Shown in pieces: positions 1 through 64,000 of a stretch of 64,000 nucleotides of DNA (within the stretch, counting starts at the first letter, position 1; every line of letters begins with the position of its first letter). The translations under genes were made by a program, and so were the position numbers. This stretch comes from a virus, in the IMG/VR virus record IMGVR_UViG_3300036766_000416, positions 1 to 64,000 of that record, one strand, 5' to 3'. Under the pieces are notes generated by a model. That model was not told the DNA's origin. It saw only the letters and a program-made list of their open reading frames with translations, and searched no databases.

Positions 1-52
1 TCCACGCCAAACATCAATGGCAACTCAAGGCCCATTTGAATTGAGGAGTCCG

Positions 53-232
53 ATGCAACACAAAAGCATTTGCTCAGAGTGTAATCGACCATGTACCATT
101 GAGTATGAAGAAAATGATGGTACTATTTTATTTTGTCCTTTTTGTGGATCTGACGATTTCGATGAGGATGGCGACCTCACCTACACCGATGACACTGATT
201 CATGGGATGACGACGAGGAGATACACTTGTGA
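53..232 (+). CDS. Small acidic Cys-motif protein
   Basis: This encodes 59 residues. It has two Cys pairs, CSEC near residue 6 and CPFC near residue 28, spaced like a zinc ribbon, followed by a strongly acidic C-terminus. The ATG at 53 is preferred over an upstream in-frame ATG because AGGAG lies 5 nt before it. The stop overlaps the GTG start of the next gene, which suggests translational coupling. The function is unknown, and zinc binding is inferred from the Cys spacing. Confidence 0.6.
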   Translation: MQHKSICSECNRPCTIEYEENDGTILFCPFCGSDDFDEDGDLTYTDDTDSWDDDEEIHL

Positions 233-648
233 GTGAATGGACCTATCGCGGAGTACCATTTACAGACCCGGGCAAGGCATTAGGTTTTATCTACGAGATT
301 GTCTGTCTGTCGAATGGTAGGAGGTATATTGGTAGGAAACTTTTTACTTCTGCGGCACACAAACAAGTCAAAGGCAAAAAGAAACGTTACCGTAAAGATT
401 CTGGATGGCGAGATTATTGGTCAAGCTCGGACGATGTGAAAGCTGACATTGCTCGATACAGCACCTCGGTGTTTACCAGAGAAATTCTGCATCTCTGTGA
501 CACAAAATCAGAACTTACATACATGGAAAACTATTTCATATTTACCAATCATGCGTTGATTCGTCGAGAATTCTACAACAAATGGCTTGTGGCGCGTGTG
601 AGAAAAGAAAATCTGCTCAAAACAAAATTGGTCACATTATTCTCTTGA
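229..648 (+). CDS. GIY-YIG-like nuclease domain protein
   Basis: This is a 139-residue basic protein. Residues 19-37 (GFIYEIVCLSNGRRYIGRK) match the first two strands and turn of a GIY-YIG domain, with IYEI in place of GIY and RYIG in place of YIG. A conserved-looking Trp/Tyr block (WRDYWSSS) and a Glu in YMENY follow, as in phage GIY-YIG proteins. It starts with GTG overlapping the previous stop. It lacks NUMOD repeats, so it may be a minimal nuclease and not a typical homing enzyme. A promoter for the next gene lies in its last codons. Confidence 0.6.
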   Translation: MSEWTYRGVPFTDPGKALGFIYEIVCLSNGRRYIGRKLFTSAAHKQVKGKKKRYRKDSGWRDYWSSSDDVKADIARYSTSVFTREILHLCDTKSELTYMENYFIFTNHALIRREFYNKWLVARVRKENLLKTKLVTLFS

Positions 649-673
649 CAAGTGCTCGAAACTGTGCCATCAT
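645..673 (+). promoter_or_regulatory. sigma70-like promoter
   Basis: TTGACA at 645-650 and CATCAT at 668-673 are separated by 17 bp, with TGTG just before the -10. It overlaps the stop of the GIY-YIG-like gene and would drive the small membrane protein at 697. Confidence 0.6.
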
Positions 674-696
674 TGATCATTGATCGAGGTCACTGT

Positions 697-876
697 ATGC
701 TCACGTTCTTAGTGTGGTCAGTCATTCTGTTAATAGCATTCATCACGGTCCCCATGCTCCTTGGGTTCTTCCTGTTGATTATGAGTATCCTATCAGTCAT
801 GTTGTTTGCCGCAGTGATTACAGTGGTCTCGCATGTTGTCCAGTTCCTTGAATGGTCCGCAAGGAAGCTTACATGA
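697..876 (+). CDS. Small hydrophobic membrane protein
   Basis: This encodes 59 residues, almost entirely hydrophobic, with two probable transmembrane segments and a short basic C-terminal tail (WSARKLT). The ATG at 697 is chosen because a GAGGT ribosome site lies about 7 nt upstream; a GTG start at 652 would sit inside the promoter. The stop overlaps the next start (ATGA). The role is unknown. Confidence 0.55.
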   Translation: MLTFLVWSVILLIAFITVPMLLGFFLLIMSILSVMLFAAVITVVSHVVQFLEWSARKLT

Positions 877-1313
877 TGCACCAGCATCCCCACGACCCTA
901 AATATCTTGAGACACCACCAGACATTTACGATGGGTTTGGTTTTTTTAAGGACCCATTGGATGGCCAGGTGAAATTTTATTACTTTGACGACCAGGTGAA
1001 GCTTCATGGGGAACCCCCAAAAGACCCCACAACACCAACAGATCGTGAAGCGTATCATGTGCTACTCCAATCGGTACGCAAAGCCATTGTCTATATGGAC
1101 GCGCCGTTTCTGTCCAATTTTATTGATCCCTTTGTATATGCTGCCGGACTCGCACACGCCGGATTCAGTGGCATCATGTATAAGAAAACTCCATGGTCCG
1201 CAGACGTCGTCGCACAGGCTGTAGCGTATCTCAGAATGCTCCATGCGAAAACCACAGGGTACATGTTTACCGATGAGTCTGGACATGAAACGTTCTATGG
1301 GGCCAATACATGA
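873..1313 (+). CDS. Hypothetical protein, 146 aa
   Basis: This is a soluble-looking protein with a His/Pro-rich start and an aromatic-rich middle (YDGFGFFKDP, FYYFDDQVKL). The rest is predicted helical, and no known family is recognised. The ATG at 873 overlaps the previous stop and has AAGGA about 8 nt upstream. It belongs to a tightly packed operon that continues into a lipoprotein gene by another ATGA overlap. Confidence 0.55.
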   Translation: MMHQHPHDPKYLETPPDIYDGFGFFKDPLDGQVKFYYFDDQVKLHGEPPKDPTTPTDREAYHVLLQSVRKAIVYMDAPFLSNFIDPFVYAAGLAHAGFSGIMYKKTPWSADVVAQAVAYLRMLHAKTTGYMFTDESGHETFYGANT

Positions 1314-1471
1314 TTCTGTTACTCGGACTGATGATGCTGCTTGTGAGTTGTATGCCCCTCGACACCAAACCCCTAGTGTACCAGTGTACCAAGGTCTGGA
1401 ACAAGCAAGACCAACGCGCAGTCTACGACTGTATAGATGCGAAACATTCAACCCTTGATGGACCACGATAG
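1310..1471 (+). CDS. Small lipoprotein
   Basis: This encodes 53 residues. It starts with a short hydrophobic signal (MILLLGLMMLLVSC) ending in the lipobox LVSC, so Cys14 would be lipidated and the rest exported. The mature part has two more Cys residues. The start overlaps the previous stop. Small phage lipoproteins can act in lysis (Rz1-type) or superinfection exclusion, but nothing here distinguishes these. Confidence 0.6.
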   Translation: MILLLGLMMLLVSCMPLDTKPLVYQCTKVWNKQDQRAVYDCIDAKHSTLDGPR

Positions 1472-1481
1472 GAGCCTTATC

Positions 1482-1811
1482 ATGATCAGTGAGTTTCAAA
1501 TACGACGACAGCGACTCAGGAACCAATTACAAGAAGGTCCTGTGACCGTCACATTCATCAAGAAATCGACAGGTCTCTCACGGACTATGCGATGCACGAC
1601 CAACAAAGGCTTGATACCCACAGAGCATCACCCCAAGCCCCCAGTAGTGGTACATGTGGTACATGAATCCAATTTTGATACAATGGAGGTGCTAGAGTCG
1701 GAAATTATTATTACCGATGAGCACCTCGTCAAGGTCTATGACCTAGAGGCCAAAGGTTGGCGTAGCTTTCGATGGGAGACCATTACGAATGTAGATGCGG
1801 CTGGCTACTAA
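1482..1811 (+). CDS. WYL_2 / Sm-like SH3 beta-barrel phage protein
   Basis: This is a 109-residue protein. It contains VTVTFIKKSTGLSRTMRCTT near residues 21-40 and ends with a VYDLEAKGWRSFRW motif. This combination is typical of the small SH3-barrel family (formerly DUF2693, WYL_2) common in T4-like phages. Family members are thought to bind nucleic acid or regulate it, but the role is unproven. GGAGCC precedes the ATG. A sigma70-like promoter follows immediately. Confidence 0.75.
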   Translation: MISEFQIRRQRLRNQLQEGPVTVTFIKKSTGLSRTMRCTTNKGLIPTEHHPKPPVVVHVVHESNFDTMEVLESEIIITDEHLVKVYDLEAKGWRSFRWETITNVDAAGY

Positions 1812-1818
1812 AGTAGTA

Positions 1819-1848
1819 TTGACCAGAACCAAAGAATTGTGCTACAAT
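1819..1848 (+). promoter_or_regulatory. sigma70-like promoter
   Basis: TTGACC at 1819-1824 and TACAAT at 1843-1848 are spaced 18 bp, with TGTGC just upstream of the -10. It lies in the gap before the lipoprotein gene at 1921. Confidence 0.65.
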
Positions 1849-1920
1849 AAGTATTAAGTCAATCTTCCTCAATCACGGGGTCGATCAGTGTGCCATTCAT
1901 TTTCACCAGGGAGTTATACA

Positions 1921-2520
1921 ATGAAATTCTTATCCATGTTCGTAACAGGAGCTTCATTGCTCGCACTGGTTGGCTGCTCCGGTCAATCCTTTGTGGTCAT
2001 TGAGGATGCCCCTCATGGCTTCGCAGCCACCCAAACACTGGGTATGCGTTCAGCCACAGACCTCGGTGCACTCGCCCCGACAACCAAGATGGCCTGGTTG
2101 GAAGTCTGTGATAAAGTTGTGACTAAGACTGGGAAGCAACCTGCCCCCGTTTATGAAACAACCAACTATGTGAATTGTGCCCCGGCCGACCATCTACAGG
2201 CGATTGCGGACAAGTCAACCAGCACGGGTTACATTGCTGGAGTTGCAGCACCAGTTATTCAGGGTGCAGCGATTGCGTATGCAGGACATGAGATTGGTCG
2301 AGGAATCGCTCAATCGGGTTCACGCACAACCAACAACGCGGCCAACGGTAACACTAACACAAACTCGAACGTCAACGGCAACAATGCCAATGGTGGTGCG
2401 GGTGGCAACGGGAACGGTGGCGTCGGCAACGGCGGACAAGGCGGAAACGGTGGTAATGGTGGCGTCGGCAACGGCGGCACTCCTCCAGGATGCAATAACA
2501 ACAACCCCAAGGGTTGCTAA
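1921..2520 (+). CDS. Lipoprotein with Asn/Gly-rich tail
   Basis: This encodes 199 residues. It has a signal peptide ending in lipobox LVGC (Cys at residue 19), a folded-looking middle with a hydrophobic AGVAAPVIQGAAIAYAG stretch near residues 114-130, and then about 70 residues dominated by Asn and Gly (NGGVGNGG-type repeats). GGGAG precedes the ATG at 1921. It is likely anchored in the envelope with a flexible low-complexity tail. The function is unknown; exclusion or envelope remodelling would fit the context. Confidence 0.65.
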   Translation: MKFLSMFVTGASLLALVGCSGQSFVVIEDAPHGFAATQTLGMRSATDLGALAPTTKMAWLEVCDKVVTKTGKQPAPVYETTNYVNCAPADHLQAIADKSTSTGYIAGVAAPVIQGAAIAYAGHEIGRGIAQSGSRTTNNAANGNTNTNSNVNGNNANGGAGGNGNGGVGNGGQGGNGGNGGVGNGGTPPGCNNNNPKGC

Positions 2521-2550
2521 TTCCTGAAGCCCAAATAATACACTCTGGGC

Positions 2551-2579
2551 TTGACAACAGGCTCAGAGTGTGCTATCAT
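2551..2579 (+). promoter_or_regulatory. sigma70-like promoter
   Basis: TTGACA at 2551-2556 and TATCAT at 2574-2579 are spaced 17 bp, with TGTGC before the -10. It drives the secreted protein at 2637. Confidence 0.7.
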
Positions 2580-2636
2580 CAGAGCACATTATGAACACAG
2601 ACCAATAGACCGTATGGATTCTGAGAGGAAGGTCTC

Positions 2637-2942
2637 ATGATACGATTGTTACCAGGATTGCTGATACTGACCGTGCTGCTGCTGGTCACCCATGCACACG
2701 CAGCCGGACTCAAGGAACCCGTCTATCCACCCTATTGCTGGGTACAACCAACCGGACAAGACCTCTGGTACACCTGTGATTCAGAAGAGGCCAAAGATAA
2801 AGCCTGCCTCAATCTTATGGAATCAGCCATGAAGGCCAGAGAACAAGAGCCGATCACAGAACAGACACAAAAACTGTGGGATCGTGCCAAGAACTTCTGT
2901 TGGTCAGACCTCAAAGATAAACAACCACAACATTACCACTAA
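2637..2942 (+). CDS. Secreted Cys-containing protein
   Basis: This encodes 101 residues. A classical signal peptide (hydrophobic LLPGLLILTVLLLVTHAHA) with an AHA cleavage site is followed by a mature domain with four Cys residues (YCW, TCD, ACL, FCW), probably paired as disulfides in the periplasm. AGGAAGG lies upstream of the ATG. No family is recognised. Confidence 0.65.
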   Translation: MIRLLPGLLILTVLLLVTHAHAAGLKEPVYPPYCWVQPTGQDLWYTCDSEEAKDKACLNLMESAMKAREQEPITEQTQKLWDRAKNFCWSDLKDKQPQHYH

Positions 2943-2953
2943 GAGAAATAACC

Positions 2954-3127
2954 ATGAGCACCAAAGTTAAAGAGACTGTCAGACTCAAGCGCGAGCAAGC
3001 CGAGGATCGACAAAAACACCGAGCCACCCTGACACCACAACAGCAGCTAGATAGACTCACCACACGACCAGGGGAGAGTCTCAAGGAACGTGCTAGACTC
3101 AACAAACTAATAACATCCCATGAATGA
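2954..3127 (+). CDS. Small highly charged helical protein
   Basis: This encodes 57 residues rich in Arg, Lys, Glu and Gln, probably a single long helix or coiled coil. It starts 11 nt after the previous gene, with AGAGAAA as a weak ribosome site. Its end overlaps the next ORF by 8 nt. The function is unknown. Confidence 0.45.
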   Translation: MSTKVKETVRLKREQAEDRQKHRATLTPQQQLDRLTTRPGESLKERARLNKLITSHE

Positions 3128-3284
3128 CCAATATCGAATCGTGTGCCGCAACCAGGAAGATGAAGAAATCTTTACGATTCAAGACTATGAGACCGAACAC
3201 GAAGCCCAGACTATGGCCCAGGTCCTGAATGCCGTCAGTGCTTCGTGGAATAGATGGACGGTGGAACCCTTGGTGTTCAACTAA
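3120..3284 (+). CDS. Small hypothetical protein, 54 aa
   Basis: The sequence (MNDQYRIVCRNQEDEE...) looks like a small alpha/beta protein with two Trp residues near the C-terminus. It overlaps the previous gene by 8 nt in another frame. The overlapping arrangement and clean reading frame support coding. No family is recognised. Confidence 0.45.
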   Translation: MNDQYRIVCRNQEDEEIFTIQDYETEHEAQTMAQVLNAVSASWNRWTVEPLVFN

Positions 3285-3293
3285 ATACGTATA

Positions 3294-3338
3294 GTTACCG
3301 ATAAAGTAGATTTTGTATCCATTGGATACACGTTACCG
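3294..3338. promoter_or_regulatory. Dyad with flanking direct repeats (operator-like)
   Basis: The gap before the gene at 3378 contains a perfect 7-bp inverted repeat, TGTATCC-ATT-GGATACA (3314-3330). It is flanked by two copies of GTTACCG at 3294-3300 and 3332-3338. This has the symmetry of a repressor site or small hairpin. No clear promoter is seen next to it. Confidence 0.4.
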
Positions 3339-3377
3339 TGATGCCCTACCAGTACCCTAGAATCCAGGAGTCCCCTG

Positions 3378-3668
3378 ATGTACCCTGAAGATGAGTACCT
3401 AGATCCAATCAACCCTGATAGACCCCTGCTAGACCCTAAAAGCTCTGAGGCACTCATGAGGATGCTTATAGGGGCCCTACTTTTTAGGTTGGGTGGGGAG
3501 GAATCGTTCACTGAGTCGGCACTCCAGGAGATCATGCTGGCCGTCGGTGGCGTGCAGATACTTTATGTGGCCTCTAAGGACCCCGGTAACCCTCAGGGTC
3601 GCTATGTGCTCCGAGTCAGAGACCCACAAAGGGCCGCTGAGATTGTCAAAAGGGGCATCACACTGTGA
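3378..3668 (+). CDS. Hypothetical protein, 96 aa
   Basis: The N-terminus is acidic and Pro-rich (MYPEDEYLDP...), followed by a helical region and a C-terminal strand-rich part ending VKRGITL. AGGAGT lies 7 nt upstream of the ATG. The stop overlaps a GTG start of the next gene. No family is recognised. Confidence 0.5.
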   Translation: MYPEDEYLDPINPDRPLLDPKSSEALMRMLIGALLFRLGGEESFTESALQEIMLAVGGVQILYVASKDPGNPQGRYVLRVRDPQRAAEIVKRGITL

Positions 3669-3889
3669 CCCCGGTCACTCAGGACTGTAGCACCGGTGAC
3701 CACCCAGACTCGCTGATTTACTTTGATAAGGTCTATGGTGCTCAGTGCTCCTGGGAAATCTGCCAGGTTTGCGGTGAGAAGCATCACCTGGTTGAACTGA
3801 AACCGGTTGATGAGGACCGTGACACGACCTGTGGGTACTACGACGACCGCGACGGCTATCATTACTATGCGAGTGGAGATGACCAATGA
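3665..3889 (+). CDS. Small Cys/His-rich acidic protein
   Basis: This encodes 74 residues with CSWEICQVCGEKHH near the middle, which could hold a metal ion, and a Tyr/Asp-rich end. The GTG start overlaps the preceding stop (GTGA). The function is unknown. Confidence 0.5.
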   Translation: MTPVTQDCSTGDHPDSLIYFDKVYGAQCSWEICQVCGEKHHLVELKPVDEDRDTTCGYYDDRDGYHYYASGDDQ

Positions 3890-3907
3890 CGAGTCGTGGA
3901 GGTACCT

Positions 3908-4150
3908 ATGACAACTTGTGATATCAAACGGCCCTCCAAGCCTACAATGAAACATAGCGCACCGGCACTGTCGGTCTGGGTATCACAGTTCAACTGGCTG
4001 AACTTTATAGGGCTCGCTATGTTCCTGGCACCTATACTCTTCGGCTATGGAGCGGTGCACTACTGGCTCTTACAGCACGACACGCAGTTATACTATGGCT
4101 CGCTGTACGCGCAATTGGGTTTACTCTTGATGGCCTTTAGGCAGCTATGA
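3908..4150 (+). CDS. Membrane protein with two transmembrane helices
   Basis: This encodes 80 residues. Hydrophobic segments near residues 35-52 (FIGLAMFLAPILFGYGA) and 63-78 (YGSLYAQLGLLLMAF) give a two-helix hairpin with a short basic N-terminal tail. A strong GGAGG site supports the ATG at 3908. It is coupled to the next gene by an ATGA overlap. Holin-like topology is possible, but it is far from the lysin gene. Confidence 0.55.
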   Translation: MTTCDIKRPSKPTMKHSAPALSVWVSQFNWLNFIGLAMFLAPILFGYGAVHYWLLQHDTQLYYGSLYAQLGLLLMAFRQL

Positions 4151-4632
4151 GTTTCCTTGATGAATCATTGGCGATCGCCAAATTGGCGAGGTCTCTGGAG
4201 GCGATCAAGAGAGGCCTTGAAACTCCCCTAGAGAAATCTTTGAGAGCCGAGGTCTCAAAGCTCACTGAGAGACTAGAGGCACTGACCAAGGCCTATGACA
4301 CCGCGCGCCGAGATGCTGTTGGACTCCATGAGCAGATCCGTCATCGCCATCATTCCAACAAATTGCATCATGACGACGTCATGATACCACCGATGAATGC
4401 TACGGTCTCGATTGAACAGACACCTTTTGATAATCAACGACAGTACGTAGCCCGGGTCATGGTAAATACCGAAGCGTTACGCGGCGTGCCTGAACGAGCG
4501 GTTGTTGACTGTCTCGCCGAGCAACTCGTGCACGAATTCACAAGGGCTTGGCAAGAGGACCCGAAACAGGGGCCAGAACGAACAACGCGGGCTTCTGGGG
4601 GCACTTCAACCCTAACCGGGGTCACACTATAG
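4147..4632 (+). CDS. Hypothetical protein with N-terminal coiled coil
   Basis: This encodes 161 residues. Residues 1-65 are a heptad-like Leu/Ala/Lys/Glu stretch predicted as coiled coil. A His-rich turn (RHRHHSNKLHH) follows, then a compact alpha/beta part, then a low-complexity end. The start overlaps the previous stop. The first half may mediate oligomerisation. No family is recognised. Confidence 0.5.
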   Translation: MSFLDESLAIAKLARSLEAIKRGLETPLEKSLRAEVSKLTERLEALTKAYDTARRDAVGLHEQIRHRHHSNKLHHDDVMIPPMNATVSIEQTPFDNQRQYVARVMVNTEALRGVPERAVVDCLAEQLVHEFTRAWQEDPKQGPERTTRASGGTSTLTGVTL

Positions 4633-4911
4633 GCCCTTTGTGTGGATGTCCGGCAACCACCCATAAACACAGGGAATTTTCATTAGCAACTTTTCTTTTC
4701 GAGCACCTTCGCAACCCGGCCCTCATCCTGCCCCCATTTCTCTAGCTCAGTACCCTTCGAATCATTGGGGTTTTGAGTTATATCTACCGATATAACAAAC
4801 TTTTTAATGAACTTGCCATACCGGTATGTGGACCTACTTGGTCAACAATCATTTTGAACACTGTCTCATAAATCACACACATTTTTAATATGCCAGGATA
4901 CTCTCAGCCAC
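4633..4911. other. Non-coding regulatory gap
   Basis: No convincing gene is seen here. The gap holds an 8-bp inverted repeat GTTATATC-TACC-GATATAAC (4777-4796), followed by a run of T that could terminate transcription, and a 12-bp palindrome CATACCGGTATG (4817-4828). It ends with the upstream part of regulatory cassette copy A (from about 4849). Confidence 0.5.
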
Positions 4912-4957
4912 TTGACAAAGGGCCCTGGTTATGACATAATTAGATCATGGATAGCAG
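4849..4957 (+). repeat. Repeated regulatory cassette, copy A
   Basis: This is one of three related segments of about 110 bp; the others are at 6340 and 10688. Shared parts in order are a TGAACA half-site, AAATCACACAnA, an ATTTAAT-like block, the -35, GACATAATTAGATCATGG at the -10 and start region, and a codon-like ATGGATAG. In copy A the TGTTCA/TGAACA dyad is degenerate. Confidence 0.75.
4912..4940 (+). promoter_or_regulatory. sigma70-like promoter, cassette A
   Basis: TTGACA at 4912-4917 and CATAAT at 4935-4940 are spaced 17 bp. An ATG lies at 4947, 6 nt after the -10, in phase with the ribosome-site-preceded ATG at 4977. Confidence 0.75.
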
Positions 4958-4976
4958 CCAAAACAAAGAGGAACCC

Positions 4977-5042
4977 ATGAAAACCATCTATCAATACAAC
5001 ATCGACCGCGGGATTGAACACCTGCCGGAGCCCAAGTCATGA
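4977..5042 (+). CDS. Very short ORF, 21 (or 31) aa
   Basis: ATG at 4977 follows AGAGGAA and encodes MKTIYQYNIDRGIEHLPEPKS. An in-phase ATG at 4947, at the predicted transcription start, would add ten residues (MDSSQNKEEP). It overlaps the next gene by ATGA. It may be a leader peptide or a real small protein. Confidence 0.4.
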   Translation: MKTIYQYNIDRGIEHLPEPKS

Positions 5043-5296
5043 CCGCGCTCAAGTGGACCACAGAGACACCAACGAAACCTGGATGGTACTGGGAGTATCA
5101 CTTTGGGTACGCGAGAGTCATTGAGGTTTACACCTGGACCTATATGCCGACGTATGATGACCCAACGTATCGTATGGGCTGGGCCAACGAACGCCTGTGG
5201 GTGACAAGGCCTCACACAAGAGAGCACCCCATTCCTGTAGGACAAGCCTTTGCGAAAGATACTCAATGGGCTGGACCTCTGGAGGCACCGTCATGA
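5039..5296 (+). CDS. Hypothetical Trp/Tyr-rich protein
   Basis: This encodes 85 residues. It opens with PTKPGWYWEYHFGYARVIEV, a pattern seen in small phage proteins of unknown function that share a P-GWYW start. It is rich in Trp and Tyr and probably forms a small beta fold. GGAGCCC precedes the ATG, which overlaps the short ORF before it. Confidence 0.55.
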   Translation: MTALKWTTETPTKPGWYWEYHFGYARVIEVYTWTYMPTYDDPTYRMGWANERLWVTRPHTREHPIPVGQAFAKDTQWAGPLEAPS

Positions 5297-5379
5297 TGAA
5301 CTTTTTGAAACTTGAATGGACCTTGAACATGCTCTGGCTAGAGCTTTGGTGGCTCAACAGAACCTATAGTAAACGCTAA
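5293..5379 (+). CDS. Short hydrophobic-aromatic ORF, 28 aa
   Basis: The ORF MMNFLKLEWTLNMLWLELWW... overlaps the previous stop by ATGA and could form one amphipathic or membrane helix. It lies in the style of neighbouring coupled small genes. No function can be given. Confidence 0.35.
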   Translation: MMNFLKLEWTLNMLWLELWWLNRTYSKR

Positions 5380-5385
5380 CGCCCG

Positions 5386-5450
5386 GGGTTCGATATTCGC
5401 TGGTGCCTCTCTTCACCAGCGGCCTTCCTGTGGAAGTCCTGAGAACCCCA
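5386..5450 (+). ncRNA. Three-way-junction structured element
   Basis: A 7-bp outer stem, GGGGTTC (5386-5392) with GAACCCC (5444-5450), encloses two hairpins: CGCTGGTG/CACCAGCG (8 bp) and CTTCC/GGAAG (loop TGT). There is no CCA end and no tRNA anticodon arm. It lies between a gene end and a promoter, so it could end the upstream transcript or be a small RNA. The structure was read by eye. Confidence 0.45.
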
Positions 5451-5501
5451 GTGGTGCCTTTCAGAAACACTCAATACCTACCCACATACTTCACTTTTCC
5501 C

Positions 5502-5530
5502 TTGACAATCCCCCTCGAAAGTGTTATGCT
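5502..5530 (+). promoter_or_regulatory. sigma70-like promoter
   Basis: TTGACA at 5502-5507 and TATGCT at 5525-5530 are spaced 17 bp. Immediately downstream is a small inverted repeat, CCTAT-ATCTC-ATAGG. An ATG at 5537, 6 nt after the -10, is in phase with the gene at 5579. Confidence 0.7.
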
Positions 5531-5578
5531 AGAGTTATGCCTATATCTCATAGGTATTATATCAATGGAGGTTTCTCG

Positions 5579-5797
5579 ATGACCTATATGACCGAACTCA
5601 GAGGATTAGTCGCCCGGGCATATGCCGTAGGGCTTCCTGTGAGTCTCTACATGAACCCTCAGGGTAGTCCTGATCAAGCCTATATTCCTGGAAAGGGTTT
5701 CTTGGACGCCTGGAGTACCACAGTGTACCTGAGACAATTTCTTCACACCAACAACGATTTCAAGCTTGAAATCCCCAACGAAAGTGATCCGTCATGA
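5579..5797 (+). CDS. Hypothetical protein, 72 aa
   Basis: The sequence MTYMTELRGLVARAYAVGLPV... suggests a helix followed by a strand-rich part. GGAGG lies 6 nt before the ATG at 5579. An in-phase ATG at 5537 would give a 14-residue extension from the predicted transcription start. It overlaps the next gene by ATGA. No family is recognised. Confidence 0.55.
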   Translation: MTYMTELRGLVARAYAVGLPVSLYMNPQGSPDQAYIPGKGFLDAWSTTVYLRQFLHTNNDFKLEIPNESDPS

Positions 5798-6264
5798 ATA
5801 ACCGCGACCGCATGAAAATCCTGAGTAGCCGGGCTCTCAAGTGTGCGATCAACCTAGGCCATAGTGTTCTGATGCTCGTGGTCCTCTGGGTGCTGATGGA
5901 CTTGCTGCAATCGTCTGTCAGAGACCCCGCTAAAGTGTTCTTGACCGCCAACAAAGCCCAACGGTCTCAAGTGGCTTCTGTGACCACTGCAATGAACAGT
6001 GAGATACCTGAGGTCCAGATGCATGGGTATGGCTATCACGCCAAGCAAGTTCGATTAAACCTTGATCCACCTACAGTGCCTAAGGTCGCCATGGTTCCTG
6101 TCAAGCACCTGACATGCCCTGTGCCTTCGAAGGTCGTCCTGGCGAAAGCGATTCCCAAGCCAGAGAAAGTCACCAAGATACCTGAGGTCATAGTGAAGCG
6201 TGTGGTGCCTCAGTGGCATGATGCCAGAGGTGTTCAGGCTGTCTATGCTCGTGCAGACCTATGA
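5794..6264 (+). CDS. Single-pass membrane protein with Lys/Pro/Val-rich domain
   Basis: This encodes 156 residues. A basic N-terminus is followed by a transmembrane helix near residues 22-38 (GHSVLMLVVLWVLMDLL), then a long Val/Lys/Pro-rich region resembling a rigid periplasmic spacer (VPKVAMVPVK, PKPEKVTKIPEV). The topology resembles TonB or spanin-like spanning proteins, but no diagnostic motif is seen. The start overlaps the previous stop. Confidence 0.5.
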   Translation: MNNRDRMKILSSRALKCAINLGHSVLMLVVLWVLMDLLQSSVRDPAKVFLTANKAQRSQVASVTTAMNSEIPEVQMHGYGYHAKQVRLNLDPPTVPKVAMVPVKHLTCPVPSKVVLAKAIPKPEKVTKIPEVIVKRVVPQWHDARGVQAVYARADL

Positions 6265-6479
6265 CCCTTGATGAAGTGTTGCTGGACTCTCACCGGAGGG
6301 TCCGGCCGCACTACTCACAGATACCCTGGGGTTGGTGTTCAAAAATGAACAGTGTGTCCCAAATCACACACAAATTTAATGTGGCCAGACTCCTAGAGCC
6401 CTTGACACCGGCCCTAGAGTGTGACATAATTAGATCATGGATAGTAGAGAAAAACAGGAGATCCCAATGGAAACCGTGA
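6261..6479 (+). CDS. Doubtful ORF running into the promoter cassette
   Basis: ATG at 6261 overlaps the previous stop as in other coupled genes here. However, the reading frame passes through the dyad, promoter and start region of cassette B, so at least its C-terminal half is probably not selected as protein. It may be a decayed gene. Confidence 0.25.
   Translation: MTLDEVLLDSHRRVRPHYSQIPWGWCSKMNSVSQITHKFNVARLLEPLTPALECDIIRSWIVEKNRRSQWKP
6340..6447 (+). repeat. Repeated regulatory cassette, copy B
   Basis: It contains the complete dyad TGTTCA-AAAA-TGAACA, then AAATCACACA, AATTTAAT, TTGACA, GACATAATTAGATCATGG and ATAGTAGAG. It matches copy C (10688) closely and copy A more loosely. The upstream dyad suggests binding of a dimeric regulator. 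Confidence 0.8.
6402..6430 (+). promoter_or_regulatory. sigma70-like promoter, cassette B
   Basis: TTGACA at 6402-6407 and CATAAT at 6425-6430 are spaced 17 bp. ATG at 6437 lies 6 nt after the -10, in phase with ATG 6467. Confidence 0.8.
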
Positions 6480-6709
6480 AAGACCTGACCCCCACCGAAC
6501 AGACTGCTAAGTTGCTTACTCAGTTGCTTGTAGTGACCCCTGACGCGCAACGCGCCGTTACGACCTTAGAAAGTGTCGAATCGTTTTTGAAACGAGGAGG
6601 GGTTGCGACCGTAGCGAAGCCCCGTAACGCCTTTCAAGCTCAGAAACCCCAAACCATCAAGAAAGCCAAGCGCGTTCGTTCCTTCGCGTTCGTCTATGGA
6701 AACCGCTGA
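6467..6709 (+). CDS. Hypothetical protein, 80 aa, basic C-terminus
   Basis: A helical N-terminus (TEQTAKLLTQLLVV) is followed by a Lys/Arg-rich tail (KKAKRVRSFAFVYGNR), compatible with nucleic-acid binding. AGGAG lies 7 nt before ATG 6467. An in-phase ATG at 6437 at the expected transcript start would add MDSREKQEIP. No family is recognised. Confidence 0.55.
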   Translation: METVKDLTPTEQTAKLLTQLLVVTPDAQRAVTTLESVESFLKRGGVATVAKPRNAFQAQKPQTIKKAKRVRSFAFVYGNR

Positions 6710-6710
6710 C

Positions 6711-6791
6711 ATGACACAGAAAGTACACATTCTCAACCTGCATAAGCGAATTGACCAACTCATTGAGGACCTCAGAGGTGAGGTGAGGTGA
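6711..6791 (+). CDS. Short coiled-coil-like ORF, 26 aa
   Basis: It encodes MTQKVHILNLHKRIDQLIED..., one helix with heptad-like Leu/Ile spacing. It sits directly between two genes and overlaps the next start (GTGA). It is plausible as a small coupled gene and cannot be assigned. Confidence 0.35.
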   Translation: MTQKVHILNLHKRIDQLIEDLRGEVR

Positions 6792-7084
6792 GTGTGCGCC
6801 ATGCAGTCAATACAGAGAACGAGGTTCTCTATGCCAAGATTGATCGCCTTCAAGATACCGTGATCAAGCTCAGACAAGACAATAAGACCATGCGAACCAG
6901 AACACCTTTATTGGATGTAACCATGATCTATAGAACCTTTGTGATGGCCGGCCGTATAATGTCCTTGGTGGTAGACCCAGACCATAACCAAGTCTCTGTG
7001 ATCGTTGGGCGACCTGCGACAAGCCAGGAAATCAATACCATTGAGTACCAACCATGCTACATACCCACTGGGGTGTTGGTATGA
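6788..7084 (+). CDS. Hypothetical protein, 98 aa
   Basis: GTG start. The N-terminal third is a predicted coiled coil (NEVLYAKIDRLQDTVIKLRQ), followed by a strand-rich domain. Repeated GGTGAGGTGAGGT upstream can act as a ribosome site. It overlaps genes on both sides. No family is recognised. Confidence 0.5.
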   Translation: MSVRHAVNTENEVLYAKIDRLQDTVIKLRQDNKTMRTRTPLLDVTMIYRTFVMAGRIMSLVVDPDHNQVSVIVGRPATSQEINTIEYQPCYIPTGVLV

Positions 7085-7245
7085 GCGAACCGATTGTCCT
7101 CTTCTACAAGATTCGGGGTGCCAGGGCCCAGCGACGTGTGGTATCTGCTGAGACCTTCCAGTCAACCTATACGAACCTAAAGGGACTGGGTGCCACGATT
7201 CTCATTGACGTCTCCGTGACCCCTATCAAGGAACAAGCGGCATGA
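7081..7245 (+). CDS. Small hypothetical protein, 54 aa
   Basis: It encodes MSEPIVLFYKIRGARAQRRV..., a small alpha/beta protein with a basic loop. ATG 7081 overlaps the previous stop. The function is unknown. Confidence 0.45.
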   Translation: MSEPIVLFYKIRGARAQRRVVSAETFQSTYTNLKGLGATILIDVSVTPIKEQAA

Positions 7246-7334
7246 CTATACTCTATGTGCTCGAAATGATCGAAGACCCTGCCACACAACGGTCGCCGGT
7301 CGACGAAGCGGAACTTGTACTTATAAAATTTTGA
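7242..7334 (+). CDS. Short ORF, 30 aa
   Basis: The ORF begins MTILYVLEMIEDP and overlaps the previous stop by ATGA. It is acidic. It is supported only by its position within a chain of coupled small genes. Confidence 0.3.
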   Translation: MTILYVLEMIEDPATQRSPVDEAELVLIKF

Positions 7335-7341
7335 AAGGATT

Positions 7342-7482
7342 ATGATGACCGAACAGACACCGGCGCGAAGTGCCTTTGACATTCCAGGCTTTGCAGAGTT
7401 TATTGCGGCTCTGGCACAGAAACTCGATGACAGCAAGAACAGTGAACAACCAACAGTAAAGGAACCCAATGAGGACGCTTAA
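7342..7482 (+). CDS. Small hypothetical protein, 46 aa
   Basis: It encodes MMTEQTPARSAFDIPGFAEF..., with one amphipathic helix and an acidic tail. AAAGGAT lies before the paired ATG codons at 7342 and 7345. The end overlaps the next gene by 14 nt. Confidence 0.45.
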   Translation: MMTEQTPARSAFDIPGFAEFIAALAQKLDDSKNSEQPTVKEPNEDA

Positions 7483-7795
7483 GCATACACCCAAGCACCT
7501 GAGACAGTATGAGTACAAACCGAGACCTGAGGCACCGGTGGTCCTTGCAGACCCACGGTTAATTCTCAGTGCCCTCTATGGTGATACCTATGTCGGACCC
7601 CATGGCCATGTGACACACAAGGAGGCCTTTGAGGCCCGGCGGGCCAAGCGAACCTTGGCGGGCAAACCAGAACCTGCGAGACGGAGCATGAAAAGGCAGG
7701 CGTGGCCGGTCTATGAGTCAGAGTCCACGATCACCACGAGGCTCGCTGCTCAAGAATCCTCGATTGATACCATCGAGTCATTGGAGACCGAGTAA
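7469..7795 (+). CDS. Hypothetical basic protein, 108 aa
   Basis: The protein has many Arg/Lys and Pro residues (HTPKHLRQYEYKPRPEAP; FEARRAKRTLAGKPEPARR) and an acidic Ser/Thr-rich end. It may bind nucleic acid. AAAGGAA lies about 8 nt upstream of the ATG. No family is recognised. Confidence 0.5.
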   Translation: MRTLKHTPKHLRQYEYKPRPEAPVVLADPRLILSALYGDTYVGPHGHVTHKEAFEARRAKRTLAGKPEPARRSMKRQAWPVYESESTITTRLAAQESSIDTIESLETE

Positions 7796-8070
7796 TGAGG
7801 CGCCCAAAGTATTACAAGACGGGCATGAAGTTTACCGGTCGTGGTGTCGATGGTGAATTTCTGTTGGCTCAAGTGGACAGCGGTGCCATGAACCTCATTA
7901 GCCTGAAGAATGGTAATCGGTGGAACAATGTTCCCCTGAAAGCAGCCAATAGCCAGAAGATTTCTTCCAAATTGTTTCACGCGCACTTTGCTCCCCTGAC
8001 ACCCAATACCCCCAAGGATCGTTGGTCCTGGAAGTTGGTTGACAAACAGGCTGATAGTGTGCTATACTAG
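7795..8070 (+). CDS. Hypothetical protein sharing an NRW motif with the gene at 11561
   Basis: This encodes 91 residues, probably a small beta barrel. The segment MNLISLKNGNRW near residues 32-43 resembles CKLICLPSANRW in the protein at 11561, and the surrounding hydrophobic pattern is similar. This suggests two diverged members of one family. It overlaps the previous stop (TAATG). The promoter at 8039 lies in its last codons. Confidence 0.5.
   Translation: MRRPKYYKTGMKFTGRGVDGEFLLAQVDSGAMNLISLKNGNRWNNVPLKAANSQKISSKLFHAHFAPLTPNTPKDRWSWKLVDKQADSVLY
8039..8068 (+). promoter_or_regulatory. sigma70-like promoter
   Basis: TTGACA at 8039-8044 and TATACT at 8063-8068 are spaced 18 bp, with TGTGC before the -10. 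The ATG of the next gene lies at 8076, only 7 nt downstream. Confidence 0.65.
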
Positions 8071-8075
8071 AACCC

Positions 8076-8360
8076 ATGATCACTACAAGTGATTCGCGCA
8101 ATCGCCTCAGGGTATCGTCACACAATCTCACGGATGGAATGGGGACCAGGATGGGACTGATACTGACACCAGGATCAAAGAAACAATTCCTGTCCAAACT
8201 TGTCGAATTGACTGAGTATGTCAATGAGGACATGGATCGTGAAACGATTATGTATTGGACCGCACACCTCATGCCCATTGTGGTGAATCAGTTTGCCTTC
8301 TATGACCCAGAGAAGCATGGGGTTCTGAGGCCAGCCAAGAAGAAACGTATCCGTTTGTAG
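8076..8360 (+). CDS. Hypothetical protein, 94 aa
   Basis: It contains a Ser/Arg-rich N-terminus, a central helix-rich part (KKQFLSKLVELTEYVNEDMD) and a basic end (KKKRIRL). ATG 8076 has no ribosome site and sits where transcription should start, so translation may be leaderless. A later in-phase ATG at 8151 would shorten it by 25 residues. Confidence 0.5.
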   Translation: MITTSDSRNRLRVSSHNLTDGMGTRMGLILTPGSKKQFLSKLVELTEYVNEDMDRETIMYWTAHLMPIVVNQFAFYDPEKHGVLRPAKKKRIRL

Positions 8361-8471
8361 CCATTTATTCGGGGTTATACTCGCTATGAGGTATAATGTC
8401 TTATAAACCATTGATATCCTGAATGGTTAACGTAGCAACGGTGGATACTGCGTATAACTCAAAGGTACTGG

Positions 8472-8500
8472 TTGACAATACCTGTGAAATGTGACATAAT
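8472..8500 (+). promoter_or_regulatory. sigma70-like promoter
   Basis: TTGACA at 8472-8477 and CATAAT at 8495-8500 are spaced 17 bp, preceded by TGTGA as in the cassette promoters. The gap before it (8361-8471) holds a TTATAC/GTATAA inverted repeat near 8375-8396 and nothing else recognised. Confidence 0.75.
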
Positions 8501-8507
8501 GAGAGGC

Positions 8508-8708
8508 ATGAGAGTCAGACTGACAGGCAAGACGCGCAAAGGCAAAACCCGTATCGGCACCCATGGTGCGCTGTGGAACGTGGACCTCCGCGCTGCTGAA
8601 GCCTTGAGTCCGAGACCTACCAAGATTCTGATTCGCTCGTTGAATGGCACCGCGTGTCGCTGGGTGCATCCCACCAACGATCCCGATTTCACCGTAGAAG
8701 AAGCATGA
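8508..8708 (+). CDS. Small basic hypothetical protein, 66 aa
   Basis: It encodes MRVRLTGKTRKGKTRIGTHG..., an Arg/Lys-rich beta-type protein that may bind nucleic acid. ATG 8508 lies 7 nt after the -10 hexamer with only GAGAGG in between, too close for a normal ribosome site, so leaderless initiation is likely. It overlaps the next gene. Confidence 0.5.
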   Translation: MRVRLTGKTRKGKTRIGTHGALWNVDLRAAEALSPRPTKILIRSLNGTACRWVHPTNDPDFTVEEA

Positions 8709-8794
8709 CACTCCATCAACGTGCACAGTTTATGGCGGTCTCACTGATTATGTGGGGCTTCATTATTTACAGCATTATGAGGATACTCGCATGA
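8705..8794 (+). CDS. One-helix membrane peptide, 29 aa
   Basis: It encodes MTLHQRAQFMAVSLIMWGFI..., a single hydrophobic helix with a short basic start. It overlaps both neighbours by ATGA, as do many genes in this region. Confidence 0.4.
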   Translation: MTLHQRAQFMAVSLIMWGFIIYSIMRILA

Positions 8795-8967
8795 CCCAAT
8801 ATCAAGTCTCCAAAACCATTACCTACACCCTCGTCGTGAACGCCCAGACACCTGCGGACGCCGCGATCATTGCGGATAGCCATGAGTTGTCCGACTGGGA
8901 AAAGTATGAGTTTAATGTGGATGTGGAATCACTCGGTCCAGAGAACGAGGAAATCGATGAGTATTAA
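8791..8967 (+). CDS. Small acidic hypothetical protein, 58 aa
   Basis: It encodes MTQYQVSKTITYTLVVNAQT..., a predicted small alpha/beta protein with a highly acidic end. The pattern of strand, helix with PADAAIIAD and strand is common in small phage proteins of unknown role. ATG 8791 overlaps the previous stop. Confidence 0.5.
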   Translation: MTQYQVSKTITYTLVVNAQTPADAAIIADSHELSDWEKYEFNVDVESLGPENEEIDEY

Positions 8968-9151
8968 AGGTGGGATACCCGCGCCGGAGTTGCCGTGGGA
9001 AATGAAAGTGTTTGTGTGGGGCTTGTCGGTGATCCTGACAGTGGCCGCACTGGTGTCGATGATGTGGATGATTGACCTTGCGTGTCAGGTCGGCACAGAC
9101 AGACTAGATGAGATTGCAAATTGTTGGTTCAACCTGAAGTGGGGTCGCTAG
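8957..9151 (+). CDS. Single-pass membrane protein, 64 aa
   Basis: A hydrophobic segment (VFVWGLSVILTVAALVSMM) near residues 18-36 is followed by a short domain with two Cys residues. It overlaps the previous gene by 11 nt. The role is unknown. Confidence 0.5.
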   Translation: MSIKGGIPAPELPWEMKVFVWGLSVILTVAALVSMMWMIDLACQVGTDRLDEIANCWFNLKWGR

Positions 9152-9152
9152 T

Positions 9153-9302
9153 ATGCGGTCGCGTAAATTGAATATTACCTTGAACTGGGTGCTGCTATTG
9201 GTGCCCCTGGGGTTTATCTGGTTCCTGTTGGCTCATCAGTACCCTCAGATGCGCCTGGACCTCCATGACTATCTCACGTTATTCCGTTGGGGGCACCTAT
9301 GA
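9153..9302 (+). CDS. Single-pass membrane protein, 49 aa
   Basis: A basic N-terminus (MRSRKLN) is followed by one hydrophobic helix (WVLLLVPLGFIWFLLA) and an amphipathic end. It begins directly after the preceding stop and ends in an ATGA overlap. Confidence 0.5.
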   Translation: MRSRKLNITLNWVLLLVPLGFIWFLLAHQYPQMRLDLHDYLTLFRWGHL

Positions 9303-9487
9303 GTGAGCTAATGTGGTGGGGGTATCTCCATGCGAATGGCTCTGTGCAGTTGAAACGATGGTTTGGTGACCACAAAGATTACACGGACGACTGTGATGGT
9401 AATGATTGTGTAGTGCAGGTCGTTCGACCATTCGCCGCTGCGACCCGAGAGGATGCCATCGATGTCCTGAAAGCAAGGTTGCGATGA
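9299..9487 (+). CDS. Hypothetical protein, 62 aa
   Basis: It encodes MSELMWWGYLHANGSVQLKR..., a compact beta-type protein with two Cys in DDCDGNDC. It resembles small phage proteins that begin with a WWGY-H-NG-Q-K pattern, whose function is unknown. ATG 9299 overlaps the previous stop. Confidence 0.5.
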   Translation: MSELMWWGYLHANGSVQLKRWFGDHKDYTDDCDGNDCVVQVVRPFAAATREDAIDVLKARLR

Positions 9488-9849
9488 AGTTTGAGAAGAC
9501 CTCCTGTTCTCAGTGTGGCCAAGAGTTTGGTCCCGGTGACCATGGGTTCTCGCATTGCTCTGACCACTTGAAGAATCCGGTGCGCTACACCGCCCTGACG
9601 AATGGGACTGCGTTTATGGGTATGGGTTCGAACACAGGTCTCAATGAGGGTCACGAGTATCCCTATGTGTTATGGACAGACTATGAGGCACTACAGTTTG
9701 CGCTGGCGCAAGAAAAAGAACACCGGCAAGCCGACAGTCTTTACTGGGAGTCTGTAGCAACTCCTGGATGCCTTTCAATTTCAGGGGTCTATGACAAAGG
9801 TCTTACTGGAAGAGACCGACGAGCAAAGGCTGACAATCAGAGAACTTGA
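9484..9849 (+). CDS. Cys/His zinc-motif protein, 121 aa
   Basis: Residues 8-11 are CSQC and residues 25-27 are HCSDH, arranged like a small zinc ribbon. A helical region follows (ALQFALAQEKEHRQADSLYW). ATG 9484 overlaps the previous stop. An overlapping short ORF begins within its end. Confidence 0.5.
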   Translation: MKFEKTSCSQCGQEFGPGDHGFSHCSDHLKNPVRYTALTNGTAFMGMGSNTGLNEGHEYPYVLWTDYEALQFALAQEKEHRQADSLYWESVATPGCLSISGVYDKGLTGRDRRAKADNQRT

Positions 9850-9874
9850 ACGACAACTCAGGGAGCCCCGATGA
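9791..9874 (+). CDS. Short helical ORF, 27 aa
   Basis: It encodes MTKVLLEETDEQRLTIRELE..., a charged helix in another frame of the previous gene. It couples to the following ORF through ATGA. The case for real coding is modest. Confidence 0.25.
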   Translation: MTKVLLEETDEQRLTIRELERQLREPR

Positions 9875-10014
9875 GCATGATTGATTTTCTCCGATCACCC
9901 GTCAAATTTCTCAAGTCTCGCCGGAAAGCGAAAAAGATTATGCAGCGAGCCGTTCGCTGTATGGTGGCCTCAGGTGTGTTACGGCGTATTCACATTATGT
10001 CACGAATAGGATAA
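9871..10014 (+). CDS. Small basic protein, 47 aa
   Basis: It is very rich in Lys and Arg (FLKSRRKAKKIMQRAVRC), probably helical and nucleic-acid or membrane binding. GGGAG precedes ATG 9871. Confidence 0.4.
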   Translation: MSMIDFLRSPVKFLKSRRKAKKIMQRAVRCMVASGVLRRIHIMSRIG

Positions 10015-10019
10015 ATATT

Positions 10020-10211
10020 ATGAGGGCACAGATTGACAGCATTGAACGGTTGTTGAGTATTTTGGATACCCAGGAAACCCTGATTAAGGCCCAGAAAGAC
10101 CACATCTATGCGTTGCAGACAAAGCTGAAGAAGGTGGTGCTAGGGCAGCAACCTCTCAGCGATCACTCGACTCGTGCCGCGGCCCTAGAGTCCGAGTGTT
10201 GGGAACCATGA
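10020..10211 (+). CDS. Small coiled-coil protein, 63 aa
   Basis: The sequence MRAQIDSIERLLSILDTQET... shows regular heptads for about 40 residues, so a dimeric coiled coil is likely. It overlaps the next gene by ATGA. Confidence 0.45.
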   Translation: MRAQIDSIERLLSILDTQETLIKAQKDHIYALQTKLKKVVLGQQPLSDHSTRAAALESECWEP

Positions 10212-10354
10212 ATTATTTTGTGATAGCCACCGGGTCTCTGTATCTCTGTGCTGCTGTGTATTCAGTATACCAGAGGCACTATGGTTGGGCGATGGTGTGG
10301 GGATGCTACGGTATTTCTGCGTTAGTCTTGAGTACCATGGAGGGCCGCGGATGA
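10208..10354 (+). CDS. Membrane protein with two short helices, 48 aa
   Basis: Two hydrophobic stretches (FVIATGSLYLCAAVYSV and WAMVWGCYGISALVL) are separated by a short basic turn, giving a hairpin in the membrane. It overlaps both neighbours by ATGA. Confidence 0.5.
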   Translation: MNYFVIATGSLYLCAAVYSVYQRHYGWAMVWGCYGISALVLSTMEGRG

Positions 10355-10485
10355 CTGATCGAGAATATTTTCAACGGTTACTGGAGCACTCAAAGGACCA
10401 TGAGATGCGGGCCTTCTATCTGGCGCAATTATCCGTGTTGAAAGACGTGGCGCCACACCAAGAATGTGCAGAAGGTGACCAATGA
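10351..10485 (+). CDS. Small hypothetical protein, 44 aa
   Basis: It encodes MTDREYFQRLLEHSKDHEMR..., which is helical and rich in charged residues. It overlaps both neighbours by ATGA. The function is unknown. Confidence 0.4.
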   Translation: MTDREYFQRLLEHSKDHEMRAFYLAQLSVLKDVAPHQECAEGDQ

Positions 10486-10697
10486 ATATGTCATTCAAGA
10501 AATCGGTCTGGCACAAACTTGACGAAATCGAGCAATGGATGTCTGCCTGCACCAAGTCCCTGAAACATACCCCGCGTTTCACCGCTGCTGAACGCCGGCA
10601 CCTCGCGGGCCTCGCTGACAGTATTGGTGGTTCCGCTGGCGTGTTGTCCCTGTATGCGGCCCTCACTCCACCAAAGAAGAAATCTGTTCAAAAATGA
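10482..10697 (+). CDS. Hypothetical helical protein, 71 aa
   Basis: The protein (MNMSFKKSVWHKLDEIEQWM...) is mostly helical with a basic end (PPKKKSVQK). Its stop codon is part of the TGTTCAAAAATGAACA dyad of cassette C, so the regulatory repeat begins exactly at the gene end. Confidence 0.5.
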   Translation: MNMSFKKSVWHKLDEIEQWMSACTKSLKHTPRFTAAERRHLAGLADSIGGSAGVLSLYAALTPPKKKSVQK

Positions 10698-10799
10698 ACA
10701 GTGTCTCCTAAATCACACAGAAATTTAATGTTGGTAACCCTGGCTCTCTCTCATGACTCTAGCCCCGGTATGTGACATAATTAGAACATGGATAGTAGA
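10688..10799 (+). repeat. Repeated regulatory cassette, copy C
   Basis: It contains TGTTCA-AAAA-TGAACA, TAAATCACACA, AAATTTAATG, a weaker -35 (ATGACT), GACATAATTAGAACATGG and ATAGTAGAG. It is the closest relative of copy B. Confidence 0.8.
10753..10781 (+). promoter_or_regulatory. sigma70-like promoter, cassette C
   Basis: ATGACT at 10753-10758 (weak -35) and CATAAT at 10776-10781 are spaced 17 bp. ATG at 10788 lies 6 nt after the -10. Confidence 0.65.
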
Positions 10800-10928
10800 G
10801 AACCAGAAACTAAGGGCCTTGGGATTATGACACCAAAAACTAAAAAGTCAAAATTGCTTAGACTGTCACGGAAAGATTTGATGTTTATTATTCAAATGTT
10901 GGAATGGGAGAAGAGTTGTAATGCTTGA
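10788..10928 (+). CDS. Small basic protein, 46 (or 33) aa
   Basis: From ATG 10788, at the predicted transcript start, it encodes MDSREPETKGLGIM..., sharing MDSRE with the cassette B gene. A second in-phase ATG at 10827 has only a poor ribosome site, so here the leaderless start may be the main one. The C-terminus overlaps the next gene. Confidence 0.4.
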   Translation: MDSREPETKGLGIMTPKTKKSKLLRLSRKDLMFIIQMLEWEKSCNA

Positions 10929-11001
10929 ATTTGTTGTGACGGTGGTGATGATTCTGGTGACCATTGTGGTCCTAGATTATGTGAATGGAGCCCGAAAATG
11001 A
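10921..11001 (+). CDS. One-helix membrane peptide, 26 aa
   Basis: It encodes MLEFVVTVVMILVTIVVLDY..., a single transmembrane helix. GAGAAGAG lies upstream. It overlaps the PagL-like gene by ATGA, suggesting they are co-expressed. Confidence 0.45.
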   Translation: MLEFVVTVVMILVTIVVLDYVNGARK

Positions 11002-11450
11002 TTCGAGAAGTGATGAGTATGTGTTTGGCCCCTGTGGTGCTTGCGGGGTACCTCATGTCCACGGACGTCCACTTCCGCAAGGATGTGACGAATCCGCAGG
11101 GTGTCAATAACGCTGCGATGATCGAGGTCCAGACCTGTGAAACCGGATTAGGGTTTGACGCCAAAGCAGCCACTAATGGATTATACGGCGCGGGCCTTCA
11201 ATACGGATTCAGCAAGACCTTTGCCGACGACTATCGACTCACCTTCACACCGAAAGCGGGACTGAGTTATACGGACCATACGGTCTATGAGTTACCCCAG
11301 GACTTCCAATTCGGCATTGGAGCACAGGTTCTCTTTGGGTACAAACAGTTTCGAGTGGGTGCTGAGTTGTGGCACCTCAGTAATGCGGGGATGACCAGAC
11401 CGAACATCGGCCTCAATCTCCCGATTATTCAAGCCGGCTGGGCGTTCTGA
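10998..11450 (+). CDS. PagL-like outer-membrane lipid A deacylase family protein
   Basis: This encodes 150 residues. A short hydrophobic start is followed by beta strands of alternating pattern and a C-terminal AELWHLSNAGMTRPNIGLN segment ending in aromatic Phe, as in small outer-membrane barrels. The HLSNAG block matches the His-x-Ser of PagL lipid A 3-O-deacylase. From memory of the Pseudomonas enzyme, its catalytic Glu sits 14 residues after that His; here the position is Asn. It could modify lipid A or be an inactive barrel. The signal peptide is weak. Confidence 0.6.
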   Translation: MIREVMSMCLAPVVLAGYLMSTDVHFRKDVTNPQGVNNAAMIEVQTCETGLGFDAKAATNGLYGAGLQYGFSKTFADDYRLTFTPKAGLSYTDHTVYELPQDFQFGIGAQVLFGYKQFRVGAELWHLSNAGMTRPNIGLNLPIIQAGWAF

Positions 11451-11560
11451 GAAATATTTACAGAGCCCTCAGATGAGCATGTGAATCAATTGAAAGTGGA
11501 GCTACGCTAGCGAGCGACCGAGATCCGCAAACTCAAAGGTATCCCTGCACGGGAACGGAA

Positions 11561-11935
11561 ATGATGAGCACTCTATCCGAACGATTGCTGGAGATCCTTG
11601 AACGAGAACAGGGTGGACCGGTTGTGAAAAAGATTACTACTTCAATCCCTCTGGAAGGTGAGCCGAGGTACGAGATCGGCACGGTGTTTGTCCGGGCGGG
11701 TTCTTCGATCAATGCGGATAACCATACAGGTATTCTGGTGCGTACCGCGCGTGGTGAATGTAAATTGATATGCCTGCCTTCGGCGAACCGTTGGACTGAT
11801 GAAAATGCATTTTTGGTGCCAGACGGAAGACTCGGACCAACGATTCGAGAGTTTCACAGTGTTTTCGGTGGTATGTGGATTGTGAGCAAGCGTGGCACAG
11901 AGTCTCTCGCAGAATGGTCAAGGACCGACGTGTAA
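11561..11935 (+). CDS. Hypothetical protein, 124 aa, NRW motif
   Basis: The N-terminal helix (LSERLLEILEREQGG) is followed by a beta-rich domain with CKLICLPSANRW near residues 68-79. This is similar to MNLISLKNGNRW in the protein at 7795, which suggests a shared fold. Paired ATG codons are at 11561 and 11564, with GGAACGGAA upstream. The 110 bp before it contain a frame interrupted by TAG at 11508. Confidence 0.5.
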   Translation: MMSTLSERLLEILEREQGGPVVKKITTSIPLEGEPRYEIGTVFVRAGSSINADNHTGILVRTARGECKLICLPSANRWTDENAFLVPDGRLGPTIREFHSVFGGMWIVSKRGTESLAEWSRTDV

Positions 11936-11943
11936 AATAGGGC

Positions 11944-11972
11944 TTGACAAGGGCCCGGAAGTGTGATAGAGT
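11944..11972 (+). promoter_or_regulatory. sigma70-like promoter
   Basis: TTGACA at 11944-11949 and TAGAGT at 11967-11972 are spaced 17 bp, preceded by TGTGA. It is followed directly by a TATAAATA box (11972-11979). Confidence 0.5.
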
Positions 11973-11979
11973 ATAAATA
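11972..11979 (+). promoter_or_regulatory. T4-type late promoter box
   Basis: TATAAATA followed by C. A second copy lies at 12001-12008. Together with two sigma70-like promoters they form an alternating early/late promoter block in front of the tRNA array. Confidence 0.5.
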
Positions 11980-12000
11980 CAAGGTCGAGCAGACAAAGTG

Positions 12001-12008
12001 TATAAATA
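12001..12008 (+). promoter_or_regulatory. T4-type late promoter box
   Basis: TATAAATA followed by G, 5 nt before the next -35. It could supply late transcripts of the tRNA region if the terminator at 12209 is read through. Confidence 0.5.
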
Positions 12009-12012
12009 GTTC

Positions 12013-12041
12013 TTGACAACGACCAAAAACTGTGCTATAGT
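12013..12041 (+). promoter_or_regulatory. sigma70-like promoter
   Basis: TTGACA at 12013-12018 and TATAGT at 12036-12041 are spaced 17 bp with TGTGC before the -10. It is the last good promoter before the tRNA array. Confidence 0.7.
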
Positions 12042-12062
12042 ATAGAGACAATCGAGACAACC

Positions 12063-12161
12063 ATGAGCCTTTATCAACGCGATAGAAAACTGAATACCAA
12101 CGAATGTCAAGGGACCCGGTCCTCGTGGCCAGCCCCCATACATTTTGGTACTATTATGTAA
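12063..12161 (+). CDS. Short ORF upstream of the tRNA array, 32 aa
   Basis: The ORF (MSLYQRDRKLNTNECQ...) starts 21 nt after a good -10 but has a weak ribosome site. It may be a real small gene or a chance frame in a leader region. Confidence 0.3.
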   Translation: MSLYQRDRKLNTNECQGTRSSWPAPIHFGTIM

Positions 12162-12208
12162 GCGACCTGTATTATACCACCCCGGGTATCATACAGGGGA
12201 TTCGAGAA

Positions 12209-12236
12209 GCCGGGGAAAATTTTCCCTGGCTTTTTT
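12209..12236 (+). terminator. Rho-independent terminator
   Basis: GCCGGGGAAAA pairs with TTTTCCCTGGC with almost no loop, followed by TTTTTT. It sits 8 nt before the first tRNA, so it ends the early transcript or attenuates transcription into the array. Confidence 0.8.
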
Positions 12237-12243
12237 ATTTTCA

Positions 12244-12319
12244 GGGGCTTTAGCTCAATCAGGAGAGCGTCTGCATGGCATGCAGAAGGCAGCGAGGGCG
12301 GAACTCGCAAGCTCCACCA
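12244..12319 (+). tRNA. tRNA-Ala(GGC)
   Basis: A full cloverleaf can be drawn. The acceptor GGGGCTT/AAGCTCC contains the G3-U70 alanine identity pair. The anticodon loop is ATGGCAT and CCA is encoded. The T-loop is GGCGGAA instead of TTCnAnn. Confidence 0.9.
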
Positions 12320-12327
12320 AATAGTAT

Positions 12328-12401
12328 ACGCATTTCGTACAACAGCAGTACCTCCGCCCGATTAGCGGATGATCACAGTGCAATTCTGTGAATGCGTACC
12401 A
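12328..12401 (+). tRNA. tRNA-Ile(GAT)
   Basis: The acceptor is ACGCATT/AATGCGT, the anticodon stem TCCGC/GCGGA with loop CCGATTA, and CCA is encoded. Position 33 is C and 37 is T, both unusual. The T-loop is TGCAATT (G55). Confidence 0.75.
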
Positions 12402-12414
12402 AATAGAGGTATCA

Positions 12415-12981
12415 ATGCCGTGGCATCATATTATTCCAAAGCATAAGTGGAAGTTCAGGTTTGGCGATCTGGGTGGCGTGAATGCTCATGATAATTTGGT
12501 CAATTTGACTACGGAACAACATTCCCAGGTTCATAGGATGATGGGGGAGTGTGGGTCGCAATATGATTATATTGCCTATTTGGCTATTTCTCGTCAGATC
12601 GGGAAGGAAGAAATTCAAAAGCGAATATCTTCTCATGCGTCCTCTGTTGCCAATGCTGGAAATAAATACGCACTGGGAACTAAACGAACGGAAGAACAGA
12701 AGAATAGGATGGTAGAGTTGGCAAGAGGCCGAAGGCAGACTGGGAAGCAGAAATTAGAATCCGCTAAACGCATGATAGGAAATAAATACTCCCTCAATAA
12801 GAAGAACGGTTTGGGGTATAAACACACCGAGAAATATAAGAAAGAGGCTTCTGAAAGACTGATCGGTAATACAAATGCTTTAGGGGCTAAACATACCGAT
12901 GAAATGAATCGTCTCAAATCAGAAAGATTGATCGGAAAGAAACGCGGCCCATACCGTAGGATACATATACCTGTGGTGTAA
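12415..12981 (+). CDS. HNH homing endonuclease with NUMOD-type repeats
   Basis: This encodes 188 residues. The N-terminus MPWHHIIPKHKW plus downstream EQHSQVHRMM gives the WHHIIP-type HNH site common in T4-like phages. Lys-rich repeats of a GNKY-LG-KHTEE type follow, as in NUMOD3 DNA-binding modules. AGAGGT lies 6 nt before ATG 12415. It stands between tRNA-Ile and tRNA-Trp. Its last 15 nt, including the stop, are the first 15 nt of tRNA-Trp. Confidence 0.85.
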   Translation: MPWHHIIPKHKWKFRFGDLGGVNAHDNLVNLTTEQHSQVHRMMGECGSQYDYIAYLAISRQIGKEEIQKRISSHASSVANAGNKYALGTKRTEEQKNRMVELARGRRQTGKQKLESAKRMIGNKYSLNKKNGLGYKHTEKYKKEASERLIGNTNALGAKHTDEMNRLKSERLIGKKRGPYRRIHIPVV

Positions 12982-13040
12982 TAGCAACATATTCGTCTCC
13001 AAAACGAATGATCGGGGTGCAATTCCTCGTAGGTATGCCA
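12967..13040 (+). tRNA. tRNA-Trp(CCA)
   Basis: The acceptor is ATACCTG/TAGGTAT, the D-stem GTGT/ACAT, and the anticodon loop CTCCAAA on stem TTCGT/ACGAA, with CCA encoded. The T-loop is TGCAATT. It overlaps the end of the HNH gene. The last A of CCA begins an out-of-use ATG. Confidence 0.85.
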
Positions 13041-13063
13041 TGTGCCTTACAAAGGAAGATATT

Positions 13064-13591
13064 ATGAGCGCATTCACATTAGTTCTGAATCACAGTTATG
13101 AACCCCTCCAGGTGGTTGGGTGGCAGCGAGCCGTGACCCTGTTGTTTCAGGGTAAGGCTGAAGTGATTGAGGAACACAATGAGGAGATCCACTCGATTTC
13201 CTTTAGCATGAAGATTCCTTCTGTGTTGCGTATGTTGAGTATGGTGCGCCTGAAGCGTAAGGTGCCTGTCAAGTTTACGCGACTGAACATCTTCACCCGT
13301 GATGGTTGGAAGTGTCAGTATTGTGGTGAAAAGTTCCCTAGTGAGAAATTGACGTTCGACCATGTGGTACCTGTGTCTCAGGGTGGCAAAAAACAATGGG
13401 AAAATATCGTGACCGCGTGTGTGGAGTGTAATTCGCACAAGGAAGGGCGCACGCCTCAGCAAGCTGGCATGAAGTTGCTCAAGAAGCCTAAACAGCCAAT
13501 CTGGGCGCAAGTAGTCACCGTGACCGTAGGGTTGCGAACGACACCAGATAGTTGGCGCGATTATTTATACTGGACTTGCGAGCTTGAGTGA
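13064..13591 (+). CDS. HNH endonuclease (Cys-type)
   Basis: This encodes 175 residues. A conserved-looking N-terminal domain (LNHSYEPLQVVGWQRAVTL) is followed by a C-x2-C ... H ... C-x2-C-N zinc-stabilised HNH core: CQYCGEKF, FDHVVP, ACVECNSHKEGR. This architecture is widespread in bacteria and differs from the WHHIIP homing enzymes nearby. AAAGGAAG precedes ATG 13064. It may be a free-standing nuclease and not a mobile one. Confidence 0.85.
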   Translation: MSAFTLVLNHSYEPLQVVGWQRAVTLLFQGKAEVIEEHNEEIHSISFSMKIPSVLRMLSMVRLKRKVPVKFTRLNIFTRDGWKCQYCGEKFPSEKLTFDHVVPVSQGGKKQWENIVTACVECNSHKEGRTPQQAGMKLLKKPKQPIWAQVVTVTVGLRTTPDSWRDYLYWTCELE

Positions 13592-13634
13592 GTTGATATG
13601 ACCAGGGCATGGAAGGGAATACAGAAGAAAAAAC

Positions 13635-13708
13635 GCCGGAATAGTGTAATGGAAACATCATACACTTGTAACGTATGGATTCGGGTTCGATTCCCGATTT
13701 CGGCTCCA
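13635..13708 (+). tRNA. tRNA-Thr(TGT)
   Basis: The acceptor is GCCGGAA/TTTCGGC and the anticodon loop CTTGTAA, with one A-C mismatch at the bottom of the anticodon stem. The T-loop TTCGATT is normal. TCCA end encoded. Confidence 0.85.
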
Positions 13709-13713
13709 TAACA

Positions 13714-13781
13714 GTCCGCAGATGGGGGTAGCGGGATAAGAAATAATCCCCCTTAATTTCCTCAGAGAAAAACTGAGGATC
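13714..13781 (+). other. Structured spacer with two hairpins
   Basis: GGGGG...CCCCC (about 13725-13753) and CCTCAG-AGAAAAA-CTGAGG (about 13760-13779) can form two stems, but there is no tRNA fold or CCA. It may be a processing signal or small RNA between tRNAs. Confidence 0.35.
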
Positions 13782-13785
13782 GAAT

Positions 13786-13860
13786 GTGACCGTAGCACAA
13801 GCAGTAGTGCGCTGGTTTGTGGCACCAGCTAAGTGGGTGCAAGTCCCACCGGTCACCCCA
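13786..13860 (+). tRNA. tRNA-His(GTG)
   Basis: The acceptor is GTGACCG/CGGTCAC with C73, stem CTGGT/ACCAG and loop TTGTGGC. The base before position 1 is T, so the usual extra G(-1) is not encoded. The T-loop is TGCAAGT (G55). Confidence 0.85.
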
Positions 13861-13862
13861 AA

Positions 13863-13944
13863 GCCAATCGAGAAGGTTGGCACGAAGCATGATAGCATCC
13901 ACCTTAGACGTGGACTCTGAGCAAGGGTGAAAGTGCTATCGAAA
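13863..13944 (+). other. Structured spacer, tRNA-like stem without CCA
   Basis: A hairpin GCCAA/TTGGC is followed by a 7-bp closing stem GATAGCA/TGCTATC. This encloses a 5-bp stem TCCAC/GTGGA with 7-nt loop CTTAGAC. It looks like an acceptor plus anticodon arm lacking D and T arms and CCA. It may be a decayed tRNA or a distinct small RNA. Confidence 0.35.
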
Positions 13945-13947
13945 TAT

Positions 13948-14023
13948 GGGCCCTTAGTTCATTCAGGAGAACGTCGCACTTGCACTGCGAAGGTGGTCGG
14001 AGCAAAGCCGACAGGGTCCACCA
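13948..14023 (+). tRNA. tRNA-Ala(TGC)
   Basis: The acceptor GGGCCCT/AGGGTCC has G3-U70, the anticodon loop is CTTGCAC and CCA is encoded. The T-loop AGCAAAG is non-canonical. Confidence 0.9.
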
Positions 14024-14029
14024 AATGGC

Positions 14030-14080
14030 GACTCGCCGCCCATAAGTGGTGCGCTACACATTGGTAGTGCTTAAAGAGTC
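14030..14080 (+). other. Structured spacer
   Basis: GACTC and GAGTC can close a stem around GTGGTGCGCTAC and GGTAGTGC segments. There is no tRNA fold. It lies between two alanine tRNAs. Confidence 0.25.
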
Positions 14081-14094
14081 GGTTGAAAATAATC

Positions 14095-14169
14095 GGGCCC
14101 TAGGTGTTGACAGGAGCACGCCTGCCTCGCACGTAGGAAGGGTCGGGGCAGTTCCGACAGGGTCCACCA
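14095..14169 (+). tRNA. tRNA-Ala(CGC)
   Basis: The acceptor GGGCCCT/AGGGTCC has G3-U70, with stem CCTGC/GTAGG and loop CTCGCAC. CCA is encoded. The T-loop is GGCAGTT. Its acceptor stem is identical to that of tRNA-Ala(TGC), suggesting duplication. Confidence 0.9.
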
Positions 14170-14175
14170 TAAGAA

Positions 14176-14253
14176 CAGGGTGTAGGAGAATCTGGTTACT
14201 CTACTCGCTTTGGAAGCGAGTGATTGTGGGTTCAAATCCCACCGCCCTGACCA
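14176..14253 (+). tRNA. tRNA-Pro(TGG)
   Basis: The acceptor is CAGGGTG/CGCCCTG, stem CTCGC/GCGAG, loop TTTGGAA and T-loop TTCAAAT, with CCA encoded. It is nearly identical to tRNA-Pro(CGG) at 18657. Confidence 0.9.
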
Positions 14254-14257
14254 TGAC

Positions 14258-14332
14258 GCTCCCATAGACTACTGGCTAGGTCGCTTGCCTTTCAAGCAGG
14301 AAGAGAGAGATCGATACTCTCTGGGAGCACCA
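14258..14332 (+). tRNA. tRNA-Glu(TTC)
   Basis: The acceptor is GCTCCCA/TGGGAGC, the anticodon loop CTTTCAA and the T-loop ATCGATA on stem GAGAG/CTCTC. CCA is encoded. Confidence 0.9.
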
Positions 14333-14337
14333 CGAAC

Positions 14338-14415
14338 GCCATTGTGATGGGAAATGGCATACCTAGTGTGTCGAGAACGCACTGAATGGGAGTTCGAGTC
14401 TCCCCAATGGCACCA
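14338..14415 (+). tRNA. tRNA-Leu(GAG), short variable arm
   Basis: The acceptor is GCCATTG/CAATGGC, stem GTGTG/CGCAC, loop TCGAGAA (C33), T-loop TTCGAGT and CCA. Only about 5 nt separate the anticodon and T stems. Bacterial leucine tRNAs normally have a long variable arm. Confidence 0.75.
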
Positions 14416-14424
14416 TAGTATATT

Positions 14425-14781
14425 ATGTGTGAATCAGAGATTGAACAGATTGACCGGGGCTCAGAGAGAGCCAAGCGAATAATCGCCGAGGTGATTCAAA
14501 CAATCACCTACAAGCCTGGGTACACGTTCACCTGGGATCAGTGTGATGATGGAAGGTTTTTATTCTACCTTCATACTCCGGCGATACAAGACGCGAAGCA
14601 TGTTGATAGGAAATTTACGATCAGACGGTTCGAGTATTTCCTCATAGAGTCGTGTCAGACACAAGCCGATGTTCGTCAGTGTTTTATTGATTTGATTTTG
14701 GGGTGGGAAAAACACGAATTGTATGAGTGGTTGAAGTTTGATGGTAAACAGTTCAAGGACCCACACATAGAAGAATTATAG
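14425..14781 (+). CDS. Hypothetical protein, 118 aa
   Basis: This is a soluble alpha/beta protein (MCESEIEQIDRGSERAKRII...) with several aromatic residues. It sits between tRNA-Leu and the initiator tRNA and lacks nuclease motifs. The ribosome site is weak. The last two bases of its stop overlap the initiator tRNA. No family is recognised. Confidence 0.55.
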   Translation: MCESEIEQIDRGSERAKRIIAEVIQTITYKPGYTFTWDQCDDGRFLFYLHTPAIQDAKHVDRKFTIRRFEYFLIESCQTQADVRQCFIDLILGWEKHELYEWLKFDGKQFKDPHIEEL

Positions 14782-14853
14782 CGGGGTAGAGAAGAGGCCC
14801 ATCTCGTCAGGCTCATAACCTGGAGACCGCTGGTTCAAATCCAGCCCCCGCGA
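14780..14853 (+). tRNA. Initiator tRNA-fMet(CAT)
   Basis: It closely resembles E. coli tRNA-fMet along its length (GCGGGGT-GAG, loop CTCATAA, T-loop TTCAAAT, GCCCCCGC). Base 1 (A) and base 72 (G) do not pair, the mark of initiator tRNAs. CCA is not encoded; the gene is followed by CTT. Confidence 0.85.
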
Positions 14854-14902
14854 CTTCCCTCTTGAGAGATAGAGGGAGTTCAATACCTCGGTGTTGAACT
14901 AT

Positions 14903-14910
14903 TATAAATA
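14903..14910 (+). promoter_or_regulatory. T4-type late promoter box
   Basis: TATAAATA directly upstream of the GIY-YIG gene at 14932. Confidence 0.65.
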
Positions 14911-14931
14911 GTGCATGGAGGGAGACTAACT

Positions 14932-15555
14932 ATGCACTATCTTGTATATTTGATTACGAATCTTGTCAATGGTAAACATTACATTGGATGCCACAAGACT
15001 AAAAATAAAGATGACGGCTACATGGGATCAGGTAAGTATTTGAAGAATGCTCAAAAGAAATATGGTCTAGAGATTTTCAAAAAAGACATTCTCTTTGAAG
15101 CATCTTCTTCCGAGGAGATGTTTGCAAAAGAAAAAGAATTGGTGATTTTGGGACCCCAGAGTTATAATCTTAATGAGGGTGGTCAAGGCGGATTCGATCA
15201 TATCAACAGAAACAGGACACCTGAGGAATGGCGTAGGCTTCATAGTTTGGGCGGAAAAGCAGCAAGACCTTTTTTGGGTAAAAGGCATACCCCCGAAACT
15301 ATAGAAATATGCAGACAAAAATCGAAAGATGCTTGGTCCAACGGATTGATGATAAATGGATTTACTGGAAAGCATCATACCAATGAATCCAAGGCAAAGA
15401 TCGCCGCAAGCAATTCCAAGACACACAAGGGGACAGGGAATCCGAATTTTGGTAAATGTTGGATTACGAATCTTCTTACTAAAGAAAATAGGTTGATTGA
15501 AAAGATTTCCGATATTCCAGATGGATGGGTAAGAGGACGAAGAATGGCTCATTGA
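14932..15555 (+). CDS. GIY-YIG homing endonuclease
   Basis: This encodes 207 residues. Residues 4-19 (LVYLITNLVNGKHYIG) form the GIY-YIG core, with LVYLI in the GIY position. A DDGYMGSGKYLKNA block and a Glu in EKELVIL follow. Middle repeats of the GKRHTPET and GKHHTNESKAKIA type match NUMOD3, and the end ITNLLTKENRLIEK...GWVRGR is a typical DNA-binding tail. GGAGGGAG supports ATG 14932. The stop lies inside the 5' end of tRNA-Met. Confidence 0.9.
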   Translation: MHYLVYLITNLVNGKHYIGCHKTKNKDDGYMGSGKYLKNAQKKYGLEIFKKDILFEASSSEEMFAKEKELVILGPQSYNLNEGGQGGFDHINRNRTPEEWRRLHSLGGKAARPFLGKRHTPETIEICRQKSKDAWSNGLMINGFTGKHHTNESKAKIAASNSKTHKGTGNPNFGKCWITNLLTKENRLIEKISDIPDGWVRGRRMAH

Positions 15556-15623
15556 CTGAAGGAAGTTTCAGACTTCTCTCATAAGGAAGATTGAGGTTGG
15601 TGCAAGTCCAACATGAGCCACCA
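15546..15623 (+). tRNA. tRNA-Met(CAT), elongator or Ile2
   Basis: The acceptor is GGCTCAT/ATGAGCC, stem CTTCT/GGAAG, loop CTCATAA, T-loop TGCAAGT and CCA. CAT with a paired 1-72 fits elongator Met, or an isoleucine tRNA whose C34 becomes lysidine. Its first 10 bases overlap the GIY-YIG gene end. Confidence 0.8.
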
Positions 15624-15630
15624 ATAGAAC

Positions 15631-15708
15631 GCCGTTGTGACGGGAATTGGCATACCTACTTGGCTTAGAACCAAGTGTTTAGGAGTTCGACTCTCCTCAA
15701 CGGCACCA
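15631..15708 (+). tRNA. tRNA-Leu(TAG), short variable arm
   Basis: The acceptor is GCCGTTG/CAACGGC, stem CTTGG/CCAAG, loop CTTAGAA, T-loop TTCGACT and CCA. The D-arm GGGAATTGG resembles bacterial leucine tRNAs, but the variable region is only TGTTT. Confidence 0.8.
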
Positions 15709-15718
15709 AAAATTATGC

Positions 15719-15786
15719 TAGGACCAACAATTGGTGAGACAGCGTTGGTTGCGAAGGAAGATGTAGTTACCAATCTTCCCCTAGTA
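15719..15786 (+). other. Structured spacer
   Basis: CTAGG and CCTAG close a region containing hairpins ACCAA-CAA-TTGGT and GGAAGAT/ATCTTCC (7 bp). It has no CCA and no tRNA fold. Confidence 0.35.
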
Positions 15787-15794
15787 GATTATAC

Positions 15795-15884
15795 GCTCCT
15801 GCGCCTTGATAGGCAGAGTGGCCTTATAAGCCAGTCGCTCTAGATGAGAGCCTTGACTGAGTTTGATTCTCAGCAGGAGTACCA
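15795..15884 (+). tRNA. Class II tRNA-like gene, anticodon TAT
   Basis: The acceptor is GCTCCTG/CAGGAGT, anticodon loop CTTATAA on TGGC/GCCA, T-loop TTTGATT on CTGAG/CTCAG, and CCA. A long variable arm (GCTCT/AGAGC) is present, yet TAT reads Ile AUA, normally a class I tRNA. The D-loop is short and lacks GG. Confidence 0.6.
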
Positions 15885-15890
15885 AAATAT

Positions 15891-15974
15891 GGGTGTGGAG
15901 CCTAACATGGGTGAAGGGGCCGGCTGTAACCCGGTCTAGCCATCAACAAGGTTCGATTCCTTGCACACCCACCA
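15891..15974 (+). tRNA. tRNA-Tyr(GTA)
   Basis: The acceptor is GGGTGTG/CACACCC, stem GCCGG/CCGGT, loop CTGTAAC, a longer variable region, T-loop TTCGATT and CCA. Confidence 0.9.
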
Positions 15975-15991
15975 TGTTGACAGGAGACTTG

Positions 15992-16129
15992 ATGAAAGTT
16001 TATCGAAGCAAACGGCGCTCTTGTCCGATGTGTAAACCGAACAAGATGGGTATTGAGCCCCGTTGGACACCAAAAGAGTTAGACAAGATTCGAAGGATGG
16101 AAAAGGAAGCGAGAGAAGAAAAGGAATAA
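15992..16129 (+). CDS. Small basic CxxC protein, 45 aa
   Basis: It encodes MKVYRSKRRSCPMCKPNKMG..., with a CPMC knuckle and a charged helical tail. AGGAG lies 5 nt before ATG 15992. It ends directly before tRNA-Asp. The function is unknown; RNA binding is possible from the charge. Confidence 0.5.
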   Translation: MKVYRSKRRSCPMCKPNKMGIEPRWTPKELDKIRRMEKEAREEKE

Positions 16130-16130
16130 G

Positions 16131-16206
16131 GCACTCGGAGTCATTTGGCATAGACACTTCCCTGTCGAGGAAGCCCAAGCGAGTTCGATTCTCGTCGAGT
16201 GCGCCA
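16131..16206 (+). tRNA. tRNA-Asp(GTC)
   Basis: The acceptor is GCACTCG/CGAGTGC with G73, stem CTTCC/GGAAG, loop CTGTCGA, T-loop TTCGATT and CCA. Confidence 0.9.
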
Positions 16207-16215
16207 TAACTTATT

Positions 16216-16602
16216 ATGTTAAAAAGACAAATCAATACGAATATGAAGGGGAATGTTGGAGTAGGATCGGCTATTCAATATTTCACTTCTCAGGGGTGGG
16301 TTGTTGCTCTACCTATCAATGATAGTCAGCCGTATGATTTGATCGTCGATATAGATGGTACTTTGAAGAGGGTTCAGGTTAAAACAACGACAAGTAATGA
16401 TGGAGTTTCTTGGGAGGTTGGGCTAAGGATTTCTTCCACAAACACCAAGAGAAACAAGAGCAAGTTGTTTGATGGGTCTTTAGTTGATTTGTTATTTATT
16501 TTAACAGAAGATGGTTCGAGGTGGTTGATTCCAACGGAAAAAATACAAGGAAGTAGCACGATAAGTGTTGGTGGAAAATTATATCAGGAATTCAAGATTT
16601 GA
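16216..16602 (+). CDS. PD-(D/E)XK endonuclease (homing type)
   Basis: This encodes 128 residues. GSAIQYFTSQGWVVALPI, QPYDLIVDIDG and RVQVKTTTS near residues 17-59 give the Glu/Asp-x-Lys core of the small PD-(D/E)XK family that includes the group I intron enzyme I-Ssp6803I. It lies alone between tRNA-Asp and tRNA-Cys with no intron signs. The start is uncertain: ATG 16216 or 16243, neither with a clear ribosome site. Confidence 0.75.
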   Translation: MLKRQINTNMKGNVGVGSAIQYFTSQGWVVALPINDSQPYDLIVDIDGTLKRVQVKTTTSNDGVSWEVGLRISSTNTKRNKSKLFDGSLVDLLFILTEDGSRWLIPTEKIQGSSTISVGGKLYQEFKI

Positions 16603-16603
16603 C

Positions 16604-16678
16604 GTCGCCGTGACTGAATAGCGAAGTAGCTGGCTGCAAACCAGTTCCATGCAGGTGCAATTCCTGTCGGCGACTCCA
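16604..16678 (+). tRNA. tRNA-Cys(GCA)
   Basis: The acceptor is GTCGCCG/CGGCGAC with the cysteine identity base U73, the anticodon loop CTGCAAA and T-loop TGCAATT. TCCA end encoded. Confidence 0.9.
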
Positions 16679-16692
16679 TAAAGAGGTGTTGA

Positions 16693-16818
16693 ATGTCTGG
16701 CACCGAAAAGAGAAACGACATGCCGCACATCCCTGTCAATTGGGACGGCACCCATGAAGACGAAGTGCTTCATGACGGAGATTTTGAGAGTGAATGGAAG
16801 GTGGACAGTGCAGGGTAA
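16693..16818 (+). CDS. Small acidic protein, 41 aa
   Basis: It encodes MSGTEKRNDMPHIPVNWDGT.... AGAGG precedes the ATG. Its last 23 nt are the 5' part of tRNA-Ser(GCT). The function is unknown. Confidence 0.45.
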   Translation: MSGTEKRNDMPHIPVNWDGTHEDEVLHDGDFESEWKVDSAG

Positions 16819-16882
16819 CTGGACCGATTGCTAATCGGATCGAGGGTAACACCTTGGGGTTCGAGTCCTCCGCCTTCCGCCA
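16796..16882 (+). tRNA. tRNA-Ser(GCT)
   Basis: The acceptor is GGAAGGT/GCCTTCC with G73, loop TTGCTAA, a long variable arm, T-loop TTCGAGT and CCA. Confidence 0.9.
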
Positions 16883-16891
16883 TGAGTGTTT

Positions 16892-16976
16892 GGAGAGGTA
16901 ACCAGTTAGGATGCTGGAACCGCCTCGAAAGCGGATTGACCGAAAGGTTGGGTTTCGATTACTCACCTCTCCGCCA
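16892..16976 (+). tRNA. tRNA-Ser(CGA)
   Basis: The acceptor is GGAGAGG/CCTCTCC with G73, loop CTCGAAA on CCGC/GCGG, variable arm GACCGAAAGGTT, T-loop TTCGATT and CCA. Confidence 0.9.
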
Positions 16977-16984
16977 TAATAAAT

Positions 16985-17069
16985 GGAGGGTAAACAGTAC
17001 AGGGTAGCTGGCCCGTCTGGAAAGCGGTGCGAACGAAAGTTTGTGTTTCGAGTACACTGCCCTCCGCCA
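16985..17069 (+). tRNA. tRNA-Ser(GGA)
   Basis: The acceptor is GGAGGGT/GCCCTCC with G73, loop CTGGAAA, a long variable arm, T-loop TTCGAGT and CCA. Confidence 0.9.
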
Positions 17070-17088
17070 TAAAGGAATTTGTGCAGAA

Positions 17089-17172
17089 TTGGAAAGTGTT
17101 ATTGATGTTTTTGGAGCCGCTGTCGCAATGGGTATAGCGATTGCGTTGACCCAGATACTACAGATGCCATAA
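17089..17172 (+). CDS. Possible one-helix peptide, 27 aa
   Basis: A TTG-initiated frame encodes a hydrophobic helix (VFGAAVAMGIAIALTQIL). AAGGA lies 12 nt upstream. This is weak evidence for a gene. Confidence 0.2.
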   Translation: MESVIDVFGAAVAMGIAIALTQILQMP

Positions 17173-17173
17173 T

Positions 17174-17263
17174 GGAGAAATAACCAGGCAAGCGCACTGG
17201 GACTGTTTTGAACACAGATCGACGGTGAAAGCCGTTGGGGAGCATCTCCTCATTTCTCCGCCA
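17174..17263 (+). tRNA. tRNA-Ser(TGA)
   Basis: The acceptor is GGAGAAA/TTTCTCC with G73, loop TTTGAAC on CTGT/ACAG, a long variable arm and CCA. The T-loop AGCATCT is non-canonical. Confidence 0.85.
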
Positions 17264-17282
17264 TGTCAGTCAACAATATAAC

Positions 17283-17619
17283 GGGGGTGAGTTAGTCTCG
17301 ACTGAGACCACAGACAAAGAAACGAACATGCCGAGCACCAGGCGCTCGTAAAAACTTGGAAAACCAGAATTCTCGAACAAGAATTCGCAATGGCAGCTTA
17401 ATCAGTTGCCCGTTGAACCACCGATGCCTATGAGTGGGGAAACGCAATTATAGGTTAGCGGTGAATGCTATGGAGATCGAGGCTTCACAGGCGAAATTAT
17501 CGGCTCAACACTCAAGTCAGTGTCACTCTTGACTTTGAGATCACAATGAGTGACTAGCATGGACATTCGGCTTTGAAAGTATCCCAGGACCGGAGTTGCA
17601 ATACTCCGCACCTCCACCA
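17283..17619 (+). ncRNA. ssrA: tmRNA (one-piece)
   Basis: This is 337 nt. The alanine-type acceptor GGGGGTG/CACCTCC has G3-U70 and an encoded CCA. The 5' half carries the tmRNA-like CATGCCGAG and CTCGTAAAAAC blocks. A tag frame, GAACAAGAATTCGCAATGGC then AGCTTAA at 17375-17401, encodes EQEFAMAA and stop, comparable to the -ALAA ends of bacterial tags. The 3' half has GTGACTAGCATGGACATTCGG, similar to the E. coli segment before the T-arm. It would rescue stalled ribosomes and tag proteins for proteolysis. The resume codon (GAA) is inferred. Confidence 0.88.
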
Positions 17620-17637
17620 ATAGAATAGTATATAAGA

Positions 17638-18174
17638 ATGTGGCATCATGTGATTCCTAGACACGAATGGAGAAAACGATTTGGAAATTTGAATGGATTC
17701 AACCGTCTAGATAATCTTGTTGAATTGACCACAGAGCAGCATGCCCAGGTACATGAATTACTTTTTGAGTTGAATGGAAACCAATTTGACAAAATTGCTT
17801 TTCGGGCGATACGAGGAATGATAGGAAAAGAAGAGGCAAATAAGCAAGCATCTTCTGTTGCCAATAAAGGAAATAAATATAACATCGGTCATAAGAATGC
17901 GTTGGGGTCAAAGCGTGATGAAGAGTGGAAAGTAAAGTATGGAAAGAAAGTTGTTCCGCGTATTCCTAAACCTTATGTGAATCCATTTCAGGGAAAGACT
18001 CATACAGCAGAAGCAAGAGCAAAGACTGGTGCCGCGAATGCAAAAACTCATAGGGGATCGGGCAATCCGAATTATGGAAAGCGGTCTTCAGTGGAAAAGA
18101 GGCAGAAAATAAGTGAATCTTTGAAAGAGTATTTCAGAAAAAAGAAATTATCGCCTCCTGGCCGAGCAGCTTAG
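17638..18174 (+). CDS. HNH homing endonuclease with NUMOD3 repeats
   Basis: This encodes 178 residues. MWHHVIPRHEWRKRFGNLNG and TTEQHAQVH form the WHHIIP-type HNH site, followed by GKEEANKQAS and GKTHTAEARAKTGAANAKTH repeats. ATG 17638 has no ribosome site, but TATATAAG lies just upstream. It follows the tmRNA, and its last 23 nt overlap tRNA-Gln. Confidence 0.85.
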   Translation: MWHHVIPRHEWRKRFGNLNGFNRLDNLVELTTEQHAQVHELLFELNGNQFDKIAFRAIRGMIGKEEANKQASSVANKGNKYNIGHKNALGSKRDEEWKVKYGKKVVPRIPKPYVNPFQGKTHTAEARAKTGAANAKTHRGSGNPNYGKRSSVEKRQKISESLKEYFRKKKLSPPGRAA

Positions 18175-18226
18175 GCATCCGGCTTTGACCCGGATTAGGT
18201 TGGTGCAACTCCAACGGAGGCCTCCA
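18152..18226 (+). tRNA. tRNA-Gln(TTG)
   Basis: The acceptor is CGCCTCC/GGAGGCC with a mismatched 1-72 position, D-stem GCC/GGC, stem TCCGG/CCGGA, loop CTTTGAC and T-loop TGCAACT. TCCA end encoded. A weak first pair is normal for glutamine tRNAs. Confidence 0.8.
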
Positions 18227-18234
18227 TGAGTTAT

Positions 18235-18308
18235 AGGGATGTGGCAGATCGGCGATGCACTGGTCTCTGACACCAGCCAGAAAGGTTCAACTCCTTTCAT
18301 CCCTGCCA
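18235..18308 (+). tRNA. tRNA-Gln(CTG)
   Basis: The acceptor is AGGGATG/CATCCCT with G73, stem CTGGT/ACCAG, loop CTCTGAC, T-loop TTCAACT and CCA. Confidence 0.9.
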
Positions 18309-18326
18309 TGAGTTTGTTGAGTAGAT

Positions 18327-18401
18327 TGGCGAGTACCCAAGTGGTATGGGACCTGGCCGTTAACCAGGAAGTCGCACGTTCGATCCGTGCCTCGCCAGCC
18401 A
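18327..18401 (+). tRNA. tRNA-Asn(GTT)
   Basis: The acceptor is TGGCGAG/CTCGCCA with G73, stem CCTGG/CCAGG, loop CCGTTAA (C33), T-loop TTCGATC and CCA. Confidence 0.88.
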
Positions 18402-18405
18402 AAAC

Positions 18406-18480
18406 CGAGCATTGGTGTAACGAGTAACACAACAGTTTGAAGAACTGTCCTACGGGGTGCAAGTCCTCGATGCTCGACCA
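18406..18480 (+). tRNA. tRNA-Phe(GAA)
   Basis: The acceptor is CGAGCAT/ATGCTCG with A73, stem ACAGT/ACTGT, loop TTGAAGA, T-loop TGCAAGT and CCA. Confidence 0.9.
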
Positions 18481-18487
18481 AAGATAT

Positions 18488-18562
18488 GCGGTGGTAGCCT
18501 AGTAGTCAGGCACCTCGTTGCCAACGAGGATCACGCCGGGGCAGATCCGGTCCACCGCTCCA
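18488..18562 (+). tRNA. tRNA-Gly(GCC)
   Basis: The acceptor is GCGGTGG/CCACCGC with U73, stem CCTCG/CGAGG, loop TTGCCAA and CCA. The T-loop is GGCAGAT. Confidence 0.9.
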
Positions 18563-18577
18563 TGTGCAGTAAAATAT

Positions 18578-18651
18578 GCGGTCATAGTATAGAAGAAATA
18601 CGGCTGGCTTCCAACCAGCAATCCCGGTGGCAGAATCCGGTGACCGCTCCA
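18578..18651 (+). tRNA. tRNA-Gly(TCC)
   Basis: The acceptor is GCGGTCA/TGACCGC with U73, stem GCTGG/CCAGC, loop CTTCCAA and CCA. The T-arm has a T-T mismatch and loop GGCAGAA. Confidence 0.88.
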
Positions 18652-18656
18652 ATAAT

Positions 18657-18734
18657 CAGGGCGTAGGAGAATCTGGTTACTCTACTCGCTTCGGAGGCGA
18701 GTGATTGGTGGTTCAAATCCACCCGCCCTGACCA
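18657..18734 (+). tRNA. tRNA-Pro(CGG)
   Basis: The acceptor is CAGGGCG/CGCCCTG, loop TTCGGAG, T-loop TTCAAAT and CCA. It is a near copy of tRNA-Pro(TGG) at 14176 with compensating changes. Confidence 0.9.
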
Positions 18735-18738
18735 ACGT

Positions 18739-18813
18739 GCCCTCTAGGTGTAGATAGCGACACGCGACTTTCGTAAAGTTGAGAGATCGGCGCACGTCCG
18801 ATAGAGGGCTCCA
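18739..18813 (+). tRNA. tRNA-Thr(CGT)
   Basis: The acceptor is GCCCTCT/AGAGGGC, stem CGACT/AGTTG and loop TTCGTAA. TCCA end encoded. The T-loop CGCACGT is strongly non-canonical. Confidence 0.85.
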
Positions 18814-18817
18814 TTAT

Positions 18818-18894
18818 GCGCCTGTAGACCAGCGGCAGGAGTCGGCTGACTTAAAACCAGCACAGGGTGGGTTCGAATCCCACCAGGCGCACCA
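18818..18894 (+). tRNA. tRNA-Leu(TAA), short variable arm
   Basis: The acceptor is GCGCCTG/CAGGCGC, loop CTTAAAA with an A-C mismatch closing it, T-loop TTCGAAT and CCA. The variable region is about 5 nt (ACAGG). Confidence 0.78.
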
Positions 18895-18907
18895 ACAAGA
18901 GGTACTG

Positions 18908-19156
18908 TTGCGAACGAAGAAGGATAAAGCGTATTCTTTTCGACATACGCAAGAACGATTGAAGGAACGGTACCAACTGGATATCACTCGACCAGAGTAT
19001 GATACGATTTGTCAGAACGCAAAAGCACTTAGGGGAGAATTGGAACGTAATGGAAAGCAGATGCAGAAAATTGTAAAAGCCCGATTCAAGGGAAAGTATG
19101 TCACCTTTGTCTATGGTCTTGGGTGTGATTATGTGACCACTGTATTGCCGGCGTGA
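18908..19156 (+). CDS. DUF4258-like small protein, 82 aa
   Basis: TTG 18908 with GAGG 5 nt upstream is the likely start. The pattern SFRHTQERLKERYQLDITRP followed by a beta part (KARFKGKYVTFVYG) resembles small RelE/DUF4258-type folds, but the catalytic role is unproven. It lies between two leucine tRNAs, and its stop lies within the 5' end of tRNA-Leu(CAA). Confidence 0.5.
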   Translation: MRTKKDKAYSFRHTQERLKERYQLDITRPEYDTICQNAKALRGELERNGKQMQKIVKARFKGKYVTFVYGLGCDYVTTVLPA

Positions 19157-19221
19157 TGCAATGCAGACATAACTACCTCAAAAGTAGTTTCCTGGGAGTG
19201 CAAGTCTCCCCGCCGGCACCA
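19147..19221 (+). tRNA. tRNA-Leu(CAA), short variable arm
   Basis: The acceptor is GCCGGCG/CGCCGGC, stem ACTAC/GTAGT, loop CTCAAAA, T-loop TGCAAGT and CCA. The variable region is about 5 nt. Confidence 0.82.
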
Positions 19222-19244
19222 ATTAGGTTGTGCGTAGAAAATAT

Positions 19245-19318
19245 GCTACGATATTTCAATAGGAGAAAACCGCATTGGTAATGCGGAAACCCGGGGGCAG
19301 TACCCGGTCGTAGCTCCA
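19245..19318 (+). tRNA. tRNA-Thr(GGT)
   Basis: The acceptor is GCTACGA/TCGTAGC, stem CCGCA/TGCGG, loop TTGGTAA and T-loop GGCAGTA. TCCA end encoded. Confidence 0.9.
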
Positions 19319-19323
19319 GTTAT

Positions 19324-19398
19324 GCGTCCTGGGCAGGTTAGATATGCGCCTCCCCTACAAGGAGAACCAAGAAGGTGCAATTCCTTCAGGACGCACCA
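19324..19398 (+). tRNA. tRNA-Val(TAC)
   Basis: The acceptor is GCGTCCT/AGGACGC, loop CCTACAA (C33), T-loop TGCAATT and CCA. Confidence 0.85.
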
Positions 19399-19404
19399 AA
19401 ATAT

Positions 19405-19481
19405 GTCCTTGTAGTGAAGCCTGAACATCACACTGGCCTGCGAAGCCGGAGACGTGGGTTTGAATCCCACCGAGGACACCA
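19405..19481 (+). tRNA. tRNA-Arg(GCG)
   Basis: The acceptor is GTCCTTG/CGAGGAC, stem CTGGC/GCCGG, loop CTGCGAA, T-loop TTTGAAT and CCA. G34 replaces the A34 (inosine) used by most bacteria for CGY codons. Confidence 0.85.
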
Positions 19482-19485
19482 TAAC

Positions 19486-19560
19486 GGTCTGCAAGCTTTA
19501 GCAGATGAGCACCGGTCTCTTAAACCGGGGAACGGGGTGCAATTCCCTGGCGGACCACCA
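19486..19560 (+). tRNA. tRNA-Lys(CTT)
   Basis: The acceptor is GGTCTGC/GCGGACC, stem CCGGT/ACCGG, loop CTCTTAA, T-loop TGCAATT and CCA. Confidence 0.88.
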
Positions 19561-19563
19561 ATT

Positions 19564-19622
19564 ACGGCTCGCCTGCCATGTGTAGGAAATGAGCATACGG
19601 GGCCCTCAAGTTGGGGGTCCTA
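19564..19622 (+). other. Structured spacer
   Basis: GCTC/GAGC and CCC-TCAAGTT-GGG stems can form, but there is no acceptor stem or CCA. It may be a decayed tRNA. Confidence 0.25.
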
Positions 19623-19632
19623 GCAAAAATAC

Positions 19633-19706
19633 GCTCCCATAGATTATCAGTAGATCGCTAGATTCTCAATCTAGAGAGCCGAGGGCAGCACTCGGTGGGA
19701 GCACCA
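19633..19706 (+). tRNA. tRNA-Glu(CTC)
   Basis: The acceptor is GCTCCCA/TGGGAGC (same as the other Glu tRNA), stem CTAGA/TCTAG, loop TTCTCAA, T-loop GGCAGCA and CCA. Confidence 0.9.
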
Positions 19707-19711
19707 AATAC

Positions 19712-19787
19712 GTCCCCGTGGACCAACTGAAAGGTCACCTCTCTTCTAAAGAGGACTATGCGAGTTTGAGTCTCGCCGGGGACACCA
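19712..19787 (+). tRNA. tRNA-Arg(TCT)
   Basis: The acceptor is GTCCCCG/CGGGGAC, stem CCTCT/AGAGG, loop CTTCTAA, T-loop TTTGAGT and CCA. Confidence 0.9.
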
Positions 19788-19791
19788 TGAC

Positions 19792-19868
19792 GCCGCTGTA
19801 GATCAACGGACGATCACCCCTCTCCTAAAGGGGTTATTCTGTGGGTTCGACTCCCATCAGCGGCACCA
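19792..19868 (+). tRNA. tRNA-Arg(CCT)
   Basis: The acceptor is GCCGCTG/CAGCGGC, stem CCCCT/AGGGG, loop CTCCTAA, T-loop TTCGACT and CCA. Confidence 0.9.
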
Positions 19869-19872
19869 ATAT

Positions 19873-19951
19873 CTCCCTGTGATGGCAATTGGACGCCGAC
19901 TTCGCTTCGAACGAAGGCTTGATGCAGGTTCGAATCCTGTCAGGGAGACCA
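19873..19951 (+). tRNA. tRNA-Arg(TCG)
   Basis: The acceptor is CTCCCTG/CAGGGAG, stem CTTCG/CGAAG, loop CTTCGAA, T-loop TTCGAAT and CCA. Confidence 0.88.
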
Positions 19952-19967
19952 ATATCATGGAGGCACG

Positions 19968-20114
19968 ATGAGATTCGCTGACAGTAAAGAAATCGTCGCT
20001 AATGAGACTGTTGAGCCGATAGACGAACAGTTTCAGAAATCGAAAATACCGACCCTTAGCTCAAAAGAAGAGCACCACTTTGACACGGTGGGGACAGTGG
20101 AGCATTACCACTAG
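19968..20114 (+). CDS. Small protein overlapping tRNA-Val, 48 aa
   Basis: It has a perfect GGAGG site before ATG 19968. It encodes MRFADSKEIVANETVEPIDE..., and its second half runs through tRNA-Val(GAC). The N-terminal part may be selected; the rest is constrained by the tRNA. Confidence 0.4.
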   Translation: MRFADSKEIVANETVEPIDEQFQKSKIPTLSSKEEHHFDTVGTVEHYH

Positions 20115-20123
20115 GGTTGACCA
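20050..20123 (+). tRNA. tRNA-Val(GAC)
   Basis: The acceptor is CGACCCT/AGGGTTG, D-arm GCTC/GAGC, stem CCACT/GGTGG, loop TTGACAC and CCA. The T-loop AGCATTA is non-canonical. Confidence 0.82.
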
Positions 20124-20126
20124 TAC

Positions 20127-20201
20127 GGGCCGCAAAATTTAGTAGATGATTACCAGACTTTTAATCTGGGGAACCGGGTGCAATTCCTGGGCGGCCCACC
20201 A
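20127..20201 (+). tRNA. tRNA-Lys(TTT)
   Basis: The acceptor is GGGCCGC/GCGGCCC, stem CCAGA/TCTGG, loop CTTTTAA, T-loop TGCAATT and CCA. It is similar to tRNA-Lys(CTT) in its D and T arms. Confidence 0.9.
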
Positions 20202-20240
20202 AATCCCACTAAATCAACCACTTACACCCTCAAATAGCCC

Positions 20241-20269
20241 TTGACACCGACCACCCAATATGATAGACT
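20241..20269 (+). promoter_or_regulatory. sigma70-like promoter
   Basis: TTGACA at 20241-20246 and TAGACT at 20264-20269 are spaced 17 bp. A GTG at 20276, 6 nt after the -10, is in phase with ATG 20303. Confidence 0.55.
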
Positions 20270-20302
20270 TTATATGTGAGTCGGACAAACAAGGAGTTCC
20301 CA

Positions 20303-20611
20303 ATGAAAGACCAGCAATTCACTCAAATGCACCTCGATGCGTATGCGAACTATATTGTTCAGGATTATAAGAAGATGTATGGTGGTGATTTACCAGCGCA
20401 TAGCACTGGATTCTCGGTCGAATTCGAACCGGGCTCCAAGTTTATTCGAGTGGTGACCAATACCGGCAATTCCCGCTCATCCCATTCCTTTCTTGATGCT
20501 CAGGGGAATATCTGGAAGTCTGCGTCCTGGAAAACACCCGCCAAGAATTTTATTCGTGGAAACATCGTAACTCAGGATTTTTCTCGTATCTCATGGACAG
20601 GAGCCCGCTAA
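20303..20611 (+). CDS. Hypothetical protein, 102 aa
   Basis: A helical start (FTQMHLDAYANYIVQDYKKM) leads to a beta-rich domain with FSVEFEPGSKFIRVV and a C-terminal GNIWKSASWKTPAKNFIRGN segment. This pattern recurs in phage proteins of unknown function. AAGGAG precedes ATG 20303; the in-phase GTG 20276 at the transcript start would extend it by 9 residues. Confidence 0.6.
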   Translation: MKDQQFTQMHLDAYANYIVQDYKKMYGGDLPAHSTGFSVEFEPGSKFIRVVTNTGNSRSSHSFLDAQGNIWKSASWKTPAKNFIRGNIVTQDFSRISWTGAR

Positions 20612-20838
20612 TGTTAGATAATAATGACGGCACACCCGAAGCTCGGTTCGAAGGTCTCATGACCGAACTTGGTAAGAGATTCCCACACCCCCACCCCTTC
20701 GATTCCTCTGTGATGCTCGAACTTTATTACATCGAAGAAATCGACAAGGTGATAAGGGATGCGAAGGAACTGAACGCGGCAAAGAGGACCATCGTCAACG
20801 TATTCACTAGAGGAGCCAACAGAGGAGCCAACAAGTGA
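20611..20838 (+). CDS. Hypothetical protein, 75 aa
   Basis: It encodes MLDNNDGTPEARFEGLMTEL..., an acidic helical protein ending in a short GANRGANK repeat. AGGAGCCC precedes the ATG. It overlaps the ligase start by 4 nt. The function is unknown. Confidence 0.5.
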   Translation: MLDNNDGTPEARFEGLMTELGKRFPHPHPFDSSVMLELYYIEEIDKVIRDAKELNAAKRTIVNVFTRGANRGANK

Positions 20839-21983
20839 CCAAAACATTTCCTACATTATACGGGGTTTCCTCGAAGGGTGTCACGAAAGTCTGGAACATC
20901 CAGGTCACGGCTGGGTCGGATGTCTGTAAAGGTGATGCGGTGATTCTTGTTGAGCACGGACAGCTTGATGGGAAGATCCAATCTTCTCCTGAGATTATCC
21001 GCGAGGGTAAGAACGTTGGCAAAGCGAACGAGACAAGCCCCTATGAACAGGCTGTTCTTGAGGCCGAATCCAAGTGGAAGAAGAAGCACGACAGTAACTA
21101 TTCTGAACACCTCCCGAAAATTGACGCGGGGATGGGCAAGATCACACTCAAGATTCTCCCGATGCTCGCACAGAAGTTCAAAGAGCGCAAACAGCACCTC
21201 GTGTGGCCCGCCTATATCCAACCGAAACTCAATGGAGTTCGGTGTCTCGTGGAACGCAAAGGCAACAAAATTTTCTTTTGGTCTCGCAAAGCGAAACTCT
21301 ACAAGAACTTCAATCTCTACATGGAGCAGGATTTTTTGAGTTTTATGAAAGACGGTGAGATTCTTGATGGTGAGATGTATAACCATGGTGATATCACGTT
21401 TCAGGAATTGATGTCGCTGATCAAGGACGAAAAGACTCCAGACCTTGAGGGATTGAAAAAGTATGTGAAGTTCTGGTGCTATGATCGACCGACGACCGAG
21501 AAACTGGGATTTGAAGAACGGTATATCAAGTATCGCTATGATATTCCGAATGGCCTGAACTATCTCCGCTTGGTCGAGACAATCAAGTTGCCTTCTGACT
21601 CGCATCTTGCCAAAATTCACGCCGAATATACGCAGGCAGGTTACGAAGGTTCTATCATCCGCTCAGGTGGAAACGAACCCTACAATTTCCAGTATCGTGA
21701 CAACCAACTTCAAAAGCACAAGGACTTCCTGGATGACGAATTCGAGATCGTGGGTTGTGACCAAGGTGTTGGAAAGGACGAGGGTAAAGCGATTTTCGTC
21801 TGCAAGATCAAAGGTGGCCTAGAATTCAGTGTTCGCTGTAAAGGGGCCGATGCGGTCCGACAGGAACAATGGACGAACCGTAAGAAGTATATGGGTAAGG
21901 AATTGACTGTGCGCTACCAGACACTCAGCGACGACGGCATCCCGATTTTCCCTGTGGGTATCATTGTTCGTGACTACGAATGA
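20835..21983 (+). CDS. ATP-dependent DNA ligase with WGR-like N-terminus
   Basis: This encodes 382 residues. The N-terminal 85 residues (LYGVSSKGVTKVWNIQV ... NETSPYEQAVLEAESKW) form the small WGR-like module seen in large-phage ligases. The catalytic domain has motif I QPKLNGVR (the Lys receives AMP), motif III DGEMYNHG, motif IV YEGSIIRS and motif V QKHKDFLDDEFEIVG, followed by an OB fold. It seals nicks in phage DNA replication and repair. It starts with GTG. Confidence 0.9.
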   Translation: MTKTFPTLYGVSSKGVTKVWNIQVTAGSDVCKGDAVILVEHGQLDGKIQSSPEIIREGKNVGKANETSPYEQAVLEAESKWKKKHDSNYSEHLPKIDAGMGKITLKILPMLAQKFKERKQHLVWPAYIQPKLNGVRCLVERKGNKIFFWSRKAKLYKNFNLYMEQDFLSFMKDGEILDGEMYNHGDITFQELMSLIKDEKTPDLEGLKKYVKFWCYDRPTTEKLGFEERYIKYRYDIPNGLNYLRLVETIKLPSDSHLAKIHAEYTQAGYEGSIIRSGGNEPYNFQYRDNQLQKHKDFLDDEFEIVGCDQGVGKDEGKAIFVCKIKGGLEFSVRCKGADAVRQEQWTNRKKYMGKELTVRYQTLSDDGIPIFPVGIIVRDYE

Positions 21984-22000
21984 GTGCTAAATAACAGATT

Positions 22001-22339
22001 ATGAATTGTAGCTGCACAGGTGCTTGTCGGAGAACGGGGAGATGCGACGGTGGGTCTGCCGGAGGTCCAGCTAGCTTTGGGGAACCTTGTGCCATATGGC
22101 CTCAAGGTGCCGGTGGTTGGTCTGTGTTTCCGTGGCCCTCTTACGACTCCCCAGGTAATTTCTGTGAGCAACGTATGTCTACAGGTCGAGAAGGCTGGCT
22201 CTGCCCAAGGTGTAATGCGGTTAACGCCCCACAGACCCTCCAGTGCCCCTGTAGCCCCGGTACCTTTACCGTGTATCCTCCAGTGATTGATGCACCCTGC
22301 GAAGCCAAAGACCCTCCATACCCCGAAATCCTCTCATAA
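22001..22339 (+). CDS. Cys-rich phage protein with zinc ribbon
   Basis: This encodes 112 residues. The N-terminus has CSCTGACRRTGRC. The C-terminal half has GWLCPRCNAVNAP followed by CPC, a ribbon common in small phage proteins. There is no ribosome site at ATG 22001, but CTAAATA lies 7 nt upstream. The function is unknown. Confidence 0.6.
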   Translation: MNCSCTGACRRTGRCDGGSAGGPASFGEPCAIWPQGAGGWSVFPWPSYDSPGNFCEQRMSTGREGWLCPRCNAVNAPQTLQCPCSPGTFTVYPPVIDAPCEAKDPPYPEILS

Positions 22340-22347
22340 AATAATGC

Positions 22348-22376
22348 TTGACAATTGTTACCAACTGTGTTATCAT
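22348..22376 (+). promoter_or_regulatory. sigma70-like promoter
   Basis: TTGACA at 22348-22353 and TATCAT at 22371-22376 are spaced 17 bp with TGTGT before the -10. Confidence 0.7.
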
Positions 22377-22395
22377 AAACTGAATTGGAGAACCC

Positions 22396-22593
22396 ATGCC
22401 TACTGAAATCCCTGATATAGACCTGGTCCTTGAGTGGAACAGAACCAAGGAACACCTGAAGGTCTCAGTGCCCGTTGGTGGCCTGCTCTTTAACAGTGTG
22501 ACTGGATTTGCCTCACCAGTGCTCTCAGAGAGGCAAGTGAAGTGGATTACCGAGCACTATGAACAGAAAAGAAGGAAGTATGTCTTCGCTTAA
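22396..22593 (+). CDS. Hypothetical protein, 65 aa
   Basis: It encodes MPTEIPDIDLVLEWNRTKEH..., with beta strands and a basic helical end (KWITEHYEQKRRKY). GGAGAACCC precedes the ATG. It overlaps the next gene by 14 nt. Confidence 0.5.
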   Translation: MPTEIPDIDLVLEWNRTKEHLKVSVPVGGLLFNSVTGFASPVLSERQVKWITEHYEQKRRKYVFA

Positions 22594-22891
22594 AATGTTT
22601 CAGGAATACGAGCCGATTCCCTTTCGCGTTTGGCACGAAGAGAACCGCGAGGACCTGGAAAAAGAATTCACGGTGTTGGATTTTGTTGCTGATGACCTGG
22701 ACTGTCCGAAGTGTGATGGATTTGGTGTTCTGGAGTGTGATTTGGACCATGATCATGAATGCTCTGACTGTGAAGGAACCGGAAAGAATGACCAGAGTTA
22801 TGATGAAGCCTTGAGCGACTATTCACACAACCAATATCACGAGCAAGTTAAGAAAGACAAAGAAAAATTGAAGGTGTATTGTGCCTCATAA
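22580..22891 (+). CDS. DnaJ-type zinc-finger protein
   Basis: This encodes 103 residues. Two CxxCxGxG-type motifs, CPKCDGFG and CSDCEGTG, are separated by an acidic/His segment. They form one zinc site like the central domain of DnaJ, without a J domain. AGAAGGAAG precedes ATG 22580. It overlaps rtcB by 11 nt and is likely co-translated. The role is unknown; an RNA or protein chaperone adaptor is possible. Confidence 0.65.
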   Translation: MSSLKMFQEYEPIPFRVWHEENREDLEKEFTVLDFVADDLDCPKCDGFGVLECDLDHDHECSDCEGTGKNDQSYDEALSDYSHNQYHEQVKKDKEKLKVYCAS

Positions 22892-24062
22892 TGTTGTAAC
22901 GGGGGAGAACCGCAAGCCTATCAAGGTTTGGTCACCTATCCATGAAGTAGAATCTCAGGCTCTTGACCAACTCAAGAACACGGCTTCGCTTCCATTTATT
23001 TTCAAGCATGTCGCAGTCATGCCTGATGTTCACTATGGTATTGGTGCCACTGTGGGTTCTGTGGTGGCCACGAAGGGTGCTGTGGTTCCGGCGTGTGTCG
23101 GTGTCGATATTGGTTGTGGCATGATGGCTGCGAAGATGCCGTTCAAGTCCAACCGGCTACCTGACAATCTCCAAGCGTTATTTGATTCGATCAGCAAAGC
23201 GGTCCCTGTAGGTCAGGATATGCACCAACATGCCCCGCACGTCTGGCAGCAGTCTTGTAGTGTGGTGGATTTGCCAAAGAAACTTCAGGATGCTCCTGAG
23301 CGTGTGGCGAGACAGCTTGGCACTCTTGGTGGTGGAAACCACTTTATTGAGATTTGTCTGGACCTTGATGAGAATGTGTGGATCATGCTCCATTCGGGTT
23401 CTCGTGGCATCGGGAACAAAATTGGAAATTATTATATCGACCGAGCGAAAGAAATCATGTCTCAATACATGATCAAGTTGCTTGACCCGAACTTGGCGTA
23501 CCTTGTCGAGGATTCTCAATTGTTCAAAGATTATTGGCGTGACCTCCAGTGGGCACAGAACTACGCGATGAAGAACCGCGAGGTTATGATGGCCTTGGTG
23601 AAGCAGTCGGTGGCTGAAGTGATCTTTGGTGACAAGACCACGGTCATTGCTCCTGAGGTGACTATTTCATGTCATCATAATTATGCTGAGAAGGAAAACC
23701 ATTACGGTGAGAATGTCATAGTGACTCGGAAAGGTGCGATTAGGGCTCGTGTTGGTGATATGGGCATTATTCCTGGATCGATGGGCACCCGCTCGTATAT
23801 CGTCAAGGGATTGGGTTGCCAGGATTCTTTTTGTTCTGCTCCCCATGGTGCGGGTCGTGTCATGTCTCGTGGCAAGGCGAAGCAGATGGTGACCGCTGAG
23901 ATGTTTGACGAGCAGACCAAGGGGATATTATGCCGCAAGGATTCTGGTGTATATGATGAGGCTCCTATGGCTTATAAACCCATAGATCAGGTGATGTATA
24001 ATGCGAATGGTCTTGTTGAAGTTATGGCAGAACTACGCCAGGTTCTTTGTATCAAAGGATGA
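22881..24062 (+). CDS. rtcB: RtcB-family RNA ligase
   Basis: This encodes 393 residues. Signature blocks are MPDVHYGIGATVGSVV, VGVDIGCGMMA, LGTLGGGNHFIE, LHSGSRGIGN and SCHHNYAE. RtcB joins a 2',3'-cyclic phosphate or 3'-phosphate to a 5'-OH using GTP and Mn, and repairs cleaved tRNAs. Being close to a huge tRNA array, it could reverse host anticodon-nuclease damage. GTG start overlapping the zinc-finger gene. Somewhat shorter than the roughly 400-480 residues of many bacterial members. Confidence 0.92.
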   Translation: MPHNVVTGENRKPIKVWSPIHEVESQALDQLKNTASLPFIFKHVAVMPDVHYGIGATVGSVVATKGAVVPACVGVDIGCGMMAAKMPFKSNRLPDNLQALFDSISKAVPVGQDMHQHAPHVWQQSCSVVDLPKKLQDAPERVARQLGTLGGGNHFIEICLDLDENVWIMLHSGSRGIGNKIGNYYIDRAKEIMSQYMIKLLDPNLAYLVEDSQLFKDYWRDLQWAQNYAMKNREVMMALVKQSVAEVIFGDKTTVIAPEVTISCHHNYAEKENHYGENVIVTRKGAIRARVGDMGIIPGSMGTRSYIVKGLGCQDSFCSAPHGAGRVMSRGKAKQMVTAEMFDEQTKGILCRKDSGVYDEAPMAYKPIDQVMYNANGLVEVMAELRQVLCIKG

Positions 24063-24093
24063 TTACCAGTTTGTTTGCGGGCCTGTGAACGAG

Positions 24094-24101
24094 CATAAAT
24101 A
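24094..24101 (+). promoter_or_regulatory. T4-type late promoter box
   Basis: CATAAATA followed by A, upstream of the gene at 24147. Confidence 0.5.
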
Positions 24102-24146
24102 ACGCTGGACCTGGATGACCGCTAATTGTATAAAGGGATGCTGATG

Positions 24147-24896
24147 ATGCGAGTGAAAAATACCGCAACTACAACTGAGCGCGTGAACCAACTCATGAGC
24201 ACGGAGGAACCTACGTACCCAGGACTCCCTACGGAATTATCGTCACATGATATCGCCCTCGCGCTCAATTGGTACAGTTCAAACAGTGACAAAGAGCAAT
24301 CCCATAAATACCTCGCAGATTACTGCAAGACCAAAAAGATCAAAGTCTCCCAAAGGCAACTAGAGATGCAGGTACCTACCTTAGGTTTTGTGTGTAGGAT
24401 GCTCACCCGCGGCGCCATCCTCGATAAGAAGTCTCAAGATTGGCTCGATACGCGATTGAAAACGATGTCCTTGGTGCGAGAGTCCCTGTTCAATGAACAA
24501 CAAGAAACCCATGCACCAGAACCTGTTGTCAAACCTGTCAGTGTTCAGGACCGCATCAAAGCAAAATCTAGTCGGTGTATCGGGGCCCTTGAAGGTCTCG
24601 TCGATGAGTTTATCCTCTCCGAATTTAAGACCCAACCTAATATCCTCTCTGTGCTTCGGTCCCACGAAATTAAAGGGCCAACAGGTCCAGCGATTATCAA
24701 TTTTTTCAAGAAAAACCGCGATGAATTCAAGGTGGCCCATGAGGGCACCGATAAAGTCCTCAATGAGGGCTATAGCAACTACACGGTCCCTCAACTTAGA
24801 AAGATGGAACGGTTGTATGATGATATCATGTCGGATACCCTGACAGCCATGGGTGAATCCAAGGCATCGAAGAAAAAGAGTAAGAAGACAAAATGA
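24147..24896 (+). CDS. Conserved-looking hypothetical protein upstream of RNase H
   Basis: This encodes about 249 residues. It is mostly helical with Lys/Ser-rich ends (KASKKKSKKTK). The middle part (QDRIKAKSSRCIGALEGLVD) and YTVPQLRKMERLYDD look well conserved in style, but no family is recognised. The start is uncertain (ATG 24138, 24147 or 24150). It overlaps RNase H by 4 nt, implying co-expression with replication genes. Confidence 0.55.
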   Translation: MRVKNTATTTERVNQLMSTEEPTYPGLPTELSSHDIALALNWYSSNSDKEQSHKYLADYCKTKKIKVSQRQLEMQVPTLGFVCRMLTRGAILDKKSQDWLDTRLKTMSLVRESLFNEQQETHAPEPVVKPVSVQDRIKAKSSRCIGALEGLVDEFILSEFKTQPNILSVLRSHEIKGPTGPAIINFFKKNRDEFKVAHEGTDKVLNEGYSNYTVPQLRKMERLYDDIMSDTLTAMGESKASKKKSKKTK

Positions 24897-25744
24897 TTTT
24901 GGTTGATTGGGGACAGATTTTTTATGCGACCATGTTCGGTCACCTTGCACACACCAAGCAGACCGAACCGGACGTCGCCATGATTAGGCACCTGATGCTC
25001 AATAGTTTGAGGTCCACTGTGAAACGCTTCAAGGCAACCTATGGTGAGGTCGTCGTGATCTGTGATGACACCAACTACTGGCGCAAAGATGTGTTCCAAC
25101 ACTACAAGGCTCATCGAAAGAGTGATCGTGACAAGTCACCATTCAATTGGGTTGCGGTGTTCAACTGCATGGATACGCTGCGTGGTGAGATTCAGCAACA
25201 CCTGATGTATAAGGTCTTACAGGTACCTAGAGCGGAAGCCGATGATATTATCGGGGTGCTGGCCCCATTGGTTGCTGCGGAGCAATCCGTGATGATCGTC
25301 AGTGGTGACAAAGATTTTATTCAATGTCAGGCGTACCCAAATGTCCGACAGTATTCGCCGCAGCTTGAGAAGCAATTAGTGGAACAGAATCCCATGTCCA
25401 TTCTCAAGGAACATGTGATCCGCGGTGACTCTGGTGACGGGATACCCAACATACTCTCGGCCGATGATGTGTTTGTGTCGGGTGGACGCCAGACACCTAT
25501 ACAGTCGAAGAAAGTCGCCGTGTGGTTGACTCAGACACCAGAGGAATTCTGTACCTCGGGCGATATGTTGCGGAACTATAGAAGAAACGAGATGTTGATT
25601 GACCTGAGACAGATACCTACTCACATGAAGGTTGAGATCGTGCAGGCCTATGAATCAGCGACCCGTGCGAGCCGTAGCCAGTTTTTGACGTACCTGATGG
25701 TTTCGGGATTGAGAGAGTTGACGAGATCGATAGAAGATTTTTAA
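24893..25744 (+). CDS. rnh: T4-type RNase H (5'-3' exonuclease, FEN-1 family)
   Basis: This encodes 283 residues. It contains VDWGQIFYATMFG, an Asp pair in VICDDTNYWRK, AEADDIIGVLAP, SGDKDFIQCQ and RGDSGDGIPNI, the acidic metal-binding clusters of FEN-1 enzymes. It removes RNA primers from lagging-strand fragments. T4 rnh is about 305 residues, so it is full length. Confidence 0.9.
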   Translation: MILVDWGQIFYATMFGHLAHTKQTEPDVAMIRHLMLNSLRSTVKRFKATYGEVVVICDDTNYWRKDVFQHYKAHRKSDRDKSPFNWVAVFNCMDTLRGEIQQHLMYKVLQVPRAEADDIIGVLAPLVAAEQSVMIVSGDKDFIQCQAYPNVRQYSPQLEKQLVEQNPMSILKEHVIRGDSGDGIPNILSADDVFVSGGRQTPIQSKKVAVWLTQTPEEFCTSGDMLRNYRRNEMLIDLRQIPTHMKVEIVQAYESATRASRSQFLTYLMVSGLRELTRSIEDF

Positions 25745-25758
25745 CAATTGGAGATTTT

Positions 25759-26304
25759 ATGAAGTATAGCAATGTTCTTTTCAGTGAGATAATGGCCGAA
25801 TTTGGAAAATGTAGGACGCGGGAGAAACGTATAGAAGTATTGCGAAAGTATGGGGATAACCGGTGGTTTTTAGAATTCTGCAACTACGCATTCAACCCTC
25901 GGATTCAATTCGACATCGACAATATTCCGAACTACAAGCCCGCGGTGGAACCCGCGGGTCTCAATTACGCCTCATTGACCAATGAGATTCGCCGGTTGTA
26001 TATTTTTATTACTGGCCACCCTAAGCGCACAGGAAAATTGGACCCGAAAAGAGAAGCGAGGATTCTCCATGCGTTGCTGAGTTCCCTCCACAGGGATGAA
26101 GCAGCGTTGTTGGTGAAGTTGTTCGTCAAGAAACTTGAGGTGCCCTATCTCTCAGCGCGATTAGTGAAAGAAGCGTTTCCTCAGTTGCCGTTTGAGGTCA
26201 ATGATCCTATTGTTGAGCCTCCATTGGAGCAAGGTGACCCAGTGGTTGAAACACCTGTGGTACTCACAGGACCCAAGAGAACAATCAAAACCAAAAAGGT
26301 GTGA
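25759..26304 (+). CDS. T4-like hypothetical protein (DUF6433-like)
   Basis: This encodes 181 residues. The pattern of a helical start (FSEIMAEFGKCRTREKRIEVL), a central IPNYKPAVEPAGLNYASL and a VPYLSARLVKEAFPQLPF end is like a protein common in T4-like phages of unknown role. GGAGAT precedes the ATG. The C-terminal tail is Pro/Val/Glu-rich. Confidence 0.6.
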   Translation: MKYSNVLFSEIMAEFGKCRTREKRIEVLRKYGDNRWFLEFCNYAFNPRIQFDIDNIPNYKPAVEPAGLNYASLTNEIRRLYIFITGHPKRTGKLDPKREARILHALLSSLHRDEAALLVKLFVKKLEVPYLSARLVKEAFPQLPFEVNDPIVEPPLEQGDPVVETPVVLTGPKRTIKTKKV

Positions 26305-26306
26305 TT

Positions 26307-26531
26307 ATGTATGCGTGGGTGATTGAAAAGAGTCACAAGGATCATTACTCTGGTCCCCTGTATTATGCGATGGGGGAGTTTCCTGGTGAAGCTGAATATT
26401 GGACGACTGACCCCTATAAGGCTGTGCGATTCTCACGACAGCAGGATGCCCAGGACGTGATGCGAGGATTCAACATTTCTCTCGCCTCAGCGGTCGAGCA
26501 CGAGTTTGATGAGCGATATAAGGTGAGATAG
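26307..26531 (+). CDS. Hypothetical protein, 74 aa
   Basis: It encodes MYAWVIEKSHKDHYSGPLYY..., a small alpha/beta protein. The WTTDPYKAVRFSRQQDAQDV part resembles small phage proteins that pair a strand with a helix. AAAAAGG precedes ATG 26307. Confidence 0.55.
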   Translation: MYAWVIEKSHKDHYSGPLYYAMGEFPGEAEYWTTDPYKAVRFSRQQDAQDVMRGFNISLASAVEHEFDERYKVR

Positions 26532-27295
26532 TGAAAACCTTTGCGATTATCACCCCCACGATTGGGGGTCCTGAATTAGAACGGTGTATTCTCTCATTGC
26601 GCGGGCAGGACTGTAGGCATATCATCGTGGTTGATGGTTCAGTTTATAATGCGAAAGTCAATAATATACTGCTGAGGGTCGGTCTAACAAACCAAATTCG
26701 TTGTATTTGGTTAGAAGATAATATTGGTCGCACTGGTGGGAATTTTTATGGTCACCGAGCATTCGCAGCAGCGTCGTTCCTGGTCAATGAGGATGTGTTG
26801 TGCTACCTCGACCCAGACAATTGGGTGGAACCAGAGTATATTGAGTCGTTTCGTGAGGTCCTGAGTGATCCTAAATATCAGTGGGCTTACACCCTTCGCA
26901 GGGTTGTGGACCCTCAAGGGAACTACATTTGCCATGACGATTGTGAGAGCTTGGGTCACTGGCCTGTGATGGGAGACCCTAATAGGTATCACATTGATAC
27001 GGGGTGCTTTGCGGTACCACGAGAGATTGCGTTGAAGGTGGGTCATAATTGGCATGGACAATGGGGTGCTGACAGGCAGTTCTTTGGTGCACTGAAAGAC
27101 TTTGCGCCGATGTTTGGATGTACCAATCACTATACACTCAATTATCGGTTGGGTGGGGCCACGAACATGGCGACCCAAGAGATGTTTCTTCGTGGGAACA
27201 AGATCACATCCGACATGTATAAGGGAGAATTTCCTTGGCGAAACCTACGCGAACGCAAGAAGTTGATTCTGAATTATCAGACAACTCAGGAGTAA
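26531..27295 (+). CDS. Family 2-type glycosyltransferase
   Basis: This encodes 254 residues. The GT-A start MKTFAIITPTIGGPELERCI, a DPDN motif in LCYLDPDNWVEPEY (metal/nucleotide binding) and HGQWGADRQFF near the acceptor site are visible. It may glycosylate phage DNA, proteins or the host surface; the acceptor is not evident. GTG start overlaps the previous stop. Confidence 0.8.
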   Translation: MKTFAIITPTIGGPELERCILSLRGQDCRHIIVVDGSVYNAKVNNILLRVGLTNQIRCIWLEDNIGRTGGNFYGHRAFAAASFLVNEDVLCYLDPDNWVEPEYIESFREVLSDPKYQWAYTLRRVVDPQGNYICHDDCESLGHWPVMGDPNRYHIDTGCFAVPREIALKVGHNWHGQWGADRQFFGALKDFAPMFGCTNHYTLNYRLGGATNMATQEMFLRGNKITSDMYKGEFPWRNLRERKKLILNYQTTQE

Positions 27296-27300
27296 TCAAC

Positions 27301-27873
27301 GTGATCCCTGATGGGGCCATGTCGATTGAGGACGTCGTTCAACTGGGATTGTTGAATCACCACACCCATTTCCTCATTGGGGAAATTGACTATGTGAATG
27401 TGTCTCGGGCGATTCAGTGGATTCTGTATGAGAATCGGAATACTGAGCAACCAGATCACCTGACGTTGTATGTGAATTCTGGTGGTGGTGATTTGTATAA
27501 TTCCTTTGCGCTCATTGATATTATTTTGAATTCGAAGATTCCTGTGTGGACTGTGGGTGTAGGAAATGTCATGTCAGGGGCCGCATTGATTTTTGCGTGT
27601 GGGGCCAAAGGGCACCGATACCTGGGGAAGCACACAGGTATTATGATCCACCAGTTCACCACGAGCATTGAAGGTAAAGAGCACGAAATTACAGCTTCAA
27701 TGCGTGAAATGGATTTGTGCCGAGAGCGTGTGAATGACCTGCTTGTAAAGCAATGTAAGATTACTGACAAGACGGTGCGAGAAAAGCTCCTCAATCCATC
27801 AGACGTGTGGATGACAGCCCAAGAGGCGATTCAGTATCACCTGGCTGATAAATTACTGACCACCATTATTTGA
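27301..27873 (+). CDS. clpP: ClpP-like serine protease
   Basis: This encodes 190 residues. YVNSGGGDLYNSFALIDII, then GNVMSGAALIFACG with the nucleophile Ser, GIMIHQF with the His, and ADKLL at the end match ClpP. AGGAG precedes GTG 27301; an upstream TTG at 27235 would overlap the glycosyltransferase. It could process virion proteins or work with a host Clp ATPase. Confidence 0.85.
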   Translation: MIPDGAMSIEDVVQLGLLNHHTHFLIGEIDYVNVSRAIQWILYENRNTEQPDHLTLYVNSGGGDLYNSFALIDIILNSKIPVWTVGVGNVMSGAALIFACGAKGHRYLGKHTGIMIHQFTTSIEGKEHEITASMREMDLCRERVNDLLVKQCKITDKTVREKLLNPSDVWMTAQEAIQYHLADKLLTTII

Positions 27874-27887
27874 AAGGAACAGTGCCC

Positions 27888-28058
27888 GTGTTGATGTCTA
27901 GAAACCTAGAAAAAACTCCCAAGACGAAGTTTAGAAAAACTCAGTCGGAAGAAAAGATTGTTGAAAAAGTTAAGAATCTCCCCAAGAATCCAGGTCGCGT
28001 AGAGCCCCGTGGTTTTGATATGTGGGAGGATGAGGAGGTATCAAGCGATGGGTGTTGA
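27888..28058 (+). CDS. Small charged protein, 56 aa
   Basis: It is Lys/Glu-rich (KTPKTKFRKTQSEEKIVEKV) with an acidic end. AAAGGA lies before GTG 27888; ATG 27894 is another option. It overlaps the next gene by 11 nt. The function is unknown. Confidence 0.45.
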   Translation: MLMSRNLEKTPKTKFRKTQSEEKIVEKVKNLPKNPGRVEPRGFDMWEDEEVSSDGC

Positions 28059-28236
28059 TCTAGTCACCGAAATTGCGGTGGCTCAGTCGGACGTGCGTCG
28101 AGCCGAAGTTGCGTTGGCACAGGCCCAGTTAGAGTGCCATAGGGTCCAGAGGCACCTAGAGTCCCTGTTGCGCCAGGGTCGGGAGGGTGGTGTCTACGAG
28201 CAGACGCATGATGACCGCCGGTTGTTGAATGGCTAA
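28048..28236 (+). CDS. Small coiled-coil protein, 62 aa
   Basis: The sequence MGVDLVTEIAVAQSDVRRAE... is Ala/Gln/Glu/Leu-rich with heptad spacing. GAGGAGGT supports ATG 28048. It overlaps the TusA-like gene. Confidence 0.5.
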   Translation: MGVDLVTEIAVAQSDVRRAEVALAQAQLECHRVQRHLESLLRQGREGGVYEQTHDDRRLLNG

Positions 28237-28480
28237 CACAGTCACCGATGTCTCACATATTCCTCTGGTGGATTGCCGAGGGTTGTTGTGCCCTCTGCCT
28301 ATCGTCAAGGTTAGGCTGAAGCTCAACCTGCTCCAGAAGGGTGACGAGATATTGATACTCGCTGATGACCCTGTATTCGCCACTGATTTCAAGAGGTTCT
28401 GCTACCTTGCGAGTTTGTCTATCCTAGCATCAGAGAAAACCCCAGAATATCAAGCTTACCATGTCCAGGTGACCCTCTAA
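28229..28480 (+). CDS. TusA/SirA-like sulfur-carrier protein
   Basis: This encodes 83 residues. VDCRGLLCPLPIVKVRLKL contains the CPLP motif whose Cys carries persulfide sulfur in TusA. GDEILILADDP and DFKRFCYLA follow as in the two-layer fold. Host TusA feeds sulfur to 2-thiouridine at U34 of Lys, Glu and Gln tRNAs, all of which this phage encodes. The phage protein could support or divert that pathway. Confidence 0.8.
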   Translation: MANTVTDVSHIPLVDCRGLLCPLPIVKVRLKLNLLQKGDEILILADDPVFATDFKRFCYLASLSILASEKTPEYQAYHVQVTL

Positions 28481-28509
28481 CCCCTTGATTTTATTGAGAA
28501 ACTTAACAC

Positions 28510-28538
28510 TTGACAATACCTGCCAAGTATGACATAAT
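28510..28538 (+). promoter_or_regulatory. sigma70-like promoter, cassette-type core
   Basis: TTGACA at 28510-28515 and CATAAT at 28533-28538 are spaced 17 bp. GACATAATTAGATCATG matches the cassette copies, and the gene's own ATG is at 28545. Confidence 0.75.
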
Positions 28539-28544
28539 TAGATC

Positions 28545-29075
28545 ATGTATACTAATAAAACTACTGCCGATATGATTGAGAACGCCAGAGTGTTTGCTAC
28601 CGCGGCCCATGCCGCCGTTGGACAGAAGCGTAAGTATACCTTCGAGCCCTATGTTGTTCACCCCATCCAAGTCGCTGAAATTGTCAAGTCTGTTGGTGGA
28701 ACCCCCGCGATGATCTGTGCTGCGTTGCTCCATGATGTCCTTGAGGACACCAAGGTGCCCGAGTGGGTGCTGAGAGAGGAGTTTGGTGACCTTGTGACTG
28801 ATATGGTTGTGTGGCTCACCAAGGTTGAGGTTCCTGGAAACCGCAAAGTCTGTAAAGAGGCCGAGTTGAGACGATTGTATGGAGCCCCTGAAGAAGTTCA
28901 GACGATCAAGTTGGCCGACCTGATTGCGAATACCCCGTCGATTGTGTTTCACGACCCCAAGTTTGCGAAAACTTTCTTGCGCGAAAAACTAGAATTATTG
29001 GAAGTGCTCACCAAGGGTGACCGTACACTATTGGATCGGGCGCATAAGCAACTTACGGAAACGGAGAATGTATAA
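28545..29075 (+). CDS. MESH1/SpoT-like HD hydrolase
   Basis: This encodes 176 residues. AAHAAVGQKRKYTFEPYVVH, CAALLHDVLEDT and a later KLADLIANT form the HD metal site of SpoT/MESH1-type (p)ppGpp hydrolases. There is no synthetase domain. It may lower alarmone levels and keep host translation active. ATG 28545 lies 6 nt after the -10 with no ribosome site, so the mRNA may be leaderless. Confidence 0.85.
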   Translation: MYTNKTTADMIENARVFATAAHAAVGQKRKYTFEPYVVHPIQVAEIVKSVGGTPAMICAALLHDVLEDTKVPEWVLREEFGDLVTDMVVWLTKVEVPGNRKVCKEAELRRLYGAPEEVQTIKLADLIANTPSIVFHDPKFAKTFLREKLELLEVLTKGDRTLLDRAHKQLTETENV

Positions 29076-29308
29076 TGCCCAGGTTTGAAGTGAGATCGAC
29101 CACGGTCTATCAATATGATGCCGATTCGCAAGACCACGCGAAGTGGTTGATGGAGTATGGTGAAATTCCCTCCAAGGACAATGATCCATTGCGAGTATTT
29201 GTGTCCAGTGTTGAGCGTATTGTGACAGATGAAGAACGGGAGCAGGAACAAAAAATGATCGAACAATCTATTATGTTGTCTAAGGTGAAATCATGTCTAG
29301 ACCAGTGA
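29075..29308 (+). CDS. Hypothetical protein, 77 aa
   Basis: It encodes MPRFEVRSTTVYQYDADSQD..., a small alpha/beta protein with an acidic helical end. It overlaps the HD gene stop by one base (TAATG). No family is recognised. Confidence 0.5.
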   Translation: MPRFEVRSTTVYQYDADSQDHAKWLMEYGEIPSKDNDPLRVFVSSVERIVTDEEREQEQKMIEQSIMLSKVKSCLDQ

Positions 29309-29493
29309 AACGAAAAGTTAGTAAAAAAATTCCCAAGGTCGCCAAGCGAAAAGCGAAGTTGGTCGTTCCTGAGACAATCGCTATCCTGGAGCAAGGTGAG
29401 GACCTGGATAATCTCTACTCGGTGTTCGGTGTGATCGATCAGAATGACATTGATCGGATTCTCGATGGTTCAGTGGGCGTCGATTCTGAATAG
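29293..29493 (+). CDS. Hypothetical protein, 66 aa
   Basis: A very basic N-terminus (RPVKRKVSKKIPKVAKRKAK) is followed by an acidic helical half. The bipolar charge suggests a nucleic-acid-binding tail. It overlaps the previous gene by 16 nt. Confidence 0.5.
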   Translation: MSRPVKRKVSKKIPKVAKRKAKLVVPETIAILEQGEDLDNLYSVFGVIDQNDIDRILDGSVGVDSE

Positions 29494-29505
29494 AAAGGAT
29501 AAATA

Positions 29506-29766
29506 ATGGTACAGCAGCAGAAGTCTCAACAGCAACAGGGTACCCGTGCGGTGTTTCGCTCGTGGTTGTCCACGGTCAAGAGTATGACCTATACCAAGTA
29601 TTCGCGCATGAATCCTGCTGAGAAGCTCGTGATCTACAAAGAATACGGGTCGCGCCAAGGTGTCGCTGGGTTAAAGAAAGCACAAGGTAAGGTCAATGAG
29701 TCTGGACAAAGCGATCAAGCACAAGAAGTCACGGAGGTCTCCGTATCGAAGGTCCAAGTCGTTTGA
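29506..29766 (+). CDS. Hypothetical protein, 86 aa
   Basis: The N-terminus is Gln-rich (MVQQQKSQQQQGTR), followed by a helical basic part and a Glu/Val-rich end. AAAGGAT precedes the ATG. It overlaps the next ORF by 71 nt. Confidence 0.5.
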   Translation: MVQQQKSQQQQGTRAVFRSWLSTVKSMTYTKYSRMNPAEKLVIYKEYGSRQGVAGLKKAQGKVNESGQSDQAQEVTEVSVSKVQVV

Positions 29767-29875
29767 CCCGTCGTGCAGAAACCACAAAGGTTGTCCATGG
29801 TGTCGAGGTAATCGCACCCATCAATCACACAAGGCTGAAGAGTCAGCCGATAGCCGAGTTCAAGAGTCTGAGTAG
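29696..29875 (+). CDS. Conserved small Cys/His phage protein, 59 aa
   Basis: MSLDKAIKHKKSRRSPYRRS then SFDPSCRNHKGCPWCRGNRT is the recognisable pattern of a small protein found in many phages and prophages, with Cys/His residues probably binding zinc. It is encoded in another frame of the previous gene's end. Its 3' end overlaps the leftward HNH gene. Confidence 0.7.
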   Translation: MSLDKAIKHKKSRRSPYRRSKSFDPSCRNHKGCPWCRGNRTHQSHKAEESADSRVQESE

Positions 29876-30316
29876 GCGTTGTTTTTTCTTAGAGGCTACC
29901 ATGTTAGCGATGCGGGTGGGGGTTTGAGGTCCGAGTTTTTTGGTTTTGTAGGGTGCTCGTTTTTTGCCAAGTTGACGAATCGAGCAGGCCTCTCGGTGTT
30001 CCTTGGATAATTTCTTTCCTGTCTGCATAATACGCAGTTTTTCTTTATGAGCTTGGGATAGATGTCTTCCCTTATTAGCAAAGAAGATGACTTGTCGAAT
30101 GAGTTCTTCTTTCCCTATTTGACCGGAAATGCTAAGGGACACTAAATGATCGTATTTTATTCCATTCAACTCATAGCATAGCTGATGGGCCTGAGAGTGT
30201 TGTTCTGTTGTAAGGTTTACCCGGTTATCAGGAGAATTGAACTCTTTATTCCAGCGAGTTGCTCTAGGATTTATTCTCTTTTTCCATTCATGAAGGGGAA
30301 TAATGTGATGTATCAT
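29843..30316 (-). CDS. HNH homing endonuclease (leftward)
   Basis: This encodes 157 residues. MIHHIIPLHEWKKRINPRAT and TTEQHSQAHQLCYEL give the HHIIP-type HNH site, followed by GKKLSKEHREACSIRQLGKK repeats. It is the only leftward gene in a rightward block, which fits insertion. Its ATG at 30316 lies 5 nt after a TATAAATA box and has no ribosome site. Confidence 0.85.
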   Translation of the reverse strand: MIHHIIPLHEWKKRINPRATRWNKEFNSPDNRVNLTTEQHSQAHQLCYELNGIKYDHLVSLSISGQIGKEELIRQVIFFANKGRHLSQAHKEKLRIMQTGKKLSKEHREACSIRQLGKKRAPYKTKKLGPQTPTRIANMVASKKKQRLLRLLNSAIG

Positions 30317-30321
30317 GTTTC

Positions 30322-30329
30322 TATTTATA
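30322..30329 (-). promoter_or_regulatory. T4-type late promoter box (leftward)
   Basis: TATAAATA read leftward, then GAAAC and ATG. It drives the HNH gene. Confidence 0.7.
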
Positions 30330-30351
30330 ATACAAGGAGGAATCATAGACA

Positions 30352-30600
30352 ATGGTGAATAAAGAATTGTTGGCTCCAAAGGAAATTACCCGCGCCGAAC
30401 TGAAAGCGTTGGTGGATGAGTGGACCGAAAAGGGCGGCAAGATCACACAATGCCCACCGGGTGTCGCACTGAATTTTAGGTCGGCTGAGTTGGAGAACAA
30501 TCCGGCTCAGGCAAAGCGTCGGTTTCCCAAGCCTGTCACCACAAAAAAGGCAGGGAAGGATGGGAAGGCCAAGGATAAGTCCAAGAAAAAGTGGAAGTAG
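30352..30600 (+). CDS. Hypothetical protein with basic tail, 82 aa
   Basis: The N-terminal helix pair (ELKALVDEWTEKGGKITQCP) is followed by a Lys-rich end (KKAGKDGKAKDKSKKKWK). AAGGAGG lies 12 nt upstream of ATG 30352. It resembles small basic phage proteins of unknown function. Confidence 0.55.
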   Translation: MVNKELLAPKEITRAELKALVDEWTEKGGKITQCPPGVALNFRSAELENNPAQAKRRFPKPVTTKKAGKDGKAKDKSKKKWK

Positions 30601-30603
30601 GCC

Positions 30604-30632
30604 TTGACAAGTGTGTGTAAGTGTGCTATAAT
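30604..30632 (+). promoter_or_regulatory. sigma70-like promoter
   Basis: TTGACA at 30604-30609 and TATAAT at 30627-30632 are spaced 17 bp with TGTGC before the -10, close to consensus. Confidence 0.8.
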
Positions 30633-30652
30633 ATCATGGTTGGAGGTGTATA

Positions 30653-30973
30653 ATGTCAGTAGGACGTGGTCGAAGTAAGCAAGTTTCTCAGGCGGAAAAA
30701 ATTCTGTTGGTGCTCCTGGATGGCCATGAGGCTCCCATTGGTGAGATCGAAACTCTTCTGGGTGCCCAGATTGTCTTGGCTCGTTTCTCAGCGTACCTAT
30801 GGGACCTCAAGCAAGTGGGTGCCGTGGTCAAGCGGAACAAGGTTGGTCGCAAGGTGGTCTCGTTGCAGTTGATGAACATGGAGCCGATGGTAGAGTATAT
30901 GAGAGCCCGTGGTCTCATTGCTCCTCTCCCTGTAGTCCTCAAAGCTGAGGACCTGATGGTCGCTTCCGTTTAA
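30653..30973 (+). CDS. Winged-helix-like phage protein
   Basis: This encodes 106 residues. A helix-turn-helix-like region (SQAEKILLVLLDGHEAPIGE ... FSAYLWDLKQVGAVV) is followed by basic strands (KRNKVGRKVVSLQL). It is probably DNA binding. GGAGG supports ATG 30653. It may regulate phage or host genes. Confidence 0.55.
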   Translation: MSVGRGRSKQVSQAEKILLVLLDGHEAPIGEIETLLGAQIVLARFSAYLWDLKQVGAVVKRNKVGRKVVSLQLMNMEPMVEYMRARGLIAPLPVVLKAEDLMVASV

Positions 30974-30984
30974 TTGGGGTGGAG

Positions 30985-31056
30985 TTGAGTGAGATTCATA
31001 ACTCTTGGCGGCACCCGCTTTAAGGGTGTTTTGCTGGAAGTCGAATGCTCACTCAA
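30985..31056 (+). ncRNA. Long-stem structured RNA element
   Basis: TTGAGTGAG-ATTC (30985-30997) pairs with GAAT-G-CTCACTCAA (31043-31056), a 13-bp stem with one bulge. It encloses a 5-bp hairpin CACCC-GCTTTAA-GGGTG. There is no CCA or terminator T-run. It could be a leader element for the WGR gene at 31079 or a small RNA. Confidence 0.5.
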
Positions 31057-31078
31057 CGGTCCATCTCTCTAGGACATT

Positions 31079-31408
31079 ATGAGTTTTTTATCCGATAGCC
31101 TTGAAAGACACCTGAGGGAAATTCAAAACCCCTCCAAGGTGGTCGCTGCGAAACCAGAAGTTTCGTTTGAATACATTGTCGCAACCAAGTCGTTGTTTTT
31201 CAAAGAAGGAACCTCTGACAAAGAGTATCACGTTCAGGTCGTTCGGGTCAGTGCTAACAATCTTGATTGCCACGTTAGATTTCAGTATGGTCGACGAGGA
31301 AAAACTCTCATCGAAGGGTCGAAAACATCCGAGCCCGTTTCGATAGATGAGGCCAGAAGACTTTTCAATGAAGTGGTGAACTCAAAAATTGTCAAGGGGT
31401 ACAGATAG
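31079..31408 (+). CDS. WGR-domain protein
   Basis: This encodes 109 residues. The WGR core is SLFFKEGTSDKEYHVQVV then VRFQYGRRGKTLIEGSKT and FNEVVNSKIVKGYR. WGR modules bind nucleic acid in PARP and ligase proteins; the phage ligase at 20835 has a related N-terminus. It overlaps the phosphoesterase start. Confidence 0.8.
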   Translation: MSFLSDSLERHLREIQNPSKVVAAKPEVSFEYIVATKSLFFKEGTSDKEYHVQVVRVSANNLDCHVRFQYGRRGKTLIEGSKTSEPVSIDEARRLFNEVVNSKIVKGYR

Positions 31409-32061
31409 TGCGAATCGTAGCAATGAGCGATACCCACGGGTACCACAAGCGTTTGACCATCCCTGATGGTGACCTGTTGATCCATTGTGGTGACTTTTCA
31501 ATGAGGGCCAAGCACCACGACCTCATTCAATTTGCACAGTGGTTCAAGGCACTCCCTCATAAGCACAAGATTTTCGTGCCGGGCAACCACGACATGATCT
31601 GTGAGACTGATCCGCATTGGGCTCGCCAAGAATTGGGTGGGGTGATCTATCTGGACCATAGCGTGACTGGAAGGGTTGAAGGTTATCGTATCTTTGGGTC
31701 CCCCTATACGCAAGCCATCTATGACCCGTCACCGTGGTTCTTTGACTATCAAAAAGGTCCTCGTTCAAGAGAACTGTGGGACCAGATTCCTGATGGCATA
31801 GACATTTTGATTACCCATGGGCCGCCTAAGGGCATCATGGATTTGGTACCCTCTCCTATGCCCGGGGAATCACCGAACGTGGGTGATGTGAACCTTTTGA
31901 CTCGCGTGATGGACGTCAAACCGGCATTGATGTTTTTTGGTCATATTCACGAGGGCTACGGGTCTTATATTCGTGAATATTGGGATACCAAGTTCTATAA
32001 TGTGGCAATTTGCGATGGTCAGTATCAACCAGTGAACCCTGTAACTGTGATGGACATCTGA
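31408..32061 (+). CDS. Calcineurin-like metallophosphoesterase
   Basis: This encodes 217 residues. Metal ligands are in SDTHG, HCGDF, PGNHDM, THGPP and FGHIHEG. It is related to the MPPED1/cyclic-nucleotide phosphodiesterase branch. The substrate is unknown; nucleotides or RNA ends are possible. GTG start. Confidence 0.88.
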   Translation: MRIVAMSDTHGYHKRLTIPDGDLLIHCGDFSMRAKHHDLIQFAQWFKALPHKHKIFVPGNHDMICETDPHWARQELGGVIYLDHSVTGRVEGYRIFGSPYTQAIYDPSPWFFDYQKGPRSRELWDQIPDGIDILITHGPPKGIMDLVPSPMPGESPNVGDVNLLTRVMDVKPALMFFGHIHEGYGSYIREYWDTKFYNVAICDGQYQPVNPVTVMDI

Positions 32062-32073
32062 TAGGAGAACGAT

Positions 32074-32220
32074 ATGCCCCAGTACCTCGTCAAGAATATC
32101 GAGACCCAAGTGGTCTCAGAGTTGCCCCTGATGTCATGGGAACAGTTTCAGAAATTCCTTAGTGACAATTCAAACTACGAGCAGGTACTCACAAGACCTG
32201 CGTTCGTCAAGGTGAACTGA
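32074..32220 (+). CDS. Small hypothetical protein, 48 aa
   Basis: It encodes MPQYLVKNIETQVVSELPLM... and has the same strand-helix layout as the next protein (32220), including MSWEQFQKFLSDNSNYEQVL against ISGLETFVKEHPELEQVFLS. The two may be tandem relatives. GGAGAACG precedes the ATG. Confidence 0.55.
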   Translation: MPQYLVKNIETQVVSELPLMSWEQFQKFLSDNSNYEQVLTRPAFVKVN

Positions 32221-32480
32221 TGCCACGCTACGACTTCAAAAACAAAGAGACCGGTGAGGTGTCTGAACACGCCATGACGATTTCTGGACTGGAGACCTTT
32301 GTCAAGGAACACCCAGAGCTTGAACAAGTCTTTCTGTCCCTGAACGTAGGGGACCCTGTGTTGCTGGGTGTCAAGAAGGTGCCTAGCGATTTCACGAATT
32401 ATATCATTTCTCCCATAGAAAAACATTATTTCAAGAAACGTCGAGAGACCCGTTTCGGAACTAGCAAGCAGCAAGTATGA
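32220..32480 (+). CDS. Hypothetical protein, 86 aa (FmdB-like pattern without Cys)
   Basis: It starts MPRYDFKNKETGEVSEHAMT, typical of small T4-like phage proteins, and has a basic C-terminus. It overlaps the previous stop by one base and the nuclease gene by 4 nt. Confidence 0.55.
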   Translation: MPRYDFKNKETGEVSEHAMTISGLETFVKEHPELEQVFLSLNVGDPVLLGVKKVPSDFTNYIISPIEKHYFKKRRETRFGTSKQQV

Positions 32481-33166
32481 TCTTCGAGCGAACCACAATA
32501 CCCGGTCTCCAGTTTGAGCTTCCTGTGTTGACCCGTGCGGGAGCTAGGTACTATGTGACACCTGAGGGTGCCAAGTACCCGTCAGCTTCAACGGTCGCTG
32601 GGCTCCTGACTCGTGATGGTATCAACGCCTGGAGGGCTCGTGTAGGCACCGAAGAGGCTGATCGAATCTCCAAGCGTGGTGCTGACCGTGGGACCAATGT
32701 CCATGCAGTCTGTGAGAGGTACCTCGATGGTACTCTGACGACACTTCAGCGACTTGGTATCATGCCGACGATTAAAGAGATGTTCCTGTCACTGCAGCAC
32801 AAATTTGACGCGAATATTTCGATGGTCTATGCGATTGAGCAACCTCTGTATTCTGACCGACTCAAGATTGCTGGACGCACCGACGCAGTGGTACGCTGGG
32901 CTGGGGAGACGGTGATTCTTGACGTCAAGACCGCGAATCGCCACAAGCCCGATGAGTGGATACTGAACTACTTTGTGCAGACCTCCGCCTATGCGGAGAT
33001 GTTTGAAGAGCGCACAGGTATGCCCATTGATCGTATTGTGCTCTCAACGGCCATTGAGGGTGAGACCCACGCGGTGATCCACAACAAACCAAAAGCAGAG
33101 TATCTGCCTATTCTTCGTCGGTGTATCGACCAATACTACAAGGAAAACGGTTCACAGTTCGTCTAG
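32477..33166 (+). CDS. PD-(D/E)XK exonuclease (RecB/Cas4-like)
   Basis: This encodes 229 residues. The motifs are GADRGTNVHAVCERYLDG, GRTDAVVRW and VILDVKTAN (the D-x-K core), then QTSAYAEMFEERTG. This is the exonuclease type seen in many T4-like phages. It probably acts in recombination or host DNA breakdown. Confidence 0.85.
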   Translation: MIFERTTIPGLQFELPVLTRAGARYYVTPEGAKYPSASTVAGLLTRDGINAWRARVGTEEADRISKRGADRGTNVHAVCERYLDGTLTTLQRLGIMPTIKEMFLSLQHKFDANISMVYAIEQPLYSDRLKIAGRTDAVVRWAGETVILDVKTANRHKPDEWILNYFVQTSAYAEMFEERTGMPIDRIVLSTAIEGETHAVIHNKPKAEYLPILRRCIDQYYKENGSQFV

Positions 33167-33177
33167 GAGGTCACTCC

Positions 33178-33720
33178 ATGCGACACGAAATCCTACATTT
33201 GGTTCGAGTGGTGTTCGCCCTTGTGTTGATCGTGTACCCTCTTGCCGAGGTCTCCACGTTCGATACAGCGGACTCTCCGTACCGTGAGAAGCCTCAAACG
33301 ACCCCATACACCCCCACTTCCCAGGATGAGTATTGCCTGACGCAGGCCATCTACTATGAAGCAGGTAACCAAACGGTCATGGGCAAGGAAGCGGTCGCCT
33401 GGGTTGTGGTGAATCGTGTGGGTCGCCGTGGGTACCCTAAGAGTGTCTGTGGGGTCATTGCTCAGTCTCGCAGGGTGGAAGAGGTCAAAGTCTGCCAGTT
33501 CTCGTTCTGGTGCGAGGCTCGCTACAAGCCCAATAGGGTGATCTGGAAAGAATCAAAAGAAATCGCTCACCGGGTCTTGCAAAATGTCGGGATTCATGCT
33601 ATAATAGATCAATATGGTGAAGCGACCTATTTCCATGCGGATTATGTCAGACCGAAGTGGCGCAAGTCCAAAGAGTTTTTGGGGAAGATTGACAACCATT
33701 TATTCTATAAGGAACCATGA
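33178..33720 (+). CDS. SleB-type cell-wall hydrolase (endolysin)
   Basis: This encodes 180 residues. An N-terminal hydrophobic segment (LVRVVFALVLIVYPLA) acts as a signal or signal-anchor. The catalytic domain follows: TQAIYYEAGNQTVMGKEAVA, WVVVNRVGRRGYP and VKVCQFSFWCE with the conserved Glu and Cys/aromatic residues. GGAGGTC precedes ATG 33178. The two small membrane proteins after it suggest a lysis cassette. Confidence 0.85.
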   Translation: MRHEILHLVRVVFALVLIVYPLAEVSTFDTADSPYREKPQTTPYTPTSQDEYCLTQAIYYEAGNQTVMGKEAVAWVVVNRVGRRGYPKSVCGVIAQSRRVEEVKVCQFSFWCEARYKPNRVIWKESKEIAHRVLQNVGIHAIIDQYGEATYFHADYVRPKWRKSKEFLGKIDNHLFYKEP

Positions 33721-33818
33721 TGAGAATTGAGAGTTGGCTGTTTGCAGTGTCACTGATGATTTTGGTGATCGTGTTCTCGTTGGCGATAGTGGGTCTAGTG
33801 AAATACTTTTTTGAGTGA
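33717..33818 (+). CDS. Small one-helix membrane protein, 33 aa (holin/pinholin candidate)
   Basis: A single transmembrane helix (WLFAVSLMILVIVFSLAIVG) with a charged short tail. It overlaps the lysin stop (ATGATGA). Position next to the lysin suggests a lysis role, which is not proven. Confidence 0.5.
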   Translation: MMRIESWLFAVSLMILVIVFSLAIVGLVKYFFE

Positions 33819-33828
33819 TGGAGATTCG

Positions 33829-33969
33829 ATGAGCACAAAGCAGCAGTGGTTATACTGGGGCCCAGTGGCGGTTATGTTGTCATTGATAGCGGTTGTGATG
33901 TTCCATTTGCAGTTGTGGGCGTTCGCGGTGTTGTATCGGTTGGCTTTATATTTTCATTATTTACCATAG
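33829..33969 (+). CDS. Small membrane protein, 46 aa (holin candidate)
   Basis: A hydrophobic core (WGPVAVMLSLIAVVMFHLQLWAF broken by His) makes one or two helices with a basic start. GGAG precedes ATG 33829. Together with the preceding gene it could form a holin/antiholin pair. Confidence 0.5.
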   Translation: MSTKQQWLYWGPVAVMLSLIAVVMFHLQLWAFAVLYRLALYFHYLP

Positions 33970-33977
33970 GGGGTATC

Positions 33978-34244
33978 ATGTCATTGACAGCAGTTGTAAG
34001 AAGTTTATCACAGGAAGAAAAGGATCGTTTGCTGAAGGCGATCAAGGAAATGTCGAACTCTCTGGCACGTGCCGAAGGTGAAGCCGAGTATGTTCGAGAG
34101 GCTACAAAGAAAATATCCGATGATGTGAAACTCGATAAGAAGTTGGTGACTAAATTGGTTCGAGCCCACCACAAACAAAATTTTGATGAGCTTGTGGCTA
34201 TTCAAGATCAATTCGAGGACCTCTATAAGGCGGTCGTAAAATAG
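33978..34244 (+). CDS. dsbA: DsbA-like late-promoter DNA-binding protein
   Basis: This encodes 88 residues. The C-terminal half (DVKLDKKLVTKLVRAHHKQN, then DQFEDLYKAV) follows the pattern of T4 DsbA (89 residues), which binds double-stranded DNA near late promoters. It lies upstream of gp33 and gp59-like genes as in T4. AGGGGG precedes ATG 33978. Confidence 0.75.
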   Translation: MSLTAVVRSLSQEEKDRLLKAIKEMSNSLARAEGEAEYVREATKKISDDVKLDKKLVTKLVRAHHKQNFDELVAIQDQFEDLYKAVVK

Positions 34245-34831
34245 TGTTTACGATTTATCAGGTTACTAACACGCTCAACGGGCACTCATACATCGGATTT
34301 ACTTCTGGACCCGTAGAGGACCGATGGATGGCACATAAAGCTGCGGCACGTAAAGGCGCTCGATGGTCTCTTTCGCGTGCTATTCGGATGTATGGATCGG
34401 ATGTATTTTTGGTGGAAAAACTCGAAGAAGGTTGGGACCCTGAAATTGGTAAGAACATTCGAGAGCCATATTGGATTTCCGTCTTGAATCCAGAATATAA
34501 TATGACTCCAGGAGGTGAAGGGGTTAGGGCTGGAACGAAGCACACTGAGGAACAAAACAAGGAAAAGTCGTTGAGAATGAAGGGGAAGGGATTGGGGAAC
34601 AAGAATTGTATTGGAAAACAAAATTTCAAAGGTAAGAAGCACACGGAGCAGTGGAAAAAGGATAAATCTGCAATGATGATGGGTAGGCGACACACTTTAG
34701 GACGTAGATTTACAACAGAGCAGCTATTAGCACATTCGTTGTTACGCCTGGGGAAAAAACACAAGCCTCATAGAAAAGAAATCAAACCAAGAAAACCTTA
34801 TAAGAAAAGAAATAACAATGCCGACTCGTGA
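34244..34831 (+). CDS. GIY-YIG homing endonuclease
   Basis: This encodes 195 residues. MFTIYQVTNTLNGHSYIGFT is the GIY-YIG core, with an Arg in the catalytic helix (VEDRWMAHK). Lys-rich NUMOD3-type repeats (GTKHTEEQNKEKSLRMKG, GKKHTEQWKKDKSAMMMG) and a basic tail follow. GTG start overlaps the dsbA stop. It sits between dsbA and the gp33-like gene. Confidence 0.9.
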   Translation: MFTIYQVTNTLNGHSYIGFTSGPVEDRWMAHKAAARKGARWSLSRAIRMYGSDVFLVEKLEEGWDPEIGKNIREPYWISVLNPEYNMTPGGEGVRAGTKHTEEQNKEKSLRMKGKGLGNKNCIGKQNFKGKKHTEQWKKDKSAMMMGRRHTLGRRFTTEQLLAHSLLRLGKKHKPHRKEIKPRKPYKKRNNNADS

Positions 34832-35051
34832 GGAAATTCAGAATTTTTCCCTTATGCTTCGTGAGATGGCCGCGCACCAACACATGAGTCTTTGGGATAC
34901 TTTGCTCCATTACTGTGAAAAGACGGGCATGGAGTCTGAGGTCGCTGCTTCGTTGCTCACCAGGGCTGTTCGTGCTGACCTGACGATTGAGATTCAGGAC
35001 CTCAATTTGCTCAAGCGGCGCGGGAAGAAAGATGGCCGACTGCCTCTATGA
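34818..35051 (+). CDS. 33: gp33-like late transcription coactivator
   Basis: This encodes 77 residues. The helical pattern LWDTLLHYCEKTGMESEVAA ... TIEIQDLNLLKRRG and hydrophobic C-terminus (GRLPL) match small gp33 proteins of T4-like phages, which link the sliding clamp and RNA polymerase at late promoters. Position between dsbA and gp59 supports this. It is shorter than T4 gp33 (112). Confidence 0.65.
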   Translation: MPTREEIQNFSLMLREMAAHQHMSLWDTLLHYCEKTGMESEVAASLLTRAVRADLTIEIQDLNLLKRRGKKDGRLPL

Positions 35052-35659
35052 GTGCGACGGGTTTCGAAGCCTTCAAGTTGTATCAATCTCTTCACCTCCA
35101 TTTCACAGACCCTAGGTACGATTTCTTTCGTTACAAGGGGTCTGTGAAACATTGTACCCCCGAAAAGTTTGAGATCCGCCGGGACAAGTTTTTCTTCCAT
35201 CGGTTAGCCAAAAGGTATCCGAACACCGAGGACCTTGTGTTCTTCCTGGCGGCCAACTTCTTCTCACAGAAGGTTGATTGGGTGCGCGATGTCACCTCTG
35301 ATGAGTCCGAGGACGTCTACATGCGCTGTCTGCGTATAAAAGAGTCCCTGGAGTATGTGGTGAACGGTGACCTCAGAGAGCAGGGGTATACCATAGATAC
35401 CCTCCAAGCAGCCATCAGGGTGACCAATGGACAGTACCCACCTTTGTTGACCAAGGCTCTGGAGCATGACATACACGAAGAGACCGTGATCGTGCTGAAT
35501 ACCCTGATAGAATTTCTGCCGTCCTGGGGTAAGCTGGTCACTGATACCATCCTATTTCCACCAATCAAACTTCGCTATGAACGCTATGCGCCGTTTTTAG
35601 AAATAAACCTGAACAAGTTCAGAGGATCACTACGAACACAATTGATGCAGAATAAATAA
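35048..35659 (+). CDS. 59: gp59-like helicase loader
   Basis: This encodes 203 residues. TGFEAFKLYQSLHLHFTDPR and EIRRDKFFFHRLAKRYPN match the start of T4 gp59 (217 residues), an all-helical protein that loads gp41 helicase on gp32-covered DNA. The gene order gp33-gp59-gp32 is as in T4, with an HNH gene inserted before gp32. Confidence 0.85.
   Translation: MSATGFEAFKLYQSLHLHFTDPRYDFFRYKGSVKHCTPEKFEIRRDKFFFHRLAKRYPNTEDLVFFLAANFFSQKVDWVRDVTSDESEDVYMRCLRIKESLEYVVNGDLREQGYTIDTLQAAIRVTNGQYPPLLTKALEHDIHEETVIVLNTLIEFLPSWGKLVTDTILFPPIKLRYERYAPFLEINLNKFRGSLRTQLMQNK
35651..35658 (+). promoter_or_regulatory. Late-promoter-like box
   Basis: AATAAATA, 5 nt before the ATG of the HNH gene. It matches TATAAATA in 7 of 8 positions. 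Confidence 0.45.
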
Positions 35660-35663
35660 ATTT

Positions 35664-36221
35664 ATGGCATATAATTATTCCTACGAACACCACATCATTC
35701 CTCTCCATGAGTGGAAGCGACGAATCAATCCAAAAGCCACCAGGCGTGATAAGGATTTTAATGCCCCCAATAATATTGTGTGGCTAACCTCGGAGCAGCA
35801 TATTCAGGTTCACCAGTTACTTTGGGAATTAAATAATTCGAAGTTCGACTTAATGGCGGCGCGCCTGATGTCTAAGCAAATTACAGACGAAGAGTCTTTT
35901 ATGGAACTCTGCCGAATTGGTGGTGTAATGAGTGGTTTGGCAAATAGAGGAAAGAAATATGCCGCGTGGACAAGAGAACGCCGCCATAGTCAGTCCGAAC
36001 GTATGGTTGGTAATCAGAACACTCTGGGTTATAAACACACAGAGGAATGGAAACAGGAGAAGTCTGCCAGCACGGTGGGTAACCAATATGCTAAAGGTAG
36101 CAAGCGAACTTTAGAACAAAGCATGGCACGAAAAGTCGCCAGACCTAGAAAGGAGCGAGAACCTCACATTTACAAACGTGGCCCTTACAAAAAGAAAAAT
36201 CTTGACAAGCTAACTAAATAG
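35664..36221 (+). CDS. HNH homing endonuclease
   Basis: This encodes 185 residues. YEHHIIPLHEWKRRINPKAT and TSEQHIQVHQLLWEL form the HNH site, followed by GNQNTLGYKHTEEWKQEKSA repeats and a basic end. It is inserted between gp59 and gp32, and its last codons contain the gp32 promoter, so insertion did not break gp32 expression. Confidence 0.87.
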   Translation: MAYNYSYEHHIIPLHEWKRRINPKATRRDKDFNAPNNIVWLTSEQHIQVHQLLWELNNSKFDLMAARLMSKQITDEESFMELCRIGGVMSGLANRGKKYAAWTRERRHSQSERMVGNQNTLGYKHTEEWKQEKSASTVGNQYAKGSKRTLEQSMARKVARPRKEREPHIYKRGPYKKKNLDKLTK

Positions 36222-36230
36222 TGTTATACT
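36202..36230 (+). promoter_or_regulatory. sigma70-like promoter for gene 32
   Basis: TTGACA at 36202-36207 and TATACT at 36225-36230 are spaced 17 bp. It overlaps the end of the HNH gene and leaves a 56-nt leader before gp32. Confidence 0.75.
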
Positions 36231-36286
36231 TGCATCCACATACGGGTTTTCAATAACCATATACTATCACCAATAGGAGGTTTCTT

Positions 36287-37198
36287 ATGTCTACGCCAAC
36301 ATCGTTTTCGGCATTAAAAAGGTCTAGGGGTAGTGTTGAAAAACTTACCCAGGCCATCCAGAGTCTCAATACAAAAAACGACAAGAAAGAGGACGAACGG
36401 TTTTGGGAACCTACAGTCGATAAGGCTGGTAACGGTATCGCCGTTCTTCGGTTCCTTCCAGCACCACAGCAAGACGGTGAGGATGGGTTGCCATGGGTTC
36501 GGACCTTCTCACATGGATTCAAGGGTCCAGGTGGATGGTTGATCGACTTGTGCTTGACCACAGTAGACCAGAAGTGCCCTGTCTGTGAACACAACACCGC
36601 ACTCTGGAATTCTGGAGTTGAGGCGAACAAGACCATTGCGAGAGACCGAAAACGCAAGCTGTCGTATTTTGCGAACATCTTGGTGGTGTCTGATCCAGCC
36701 AAGCCAGAGTTTGATGGTAAGGTGAAGTTGTTCAGATTTGGCAGCAAGATTTTCGACAAGATTTCCGAAAAGATGCATCCAGAATTTGCCGATGAAAAGG
36801 CATTCAGCCCATTCGATTTGTGGGATGGTGCGAACTTCAAGCTCAAGATTCGCCAGGTCGAGGGGTACCGCAACTACGACAAGAGCGAGTTCACCACACA
36901 GGCCCCAGTCTCTACAGACGACGCCGTGCTCGAAAAGCTTTGGCAACAGGAGTTCTCACTGAGGGAGTTTGTATCCCCTAAGCACTTCAAGACCTATGAG
37001 CAGATTGCTGCTCGTATGACCCTGGTGCTTGGGAGTGTCACGGTCAACACCTCAGCGGAAAAGTCTGTGTCAGCAGCTCTCACGGATGACACCGATATGG
37101 GAGTGGTCTCACCTGTCAGTCACCCGGGGTTGCCAACTTCCGCACCGCCGGATGAGGACGATATGAGTTTTTTCCAGAACTTGGCGGAGTCTGAGTAA
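36287..37198 (+). CDS. 32: gp32-like single-stranded DNA-binding protein
   Basis: This encodes 303 residues, close to T4 gp32 (301). The core holds DERFWEPTVDKAGNGIAVLR, HGFKGPGGWLIDLCL and KCPVCEHN (His and Cys zinc ligands), then WDGANFKLKIRQVEGYRNYD, and an acidic C-terminal tail ending DEDDMSFFQNL that binds partner proteins. AGGAGG precedes the ATG. Confidence 0.93.
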   Translation: MSTPTSFSALKRSRGSVEKLTQAIQSLNTKNDKKEDERFWEPTVDKAGNGIAVLRFLPAPQQDGEDGLPWVRTFSHGFKGPGGWLIDLCLTTVDQKCPVCEHNTALWNSGVEANKTIARDRKRKLSYFANILVVSDPAKPEFDGKVKLFRFGSKIFDKISEKMHPEFADEKAFSPFDLWDGANFKLKIRQVEGYRNYDKSEFTTQAPVSTDDAVLEKLWQQEFSLREFVSPKHFKTYEQIAARMTLVLGSVTVNTSAEKSVSAALTDDTDMGVVSPVSHPGLPTSAPPDEDDMSFFQNLAESE

Positions 37199-37227
37199 CC
37201 GAATCGGGGTAATCATAGAGACATAGG

Positions 37228-37257
37228 ATGCCACCGGGTCTCATGATCTGGTGGCAT
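37228..37257 (+). terminator. Hairpin terminator after gp32
   Basis: ATGCCACC (37228-37235) pairs with GGTGGCAT (37250-37257), followed by TT. It lies between convergent gp32 and the leftward structural gene. The rest of the gap (37258-37349) holds a CCCC-GTGA-GGGG hairpin and a TAGGTACCTA palindrome. Confidence 0.6.
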
Positions 37258-37349
37258 TTGTGGGTCTAAATGAACCCCGTGAGGGGCCAGAAAGGGCTCA
37301 GGAGGGCACTTGAGGTAGGTACCTATGGCAAGCTATAGATATCAATGGG

Positions 37350-39257
37350 TTACGCAGGAGCAAAGCCCCTGTCCAGAGACCGCAAATAGCTCGATTCGCC
37401 GCTCCTGGCTGGGGGCATATTTTGATGTGTGGTAGTAGAGTTTGTGGTCTGGTTTTTCACATTATTGATGATTGTTGGTGCCACGATACCCTGTGTCGCG
37501 GGTGTCATAGCTGCATTTCTTTGAAGATCATTCGCTTGCGTGAGGGTTTGTCCTGTCTGTGGAGTCGCCGCCGGAAGTTCGGTGGGTGACGATGACATGA
37601 GGGTTTGAGGTACACTGCTATTCTCATAGGAATTTTCACCACCCATAGATGCAGGTGTTACAGACGAACCAGTTTGGCCTACGATAGCATCCAACCTCGC
37701 TGCGTCATCCCCAACAGCAGTCGGTGATTCGGACTTTGTTTTAGCTTCACCCATGAGCCAATCAGAGACAGACTCTTTGGCCATGGTCATCAGGCTGGGC
37801 AACCTTTCGGCGATCAGAGGATCGGTGAATGGATCAGCGTTGTAGATTTCCATATACGCATCACGTACCAGTGAGGCCACCAGTGACGGGATAGCCGCGC
37901 CAGGAATTGGAAGTGCTCCAGCGGCGTCGATGCCCGCACCCACCAGATCACCTTGAAGTAAGCGTGATGCAGCGAACGCAAGACCTACTGCGGACCCCAC
38001 TACAGGGATCAAAGTTGCAGCTTTCGACCCCAGAATCTTCGGAGCGATTCTTCCGAGGACCCCGGCAATTTTACTCTTGGGGGCAATCTTAGCCACCCCC
38101 TCAACGGCGACACCCACACCTTTGGTGATCTTGGAGGCGCTGCTGAGTTCTTTTGCTGCAATTTTTCCGGCAGCTTTTTCTCCGGCTTCTCCAACAACCT
38201 TCGCACCAGTTCCCAGGATTTTACCTGCGAGATCCTTGACACCACCTATAATGGCTTTTCCACCTTTGAGAATGGCTGAGCCTCCTTTGGTGACCGCACC
38301 TATTGCACCCTTACCTAAGGATTTCAAGGCACCGGTGATGGAGGGAAGAAGTCTGGTCAATGCTCCACCGAGAAGTGATAGTGGATTGAGGAGTTTACCC
38401 AGTGAAGCTGCGAATTCTAAAGCTGCGGCACCAAGTATCTTGAACCACCCCATGAGCGTTTCGAGCCAGGAGGGACCTTCTTTTTTCTCCTCGCCTTTGA
38501 TAATTTGTTTGGGTGTAACCTTTTTGAATTTTGCGCTTTCAGCAGCTTCTTTGTCCCTGATGCGTTCTGCTTCTGCCTTGGCTAATCCAACTCCCTGCTC
38601 CTCAAATTTTTCTATGTTATGGAGCGACAACACCATTTTTTCTAATAGATTGAGAACCTTTGTTGAAGAGACTGGCGAGGCACCACCTTCCGTGCCCTCG
38701 TTTGCTGGGCTTGGGCTTCCGGCTGCCCCTGCAGCACCATCCAGACCTGGAGGAAGGACACCTTGTAAACCCGCTGCACTGCGTATTGATTGCTCAGAGC
38801 GACCCATGATGCGGCCAGCCAAGACAGTAGCGAGCTTTGAGCCACCGGTGAGTCTGTGAACGATGTTGAGAGGATCGAACCGTTTCTTGATTGATGTTTT
38901 GATTTTTCGAGTTTTGAATCCTGCAGCAGCGCCAATTGCACCCTTGACGGAACCTCCACCCGCGAGGTGTTCGGCTGCTACATCAGCCATTGTGTTTTCA
39001 CGTTGCTGACTTTCGACTATTCGGCTTCTAATATTTCTGAGGGCTGCAAGGATTTCTTTTTTTGTTTCTTTTCCAAGTTCTACTTTAGGAGGTTTGGGAT
39101 CTTTAGGAGCGCGAGGGGTTGGACGGTGCTCGTGTTTGATGTTCGCCTTGGCCACTTCTTCCACGGGCTTTGTTTGCGAGGCAATTTTCTCAAGGCTCTC
39201 GCGCATGTCAGCAAACTGATCTTTCATATCTTTGAATGGGTCTTTTTCTTCAGCCAT
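37350..39257 (-). CDS. Tape-measure-like virion structural protein
   Basis: This encodes 635 residues. The N-terminal charged helices (FKDMKDQFADMRESLEKIAS) lead to a long Gly/Ala/Leu-rich hydrophobic middle (about 265-470) and a C-terminal low-complexity part with INNVKNQTTNSTTTHQN, common in tail tape-measure and inner tail proteins. T4 gp29 is 590 residues and neighbours gp48, as here. ATG 39257 lies 5 nt after TATAAATA with no ribosome site. Confidence 0.55.
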   Translation of the reverse strand: MAEEKDPFKDMKDQFADMRESLEKIASQTKPVEEVAKANIKHEHRPTPRAPKDPKPPKVELGKETKKEILAALRNIRSRIVESQQRENTMADVAAEHLAGGGSVKGAIGAAAGFKTRKIKTSIKKRFDPLNIVHRLTGGSKLATVLAGRIMGRSEQSIRSAAGLQGVLPPGLDGAAGAAGSPSPANEGTEGGASPVSSTKVLNLLEKMVLSLHNIEKFEEQGVGLAKAEAERIRDKEAAESAKFKKVTPKQIIKGEEKKEGPSWLETLMGWFKILGAAALEFAASLGKLLNPLSLLGGALTRLLPSITGALKSLGKGAIGAVTKGGSAILKGGKAIIGGVKDLAGKILGTGAKVVGEAGEKAAGKIAAKELSSASKITKGVGVAVEGVAKIAPKSKIAGVLGRIAPKILGSKAATLIPVVGSAVGLAFAASRLLQGDLVGAGIDAAGALPIPGAAIPSLVASLVRDAYMEIYNADPFTDPLIAERLPSLMTMAKESVSDWLMGEAKTKSESPTAVGDDAARLDAIVGQTGSSVTPASMGGENSYENSSVPQTLMSSSPTELPAATPQTGQTLTQANDLQRNAAMTPATQGIVAPTIINNVKNQTTNSTTTHQNMPPARSGESSYLRSLDRGFAPA

Positions 39258-39262
39258 GGTAG

Positions 39263-39270
39263 TATTTATA
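39263..39270 (-). promoter_or_regulatory. T4-type late promoter box (leftward)
   Basis: TATAAATA, then CTACC, then the ATG of the structural gene at 39257. Confidence 0.75.
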
Positions 39271-40152
39271 TCACAGAAACGGAAGGTCTCTTTCGGTGAG
39301 CACTAGGAATTCCCAACCCTGGTCTTTGGCGAATATTGTGGCCGCGGCAAACTTTGCTTGATTGGTGGCTACAATTGCAGCCTCTTGTAGCAGTTTTTGC
39401 GACCTTCGTTTTGATTGACGTAGCACCGTATCATTAAAAGGTTTTATTTCGATGATAAAGACCTTGATACCTGTCTTTGTTTGAACCTTGGTTAGAAAAT
39501 CTGGATAGTATGTTCGTTGTTTCTGTTTGACGGGGTCAAAGTAAGGTATTTTTAATTCTTCGCTAGACCAAGAGATCGTGGCCGGAGATTCGTCGATCCA
39601 ATACATCACCCTTTTCTCCCACATAGAACGATACACGATTGTCTTGATATTCCCAACGTATTTTGTTGGGTTACGTGGGGTAAAAAACCCTTTGTAGGTC
39701 ATTCTTCCGTTATTCATTCTAAACGCTCCTCTTGTTGCCATAGATAGGGCAATTTTCTTGTATCGAGCATCGTAAAATTGCTGTAAAATCTCAGGAGACG
39801 ATTCTTTATGCCAACGATGGATGCTATTACGGGCAAGTTCTTGTCTTTGTTCTAGGGTCAATCTATTAGTATTCTTCTTTATTAGTTGTTCTTTTGACAT
39901 CAGACTATTTTGTAACCTTATAGTTTGTCCTATCTTTGTTCTTATATTAGCCCCCTCTACTGTCTCTTCCCTCTCTTTCCACAGTCGTTCCATGTTACCT
40001 CGAACCTTTTCTACAAATTGGGAATGCCGTATGGGGTCATTTTTGAGTTTGAGTCTATACAGCTTGGCCGCACAGGACCTAGAGCAACATGGTTGTTTGG
40101 TGGTAGGGATGTGGCAGAATTGGCACTGACCGAGGGTATAAATATCCGACAT
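39271..40152 (-). CDS. gp4-type head-completion nuclease with zinc-finger N-terminal extension
   Basis: This encodes 293 residues. The C-terminal 150 or so (GFFTPRNPTKYVGNIKTIVY, ISWSSEELKIPYF, TYYPDFLTKV, FIIEIKPFNDT) matches the T4 gp4/50 head-completion family with its PD-ExK-like core. The N-terminus adds about 130 residues with CQFCHIPTTKQPCCSRSCAA and a Lys/Arg helical linker resembling homing-nuclease DNA-binding modules. GGGAGG supports ATG 40152; ATG 40209 is 4 nt after the late box. Confidence 0.75.
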   Translation of the reverse strand: MSDIYTLGQCQFCHIPTTKQPCCSRSCAAKLYRLKLKNDPIRHSQFVEKVRGNMERLWKEREETVEGANIRTKIGQTIRLQNSLMSKEQLIKKNTNRLTLEQRQELARNSIHRWHKESSPEILQQFYDARYKKIALSMATRGAFRMNNGRMTYKGFFTPRNPTKYVGNIKTIVYRSMWEKRVMYWIDESPATISWSSEELKIPYFDPVKQKQRTYYPDFLTKVQTKTGIKVFIIEIKPFNDTVLRQSKRRSQKLLQEAAIVATNQAKFAAATIFAKDQGWEFLVLTERDLPFL

Positions 40153-40213
40153 AGCTGGACCTCCCGAAAGGTTTAGAGTGTCTGGGGTGGCGAAACCCGC
40201 GAGGCACATCTTC

Positions 40214-40221
40214 TATTTATG
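40214..40221 (-). promoter_or_regulatory. Divergent late promoter, leftward box
   Basis: CATAAATA read leftward. With the rightward copy 3 nt away it forms the near-palindrome TATTTATGTCACATAAATA. Confidence 0.7.
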
Positions 40222-40224
40222 TCA

Positions 40225-40232
40225 CATAAATA
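40225..40232 (+). promoter_or_regulatory. Divergent late promoter, rightward box
   Basis: CATAAATA followed by C, 27 nt before the gp48 start, which has its own GGAGG ribosome site. Confidence 0.7.
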
Positions 40233-40259
40233 CACTGATGCAGTCCATTGGAGGTATTT

Positions 40260-41339
40260 ATGGCGGACGAGAGTCTCGTTGGTGATATACAAAACTATGT
40301 GGTAGATAAGTTCAAACAGTTGGTGAATAGCGAGACAGCACGAAACGCTGCATTCGTTACCAGGGATGCGATCAATAGCATTACGGCTGAGGAGACGCAG
40401 GAGCAACGTGGTAAGAATGTAAAAGAACAAAAACTTTACCAATACAAGTATCACCAGTATCCCCTCGATTTAGCAAAAGGCGGCCGCCATCCATACTATA
40501 TGACATTTTTTATTGCGACTCAAGACTTGTCCCAATTCAAGCGCCCAAAGTCAAAAGGTCCGGCTCCTCTGTCTACCGTTGATATCAACGCCAGGGCTAC
40601 TAAGACTTTAGCTAAAAATTATAAGGACAGCAATATAGGTTTCGGTAGAAAAACCCATCGCACAACCAATGCGATCCGGTTATACATGCCCGATAGCTTG
40701 AGTTGGAATTTCCGCAACCAATTTGGTGACGTGAGTTTATCGGGGATTCCTGGTACGGCCCTAGCTCAGGCTATCGCCTCGGGTCCTGCTTTAGCCAATT
40801 CTCTTATCGAAGGCTACCAAAAGAGCGGTATTACTGGACTCCTGGCCAGTCTCAATTCCAAGGAAGCGCGCGCCGCGGCCGCTCCACTCGCCGAGGTTAT
40901 TGGAGATAAAATTCCAGGAGTTGGTTCTGGATTACTAACCTCGGCCCTAGGTGTGGCGGTAAATCCACAGATCGATGTCATTTATCAATCTCCATCTCTA
41001 CGAGAATTTATATTTGACTACCTTTTTGCCCCTCGTAATGCTCAAGAATCGGCTATGGTGTCCGATATTATCAAATTATTCAAATTTCATGCATCCCCCG
41101 AAATTCTTAGCACGGGGTTTGGTCGATATTTCATTCCACCATCGGAATTTGATATTGAATTTTCAGTAAATACCATGGGAAAGATTTCAACATGTGTGCT
41201 TGAGGAGGTGACCGTTGATTATGCACCATCAGGAGCCTCGTTTTACAGAAGCGATGATCAACCCGTCAATACGCATATGACCTTGAGATTCAAGGAACTC
41301 GAATTTATGACAAAGGAACTCATAGAAAGAGGATACTGA
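40260..41339 (+). CDS. 48: gp48-like tail-tube cap / baseplate protein
   Basis: This encodes 359 residues (T4 gp48 is 364). The C-terminal part SPSLREFIFDYLFAPRNAQE ... FGRYFIPPSEFDIEF ... VDYAPSGASFY ... MTLRFKELEFMTKELIERGY has the conserved order of gp48 proteins. It sits on the baseplate and starts the tail tube. GGAGG precedes ATG 40260. Confidence 0.82.
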   Translation: MADESLVGDIQNYVVDKFKQLVNSETARNAAFVTRDAINSITAEETQEQRGKNVKEQKLYQYKYHQYPLDLAKGGRHPYYMTFFIATQDLSQFKRPKSKGPAPLSTVDINARATKTLAKNYKDSNIGFGRKTHRTTNAIRLYMPDSLSWNFRNQFGDVSLSGIPGTALAQAIASGPALANSLIEGYQKSGITGLLASLNSKEARAAAAPLAEVIGDKIPGVGSGLLTSALGVAVNPQIDVIYQSPSLREFIFDYLFAPRNAQESAMVSDIIKLFKFHASPEILSTGFGRYFIPPSEFDIEFSVNTMGKISTCVLEEVTVDYAPSGASFYRSDDQPVNTHMTLRFKELEFMTKELIERGY

Positions 41340-41341
41340 AA

Positions 41342-41983
41342 GTGGCTGGACAATATTCCGAATTTCTTTCTTACATCAGTAGGTATGGGGTCGCTAAAAC
41401 CTCACACTTTCGATTATCCATACCCGCGGTGTTTAAGTTAGACAAAAAAAATAAATTCTCTGATATGGATAAACTACTGGGGCTAAGATGCGAAGCCACA
41501 GAATTACCTGGGCGGCAGATCATCTCCAATGATTCAAAGGTCTACGGTCCCACATATAAAACACCTTATCAGTCGCTCTATCAGGAAATTACATTGAATT
41601 TTATCGAAACTAGCTCATTCCTCATTCGTGATTTTTTTGAACAGTGGTTGAGCAACATCTTCAATCCAACCACAAACATGCTCGCTTATCCAGATGATTA
41701 TAGGTTTGAAGTGTCACTCAAACAATATGAAACATTTTTGGATGATGTAAATAATCCTAGTGCCAGCCTTGTAGCTACAGCAAAATGGAGACTCTATAAT
41801 TCGTTCCCCACTGCTGTCAACCAAATGCCAGTCGCATGGGCCGAAGATGGACTCCATCGAGTCACTGTCACCCTGGCCTATGAGTGGTACACACTCTCAA
41901 CAGGTGGTGATTCTCTGAGTGATGAAAGCCGAGAACGTCTCAAGTCTCCACAACAACCTCCAAAAGGAAGTGCTCGTCCATAA
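41342..41983 (+). CDS. 54: gp54/gp19-like tail-tube initiator
   Basis: This encodes 213 residues. FLSYISRYGVAKTSHFRLSI, LGLRCEATELPGRQI and SLYQEITLNFIETSSFLIRD are typical of tube-type proteins that polymerise on the baseplate. It follows gp48 as gp54 does in T4, but it is shorter (T4 gp54 is 320). GTG start. Assignment to gp54 and not gp19 rests on position. Confidence 0.7.
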   Translation: MAGQYSEFLSYISRYGVAKTSHFRLSIPAVFKLDKKNKFSDMDKLLGLRCEATELPGRQIISNDSKVYGPTYKTPYQSLYQEITLNFIETSSFLIRDFFEQWLSNIFNPTTNMLAYPDDYRFEVSLKQYETFLDDVNNPSASLVATAKWRLYNSFPTAVNQMPVAWAEDGLHRVTVTLAYEWYTLSTGGDSLSDESRERLKSPQQPPKGSARP

Positions 41984-42006
41984 TCATTCTAGAAAGGTGA
42001 ATTGTC

Positions 42007-42756
42007 ATGGCGTTACCCAAATTAACAGTGCCTCTGTATAATATCATGTGTCCGTCAGGATTGAAAGTCTCATTTAGACCATTCCTTGTCAAAGAAGAGA
42101 AACTTTTGATGATTGCCATGCAGTCAAGTGAAACAGAGACTATCATCAACACTGCTAAACAGATTCTTGAAAATTGTATTGGTAGTGTTTCGGGCATCGA
42201 TATTGATAAATTGCCCCTCTTCGATGTTGAGTTTTTGTTCCTGAATCTCCGGGCCCGTAGCATCGGTGAGCAAGTGACCTTGAGGTATAAGTGTAATCAA
42301 TCTGTGATTGATGCGAACACTGGTAATACAGAAATTTGTAATACCGTATCAGAATATCCCGTTGACTTACTGAGCATCCACCCGACGTTTGGTGTAGATC
42401 ACAACAAGTATATCCAATTGACAGAGAAGGTGGGCATCACCTTGAGATACCCTACATTCAAGGCATTTCGCAATATTGCTCGTCGAGACCTCCCAACCGA
42501 TGAGGCGTTTGCGTTTCTTGTGGAGTGTATTGAATCGATCAATGATAGCAATAGTGTAATTTTCACCAAGGACGTACCGGAATCCGAGGTGATCGAATTT
42601 ATCAATGATTTAAGTCATGCACAAGTCGAGAAGATGGATCATTTTTTCGACACGATGCCAAAGATTGAATTGACACTGCATTTCAAGTGCCCGAAGTGTC
42701 AGCACACAGAGGAAATTGTGGTGTCGGGGCTAGACAGTTTTTTCGTCTCATACTGA
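42007..42756 (+). CDS. 26: gp26-like baseplate hub protein (zero-frame product)
   Basis: This encodes 249 residues. KVSFRPFLVKEEKLLMIAMQ is the signature of the T4 baseplate-protein family (gp26-type), with a C-terminal zinc-like FKCPKCQHTEEI. The last codons contain T TTT TTC (42738-42744), where a -1 shift would join it to the frame that continues to 42941. AGAAAGG precedes the ATG. Confidence 0.82.
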   Translation: MALPKLTVPLYNIMCPSGLKVSFRPFLVKEEKLLMIAMQSSETETIINTAKQILENCIGSVSGIDIDKLPLFDVEFLFLNLRARSIGEQVTLRYKCNQSVIDANTGNTEICNTVSEYPVDLLSIHPTFGVDHNKYIQLTEKVGITLRYPTFKAFRNIARRDLPTDEAFAFLVECIESINDSNSVIFTKDVPESEVIEFINDLSHAQVEKMDHFFDTMPKIELTLHFKCPKCQHTEEIVVSGLDSFFVSY

Positions 42757-42941
42757 ACCATGATAATCTAGCGAACTACTACACCACAACGTTCGCTTTG
42801 GTTCAGGATCATAAATTTTCAATATCGGAACTTGAGAACCTCATGCCGTGGGAACGATTGGTGTATTTGACATTGGTGCAGCAACGTGTTGAAAAAGAGA
42901 ACGAACGAATCAGAGCCCTTAACGTACAAAGGAAACGATAA
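42744..42941 (+). CDS. Frameshift extension of gp26 (gp51-like tail)
   Basis: This -1 frame encodes 65 residues (RLILNHDNLANYYTTTFALV..., then MPWERLVYLTLVQQ and a charged end) with no start codon before an internal Met. It can be reached by -1 slippage on the heptamer T TTT TTC in the gp26 end, ten bases before the gp26 stop. The product would be a hub protein with a helical C-terminal domain, like tail-assembly chaperones made by frameshifting in other phages. Confidence 0.7.
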   Translation, partial: RLILNHDNLANYYTTTFALVQDHKFSISELENLMPWERLVYLTLVQQRVEKENERIRALNVQRKR

Positions 42942-42944
42942 ATA
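42937..42944 (+). promoter_or_regulatory. Late-promoter-like box
   Basis: GATAAATA, then CTCTT, then ATG of the next gene at 42950. Confidence 0.6.
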
Positions 42945-42949
42945 CTCTT

Positions 42950-43546
42950 ATGAGCACAATTATCCAACGTATCAATGAACAAGCTGTCACCAAAAAGGTG
43001 GATACCTCGACAGCCTTCGGTCGGTCTTGGCTTCTCCAAAAAATGGCGAAGCTGACACCATCGGCCAAAGACCGTATGGAGATTCTCCGTGACCGTGAAG
43101 CTCAACGCACTCGAACCATGGTGGGGAGATTCTATTTTTTCTTTTACTCACCCAAAGGGCACGAAACCCTCCCCTACTGGGACCGGTTTCCAATGGTGAT
43201 TCCTTTGATGAGGTACCATGACGGGTTCCTTGGCCTCAACCTTCATTACATTCCGCCAAAGGACCGATTGATACTCTTGACACAACTCAGGCGGTTCGCC
43301 ACGGGTCCGCTGACGGACGAACGCACTAGATTGCGATTATCGTATCCTATTTTGAAAGCCGCGCACCAAGCGTACCGCGCGACCCCCTGTATCAAGAGGT
43401 ACCTCGCGGGGCATGTACGTTCGAGGTTTATTGAGATACCCACAACCGAATGGGATATTGCAGCGTCCTTGCCAGTTCAAAGTTTTACCAGCAAAACTCG
43501 TATTCGCAAAGAAGAAGTATGGCAAGAGTCAAAGGAGCAATACTAA
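42950..43546 (+). CDS. Conserved T4-like structural-region protein, 198 aa
   Basis: The block GRFYFFFYSPKGHETLPYWD followed by YHDGFLGLNLHYIPPKDRLI, and an end with IKRYLAGHVRSRFIEIP and EWDIAASLPVQSF, is recognisable as a protein common in T4-like phages, sometimes linked to DNA-end or head functions. The role is unconfirmed. ATG 42950 lies 5 nt after a late box without a ribosome site. Confidence 0.6.
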   Translation: MSTIIQRINEQAVTKKVDTSTAFGRSWLLQKMAKLTPSAKDRMEILRDREAQRTRTMVGRFYFFFYSPKGHETLPYWDRFPMVIPLMRYHDGFLGLNLHYIPPKDRLILLTQLRRFATGPLTDERTRLRLSYPILKAAHQAYRATPCIKRYLAGHVRSRFIEIPTTEWDIAASLPVQSFTSKTRIRKEEVWQESKEQY

Positions 43547-44167
43547 GTGTCATCTGAATATTTTTCTGCATTTCCATACATAGGTTATTCCCTCAATGAG
43601 ACATCTCAACCAGGCGAGTTGATGTGGGTTACAGATATTTTTCGGCGTACCGCCCCCATTACGAATCTATTGAAGAATAGGCAATTATTTTATCGTTACC
43701 AGATTGTTGATGGCGAGACTCCAGAAATGATTGCCGGGCGAGTCTATGGTTCAACAAAGTATCACTGGGTTATCAATATTTTGAATAATATTACTGATCC
43801 GTTGCTTGATTGGCCCAAGGATTATTCTAACCTTGTGGCCTATATCAATGAGACATATGGTTCCATAGCAAGTGCTGCGGGTTCCATTCACCACTATACA
43901 ATGACATTGAGCAAGGTCGATTCTCTAGGTAACTCCAGTGAAGAAACTTTTATCATTGACCAGACGAAGTATGATACGCTCACCGGCCTCGTTCCTGTGG
44001 TGGTGACATTCAGTGATGGGGCGACAGTGACCACGACGACGACGCGTTCTACTGTAGATAATTACACTTACGAAATTGATAGAAATGAAGCGAAACGCAT
44101 TATTTTATTACTGAAAGAAGATTACCTTTCGCAAATCTCCTCAGAACTCGAAGGCCTATTGACATAA
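43547..44167 (+). CDS. 53: gp53-like baseplate wedge protein
   Basis: This encodes 206 residues (T4 gp53 is 196). FSAFPYIGYSLNE, VTDIFRRTAPITN, YQIVDGETPEMIAGRVYGST, WVINILNNITDPLLDWP and an end with YEIDRNEAKRIILLLKEDYL follow gp53. GTG start directly after the preceding gene. Confidence 0.85.
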   Translation: MSSEYFSAFPYIGYSLNETSQPGELMWVTDIFRRTAPITNLLKNRQLFYRYQIVDGETPEMIAGRVYGSTKYHWVINILNNITDPLLDWPKDYSNLVAYINETYGSIASAAGSIHHYTMTLSKVDSLGNSSEETFIIDQTKYDTLTGLVPVVVTFSDGATVTTTTTRSTVDNYTYEIDRNEAKRIILLLKEDYLSQISSELEGLLT

Positions 44168-44168
44168 C

Positions 44169-45482
44169 ATGCCTACACAAGATGGAATACAATACGCCAG
44201 CGAGTTTCAGCTTGACGCCCTCACCATTGTCAGTGCGAGTGGTGGTGTGGTGGACCTTCGTGAGGTCATGCGGGAATTGAACCTCTTTGAGGATTTGTTC
44301 AGTAATACCATGACGGGGAGCTTGTTCATTGCAGACACCCAAAATTTGATCAACATCCTTCCGATTGTGGGAGTTGAGCACTTGATTGTGACATTGATCA
44401 AACCTTCATCGCCATGGAAAATCAGTAAGACATTTCGTATTTATAAAATTACAGATCGTCGCAAAAGCGGCGCCGCCTCCGAAGATTATATCCTTCATTT
44501 TTGCTCCGAGGAATTGATTCTGAGTGAATCATTGAAAATATCAAAATCCTACAAGGGAATGACTGTCTCATCGATCATTAGTGACATCACCACAAATTAT
44601 CTCAAGATTGATTCACTCAAATTTCCCTTATCAGCACTCACTGCGACTGTCGGAAACTTTGATGTGGTGATACCTTATTGGACGCCATTTCAAGCCATCA
44701 ATTGGTTGTCGCGTATGGCACATACAGGTACGACCACTGGCTGTTCGTTCGTCTTTTTTGAAGATGGACTGGGGTATCACTTCAATGCGATTGAAACTAT
44801 GTCGCAACAAGAACCACTCCAGATTGTAAATTTTATGCCCATGAATCTCGCTGGAGAGACCAGTGAGAAGGGTGATAAATCCGACACACAAACACGATTG
44901 GAATCTGCAGAGGAGTATGAACTGAATCAGGCGCCAGATTTGCTCAAATCAATTTCTGGTGGTATGTATGCGAGTAAACTCAGACGAGTGAACACACTTG
45001 ACCAGCAAATCAAGACGACAACACAAAATGGAATAGAATTTTTTGGAAGAACCAAGCACCCCAACAAAAACACCTTCATGCAGACTGGGCAAGATAGAAC
45101 CCGCGTGATACAACCCGAGCATTTTGATGCGTTTCATCGTTCAGTTGTTGATAATTTGAGAGTTGAGACATGGTTATTGCAGCGTAATGCGTATATGGCA
45201 GCCCTACACGGATTTCAGGTGAAGGTTTCGCTACCCGGGAACATGAACTTGCGCGTGGGCCAAGTGGTGGTGCTGAACTTGCCTTCGGCTTCTATTGGTC
45301 TCAAGGATCAGAAACCTATGGATACTTTATTTTCTGGTAGATATATAATTACAGCGATTCGACATAAAGTAGATCGAACGAAGTATGCCTGTGTCCTCGA
45401 ATTGTCAAAGGATTCGCTCGAAGTAGCTTTGCCTGGACCTCTTGAGGGGAGTTCAGCTATGAAAACGATAAGGCAGGCATAA
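44169..45482 (+). CDS. 27: gp27-like baseplate hub protein
   Basis: This encodes 437 residues (T4 gp27 is 391). DLREVMRELNLFEDLFSNTM ... GSLFIADTQNLINILPIVG is the typical N-terminal tube-like domain of phage hub proteins, and the C-terminal part (VSLPGNMNLRVGQVVVLNLP) is also characteristic. It forms the central hub holding the gp5 spike. It overlaps gp5 by one base (TAATG). Confidence 0.82.
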   Translation: MPTQDGIQYASEFQLDALTIVSASGGVVDLREVMRELNLFEDLFSNTMTGSLFIADTQNLINILPIVGVEHLIVTLIKPSSPWKISKTFRIYKITDRRKSGAASEDYILHFCSEELILSESLKISKSYKGMTVSSIISDITTNYLKIDSLKFPLSALTATVGNFDVVIPYWTPFQAINWLSRMAHTGTTTGCSFVFFEDGLGYHFNAIETMSQQEPLQIVNFMPMNLAGETSEKGDKSDTQTRLESAEEYELNQAPDLLKSISGGMYASKLRRVNTLDQQIKTTTQNGIEFFGRTKHPNKNTFMQTGQDRTRVIQPEHFDAFHRSVVDNLRVETWLLQRNAYMAALHGFQVKVSLPGNMNLRVGQVVVLNLPSASIGLKDQKPMDTLFSGRYIITAIRHKVDRTKYACVLELSKDSLEVALPGPLEGSSAMKTIRQA

Positions 45483-46399
45483 TGGATACGAACATTGGTT
45501 CGCACTTTGTTTGGTGGGTAGGAGTCGTCGAGAGTCGCCAGGACCCTAAGAAAGTGGGTCGATGTCAGGTGCGTATTCTTGGTTCTCATACTGATTTGAA
45601 GTCTGTCATCCCCACAGAAAATCTTCCGTGGGCACAACCCTTGATTCCCCTCAATGACAATGCCTCACTGCAAATCAAAGAAGGTGATTATGTCGTAGGT
45701 TTCTATCTTGACGGACACGATTCTCAGGTACCCATCATCATGGGAATCCTTCCAGGTATTCCTGTGTCGCTTCCTGCTCCGACAGAAGGATTTGCAGACC
45801 CTAGAACAGGAAGGGAGCTATCCAGCGCACCTAGACAGCCAGGCGCTTCTACTGGAGTTCGGTATCCTTCGCGCCTGAACGAGTCCACATTGTCTCGTTT
45901 GGCGCGCAACGAAAAAATTAGTGATACCCCCATTCAATCGAAGAAAAGTAGCGTGTCCACAGTTTCTATCGCTGGTGGAGGTTCTTGGAGTGAGCCTCCG
46001 ACGCCATACGCTACAGTTTATCCTTACAATCGTGTCATGGAAACTGAATCGGGGCATATCCTGGAGTTTGACGAAACACCTGGGGCCGAGCGTGTCCATA
46101 TTTATCACCGTTCGGGAACGTTTGACGAGTATCATCCCGATGGCTCGAAGGTTACTAGAATCAATAAAGATGCCTATGAGATAGTGCTTTCAGATAAAAA
46201 TATCTATGTAAAGGGGTCCCTCAACATAACTGCGGACAAAGATGTTACGATCAAAGCTGGTCAGGATGTTACAATCGAAGCGGGCGGCAGTTTCAAAGTC
46301 AAAGCCGGAGTTTCGATTGAACAGGTTTCTGGAGCAGACACGAAACACACTGCTGGAGCCGGAATGTCCCTCAAGGGCGTTCCGATGAATTGGAACTAA
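45482..46399 (+). CDS. 5: gp5-like spike protein without lysozyme domain
   Basis: This encodes 305 residues (T4 gp5 is 575). The N-terminal OB fold (WWVGVVESRQDPKKVGRCQV ... LPWAQPLIP) is followed by a linker and a C-terminal beta-helix (ESGHILEFDETPGAERVHIY, DGSKVTRINKDAYEIV, then repeated short strands). There is no lysozyme domain between OB fold and helix, so the spike itself does not cut peptidoglycan. Confidence 0.85.
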   Translation: MDTNIGSHFVWWVGVVESRQDPKKVGRCQVRILGSHTDLKSVIPTENLPWAQPLIPLNDNASLQIKEGDYVVGFYLDGHDSQVPIIMGILPGIPVSLPAPTEGFADPRTGRELSSAPRQPGASTGVRYPSRLNESTLSRLARNEKISDTPIQSKKSSVSTVSIAGGGSWSEPPTPYATVYPYNRVMETESGHILEFDETPGAERVHIYHRSGTFDEYHPDGSKVTRINKDAYEIVLSDKNIYVKGSLNITADKDVTIKAGQDVTIEAGGSFKVKAGVSIEQVSGADTKHTAGAGMSLKGVPMNWN

Positions 46400-46400
46400 T

Positions 46401-46703
46401 ATGGGATTACCTGTTGTCAGAATGGGAATTGACATGTGCAGCGGGCATCCTGCTGGGCCGACGTATTTTCCTCCACGACCTGCAATTCAGGGGTCCACTG
46501 ATGTATTTGTTGATGGTCTTCCTGTTGTGCGTGTAGGGGATGTTTGGGCGATGCACACCGATATCATTAGTGTCCATTCAGGTCATGGTGTCTTGGGTTC
46601 TTTCACGGTCTTCTGTAATGGGCGGCCTGTTATGCGTATTTCGGACCCACTGGACTGTGGTTCGGTGTGCGCGATGGGTTCTTCGACTGTGTTTTGTGGA
46701 TAA
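46401..46703 (+). CDS. PAAR spike-tip protein
   Basis: This encodes 100 residues. GHPAGPTYFPPRPAIQGSTD, VFVDGLPVVRVGD, HTDIISVHSGHG and VFCNGRPVMRISDPLDCGS show the repeated PAAR pattern with His/Cys metal ligands. It caps the gp5 beta-helix and sharpens the spike, like gp5.4 in T4. Confidence 0.88.
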   Translation: MGLPVVRMGIDMCSGHPAGPTYFPPRPAIQGSTDVFVDGLPVVRVGDVWAMHTDIISVHSGHGVLGSFTVFCNGRPVMRISDPLDCGSVCAMGSSTVFCG

Positions 46704-46712
46704 GGAGGTAGC

Positions 46713-47495
46713 ATGGCGTTTTCATTAGACTTTGCTCACATACCTTCAGGGCTCGCTTTGCCGACCTTCCCGACCACCTCGTCTGGTATTAGCGATGTGT
46801 CAAAGAGTGTCATGGACAAAATCACGACCGATCCTGGAAGCCTCTTTACAAACCCCATGATTGGCTCGGTGAACTTTCTAGGTGATAGCACCACCAGATT
46901 GGAAACGACCCTTCAGAGTATTGCTTCAGGTGACCTGGTCAATGGGGGTATCTCCCAGTCTGAGGCCTCGAATTACCTGTCTCTGGACCCCCTCCAGGAC
47001 GTGCGAACCTCGATGGGAAATTTTATGATGCATACAGACCGACTGTCTGGATTGCTCAGGAGCCAGGGTATTCAGGCACCCGGGCTGCAGCAGGTGCTTT
47101 CTATTGGGGTGCAGATGCAAAATATGATGACCATACTTCAAGCAGGTTCTGGGTGCCTCCCGGTCATAGGTGGCTGCACCGGACTGTTCTCGGAGGAGGA
47201 TTTTCTAGGGTTCACCAATCAACTCAATAACATCCTGACCAGCCTAGAACGGGGGGCCGCAACGATTGCTAACATTACGGACACTGTGGCTACGGTGTCA
47301 AATTTTATTCGAGGCATCATGGACAAGGATAGTCAATTCTTGCAGAATTGCGTGAACCAGTTGCAGGCCGCGGGTGTTGGGTTGGTCTTGGAGGCCCTCG
47401 ATTCTAACCCGTGCGCCCATTTTTTATTTGATACAATTTCCAATAAAAACCCCGGTGGGTTGCTCAACGTCCTTTCGAAGCCCATCATCGGATAA
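46713..47495 (+). CDS. Baseplate-region structural protein, 260 aa
   Basis: It is mostly helical with many Ser/Thr/Asn residues. It contains SGCLPVIGGCTGLFSEEDFL and a C-terminal NPCAHFLFDTISNKNPGGLL block that look conserved between related phages. It lies between PAAR and gp25, so a baseplate role is likely, but the exact role is unknown. AGGAGGT precedes the ATG. Confidence 0.55.
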   Translation: MAFSLDFAHIPSGLALPTFPTTSSGISDVSKSVMDKITTDPGSLFTNPMIGSVNFLGDSTTRLETTLQSIASGDLVNGGISQSEASNYLSLDPLQDVRTSMGNFMMHTDRLSGLLRSQGIQAPGLQQVLSIGVQMQNMMTILQAGSGCLPVIGGCTGLFSEEDFLGFTNQLNNILTSLERGAATIANITDTVATVSNFIRGIMDKDSQFLQNCVNQLQAAGVGLVLEALDSNPCAHFLFDTISNKNPGGLLNVLSKPIIG

Positions 47496-47497
47496 CA

Positions 47498-47505
47498 TAT
47501 AAATA
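47498..47505 (+). promoter_or_regulatory. T4-type late promoter box
   Basis: TATAAATA, then AGTAAC, then ATG of gp25 at 47512, with no ribosome site in between. Confidence 0.72.
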
Positions 47506-47511
47506 AGTAAC

Positions 47512-47901
47512 ATGGCCACACCTATCATTTACCAGGATTTTACGTTAGATTTTTCTATCCACCCGATCAGGAAAGACCTGGTTCTCAAGAGCAATGAGGA
47601 TGTGGTCATAAGGGCGATTATGAACCTCTTGAGGACGAACCATTACGAAGTTCCCTTCCACCCCGAAATCGGGTGTAACATTAGAAAGCTGTTGTTTGAG
47701 AATGTCTCTGAATTCACGGCCCGTGATATTTCTCGATTTATCCAAGAATGTATAGAAAATTTTGAACCGAGGGCCACTATCCAATCGTTGGCGGTGTCAC
47801 CCAATGAAGATTTGAATGCCTATGAAGTGAGGTTGCGGGTGTTCGTAAACACGTTCGCTAACCCATTGACTGTGGATTTTATCCTGGAGAGAGTGAGATA
47901 A
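47512..47901 (+). CDS. 25: gp25-like baseplate wedge protein
   Basis: This encodes 129 residues (T4 gp25 is 132). DFTLDFSIHPIRKDLVLKSN, AIMNLLRTNHYEVPFHPEIG, EPRATIQSLAV and YEVRLRVFV follow the gp25/lysozyme-like wedge family, whose name does not imply lytic activity. It connects the wedge to the sheath. Confidence 0.9.
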   Translation: MATPIIYQDFTLDFSIHPIRKDLVLKSNEDVVIRAIMNLLRTNHYEVPFHPEIGCNIRKLLFENVSEFTARDISRFIQECIENFEPRATIQSLAVSPNEDLNAYEVRLRVFVNTFANPLTVDFILERVR

Positions 47902-48452
47902 TGCCCTGGCACCACGTGATACCGAAACATGAATGGAAAAGACGCTTTGGGAATCTTAATGGGTTCAATGCACATGATAATCAGATAAACCTGAGCCACG
48001 AGAATCATACTCAACTTCATGTAAGGTATGGAGAAGAAGGTTCTGGGCCAGATATGATTGCTGGAAAAGCCATGAGTGGGCGGATAGGAAAGGAAGAGGC
48101 TCAGAGGCAAGCAACTATATTGGCCAATACAGGAAAGAAGTATGCTCTCGGTCATAGATTCACTCGCCCAAAGGAGTGGAAACTTCAGAAATCAAAAGAT
48201 ATGGTGGGTAATAGGAATGCCTCGGGGCGCAGAACAGAAGCACAGAATTTAGTTAATTCAATTAGTCACATTGGGAAGAAACAGTCTCCCGAAACTGTTG
48301 CTAAGAGAGTTGCAAAACTGATAGGAAAGCAACCAACTTTAGGAAAAACATGGCAGCAACTTAAAGTTGGTTGCCCCCATTGTCCAAAGATTGGTGGAGC
48401 AGGTATAATGAAACGGTGGCACTTCAATAATTGTAAGAAGAGGATGAAGTAA
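47901..48452 (+). CDS. HNH homing endonuclease with C-terminal zinc motif
   Basis: This encodes 183 residues. MPWHHVIPKHEWKRRFGNLN and ENHTQLHVRYGEE make the HNH site, with GKEEAQRQATI and GKKQSPETVAKRVAKLIGKQ repeats. The end CPHCPKIGGAGIMKRWHFNN then CKKR is a Cys2-His-Cys type finger often found in such enzymes. It is inserted exactly between gp25 and gp6, sharing a base with the gp25 stop. Confidence 0.88.
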   Translation: MPWHHVIPKHEWKRRFGNLNGFNAHDNQINLSHENHTQLHVRYGEEGSGPDMIAGKAMSGRIGKEEAQRQATILANTGKKYALGHRFTRPKEWKLQKSKDMVGNRNASGRRTEAQNLVNSISHIGKKQSPETVAKRVAKLIGKQPTLGKTWQQLKVGCPHCPKIGGAGIMKRWHFNNCKKRMK

Positions 48453-48453
48453 A

Positions 48454-50493
48454 ATGTCCGAAAAACTTATCATCACAGATTTAGACTTCGAGACGATAAA
48501 GACAAATTTGAAGGAATTCCTCAGTTCTCAAACAACCTTCTTGGACTATAATTTCGAGGGTTCCGCTTTATCTATTCTAATAAATTTATTAAGTTATAAC
48601 ACTTATTATTCGGCTTATTATACCAACATGGTGGCCAATGAATTGTTCATCGATTCTGCCCAGGTTCGCAACTCGCTCTTATCTCATTCAAAGTCATTGA
48701 ATTATACCCCCGTATCTCGCCGGGCAGCCACTGCAATTGTTGATATCATGGTGACCCCTCCTGGTGGAAACTTACAGTCGGTGTTGACATTAGATCGGTT
48801 CACTGAATTTCAATCGCAAGCCATCGATGGGGTGAACTACACGTTCGTTCCAGTGGGTTCACAATCTGTGTATAAAGAAAATGGCGTGTTCACGTTTCAG
48901 GACGTGGAAATCAAATCGGGAACCCCTCAACTCGCCACACTCACCTATGATTCATCGAGCAACCCTGCTTCGCGGTTTGAACTCCCTAATGATGACATCG
49001 ACACCGACACCTTGTTGGTGACCGTTCAGGTATCGGACATCAATACGTCCTCTGAGGTCTTTCAACTTTCCTCTGATGTCACAGAGGTCGAATCAACATC
49101 AGCGGTTTATTACTTGAGCACCTCAACCAACAACAAGTACCAGCTAACATTTGGTGACGATGCCATTTCAAAGGCGCTGTCCAACGGAAACATTGTTATT
49201 GCGAGCTATCTGTCCACTCCTGGGGCCGCTGCGAACAAAGCGAATTCGTTTGCGACGGGGTCGATAGGTGGTTTTTCGAATGTCATCATTACTCCAGTTT
49301 CATCGGCCTCCGCTGGTGCTGAACGAGAGTCTGATGATTCAATCCGTCGCAACGCACCCCTGGCATATACTTCCCAAAACCGTGCAGTAACACAGAAAGA
49401 CTATGAATCACTACTCAAGTCCCTGTACCCCAATATTCAGAGTATCTTTGTGTGGGGCGGAGAGGACAATATTCCACCAGTCTATGGTAAGGTGTTTATC
49501 TCGATTGCTCCCAAGGAAGGTGTCATCATCAATGATGCCGAGAAAGTTCGGATTGCTTCTGAGATTCTTGGTCCCATTTCTATTCTCACCATCACACCCG
49601 AACTTGTGGACCCAGACTATGTATATCTCAAATTTGAAACGACCGTGGAAGTGGATGGCAAAAAGACCACGTTGACGGCTCCTCAGATTGTGACGACCGT
49701 GATGTCCTCTATTGTTGATTACTCCGAGGACACGTTCAATCAATTTGGTGCTATTTTCGTCATTTCAAAGTTCAGCCGTGCTATCGACGATTCCCTGACC
49801 GCGATCATCGGGTCTGATACCACGGTGCGATTGGAGAAACGCTTCACACCTACTCTCAACACACGTTCAACCTATACGGTGAGTTTTGCGACACCACTGC
49901 ACCATGCTCCGATTCAGACCGCCCTCAAGTCAACGGCGTTTACGGTGTTTGACGGAACAGACATTCTACGTACTGCATACCTAGAGGAGATGTTCAATTC
50001 TTCTACTGGGGTTGATTCGATTATGATTACTAACCCAGGATTCAATTATGTCGATCCACCAACAATCACGATCACTGGAGATGGAACGGGTGCGTTAGCT
50101 GAAGCGACGATTGTGAATGGACGCATTGAAACGATTACGGTGACGAAACGTGGGACTTCCTATACTTCAGCCATCGTAACAATTTCTGGAGGTGTTGGTG
50201 AGGGTGGGGAGGCCTCGGCAGTCGTCCAATCAAAATATGGGACCTTGCGGTTGTTCTACTACAACAGCAATTCAGAAAAAGTTGATATCGACCCAGAAAT
50301 TGGGACGATTGATTATTTCAAGGGTGAGATTGTGATTTCGGATTTGCGTGTTGTGGAGTCATTGACAGACACAGAGGATATTCGAATCAGCGTGGAGCCC
50401 GAAGAGTCGATCATTGAAACCCAGCAGAACCAATTGCTGCTACTTGACTCCAATGATCCAACTGCTATCAACATCTCTGTGGTTGTGCGGTAA
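48454..50493 (+). CDS. 6: gp6-like baseplate wedge protein
   Basis: This encodes 679 residues (T4 gp6 is 660). LKEFLSSQTTFLDYNFEGSA then LSYNTYYSAYYTNMVANELF is the signature start of the gp6/gpJ wedge family, followed by QKDYESLLKSLYPNIQSIFV. It forms the wedge core around the hub. The C-terminal extra strands (GGVGEGG, TITGDGTGALAE) are Gly-rich repeats also seen in downstream tail proteins. Confidence 0.9.
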   Translation: MSEKLIITDLDFETIKTNLKEFLSSQTTFLDYNFEGSALSILINLLSYNTYYSAYYTNMVANELFIDSAQVRNSLLSHSKSLNYTPVSRRAATAIVDIMVTPPGGNLQSVLTLDRFTEFQSQAIDGVNYTFVPVGSQSVYKENGVFTFQDVEIKSGTPQLATLTYDSSSNPASRFELPNDDIDTDTLLVTVQVSDINTSSEVFQLSSDVTEVESTSAVYYLSTSTNNKYQLTFGDDAISKALSNGNIVIASYLSTPGAAANKANSFATGSIGGFSNVIITPVSSASAGAERESDDSIRRNAPLAYTSQNRAVTQKDYESLLKSLYPNIQSIFVWGGEDNIPPVYGKVFISIAPKEGVIINDAEKVRIASEILGPISILTITPELVDPDYVYLKFETTVEVDGKKTTLTAPQIVTTVMSSIVDYSEDTFNQFGAIFVISKFSRAIDDSLTAIIGSDTTVRLEKRFTPTLNTRSTYTVSFATPLHHAPIQTALKSTAFTVFDGTDILRTAYLEEMFNSSTGVDSIMITNPGFNYVDPPTITITGDGTGALAEATIVNGRIETITVTKRGTSYTSAIVTISGGVGEGGEASAVVQSKYGTLRLFYYNSNSEKVDIDPEIGTIDYFKGEIVISDLRVVESLTDTEDIRISVEPEESIIETQQNQLLLLDSNDPTAINISVVVR

Positions 50494-50498
50494 ATTTT

Positions 50499-52847
50499 AT
50501 GGCTAATACAATTTCCCTACTGATTCGCCAACAGTTACCTGAATACATAAGATCAGATTATGATACATTTGTAGAGTTCGTAGAAAGTTATTACGAGTGG
50601 ATGGATTTGCAAGGCAATACCATTGATCTCAGCAAAAACATTCCCGCCTACATGGACCTCGACACAAGCCTCAATGCGTTTATTGAGTTTTTCACGAAGC
50701 AATTTTTGCCGCTGTTCCCACCAGATTTATTGACGAACCCCACATTCTTTATTCAGCACGCCAAAGAATTTTATCGCACCAAAGGTACCGCCAAAGCAGT
50801 GAGGTTGCTTTTTCGGTTACTTTACAACCAAGATATTGATATTTTCTATCCAAAAGAGAGTGTGCTGAGAGCATCATCAAGCGGTTGGACCAATACCCCT
50901 TCACTGAGGATGGACCCCACCATGTGGACCATCCAATATGGTGACGGGGCTAACACTCGGTTCAGGGCATTGGACACCTCTATTGGAACAACTGTAGTGG
51001 TCTATCTCAATTCGGTGTTGCAGACCTCTGGGTACAATCACAGCCCCAATGAACCCTATATTATTTTCACTGTTGCTCCAGGTGATGGTGTCGAAGTCAA
51101 AGTTGAATACATCGGAGAAGAACTGATCGATTTATTTGACACCAATGAAATTGTGGTGCGCTGGGTGGGTCAATCTTCGGGTGCTAGTGGAATCTCAGAA
51201 ACACTTCAAGAAGTTGTTGATAGTGGTATTACACAAATGGACATGCGTATATCTAAACCTCTGGGCACCCTAACACAATATGAGGTCGTGAAGGGCCGTT
51301 GGGTATACGATATAGATACGGGTGCGTATGTCGATATCTATGGTCGCCTCGTGTCGTACCTTATTGATATTCAAATCGTTGAAGGGGGATTGAGTTACAA
51401 TGTGGGGGACCCCGTGATTGTGACGGGTGGATTCCCTGCAAATAATGCCACAGCGGTCGTGGACTCTATTTTCTCGGCTCTTATTTCCAACATCACGGTT
51501 CTGAAAGGTGGAGCGGGGTATCAACCAGGCCAAGCAGCCTACATCACCTCCACACCTAACACGGGCTTGAATGCCTTTGTGCTTTCCGTTGATACCTCTG
51601 GAAATGTTCACCCCAATTCCTATCCAATCAATCAAGACGTGATCAATCTCTGGGCCAATGTGGCGATGTCGGACTCGGATTTCTATTTTACTCCGGGTGT
51701 GTCAGAGAATGTCAATACGCTTATGTCCGTTGCGTTCACGGATATGATCTTTGGTGAACAAGGTCCTGAGAGACTTGGACCTATCACCGCTATGACCATT
51801 ACGAGCAGCACACAGGTTTTTAATCCAGCACCAACGCTGAATGTCGATTCTCCTATTGTGGTTGTGACAGGTATCAATGCGAATGGAAATGTTGCGGTTG
51901 CCAATGTCCCGTTATCTTATTTTGGGATATTGGGTCGCATGAATGTTGTTCATGGAGGTAGCGGATATGTCGGAGGAGATGAGGTTTCGTTCGAGAATAT
52001 ACCAGGCATAGGTCTTGGTATTGGTGCAGCAGCAGAGGTTATTTCAACACACTCTGCGAATTCGGGAATCAAGGAGGTTCGTTTTAGGCCCTCGCGTGTT
52101 ACAGGAAATGTCAACGTCAATATTTCCGTTTCGAATACACAGGTTGTGGGTACAGGAACATTCTTTACAACAGAATTATTTGCGAACGACCGTATTGAAA
52201 TCAACAGCGAATCGACCTATGCGACCACGATTATCAACAACACTCACCTGACCGTGAATACTGCGTTTACCAAGAATTCCACTTCAAGAAAGCTGGGTGT
52301 CTATGGACGATATTTTATTGGTGGCATGAATTATCGTCAGGACAAACGCCCCATTGTTCATGTCAGTTCGATCAATCCAGCGGCGTCTGATGCGAACCTT
52401 GAGGTTGAAGTGGTTATTTCAAATGGTGCGTCTTTCTTGCTGGAGCCCCAGACCGAGGAACCGTTTGGAAAGATCAAAACCATCAGAATCACCAACCATG
52501 GTTATGGGTACCAAACCGCTCCAACGATTGATCTTAGTGGGAGTGGCAACGGAAGGGCCAACGCAGTTGCGGTTATGTTGAGCAATCTATTCTCTGCACC
52601 CGGCCGGTTCCAAACTACAGAGGGGTTTTTGAGTTCAGATCAAAAGCTCCAGAATGCAGATTACTATATGACGTTCTCCTATGTGGTGAGGTCTCAGACA
52701 GAACTTGGAAAATATAAGTCTATTCTCAAGGACCTCGTACACCCTGCTGGTGTAAAGTTGTGGGGGGAATATCTCATCGACTCGGTGCTTCCGGGCGATT
52801 TGGGGTTGTCAGCAAATATTGCTAATACATACCAAACGTCCAGCTAG
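50499..52847 (+). CDS. Large baseplate wedge protein (gp7 position)
   Basis: This encodes 782 residues. The start IRQQLPEYIRSDYDTFVEFV, ESYYEWMDLQGNT and HAKEFYRTKGTAKAVRLLFR then LYNQDIDIFYPKESVLRASS is a recognisable myophage baseplate pattern. The C-terminal half holds repeated Gly-rich beta units (GGAGYQPGQ, GGSGYVGGDEV, GYGYQTAPTIDLSGSG). The position between gp6 and gp8 is that of T4 gp7, but homology to gp7 was not established. Confidence 0.65.
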   Translation: MANTISLLIRQQLPEYIRSDYDTFVEFVESYYEWMDLQGNTIDLSKNIPAYMDLDTSLNAFIEFFTKQFLPLFPPDLLTNPTFFIQHAKEFYRTKGTAKAVRLLFRLLYNQDIDIFYPKESVLRASSSGWTNTPSLRMDPTMWTIQYGDGANTRFRALDTSIGTTVVVYLNSVLQTSGYNHSPNEPYIIFTVAPGDGVEVKVEYIGEELIDLFDTNEIVVRWVGQSSGASGISETLQEVVDSGITQMDMRISKPLGTLTQYEVVKGRWVYDIDTGAYVDIYGRLVSYLIDIQIVEGGLSYNVGDPVIVTGGFPANNATAVVDSIFSALISNITVLKGGAGYQPGQAAYITSTPNTGLNAFVLSVDTSGNVHPNSYPINQDVINLWANVAMSDSDFYFTPGVSENVNTLMSVAFTDMIFGEQGPERLGPITAMTITSSTQVFNPAPTLNVDSPIVVVTGINANGNVAVANVPLSYFGILGRMNVVHGGSGYVGGDEVSFENIPGIGLGIGAAAEVISTHSANSGIKEVRFRPSRVTGNVNVNISVSNTQVVGTGTFFTTELFANDRIEINSESTYATTIINNTHLTVNTAFTKNSTSRKLGVYGRYFIGGMNYRQDKRPIVHVSSINPAASDANLEVEVVISNGASFLLEPQTEEPFGKIKTIRITNHGYGYQTAPTIDLSGSGNGRANAVAVMLSNLFSAPGRFQTTEGFLSSDQKLQNADYYMTFSYVVRSQTELGKYKSILKDLVHPAGVKLWGEYLIDSVLPGDLGLSANIANTYQTSS

Positions 52848-52851
52848 ATCA

Positions 52852-52859
52852 CATAAATA
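52852..52859 (+). promoter_or_regulatory. T4-type late promoter box
   Basis: CATAAATA followed by G, 22 nt upstream of gp8 with an AAGGAA ribosome site. Confidence 0.65.
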
Positions 52860-52881
52860 GGACAATTAGACAAGGAATTCT

Positions 52882-54222
52882 ATGGCGAACAATTTCTCAA
52901 ATGTTTCCAGACGCCTCGGGTATGAGCGAGCTTTCACCTTCTATGATAGCTTTGTCACTACTGCGAACGATGCTGCAGTTGGTTACATAATGCTCGGAAG
53001 GAACATTTCTTGGAATGCGAATGACGAACCTATAGCCATCTACGATACTGAAAACACCTTATTCGATACCTATAACAATTTCCTAGGTGGAAAGAAAATC
53101 ACGGGTAATGACGTATTTCCCGTTATCCCCAGGGTCAATTGGGTGGCGAATACTGTCTGGACTCAATATGATGATGATAGCAATACCCTATTTACCTCAA
53201 CCAATTCCATGTATGTGTATGCTTCGGGCGGTAATGTCTACAAGTGTCTAAATAACGCTAATGGTGCTTACTCGACTATCGAACCCGCTAATAACTATTC
53301 AAGCGCAAATGGGTTCACATCACCAGGCGACGGGTACCTTTGGAAATATATGTATAAGGTGCCCAGTTCTAGTAAATTTCTTACGTCCGACTGGATACCA
53401 GTTCCATTAACCCAAACGGGGGCCTATTTCGGGTTTGCCAACAACCTTGTGGTTGGAGCCATCTCTCGCATTATCCTGACAAATGGTGGCGCCGGGTATT
53501 CAAACACCAACACCACGGTTTCTGTTACGGGTTCTGGGACCTCTGGGAATGTCACAGCCAACGTCAACGCAAACGGCAACGTGATTGCCGTGACACTCAA
53601 TAACAGGGGCGTAGGCTACTTGAGAAATAACACTCGAATCAGAGTAGTGGGTTCTGGGGCAAGTGCCGTTATCAGGTATATCTTGTCACCTTATGGTGGA
53701 CATGGGTACAACCCAGCCCGTGAATTGGGGTCCAATTCGGTGATGCTTTCGGTGAAAGTAGGAGAGGTTGATTCTACTGAAGGTCTCAAGATTACAGCCA
53801 ATAATGACTTCAGACAGATTGGGCTCCTTATGCGCCCTAATCGCTATGGTGAAAACACCACAGTTACCACGGCTAATGCTAACATTGCGGTGACCATGGT
53901 CACCCAGATCATCTTGACTTCTGGTCCATCATATCTTCAGGATGAGTTGGTGTATCAGGGTGCTAATGTGGCGTATTCCACCTTCTCAGCAAATGTATCT
54001 GACGTGTTCACCAACGCAGTTGAAACGACGCATCGGCGCGGAACTCCTATTCCAGGGGACCTGTTGATTGGGCAGACCTCGGGTATTTCACGCACATTGG
54101 TTGCTTTTACCAACCCCGACCTGGATGAGGAGTCTGGTGACCTGGTCTATGCAGAGAACCGATCCCTGGTCTTGCGTTCAGCGGGTCAGTCTGAGTGGGT
54201 GAAAATAGTCTTGAACTTCTAA
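52882..54222 (+). CDS. 8: gp8-like baseplate wedge protein with extra beta repeats
   Basis: This encodes 446 residues (T4 gp8 is 334). FYDSFVTTANDAAVGYIMLG, NDVFPVIPRVNWVANTVWTQ and SPGDGYLWKYMYKVPSSSKF match gp8. The additional length includes NGGAGYSNTNTTVSVTGSGT and NRGVGYLRNNTRIRVVGSGA, the same Gly-Tyr beta repeat as in neighbours. Confidence 0.82.
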   Translation: MANNFSNVSRRLGYERAFTFYDSFVTTANDAAVGYIMLGRNISWNANDEPIAIYDTENTLFDTYNNFLGGKKITGNDVFPVIPRVNWVANTVWTQYDDDSNTLFTSTNSMYVYASGGNVYKCLNNANGAYSTIEPANNYSSANGFTSPGDGYLWKYMYKVPSSSKFLTSDWIPVPLTQTGAYFGFANNLVVGAISRIILTNGGAGYSNTNTTVSVTGSGTSGNVTANVNANGNVIAVTLNNRGVGYLRNNTRIRVVGSGASAVIRYILSPYGGHGYNPARELGSNSVMLSVKVGEVDSTEGLKITANNDFRQIGLLMRPNRYGENTTVTTANANIAVTMVTQIILTSGPSYLQDELVYQGANVAYSTFSANVSDVFTNAVETTHRRGTPIPGDLLIGQTSGISRTLVAFTNPDLDEESGDLVYAENRSLVLRSAGQSEWVKIVLNF

Positions 54223-54231
54223 CACAGAGCA

Positions 54232-54239
54232 TATAAATA
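54232..54239 (+). promoter_or_regulatory. T4-type late promoter box
   Basis: TATAAATA followed by C, 28 nt upstream of the 2079-residue gene, which has a GGGAG ribosome site. Confidence 0.75.
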
Positions 54240-54267
54240 CTTTTATTCAAAGGCTGGGAGCAATTTC

Positions 54268-57200
54268 ATGGCTATCGACTTGACGCAGAATCCATATTTC
54301 GACGATTTTGACGAAACCAAGAATTATCACAAGATATTGTATCGTCCAAGTTTTGCCGTTCAGTCCCGTGAACTCACTCAATCTCAGACCATTCTCCAAG
54401 ACCAAATCAAGAAATTTGGTAACCACATCTTCCAAAATGGTTCTATTGTCTCTGGTGGGCAGTCGATGCTTGAAACCACCGCAACGAAATATGCGTGTAT
54501 TGAAGATACGGACCCCACGGGCAACGAAATTGACGTAGACAATTTTATTGGTCAGTTTATTGTTGACTCAGCTAACACCGGTGTCCGAGCTTATGTTATT
54601 GCCGGCGCCGCGGCCACTTTGACCTCCCCAACAGTCCTTATTCTCAAATACACCTCCGGTCAAACACTCAATGTCGCTAATACAATGCCTATTAGGACAG
54701 AAGATGGCTTATATTCAGCCAACCTGTTGTCCAACGTGGTTAGCTTTACAGATGTCACAAGTGGTAACACGCTCGGTAATGCGTCCGTCTGCAGCGTTGA
54801 TGAAGGGGTGTTCTTTGTTGATGGGTACTTTGTCCAGGTATCACCGCAAACTGTTATTCTCAATGCGTTTGATAATACCCCCACCTATCGTATCGGATTA
54901 CAGATTGATGAGGCTATTGTTGATGCGACCGAGGATGCATCGCTACTCGACCCAGCGCAAGAAGCGACAAATTTTCAGGCACCTGGCGCGGACCGCTATC
55001 AAATAAATTTGACCCTGGTCAAACGATCCTTGACGTCCACAGACGACACCAAGTTTATTGAGTTGATTCGCGTGTCGAATGGAACTCTCACCAAGAAAGT
55101 TGTCTATCCAGTCTACTCCGCATTAGAGGAAACCCTCGCCCGTCGAACAAACGACCAATCGGGTTCTTTCACTGTTCGTCCATTCAAGATTGCGACCGTC
55201 TCTCATCCAACGTATGCGAATGCGTATAACATTGTTGTGGAACCAGGTAAGGCCTATGTGCAGGGTTACGAATTTGAAACCATCGGACCAACAGTGATCA
55301 AGTCTGAACGAGCAAGAACCGCAGCGAATGTTACAAACTATAACACCACGATTGATTATCAGAACTGGTTAGAAGTCACTCGACTTGCTGGCCCCATCCC
55401 ATTCAAAACACTTCAGGCCGGAGTCATTCATTGCGTCAGCACTGCCAACATTGCAGTTTCCAATGCTGCTGTGGCATCAAATACAGTTATAGGAACACTT
55501 CGTATCCGTGCGTTGGATTTTCAAAGTGGTGCGAACGCTTCATCGATCATCAACTCAGTTTGGCGCGCCTACACATTTGATGTTGATGTGGGTGAGAGTG
55601 CGACGTGTAATTGTGGCGCAACAGGTTCCGCAAACACCATGTATCTTGCTCCAAATTTCTCGTCTATTGCCAATGCGTATGTAGGTGTCAAATTCACTGT
55701 CACAAATCATGCTGGAGCGGCGCTTGATGAAACACATACAATTGGACAGTATGACGGGGCCAACAATTTGGCAACTCTACAGGGCACGGAGACGTTCGCG
55801 TTTGGCACTCCTACGACCGCAACTCAATTCAGACTCAACTTCGAATTCAAAGACGCAGAGTGTGTTGTGTATGCGAACACCACCACAAACCAGCATATCT
55901 TTTCAACAACAATGGACGTCAGTTCTTCGAGCAAAGAAGCATTTTTGATTGACCGGTATGAGGGAGCATTCCTTACTGACACTGGATTCAACCGTTCGAT
56001 TCTTGAACTACCCTACCCGACTATTGCTGATCAAACTGTGGTGGGTGGTCTGCCGTTGACCAATACCGAGTACTTCGGACGTAAATCCTACACTGGGCAG
56101 AGTTTCACAGCGAATGTCACCACGATCACCAGTGCCGCAGGTATTACTTCCGCAGTCAATGGGTCACTATCGGGTTCTGATGCTGTAGACAATATTCTCG
56201 TGGTTGTGAAGAACAACACAGGTTCCCCTCTGGGTAATAACCAAGTTATCAATTTTTCATCTGGCAACCCAGACGGCAATACGGTTTCTGTCACCACCGT
56301 TAGCAATACCTCTACGTGGATTATTACGGTGCCTAATATGAACAGCGCGGCATCGGCCGATGTGTATGTGAAGGTCAAATTGCCCTATTCGCACGTCATT
56401 GGAAGTCTGCTTCGCAGCAAAACTGCGAGAATTGCGAACGTGGCCAGTGGGTTGAATTCTGGTGGTGTTCAGATACCTGATACGACTGGATTGGTTCAGT
56501 GGTTCTCACAAGGTTCCGGTACCCTAGGTGCTCAAATCACCATTTACGCGAACTCTGCAGCATGGCTCAATCTCAAGGACCCATCGAAGGCACAATCCCT
56601 CTTTACAGCAGACGTATCCTCGCTTCGCAAAGTCATTGATGTTGGAACGAATGTTATTGAAGATGGCAACGTCGCTATCGCCGCAGATATCACCAATCGC
56701 TATACCCTCGACAATGGACAACGCGACAATTCCTATGACCATGCCTCCATCACCTTGAAACCACAATCTCAGGGGCCAACAGGTAATGTGGTCATTTATG
56801 TGGATTACTTCGCACACTCTGGATTGGGATACCTCACGGTTGATTCGTATATTTCGGGAAACGTGAGCTATGCGAATATCCCATCATATACATCAGCCAC
56901 CACAGGGCAGGTGTTCTTGTTGCGCGATTGTATCGATTTCCGCCCTCGTCGCCAGGATGCCGATTTCCTAGGTATCTTTGATGAAGAGTTGTTTGGAATA
57001 TCTGGTCTCACATTTGAGACCGATTTTTCCTACTACCTAGCCCGCATTGACAAAATCATGTTGACAAAAGATCGGGTGTTTGAAGTGTTGTCTGGTGTTC
57101 CGTCCCTGTTCCCGGTATCTCCGGCGGACAAAGACAACGCGATGACGTTATACACCCTCGTATTGCCTCCATTTACTGCGACGACCAAAGAAATCCGACA

Positions 57201-60200
57201 ACGCTATAACGATAACCGGCGCTATACCATGCGCGACATTGGTACATTGGAAAAGCGTATTTCAAACTTGGAATACTACACCTCCTTGAACTTGCTTGAA
57301 CAAACCGCAAAGAACCAGGAAATCACGGATGATGTGGGTGGCAATCGTTTCAAGAATGGTATTCTTGTAGACCCATTCAAAGGACACTCGATTGGTGATG
57401 TGCTTAACGTGGATCACATTTGCTCTGTTGATCCGCAGAACGGTGAATTACGTCCACCATTCGTTCCACGTAGTTTGTTTCTTTCTTTAGTACCGACTAA
57501 CTCAACAAATTATGCGCGTAAGGGGGCATTCCTCACGCTACCCTATACCGTTCGAACCCTTATTGATCAATCATTCTCCTCACAGGCGATCAATGTCAAT
57601 CCATTCAATACGGTTTCGTTTATTGGCCAACTACAGCTTGATCCAACATCGGACATCTGGGTGGACCGAGACCAAGCACCCGATGTGAATGTGAACCTTG
57701 AGGGTGACGCCGATGCTTGGGAAGCTCTGGCATTTACTGTCAATAAATCGGCAGCCAATGGCACCTTTGGAGAAACTACATTCGGGACTATCTGGAATGA
57801 TTGGAACACATCATTCTATGGTGAAAATAAATTATCTGATAGGAAGATTGTTCCTAAAAACCGCGGTTGGTTGGGGCCATTGGGGCACTATGTTCCTGTA
57901 TATGGCAATGTTCTCAACCGTAGCACAACCGAGATCACTCAAACGCGGGCCCGCTCGGGCGTCACCTCCAAATTTTCAACTGAGGTGATCACCGAATCCA
58001 TTGGCAACAAGGTCAAAGATGTATCGGTCATCCCGTATATTCGTTCAAGGGGGGTGTTGTTTGTTGGAAAAATGTTCGCACCCAACACAAACCTCTATGC
58101 GTTCTTTGATGAAACGGCGGTGACGAATTATTGCAACAGACCGAACATTGTCAAGGTAGCCGATAATGATGTGGATTACCAAGACGATTACCAAGACACC
58201 GAAACAGTTCGTGTGTGGGACCCCGCAAGAGGCCAGAACACCGCCTTTGGTGTTGTCGCATTGAGCCGTAATGAGCCCGATTACAGCAACGTCAGTGTCA
58301 TCAATGTAACTGGGGGCGATGACGCGAACATTGCGAATGCGTATTTTGTTCACTCAACGAATTCGACGTTCTTGATTGGAGAAACCAGTGGAGCAAATTC
58401 GCGCATCTCTGGGTACTATCATAATGCAGGATTTGTTACGAATCCCAATGTGTCGAGCATTCTCTTGTCGCATGACATTGCCAATTCCAATAATGGCATC
58501 TCCAATACAACAATCGTGGGACAGACTATCTATTTCACTGCTGGTGAGGGTCTCGGTCAATCCTCAGTGATTACTTCATACAATTACATTACGCGTAACG
58601 CGTCGTTCAGTCCAGCGGTAACGGTAACACCAAACACCGAAACTGCCTATTCAATTGGACAATTCCAAAGTGATTATCGTGGTGAATTCTCGGGTATCTT
58701 TGTCATTCCATCCAATGATAACACAAGATTTCGCACCGGGGATAGACAATTCACATTCGTCGATTCCTTCTCTGGAAACCTAGAAGGTTCGGGAACCAAC
58801 GGTTCAGTCACCTATCAAGCTTCGGGTCTCTTGGAGACGTTGGAAAATACGATTATCTCGACGCGTGTTCCTGTTGTTCAGCGCACCGTGTTGAATCAAG
58901 CCAAAACCACTGTTACCTCAAAAATTACTGATACTGTTGTTGGGAAAATCCAAGTCGGCTATTGGGACCCTCTCGCCCAAACATTCCTGGTCGATCAGAC
59001 ATTCCATCCATCTGGTGTCATGATTACGGGTATTCGTTTGCTCATTAAGAGTACGGACCCTAATATCCCAATGGAAATACAGTTACGCCCTGTGGTCAAT
59101 GGATTCCCACATTCCTCTCAGGTTATACCTGGTTCTGATGTTGTGCTCAACGCCAGTGATATCAACCTTTGCTCTGAGGAATCCCTCGCTGCGGTGAACG
59201 CCGCGGGAGAGAATCCTTTGGATGATGGCACACTCTATACACAAATCGACTTTAGCGGACCTGTGTTCCTGCAGCAAGGGGCCGAGTATTGCGTGGTCCT
59301 AATGGCGAATTCTGTGAAGTACCAAGTCTACGTCTCACGAATGGGTGACAAGTTACTGGGCACAGAACGACTCATCTCTTCGCAACCATACCTGGGAGTC
59401 TTGTTCAAGTCACAGAACTCAACCACATGGAACCCAATTCAGGAAGAGGACTTGACGTTCCGCTTGCTGTATGCGGAGTTTGATACCAGCGTGCAGTCGA
59501 ACATCGAATTTCAATTGTCCTCTTCGAATGCTATTAGCGCCAATGTGCCACTGGATACGTTCTATATTTCATCAGGTAACCTCTTGTTGCCAAATACCAG
59601 TATCAATGCGTTGTTTGCTTCCACGACTTCTACAGGCGTCAAGGAAGAAAATAGGATCATTCCGTTGGATGAGAATATTTATTTCGATGATACAATCGGG
59701 CGCCGGGTGGCCACGAGCACTGCAACTTCTTTCAAGTTGCGCCTGCTCTTGTCGTCGTTAAATGAGGATATTTCACCTATTGTGGATATGGACCGGCTCT
59801 CATTGTTGGCTATTGAGAACCTTGTCAATAACTTGCCACTGACTAACAATTCATTGGTGGTGATCAGTTCAAGCAACAATTGGATCACTGCGGCAAACCT
59901 CACTGTCACGATTTCGGGTGGAGGTGGCAGCGGGGCTAATGCGTATATTGCCAACACACAAATCGATAGCAATAATAGAGTCCTCGCCAACGTAGTGGTC
60001 GATCTCTCAGGAAGCGGATATACCACCACTCCGACAGTGACCATCACGGGCAATAACACCATTACTGCGAACGTGCAGGTAGTTGGTGAGGATCGTTCAT
60101 CGGGTGGTCCGGCATACGCTCGTTACATTACACGAAAGGTCACCCTTGCTGATGGTCTGGACGCCGGAGATTTCCGTGTATTCTTTGAGGCCTATAAGCC

Positions 60201-60507
60201 GACTAATGCGGGTATCTATGTTTACTATAAGATTCTCTCGTCTGACGACGTCGATGTATTTGACAATAAAGGTTATCAACTGATGACCGTTATTCGGGGT
60301 GCCACCAACGTATCCTTGAACCAAGATGACTGGAAGGATTTTGTTCATGCCCCAGGCTCCGATAACATCGCTGCGGACCGTGTTCAATATGGGTCATTCG
60401 TGAGCTTCAAATATTTTGCGATAAAAATTGTAATGACTTCAACGGACACCACGAAGGTGCCTCGCATCAGAGATTTCCGAGTTGTGGCGTTGCCTTCTCT
60501 CTCATAA
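54268..60507 (+). CDS. Giant DUF4815-type virion structural protein
   Basis: This encodes 2079 residues. The N-terminus NPYFDDFDETKNYHKILYRP then QSRELTQSQTILQDQIKKFG and FQNGSIVSGGQ is the DUF4815 signature of large baseplate/tail proteins. Middle regions are Asn/Thr/Ala-rich beta repeats; a helical segment (YTMRDIGTLEKRISNLEYYT) lies near residue 990. It probably forms an outer baseplate part or fibre attachment. GGGAG precedes the ATG. Confidence 0.8.
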   Translation: MAIDLTQNPYFDDFDETKNYHKILYRPSFAVQSRELTQSQTILQDQIKKFGNHIFQNGSIVSGGQSMLETTATKYACIEDTDPTGNEIDVDNFIGQFIVDSANTGVRAYVIAGAAATLTSPTVLILKYTSGQTLNVANTMPIRTEDGLYSANLLSNVVSFTDVTSGNTLGNASVCSVDEGVFFVDGYFVQVSPQTVILNAFDNTPTYRIGLQIDEAIVDATEDASLLDPAQEATNFQAPGADRYQINLTLVKRSLTSTDDTKFIELIRVSNGTLTKKVVYPVYSALEETLARRTNDQSGSFTVRPFKIATVSHPTYANAYNIVVEPGKAYVQGYEFETIGPTVIKSERARTAANVTNYNTTIDYQNWLEVTRLAGPIPFKTLQAGVIHCVSTANIAVSNAAVASNTVIGTLRIRALDFQSGANASSIINSVWRAYTFDVDVGESATCNCGATGSANTMYLAPNFSSIANAYVGVKFTVTNHAGAALDETHTIGQYDGANNLATLQGTETFAFGTPTTATQFRLNFEFKDAECVVYANTTTNQHIFSTTMDVSSSSKEAFLIDRYEGAFLTDTGFNRSILELPYPTIADQTVVGGLPLTNTEYFGRKSYTGQSFTANVTTITSAAGITSAVNGSLSGSDAVDNILVVVKNNTGSPLGNNQVINFSSGNPDGNTVSVTTVSNTSTWIITVPNMNSAASADVYVKVKLPYSHVIGSLLRSKTARIANVASGLNSGGVQIPDTTGLVQWFSQGSGTLGAQITIYANSAAWLNLKDPSKAQSLFTADVSSLRKVIDVGTNVIEDGNVAIAADITNRYTLDNGQRDNSYDHASITLKPQSQGPTGNVVIYVDYFAHSGLGYLTVDSYISGNVSYANIPSYTSATTGQVFLLRDCIDFRPRRQDADFLGIFDEELFGISGLTFETDFSYYLARIDKIMLTKDRVFEVLSGVPSLFPVSPADKDNAMTLYTLVLPPFTATTKEIRQRYNDNRRYTMRDIGTLEKRISNLEYYTSLNLLEQTAKNQEITDDVGGNRFKNGILVDPFKGHSIGDVLNVDHICSVDPQNGELRPPFVPRSLFLSLVPTNSTNYARKGAFLTLPYTVRTLIDQSFSSQAINVNPFNTVSFIGQLQLDPTSDIWVDRDQAPDVNVNLEGDADAWEALAFTVNKSAANGTFGETTFGTIWNDWNTSFYGENKLSDRKIVPKNRGWLGPLGHYVPVYGNVLNRSTTEITQTRARSGVTSKFSTEVITESIGNKVKDVSVIPYIRSRGVLFVGKMFAPNTNLYAFFDETAVTNYCNRPNIVKVADNDVDYQDDYQDTETVRVWDPARGQNTAFGVVALSRNEPDYSNVSVINVTGGDDANIANAYFVHSTNSTFLIGETSGANSRISGYYHNAGFVTNPNVSSILLSHDIANSNNGISNTTIVGQTIYFTAGEGLGQSSVITSYNYITRNASFSPAVTVTPNTETAYSIGQFQSDYRGEFSGIFVIPSNDNTRFRTGDRQFTFVDSFSGNLEGSGTNGSVTYQASGLLETLENTIISTRVPVVQRTVLNQAKTTVTSKITDTVVGKIQVGYWDPLAQTFLVDQTFHPSGVMITGIRLLIKSTDPNIPMEIQLRPVVNGFPHSSQVIPGSDVVLNASDINLCSEESLAAVNAAGENPLDDGTLYTQIDFSGPVFLQQGAEYCVVLMANSVKYQVYVSRMGDKLLGTERLISSQPYLGVLFKSQNSTTWNPIQEEDLTFRLLYAEFDTSVQSNIEFQLSSSNAISANVPLDTFYISSGNLLLPNTSINALFASTTSTGVKEENRIIPLDENIYFDDTIGRRVATSTATSFKLRLLLSSLNEDISPIVDMDRLSLLAIENLVNNLPLTNNSLVVISSSNNWITAANLTVTISGGGGSGANAYIANTQIDSNNRVLANVVVDLSGSGYTTTPTVTITGNNTITANVQVVGEDRSSGGPAYARYITRKVTLADGLDAGDFRVFFEAYKPTNAGIYVYYKILSSDDVDVFDNKGYQLMTVIRGATNVSLNQDDWKDFVHAPGSDNIAADRVQYGSFVSFKYFAIKIVMTSTDTTKVPRIRDFRVVALPSLS

Positions 60508-60520
60508 GGATTTGAGGACC

Positions 60521-60760
60521 ATGCTAAATAATATTGTTCAGATTGAAAATAATCCCGATTTAGTGAGGGACATAGAATCGAAAGCGGTGTTGAGTGTCGA
60601 TGTATCGGGGTTATCGAGATACAAGGAAGCTCGCCGGCGCACACTTATGTCAAAACAAGAGATGATGGAGACGAAAATTCGTCTAGAACAAATAGAGCAA
60701 GAAATGACCTCATTGAAACGAATTGTGAATGAATTGTCGGTGTTGAGGAACGGGGTATAG
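60521..60760 (+). CDS. Small helical protein, 79 aa
   Basis: It encodes MLNNIVQIENNPDLVRDIES... and a coiled-coil-like end (KIRLEQIEQEMTSLKRIVNE). GAGG precedes ATG 60521. It is likely a structural or assembly partner of the giant protein before it. Confidence 0.55.
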   Translation: MLNNIVQIENNPDLVRDIESKAVLSVDVSGLSRYKEARRRTLMSKQEMMETKIRLEQIEQEMTSLKRIVNELSVLRNGV

Positions 60761-60761
60761 T

Positions 60762-61481
60762 ATGGAAGAATCTTTTGTGTATTGTTGGACCGATCATATT
60801 AAAAATATGAAATATATTGGATACCATAAAGGTTCACCAGACGATGGTTATGTGTGTTCCTCTAATCCAATGACACTAGAATATGAGAAAAGACCTGAGG
60901 ATTTTACACGGAAGGTTCTGCGTAGTGGTCCGGCAAAAGATATGTATATTTTTGAAACTTGGATTCTGGGGGCCGTGGATGCACGAAACAACCCAGAGTA
61001 TTATAACATGCACAATAACGAGGCGCCTTTCTGGAACCAAGGTTCGGAAAAATATTCGTTAGCGCTAAGTATGGGACTCAAGAGACGATGGTCTAGTGAA
61101 GCGGCACGGATTGAGCAAGGAGAAAAAGCAAAAAATGGATGGGCCGACCCTGAAGTGAGGTCAAGACGTATGATGGGAATAAAGAAGCATTGTGATAACC
61201 CAGTTGTGCGAGCCCATAGGAGTGCGATTGCTAAGTCCTCTCCTAAATCTATACTTCAACGAGAACGAAATCATAGTGATCCCAGTCGTATAGCAAAACA
61301 TGCAGCGGCAATGGCAAGAACGTACCGTGTTAGGTGGCCTGATGGCAAGCAAGAAGTTGTTACGAATATGAGGGAATTCTGTAGAACACATGAACTCAAT
61401 GCGGGTAATATGATCCAGGTGTCCAAAGGACGCTACGCACATTCTAAAGGCCTTAAGGTTATAAAAGTGGAGACACTATGA
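60762..61481 (+). CDS. GIY-YIG homing endonuclease
   Basis: This encodes 239 residues. FVYCWTDHIKNMKYIGYHKG with DDGYVCSSNPM is a variant GIY-YIG start (FVYCW...KYIG). The C-terminus (RVRWPDGKQEVVTNMREFCR, NAGNMIQVSKGRYAHSKGLK) is a NUMOD-type DNA-binding region. It is inserted between two tail genes and overlaps the next by 4 nt. Confidence 0.85.
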   Translation: MEESFVYCWTDHIKNMKYIGYHKGSPDDGYVCSSNPMTLEYEKRPEDFTRKVLRSGPAKDMYIFETWILGAVDARNNPEYYNMHNNEAPFWNQGSEKYSLALSMGLKRRWSSEAARIEQGEKAKNGWADPEVRSRRMMGIKKHCDNPVVRAHRSAIAKSSPKSILQRERNHSDPSRIAKHAAAMARTYRVRWPDGKQEVVTNMREFCRTHELNAGNMIQVSKGRYAHSKGLKVIKVETL

Positions 61482-63784
61482 GCATTTCACAAATAACAAC
61501 TGCGAACACTTTCGGAATGTTGATTTCTGCTGTATCTGCCCTCATTAGTGTGAGTAATAATTTTACAGACGGACCACAATCTCAAACGGGTTCAACGTGG
61601 ACCTTCACCAATGCTAATGTCGGTGTCAATGTCATTGGCACATTATTGTCAACGAATGCCAACGTCGGTATCTTGAATTGCTCCAATGCCAATGTCACCA
61701 ATGAGACCATTGGTCGCTCGAATATCTCCACTGCGAACGTGACCGTAGCGAACGTGGTAGCTGCAACGATCACCGACCTCAATGCGACCCGTATCACCAC
61801 AGCCAATGCGAACGTCACCTTACTGTTACAAGTGGATGACAGAGCGAATATTTTCTCAGCCAATATTCAATCTGCGAACATCACAACCTTGGGTGTATCG
61901 TTTCTGTCAGCTTCGGAACTAACTCTAGCGGTCCTGAACGCCTCGTTTGCGAATATCACGACCTTGTCGGTCACCGGAACTTCTCAACACCAGGCTCTGG
62001 TAGCCACCCTAGTCACCACAGACAACTGCAATGTGAGAATTTTGAACGCGTCCACTGCGAATATTTCCAACCTCACGGCACCCACTGTCAATGCTTCATT
62101 TGCAAACCTCACAACGGCCTCTATAGGAACCTTAACAATCACCACTACAGCAGTGGGTACGGTGACCACCGGAATCTTGAATGCTTCATTTGCGAACATC
62201 ACCAGTGCGAACATTGTTGCTGCGAACATTGGGCAGGCAAATATCACACAGATGACAGGCACCACAATTACAACTCTCAATGTTTCCTCGTTGAATGTTA
62301 CGGCAATCACCAGCGCACCAACGATGGCCGGCAACCCTACTGCGAACCTGCATATTGCAACCAAGAATTATGCGGATACGGGCGCTGGTGGTAACGTGGT
62401 CTGGAAGAATACATTCTCCGCGAAGGGGGATCTTCCTGTTGGTAACGGGGTCAATACGTTCACGAACATTCAATCCGGTGTCAATGGGCAATCACTCATC
62501 GTTGATACTCAAACATCTTCTGGGTTGCGCTGGTCAAACACTGCACCTTCACAGAGCTTTCGTGGTCTTTCCTTACAGACGTCTGTCACCGATTTCAAAA
62601 ATTCTAACGCCAATAATATCATTCTTGAACATGTTGATGAAATTACAATGGACGATGGAGAACTCGTTAGAGGTTGGACAGACAAGAGTGTGATTATCAA
62701 TACAGCAAACTCCGGCGTGGGTGGCCTAGACACCGGCACAATGTTAGCGAACACCTGGTATGAAATCTATGCGATTCGTAAACGTTCAGATGGCACAAAG
62801 GGGTTCATCATTCATCGTGCCTTGGATCGTTATGTTGATCAGAATACTGCTGGTGTCGCACAGTTCGCGCACAACGCCACAGTGCAGGTCAATCGAGTCA
62901 CCGCCCCAAATGTCAGAGTGGCACAGAGTTTTGTAGCGAACGTATCAGGTCCCTTGACAAGTTTTGAAATGAGAATGTTCAAGACTGGAACTCCAACCGG
63001 CAATGTGTGGATACAACTTCATGCTAATACCGCAGGAGACCCCGGGGCAAGTGCCCTTGCGATCAGTCGAAAATATGATGTGGCACGTATGGTAATCACA
63101 ACTCATTATCCAATACGATTTGTGTTTGATGTAACAGCCAACGTGGTCGCAACAACGAGCTATTTTGCTGTTGCTCAAACTGACTTTACAGCCAGTGACA
63201 CAAATCATATAACTTTGGAAGCCTCCTCAACTGACTATTTCAACGGAGTGGTGAAGGGGAATACGGGGGCATCGTGGGTCGATCTCTCACCTGGTATAGG
63301 TACTTTGATTTTCAAGGAGTACGTTGAAGCCAATAGCACTTCGTTGACATTCCCTGCTGGGTATGACCAGAAGTGTTTGGTTGGATATACTGCCACTGAT
63401 CAGGCCGGAAAACTTCGAGAATTTACGCAACGAGATAGGAAAATTATGTGCCCCCTCACTGCTCAATGGATGGGTTTTGCATCTATAGGTACTGAGAAGG
63501 AAGTGTCGGACCTTACGACTGTCCTGCCTCCGACTACTGCTGAAGTTATGTTTATGATAGTTGGTGGAACAGCAAGTCCTCAGGCTATGTCATTGGGAAG
63601 GCTTCATGCTATCGATCTGACTGCTGTTACCATAGCAGACACCTTGGGAGGTATCGTGTGGTGTCAGGCTAGTGGAGGCACAACCATATCACCCACACCT
63701 CCAATATGGGTTGAGCATCAGGCTCTCAATATGCGTGTTCAGACCGCTGCTGGTAAGCTCTATCCAGTATCGATCACATTCTAA
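61478..63784 (+). CDS. Tail-fibre-like protein with Asn-Ala/Asn-Ile repeats
   Basis: This encodes 768 residues. Residues about 40-290 are built of short repeats such as SNANVTNETI, NASFANITTLSV and TANISNLTAPTV, typical of a beta-solenoid shaft. Then come globular parts (GLRWSNTAPSQSFRGLSLQT, VTDFKNSNANNIILEHVDEI) and a C-terminal domain. It is probably a fibre or fibre-like receptor-binding part. Confidence 0.7.
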   Translation: MSISQITTANTFGMLISAVSALISVSNNFTDGPQSQTGSTWTFTNANVGVNVIGTLLSTNANVGILNCSNANVTNETIGRSNISTANVTVANVVAATITDLNATRITTANANVTLLLQVDDRANIFSANIQSANITTLGVSFLSASELTLAVLNASFANITTLSVTGTSQHQALVATLVTTDNCNVRILNASTANISNLTAPTVNASFANLTTASIGTLTITTTAVGTVTTGILNASFANITSANIVAANIGQANITQMTGTTITTLNVSSLNVTAITSAPTMAGNPTANLHIATKNYADTGAGGNVVWKNTFSAKGDLPVGNGVNTFTNIQSGVNGQSLIVDTQTSSGLRWSNTAPSQSFRGLSLQTSVTDFKNSNANNIILEHVDEITMDDGELVRGWTDKSVIINTANSGVGGLDTGTMLANTWYEIYAIRKRSDGTKGFIIHRALDRYVDQNTAGVAQFAHNATVQVNRVTAPNVRVAQSFVANVSGPLTSFEMRMFKTGTPTGNVWIQLHANTAGDPGASALAISRKYDVARMVITTHYPIRFVFDVTANVVATTSYFAVAQTDFTASDTNHITLEASSTDYFNGVVKGNTGASWVDLSPGIGTLIFKEYVEANSTSLTFPAGYDQKCLVGYTATDQAGKLREFTQRDRKIMCPLTAQWMGFASIGTEKEVSDLTTVLPPTTAEVMFMIVGGTASPQAMSLGRLHAIDLTAVTIADTLGGIVWCQASGGTTISPTPPIWVEHQALNMRVQTAAGKLYPVSITF

Positions 63785-63792
63785 ATGTGACT

Positions 63793-63800
63793 TATAAATA
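63793..63800 (+). promoter_or_regulatory. T4-type late promoter box
   Basis: TATAAATA followed by C, 9 nt before the ATG at 63810. Confidence 0.7.
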
Positions 63801-63809
63801 CCTTTCACT

Positions 63810-64000
63810 ATGTTTATATGGAATTCCAACCCAAATCCTCCTCCAGTTGTACCCGCACCGGTCATTGGCCCGGATGAGGTTTCCTTTGATGTTCATGTAG
63901 TCGCCAATACTGTCAATGTCCATGGTCTAGTCATTGGTACTCTTTCCTATAATACTGCAAACGAGGGGTATGATGTTATCTATGAACTCCCCTCACTGAA
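63810..64000 (+). CDS. Partial gene at window end (tail protein)
   Basis: An open frame begins MFIWNSNPNPPPVVPAPVIG and continues past the window edge (63 complete codons seen). It holds FDVHVVANTVNVHGLVIGTL, a beta repeat similar in style to the fibre protein before it. It is likely another tail or fibre component; its end is not visible. Confidence 0.55.
   Translation, partial: MFIWNSNPNPPPVVPAPVIGPDEVSFDVHVVANTVNVHGLVIGTLSYNTANEGYDVIYELPSL

Follow-up and report, generated by a model that had tools for sequence, protein, structure and literature searches.

The window, by which we mean the whole 64,000-nucleotide stretch of virus DNA analyzed here, carries a one-piece tmRNA gene within an array of tRNA genes. 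tmRNA frees stuck ribosomes and tags the incomplete protein for destruction. At positions 17283-17619 on the plus strand we observed a match to the Rfam tmRNA model RF00023 that scores 81.6 bits (E 4.1e-30), above the gathering score of 47 bits for this model, and that runs end to end over model positions 1-374. An earlier note on this DNA had placed a one-piece phage tmRNA at exactly these coordinates and had named the Rfam covariance model as the check; the full-model match bears it out. This is the sole tmRNA in the 178,609-base virus record. The features of the locus and of its presumed partner gene are listed below, all on the plus strand.

12967..20201, plus strand: tRNA array containing the tmRNA gene
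17283..17619, plus strand: one-piece tmRNA gene (RF00023, 81.6 bits; homologues in seven relatives)
17283..17289, plus strand: 5' strand of the acceptor stem, with G3 (17285) paired with U70 (read in the sequence; 49 of 49 cells paired in the clade)
17294..17295, plus strand: A18-G19 of the D-loop (usually GG)
17302..17331, plus strand: 5' strand of the P2 helix, outer part CUGAGACC, inner part CAUGC at 17327-17331
17332..17359, plus strand: pseudoknot 1, stem 1 at 17332-17336/17344-17348 and stem 2 at 17338-17342/17355-17359
17372..17401, plus strand: tag frame CUC GAA CAA GAA UUC GCA AUG GCA GCU UAA, resume codon assigned by homology
17557..17587, plus strand: 3' strand of the P2 helix, inner part GCAUG at 17557-17561, outer part at 17580-17587
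17591..17608, plus strand: T-arm with the 8-nt loop UUGCAAUA and G55 at 17598 (8-nt loop common to six other clade members)
17609..17619, plus strand: 3' strand of the acceptor stem, discriminator A and CCA (read in the sequence)
17638..18174, plus strand: homing-endonuclease-like gene immediately downstream of the tmRNA gene (phrog_655, E 2e-9)
27235..27873, plus strand: ClpP-like protease gene (PF00574, 109 bits; Ser/His/Asp aligned with solved ClpP)

For comparison, relatives were sought in virus contigs with the 2079-aa structural protein of the window, and large contigs of the same group were returned. A tmRNA scoring above the gathering score is present in all four of the large relatives (134-176 kb) and in one 49.6-kb contig, and two smaller contigs with a tmRNA were found by DNA patterns. 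All seven of the relatives' tmRNAs are located among tRNA genes, and their covariance-model scores are 78.6-100.8 bits. A tree built from the tRNA-like part unites seven phage tmRNAs, that of the window included, with support of 100/100; the window tmRNA has a branch of 0.4, against 0.042 in its closest kin. Contig G023 also has a tmRNA, which shows the usual elbow and falls outside the clade. A DNA similarity search against 50,697 phage records returned no match near the tmRNA or across 24 kb of structural genes. The gp6-like baseplate protein places T4-like phages infecting Pelagibacter, Methylophilales and Synechococcus closest among isolates, with 36-42% identity. Phage tmRNAs as such are already known: an ARAGORN-based survey found them in 402 of 18,146 genomes, about 2.3% (PMC9004378), consistent with the earlier remark that only a minority of phages have one. 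The present analysis adds a tmRNA-bearing phage clade without a close isolate; also new are a rewired elbow among phage tmRNAs of the one-piece kind, the systematic failure of ARAGORN to report this clade's genes, and the ClpP pattern described below.

The acceptor stem reads GGGGGUG/CACCUCC, with the G3-U70 pair and the CCA both encoded, so that the alanine-type acceptor proposed earlier can be read directly in the sequence, and this tRNA-Ala-like acceptor is invariant across seven clade members. The helices of these seven members were written out by hand and their pairs counted. Paired cells number 49/49 for the acceptor stem, 34/35 for the T stem, 51/56 for outer P2, 35/35 for inner P2, 35/35 for stem 1 of pseudoknot 1 and 34/35 for its stem 2, percentages that are biased towards structure since the strands were picked by eye; the changes on both sides of a pair are nonetheless read in the sequences themselves. 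Both stems of pseudoknot 1 are present before the tag, and 9 of their 10 pairs show such changes in the clade (5/5 in stem 1 and 4/5 in stem 2). Across the seven members, 17 base pairs, these nine of pseudoknot 1 among them, have been altered on both sides and still pair, indicating that the RNA is under selection. The window copy has three unpaired positions in outer P2, and its pseudoknot 1, acceptor, T stem and tag are all intact.

The frame EQEFAMAA plus stop that had been reported inside the gene is present at 17375-17401, from GAA to UAA. The tag itself is probably one codon longer. Column homology with the relatives suggests that translation resumes at CUC (17372-17374), which has an A at -4, giving a probable tag (A)LEQEFAMAA in which the first A would come from the charged tmRNA; resumption one codon later may instead give EQEFAMAA. 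This tag terminates in a degron of the hydrophobic-Ala-Ala type, followed by the stop. The relatives' tags are VEHEFAMAA, VEREFAMAA, VEQQFAMAA, VESEFALAA, VESNFALAA, AAELELVAA and VEQPQREFALAA, and the end conserved in the clade is A-L/M-A-A or V-A-A.

The elbow of the usual tmRNA has a G18-U55 contact and a 7-nt T-loop, features that are common and not obligatory. The window tmRNA has neither, having A18-G55 and an 8-nt loop. The same holds for the clade, in which contact 18-55 is A-G and not G-U, the D-loop reads AG in place of the usual GG, the T-loop reads UGCRAU in place of the usual UUCRAN, and 7 of 8 members have the 8-nt loop. An assembly error was rejected as the source of this loop, given its presence in six other clade members. 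Since bacterial tmRNAs with G55 exist, the unusual elbow does not bar membership in the tmRNA family. When one-piece tmRNAs with this T-loop were sought by pattern in 84,980 species of bacteria and archaea, 21 contigs matched, 18 of them from Ca. Omnitrophota, and a tmRNA was confirmed in 19 of the 20 contigs scanned with Rfam. Positions 18 and 55 are both readable in 50 tmRNAs, of which 25 have A18 with G55 and 25 have G18 with U55; none of these 50 has a clear mixed state. This count leaves out one phage tmRNA (L050), in which an insertion blurs position 18, and three with one position unreadable. As the A/G set was gathered by its T-loop, the D-loop base is an independent observation. Two Omnitrophota tmRNAs with A and G (L205 and L206) adjoin one with G and U (L244) in the tree with strong support, indicating that joint switches of the two bases have occurred on more than one occasion. 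The tRNA-like elbow provides a clean example of two bases in tertiary contact changing jointly. For Caulobacter tmRNA, U-to-G at this site of the T-loop had already been noted (PMC1168896), and no description of the accompanying D-loop change was found in the literature. The elbow change is not limited to tmRNA: a tRNA-Ser(TGA) gene at 17174-17263 of the window (plus strand), which default ARAGORN missed, also has G at position 55 in its T-loop, AGCATCT, and tRNA-Ser-like genes at 30-112 and 222-311 of contig L039 have TGCAAGT in the T-loop.

Compared with the bacterial one-piece type (RF00023; E. coli ssrA), the phage tmRNA shares the G3-U70 acceptor, CCA, long P2, pseudoknot 1, T-arm, and a tag frame with A at -4 and a UAA stop, and differs in its A-G contact and 8-nt T-loop; at 337 nt, its downstream pseudoknot region matches RF00023 poorly. 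Some Ca. Omnitrophota tmRNAs are likewise one-piece, with A18 and G55 and a close D-loop context, and several of this subset have the motif GCATGGAG, as does the phage clade; they differ in having a 7-nt T-loop, long tags such as ADKLSWNERAVGPVSAPVFVPLAA and a length of about 390-400 nt. The tmRNAs of Melnitz phage (PMC9004378), BUCT-ZZ01 and Phosso are also phage-borne, and that of BUCT-ZZ01 also sits in a tRNA array, but their gene order is permuted and they are two-piece, whereas the window tmRNA is one-piece. Caulobacter tmRNA has a G in the T-loop where E. coli has U342 (position 55; PMC1168896) but is two-piece, alphaproteobacterial and cellular.

With default settings ARAGORN reported no tmRNA at 17283-17619, and relaxed to 75% it flagged the gene at exactly these coordinates, though as no more than putative and with a mistaken tag. 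The default settings missed 7 of the 8 clade tmRNAs, suggesting that phage tmRNA counts made in this way are probably too low. The full tRNA set claimed for the array holds for 19 amino acids on the plus strand and fails for isoleucine, as no GAT tRNA was returned by ARAGORN relaxed to 90%, the setting used for this count. Four more ORFs, in addition to the homing-endonuclease-like gene beside the tmRNA, look endonuclease-like (HNH or GIY-YIG as judged by eye), at 29843-30379 (minus), 34244-34831 (plus), 35664-36221 (plus) and 39271-40209 (minus).

The ClpP-like gene said to lie about 10 kb away is indeed present, with 9.6 kb between it and the tmRNA gene, and the catalytic Ser, His and Asp of its product align with solved ClpP sequences. 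PF00574 identifies ClpP in the window as well as in each of the large relatives tested. A role as the head protease was rejected because a T4-type gp21 protease is encoded separately, at 103 kb, which leaves ClpP free for another role. We detected no SmpB (PF01668) in ten virus records, the record designated G000 among them, and no ClpX/ClpA-type unfoldase (PF07724) in seven records; control genomes were positive in both searches. Host factors would thus be required, and the tag-degradation route proposed earlier would not be wholly phage-controlled; the ClpP gene in that proposal is real, with its catalytic residues kept and with a tmRNA co-occurring in four lineages.

A search of virus contigs with the window ClpP, blind to tmRNA, yielded another phage family (47-50% identity), in which six contigs have a permuted tmRNA 4-11 kb from ClpP and four fragments of 7-13 kb show no such tmRNA. 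Among annotated phages, the best ClpP matches by E-value are Synechococcus phage BUCT-ZZ01 (41%) and Sinorhizobium phage Phosso (37%), which share a related ClpP and both carry a permuted tmRNA; a search for the permuted form found none in two more distant ClpP phages. A match to 'Acinetobacter phage MD-2021a' (CAKLQH020000005.1, L301) was discarded, as the contig has tig-clpP-clpX and looks bacterial. ClpP and tmRNA therefore occur together in four phage lineages, the other three with permuted tmRNA, whereas the tmRNA of G023 is not accompanied by this ClpP. Set against the base rate of 2.3% (PMC9004378), the co-occurrence is suggestive, although large, tRNA-rich genomes may favour both genes independently. 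It supports a link between phage ClpP and tag degradation without proving it, and turns a vague connection into a testable pattern over four phage lineages.

What was observed directly, namely the gene, its structure, the selection on it, its conservation across the clade and which partner genes the virus has or lacks, probably reflects a working phage-encoded one-piece tmRNA that would be host-processed, alanine-charged and SmpB-assisted and would tag with (A)LEQEFAMAA. This reading is favored by the full-length Rfam match, the seven relatives, the both-side pair changes, the conserved tag end, the A at -4, the coupled elbow change, the intact ClpP in large relatives and the tmRNAs in the next-nearest ClpP lineages. 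Counted against it are the long window branch, the P2 mismatches, the missing SmpB and ClpX/ClpA, and an 8-nt T-loop that may affect SmpB binding. From established knowledge of trans-translation, we infer that a long transcript of the tRNA array would be made, from which host enzymes (RNase P, 3' nucleases) would excise the tmRNA. Host alanyl-tRNA synthetase would charge it with alanine through G3-U70, and host EF-Tu and SmpB would deliver it to ribosomes stalled on messages broken during infection. There it would append (A)LEQEFAMAA to the stalled product, and the tagged protein would be passed to ClpP, of phage or host, together with a host unfoldase.

A stronger version joins the phage tmRNA and the phage ClpP in one pathway, in which ClpP, driven by a host unfoldase, would destroy stalled host or phage proteins. 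The intact ClpP in all large relatives, the separate gp21 head protease and the tmRNAs in three further nearest-ClpP lineages, two of them found by the tmRNA-blind search, make this conceivable; with no ClpX/ClpA in the phage, a tmRNA without this ClpP in G023, no permuted tmRNA in two distant ClpP phages and the possible independent effect of large tRNA-rich genomes, we hold it only tentatively, at below an even chance. The phage RNA might alternatively act as a decoy or competitor, occupying SmpB or stalled ribosomes and so blocking, or re-tagging instead of, the host tmRNA. Phage DS6A has a tag-less tmRNA that inhibits the endogenous one (PMC11915505), and the altered elbow and T-loop could change competition, but the DS6A RNA lacks a tag frame, whereas the tag, resume context and pseudoknot 1 have been kept here by selection, making this reading improbable. 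It is highly improbable that the gene is a host-acquired passenger decaying in this virus: the clade-wide conservation with compensatory changes, a window score not below those of the relatives, and the intact tag, pseudoknot 1, acceptor and T stem argue against decay, which the long window branch, the P2 mismatches and the apparent loss of an RNase P RNA from the same array would otherwise fit.

The host may, with some hesitation, be placed among the Omnitrophota, an assignment that we consider possible and short of probable. The phage tmRNAs group with most Omnitrophota A/G tmRNAs with support of 98/88, in a tree of 144 columns whose bootstrap had not settled. Comparison of 20 kb of the window with 384 Omnitrophota genomes gave nothing beyond similarity in the RtcB gene and short matches that look like chance, with no spacer or prophage, and no repeat array is present at the three Omnitrophota match sites examined. 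The Omnitrophota tags are wholly different from those of the phage clade. The elbow signature alone was rejected as proof of host, as A18-G55 arose repeatedly and also occurs in permuted phage tmRNAs (L149, L158).

On a broader and rather unlikely reading, this T4-like, possibly Omnitrophota-infecting clade would carry a co-selected module that supplies, repairs and rescues translation and destroys stalled products during infection, comprising the tRNA array, the rewired-elbow tmRNA, ClpP, RtcB and, in most relatives, their own RNase P RNA. An RtcB-type RNA ligase gene lies at 22881-24062 of the window (plus strand; phrog_1075, E 3e-144), and such a ligase might repair tRNAs cleaved by host defence nucleases. 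RNase P RNA was not found in the window virus. The close relative L268 has one at 328-608 (plus), directly preceding a tRNA homologous to that at 19245 of the window, where just 23 bases (19222-19244) separate this tRNA from the previous one, suggesting that the RNA has probably been lost here. Searches of the open-access literature turned up no earlier description of RNase P RNA encoded by a phage. Bacterial class A RNase P RNA lies inside the tRNA array of relatives (L053 at 2488-2799, minus strand, and G007, G008, G009, G010 and G013), with scores of 176.6-208.1 bits in five contigs and 122.4 bits in L268, and may merit separate study.

Follow-up and report, generated by a model that had tools for sequence, protein, structure and literature searches.

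Late promoter boxes adjoining start codons point to a subset of leaderless or nearly leaderless late genes in a T4-like phage and its relatives

The textbook view is that T4-like phages express their late genes as SD-led (Shine-Dalgarno-led) transcripts from TATAAATA. In the DNA analyzed here, a window of 64,000 nt (positions 1 to 64,000 of virus record IMGVR_UViG_3300036766_000416; the whole record, 178,609 bp or 178.6 kb, is denoted G000), an earlier note had placed late boxes only 5–6 nt before an ATG at five sites, which raises the question of whether the corresponding mRNAs start at their own initiation codons. The coordinates and spacings (5, 5, 5, 5, and 6 nt) are confirmed.

G000 is a T4-like myovirus, its closest named relative by gp6 being Pelagibacter phage HTVC008M (42%). 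A near-identity search of phage records yielded no match, nor did a search of genome contigs with gp6 for a host link. A search of genome contigs with the gp25 alignment produced distant matches, the best of them in MAG contigs of Pelagibacter and Flavobacteriaceae, whose gp25 is leadered. The boxes counted were of the T4 type, NATAAATA, following the published consensus for the T4-type late promoter octamer (PMC2984593, PMC1524935, PMC2988020), and an ATG was counted only if it opened an ORF of at least 60 aa. This octamer is present upstream of late genes in G000. Genes with a box close to the ATG, and their boxes, are the following.

30322..30329, minus strand: late box TATAAATA, spacer GAAAC (5 nt), then ATG 30316
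29843..30316, minus strand: HNH homing-endonuclease-like gene, 157 aa (MIHHIIPLHEWKK...), PHROG 314, weak match (E=7e-4)
35651..35658, plus strand: late box variant AATAAATA, spacer AATTT (5 nt), then ATG 35664
35664..36221, plus strand: HNH homing-endonuclease-like gene, 185 aa, PHROG 655 (E=1.5e-5)
39263..39270, minus strand: late box TATAAATA directly after the gene 4 stop, spacer CTACC (5 nt), then ATG 39257
37350..39257, minus strand: gene of a 635-aa protein, counterpart of the HTVC008M putative tape measure by position only
42937..42944, plus strand: late box GATAAATA, spacer CTCTT (5 nt), then ATG 42950
42950..43546, plus strand: gene 2, DNA end protector, 198 aa, PHROG 429 (E=3.6e-48)
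47498..47505, plus strand: late box TATAAATA, spacer AGTAAC (6 nt), then ATG 47512
47512..47901, plus strand: gene 25, baseplate wedge subunit, 129 aa, PHROG 261 (E=1.3e-34)
63793..63800, plus strand: late box TATAAATA, 9 nt (CCTTTCACT) before ATG 63810 of a 633-aa ORF running out of the window
165023 of G000, outside the window: GIY-YIG endonuclease gene of the same near-box class

The start of the first HNH gene is placed at ATG 30316 based on the similarity of its short N-terminus, preceding HHIIP, to the paralogue at 47901; upstream of it there is no same-strand gene, and the divergent plus-strand gene at 30352 is preceded by a separate SD, AAGGAGG. The box of the second HNH gene, at 35664, is a variant with A at –13, overlaps the stop codon of the preceding gene, and is the weakest of the five; T4 late promoters tolerate A(–13) variants (PMC2988020). 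No sequence match was found between the 635-aa protein and the HTVC008M putative tape measure, the gene of which likewise has a box at 5 nt; counting against the leaderless reading, the 635-aa gene in the relatives L045 and L046 lacks a complete box and is preceded by an SD-like AAAGGA. The AAGGA located approximately 16 nt upstream of ATG 42950 is too far for a normal SD. The gene at 63810 is predicted from its gap to have a leader of 3–4 nt, and the same box layout is observed at G001 79041 and G002 86646. The endonuclease homologues found comprise four HNH for 30316, four HNH for 35664, and 17 GIY-YIG proteins; no box was seen before the few inspected, which likewise counts against the leaderless reading.

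Two minor observations concern these loci. The 633-aa protein belongs to a tandem paralogue family with about four matching stretches each in G001 (77524–84433) and G002 (81096–88121), and one paralogue copy in each of G000, G001, and G002 is preceded by the layout of box, 8–9 nt, and ATG. A third HNH-like gene (window 47901–48452) lies between gene 25 and gene 6, overlapping the gene 25 stop; genes 25 and 6 are adjacent in the relatives L016 and L050.

The short spacing is strongly overrepresented. In G000, an ORF-starting ATG is found at 5–9 nt from seven of 46 NATAAATA boxes, with 0.90 expected (P=3.1e-5); none is found at 10–14 nt, and 11 at 18–32 nt. The excess is even more prominent in HTVC008M (12 close sites vs. 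0.79 expected, P=1e-11) and is also seen in G006 (7 vs. 0.39, P=5e-8), G001 (5 vs. 0.66), and G002 (3 vs. 0.57), while in G003, where CTAAATA is used at gene 25, it is weak (1 vs. 0.53). T4 itself has no ORF-starting ATG at 5–9 nt from any of its 65 NATAAATA boxes (1.11 expected), most of them being located 18–32 nt upstream of the ATG with an SD in between. Among the 21 possible arrangements of its seven letters (A5T2), ATAAATA scores highest in G000, G001, HTVC008M, G006, and G002.

Distances from boxes to start codons are thus bimodal: the box lies either 5–9 nt before the ATG without an SD, or approximately 17–36 nt before it, mostly with a strong SD. In HTVC008M, ATAAATA occurs within 45 nt of 17 CDS, at 5 nt in nine cases, at 7 nt in one, at 8 nt in two, at 9–17 nt in none, and at 18–30 nt in five, and all 12 close sites coincide with independently annotated GenBank CDS starts. 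The five far-box genes all have strong SDs (mean -7.5 kcal/mol), as opposed to most of the 12 near-box genes (median +0.25). The near-box genes start with ATG in 12 of 12 cases, but so do 189 of all 197 HTVC008M genes. When six non-T4 genomes are pooled, SD strength differs sharply between the near and leadered classes (35 vs. 56 genes, Mann-Whitney p=3e-13). The duplex energy is about zero for most near-class genes; a few reach -3 to -5, with the purines overlapping the spacer or situated about 15–16 nt from the ATG. The duplex energies agree with the earlier claim that no ribosome site separates box and ATG, as an SD at a functional distance is absent.

The leadered group of G000 includes the tail tube gene (98592), gene 48 (40260), and a baseplate wedge gene (52882). 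Three of its boxes in the window serve as comparators.

40225..40232, plus strand: box CATAAATA, leadered, with SD GGAGG downstream and then gene 48 at 40260
52852..52859, plus strand: box CATAAATA, leadered, followed by 22 nt, an SD, and the baseplate wedge gene at 52882
54232..54239, plus strand: box TATAAATA, leadered, followed by 28 nt, an SD-like sequence, and a gene at 54268

The ATG at 40238, 5 nt after the plus-strand box, lies within the gene 48 leader and is a decoy, not a gene start; the region 40214–40262 between genes 4 and 48 contains divergent, partly palindromic CATAAATA boxes. As about 13 of the 20 gene-linked late boxes in G000 are leadered, most with a strong SD, the "widespread leaderless expression" proposed earlier goes too far, although it probably holds for a subset of late genes.

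In T4, TATAAATA occupies positions –13 to –6, and +1 is six bases after the box (PMC1524935; PMC2988020). By this numbering, +1 falls on the A of AUG whenever the gap is 5 nt, that is, at four of the five window sites and at nine of the 12 HTVC008M sites. G000 encodes a gp55 homologue (110445–110930; 41% identity over residues 12–172 of HTVC008M gp55, E=2e-38), and therefore initiation at the AUG is directly predicted. Gaps of 6–9 nt predict leaders of 1–4 nt, not strictly leaderless mRNAs; with a gap of 4 nt, T4 numbering would put the start at the U of AUG, so that the start site there must be one base closer. Judging from these sequence features, it is very probable that in G000 and in many relatives the mRNAs of several late genes start at the AUG or within a few bases of it. 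As the mechanism, we propose, with a probability of about 0.8, that gp55-dependent T4-type late promoters are fused to start codons, which would yield leaderless or nearly leaderless (1–4-nt leader) mRNAs for a subset of late genes, covering genes 25 and 2, the 635-aa protein, the two HNH and one GIY-YIG endonucleases, and the 633-aa protein (63810).

The arrangement is conserved. At gene 25, a box is present at 4–9 nt in all 20 distinct upstream sequences from close relatives and HTVC008M, and in 59 of 65 distinct sequences of a wider set that includes four bacterial-MAG contigs; in the remaining six, the box is further off, mostly with an SD. One large clade (45 distinct sequences) has the gene 25 box 4 nt from the ATG; in this set, selected for the exact box, the unselected flanks carry little information. 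Several of these relatives have GGAGG about 15 nt upstream of the ATG, which appears to code for the C-terminal Gly-Gly of the preceding gene and is lost in synonymous variants. The start residues M1 and A2 of gene 25 are invariant in 12 aligned relatives. At gene 2, 16 of 17 distinct sequences have a box at 4–5 nt. Among named phages, Pelagibacter phage Mosig has a box 8 nt before gene 25, and Methylophilales phage Melnitz has three annotated genes with a box at 5 nt, the one following gene 4 probably being gene 2; gene 25 of Melnitz is leadered, hence the state of the box (near or leadered) changes between lineages. No box precedes gene 2 in Ochrobactrum phage OC, with AGGA instead, or in cyanophage S-CAM3, with a strong SD, and gene 2 of Pseudomonas phage pf16 has neither a box nor a strong SD.

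Comparison of the window region 37350–43546 with L045, L046, L050, G001, G002, G003, and HTVC008M demonstrates that genes 4, 2, and 48, those at 41342 and 42007, and the 635-aa gene differ in order and orientation from one relative to the next. In most relatives, gene 2 is preceded by gene 4; in G000 its upstream neighbour is a different gene, and in HTVC008M it opens a divergent operon. It retains its box and 5-nt gap in all three upstream contexts. The position after gene 4, in turn, is always taken by a near-class gene, be it gene 2, in HTVC008M gene 48, or in G000 the 635-aa gene. At HTVC008M 6280 and 75559, terminator-like hairpins, judged by eye with no folding, adjoin the box.

The same region shows two further features. 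A segment of G000 is inverted relative to L046 and L050; its breakpoints coincide with the points where box and ATG meet at gene 2 and at the 635-aa gene, and both flanks there carry an ATAAATACT-like sequence. The gene 4 ORF (window 39271–40209, minus strand) is extended at the N-terminus by about 165 residues, including a Cys-rich stretch, that are unmatched in relatives; an alternative start with an SD is found at 39717, and in the long form CATAAATA precedes the ATG by 4 nt.

The layout could also be explained by translational coupling, with the box serving for transcription only and ribosomes that terminate at the upstream stop of a polycistronic message initiating at the near ATG. Four of the five window ATGs are indeed 4–16 nt after an upstream stop (35659, 39271, 42941, 47495), and the box often overlaps or adjoins this stop. 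However, coupling cannot account for every case, as HNH 30316 lacks a same-strand upstream gene; together with this gene, the three contexts of gene 2, including the divergent operon that it heads in HTVC008M, and the hairpins adjoining boxes argue against coupling as a general explanation, nor does it predict a fixed box gap of 4–5 nt. We consider it unlikely. SD-less starts exist in many bacteria, and initiation without an SD on a longer leader might be envisaged, where transcription starts well upstream and the box with its spacer, A/T-rich and probably unstructured, is simply a part of an S1-binding leader. This is still less probable: the exact heptamer matters, since ATAAATA exceeds all 20 other arrangements, nothing upstream is conserved like the box in the gene 25 set with the 4-nt gap, and the same heptamer at a longer gap is accompanied by a strong SD.

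Least credible of all is that A/T-rich octamers precede, by chance or through gene-calling errors, ATGs that are not real starts. Decoys do exist, as illustrated by 40238 and by pf16, where none of five pattern matches falls at an annotated start, but the spacing statistics, the independent annotation of the HTVC008M starts, the invariant beginning of gene 25, and box conservation at genes 25 and 2 contradict this; such an explanation may hold for 35664 alone. Late promoters fused to start codons thus remain the preferred reading, and the earlier claim that the mRNAs begin at the AUG is well supported by spacing statistics, SD absence, conservation, and context, the exact 5' end being a prediction.

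Under late promoter fusion, transcription would start at the AUG or a few bases before it, from the gene's own late promoter, and translation would proceed via recognition of the 5'-AUG with no SD pairing. Longer read-through RNA would plausibly be hardly translated for near-box genes because it has no SD there, and synthesis would then be tied to firing of the gene's own late promoter, which may suit homing endonucleases and low-copy virion parts. More tentatively, and at somewhat less than even odds, in a large group of T4-like phages outside the T4 subgroup such late-promoter/start-codon modules of about 15 bp may act as a translation lock, only RNA starting there being translatable, retained by genes 25 and 2 through gene-order shuffling and here present also before homing endonuclease genes.

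The lambda cI transcript from PRM is a leaderless mRNA. The near-box genes resemble such phage mRNAs in the predicted 5' AUG and the lack of an SD, but the lambda-type cases are single genes transcribed from sigma70 promoters, whereas here the arrangement is repeated and conserved in late genes of G000 and its relatives. Lambda as the first leaderless phage mRNA case is cited in PMC3160421. Leaderless bacterial genes likewise lack an SD and have a promoter element, a –10-like TA signal, at a constant short spacing of about 10–12 bp upstream of the start (PMC3160421); in G000, the element is a phage late-sigma box found at a subset of late phage genes. With T4 late promoters (gp55/gp33/gp45), G000 shares the octamer, the gp55 homologue, and the late structural genes, differing in the gap. 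In T4 gene 25, a hairpin closes the extended spacing between the SD and the start, and in T4-type homing endonucleases (I-TevI, mobE) the RBS is hidden by a hairpin in early RNA, leading to late-only synthesis (PMC3014915). Hence, initiation in these gene classes is unusual in T4 as well, with endonuclease translation limited to late transcripts, but near-box genes of G000 have no SD at a functional distance.

A literature search, incomplete in coverage, retrieved no paper describing late genes of T4-like phages as leaderless. Each of the two elements, the leaderless mRNA and the T4 late promoter, is known, and their conserved fusion appears to be new. If abundant aquatic phages do carry a conserved leaderless subset, gene finders and expression models for such phages would need to be changed, and the host ribosome would have to initiate on 5'-AUG mRNAs to make essential virion parts (genes 25 and 2). 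With the isolate HTVC008M, the leaderless reading can be tested directly.

Ribosomal protein bS21 was considered as a phage-encoded helper and rejected: it is present in the marine isolates HTVC008M (91228–91431) and Melnitz (35461–35619) and absent from G000 and the IMG/VR relatives tested, and so provides no general explanation.

The early-gene leaderless pattern, also claimed previously, is real for some genes, e.g., at 108016 (TTGACA-17-TATAAT-7 nt-ATG), conserved in G001 at 110473; sigma70-like promoters with an ATG at 5–8 nt are observed at 8063, 8495, 106308, 108016, and 136926. Elsewhere the pattern is ambiguous: the near ATG is followed by another in-frame ATG that has an SD (6425), or it opens no long frame, as in the repeated TAGATCATGGATAG leader at 126511. 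Early genes thus lend the leaderless reading partial support. Four sigma70-like promoters (G000 4935, 6425, 28533, 126511) share a common downstream leader, TAGATCATG, which in three of them continues with GATAG and the ATG of which, at least at 126511, does not open a long frame. The window also contains 25 tRNA genes (12967–19951), one of them called as tRNA-Cys with anticodon ACA.
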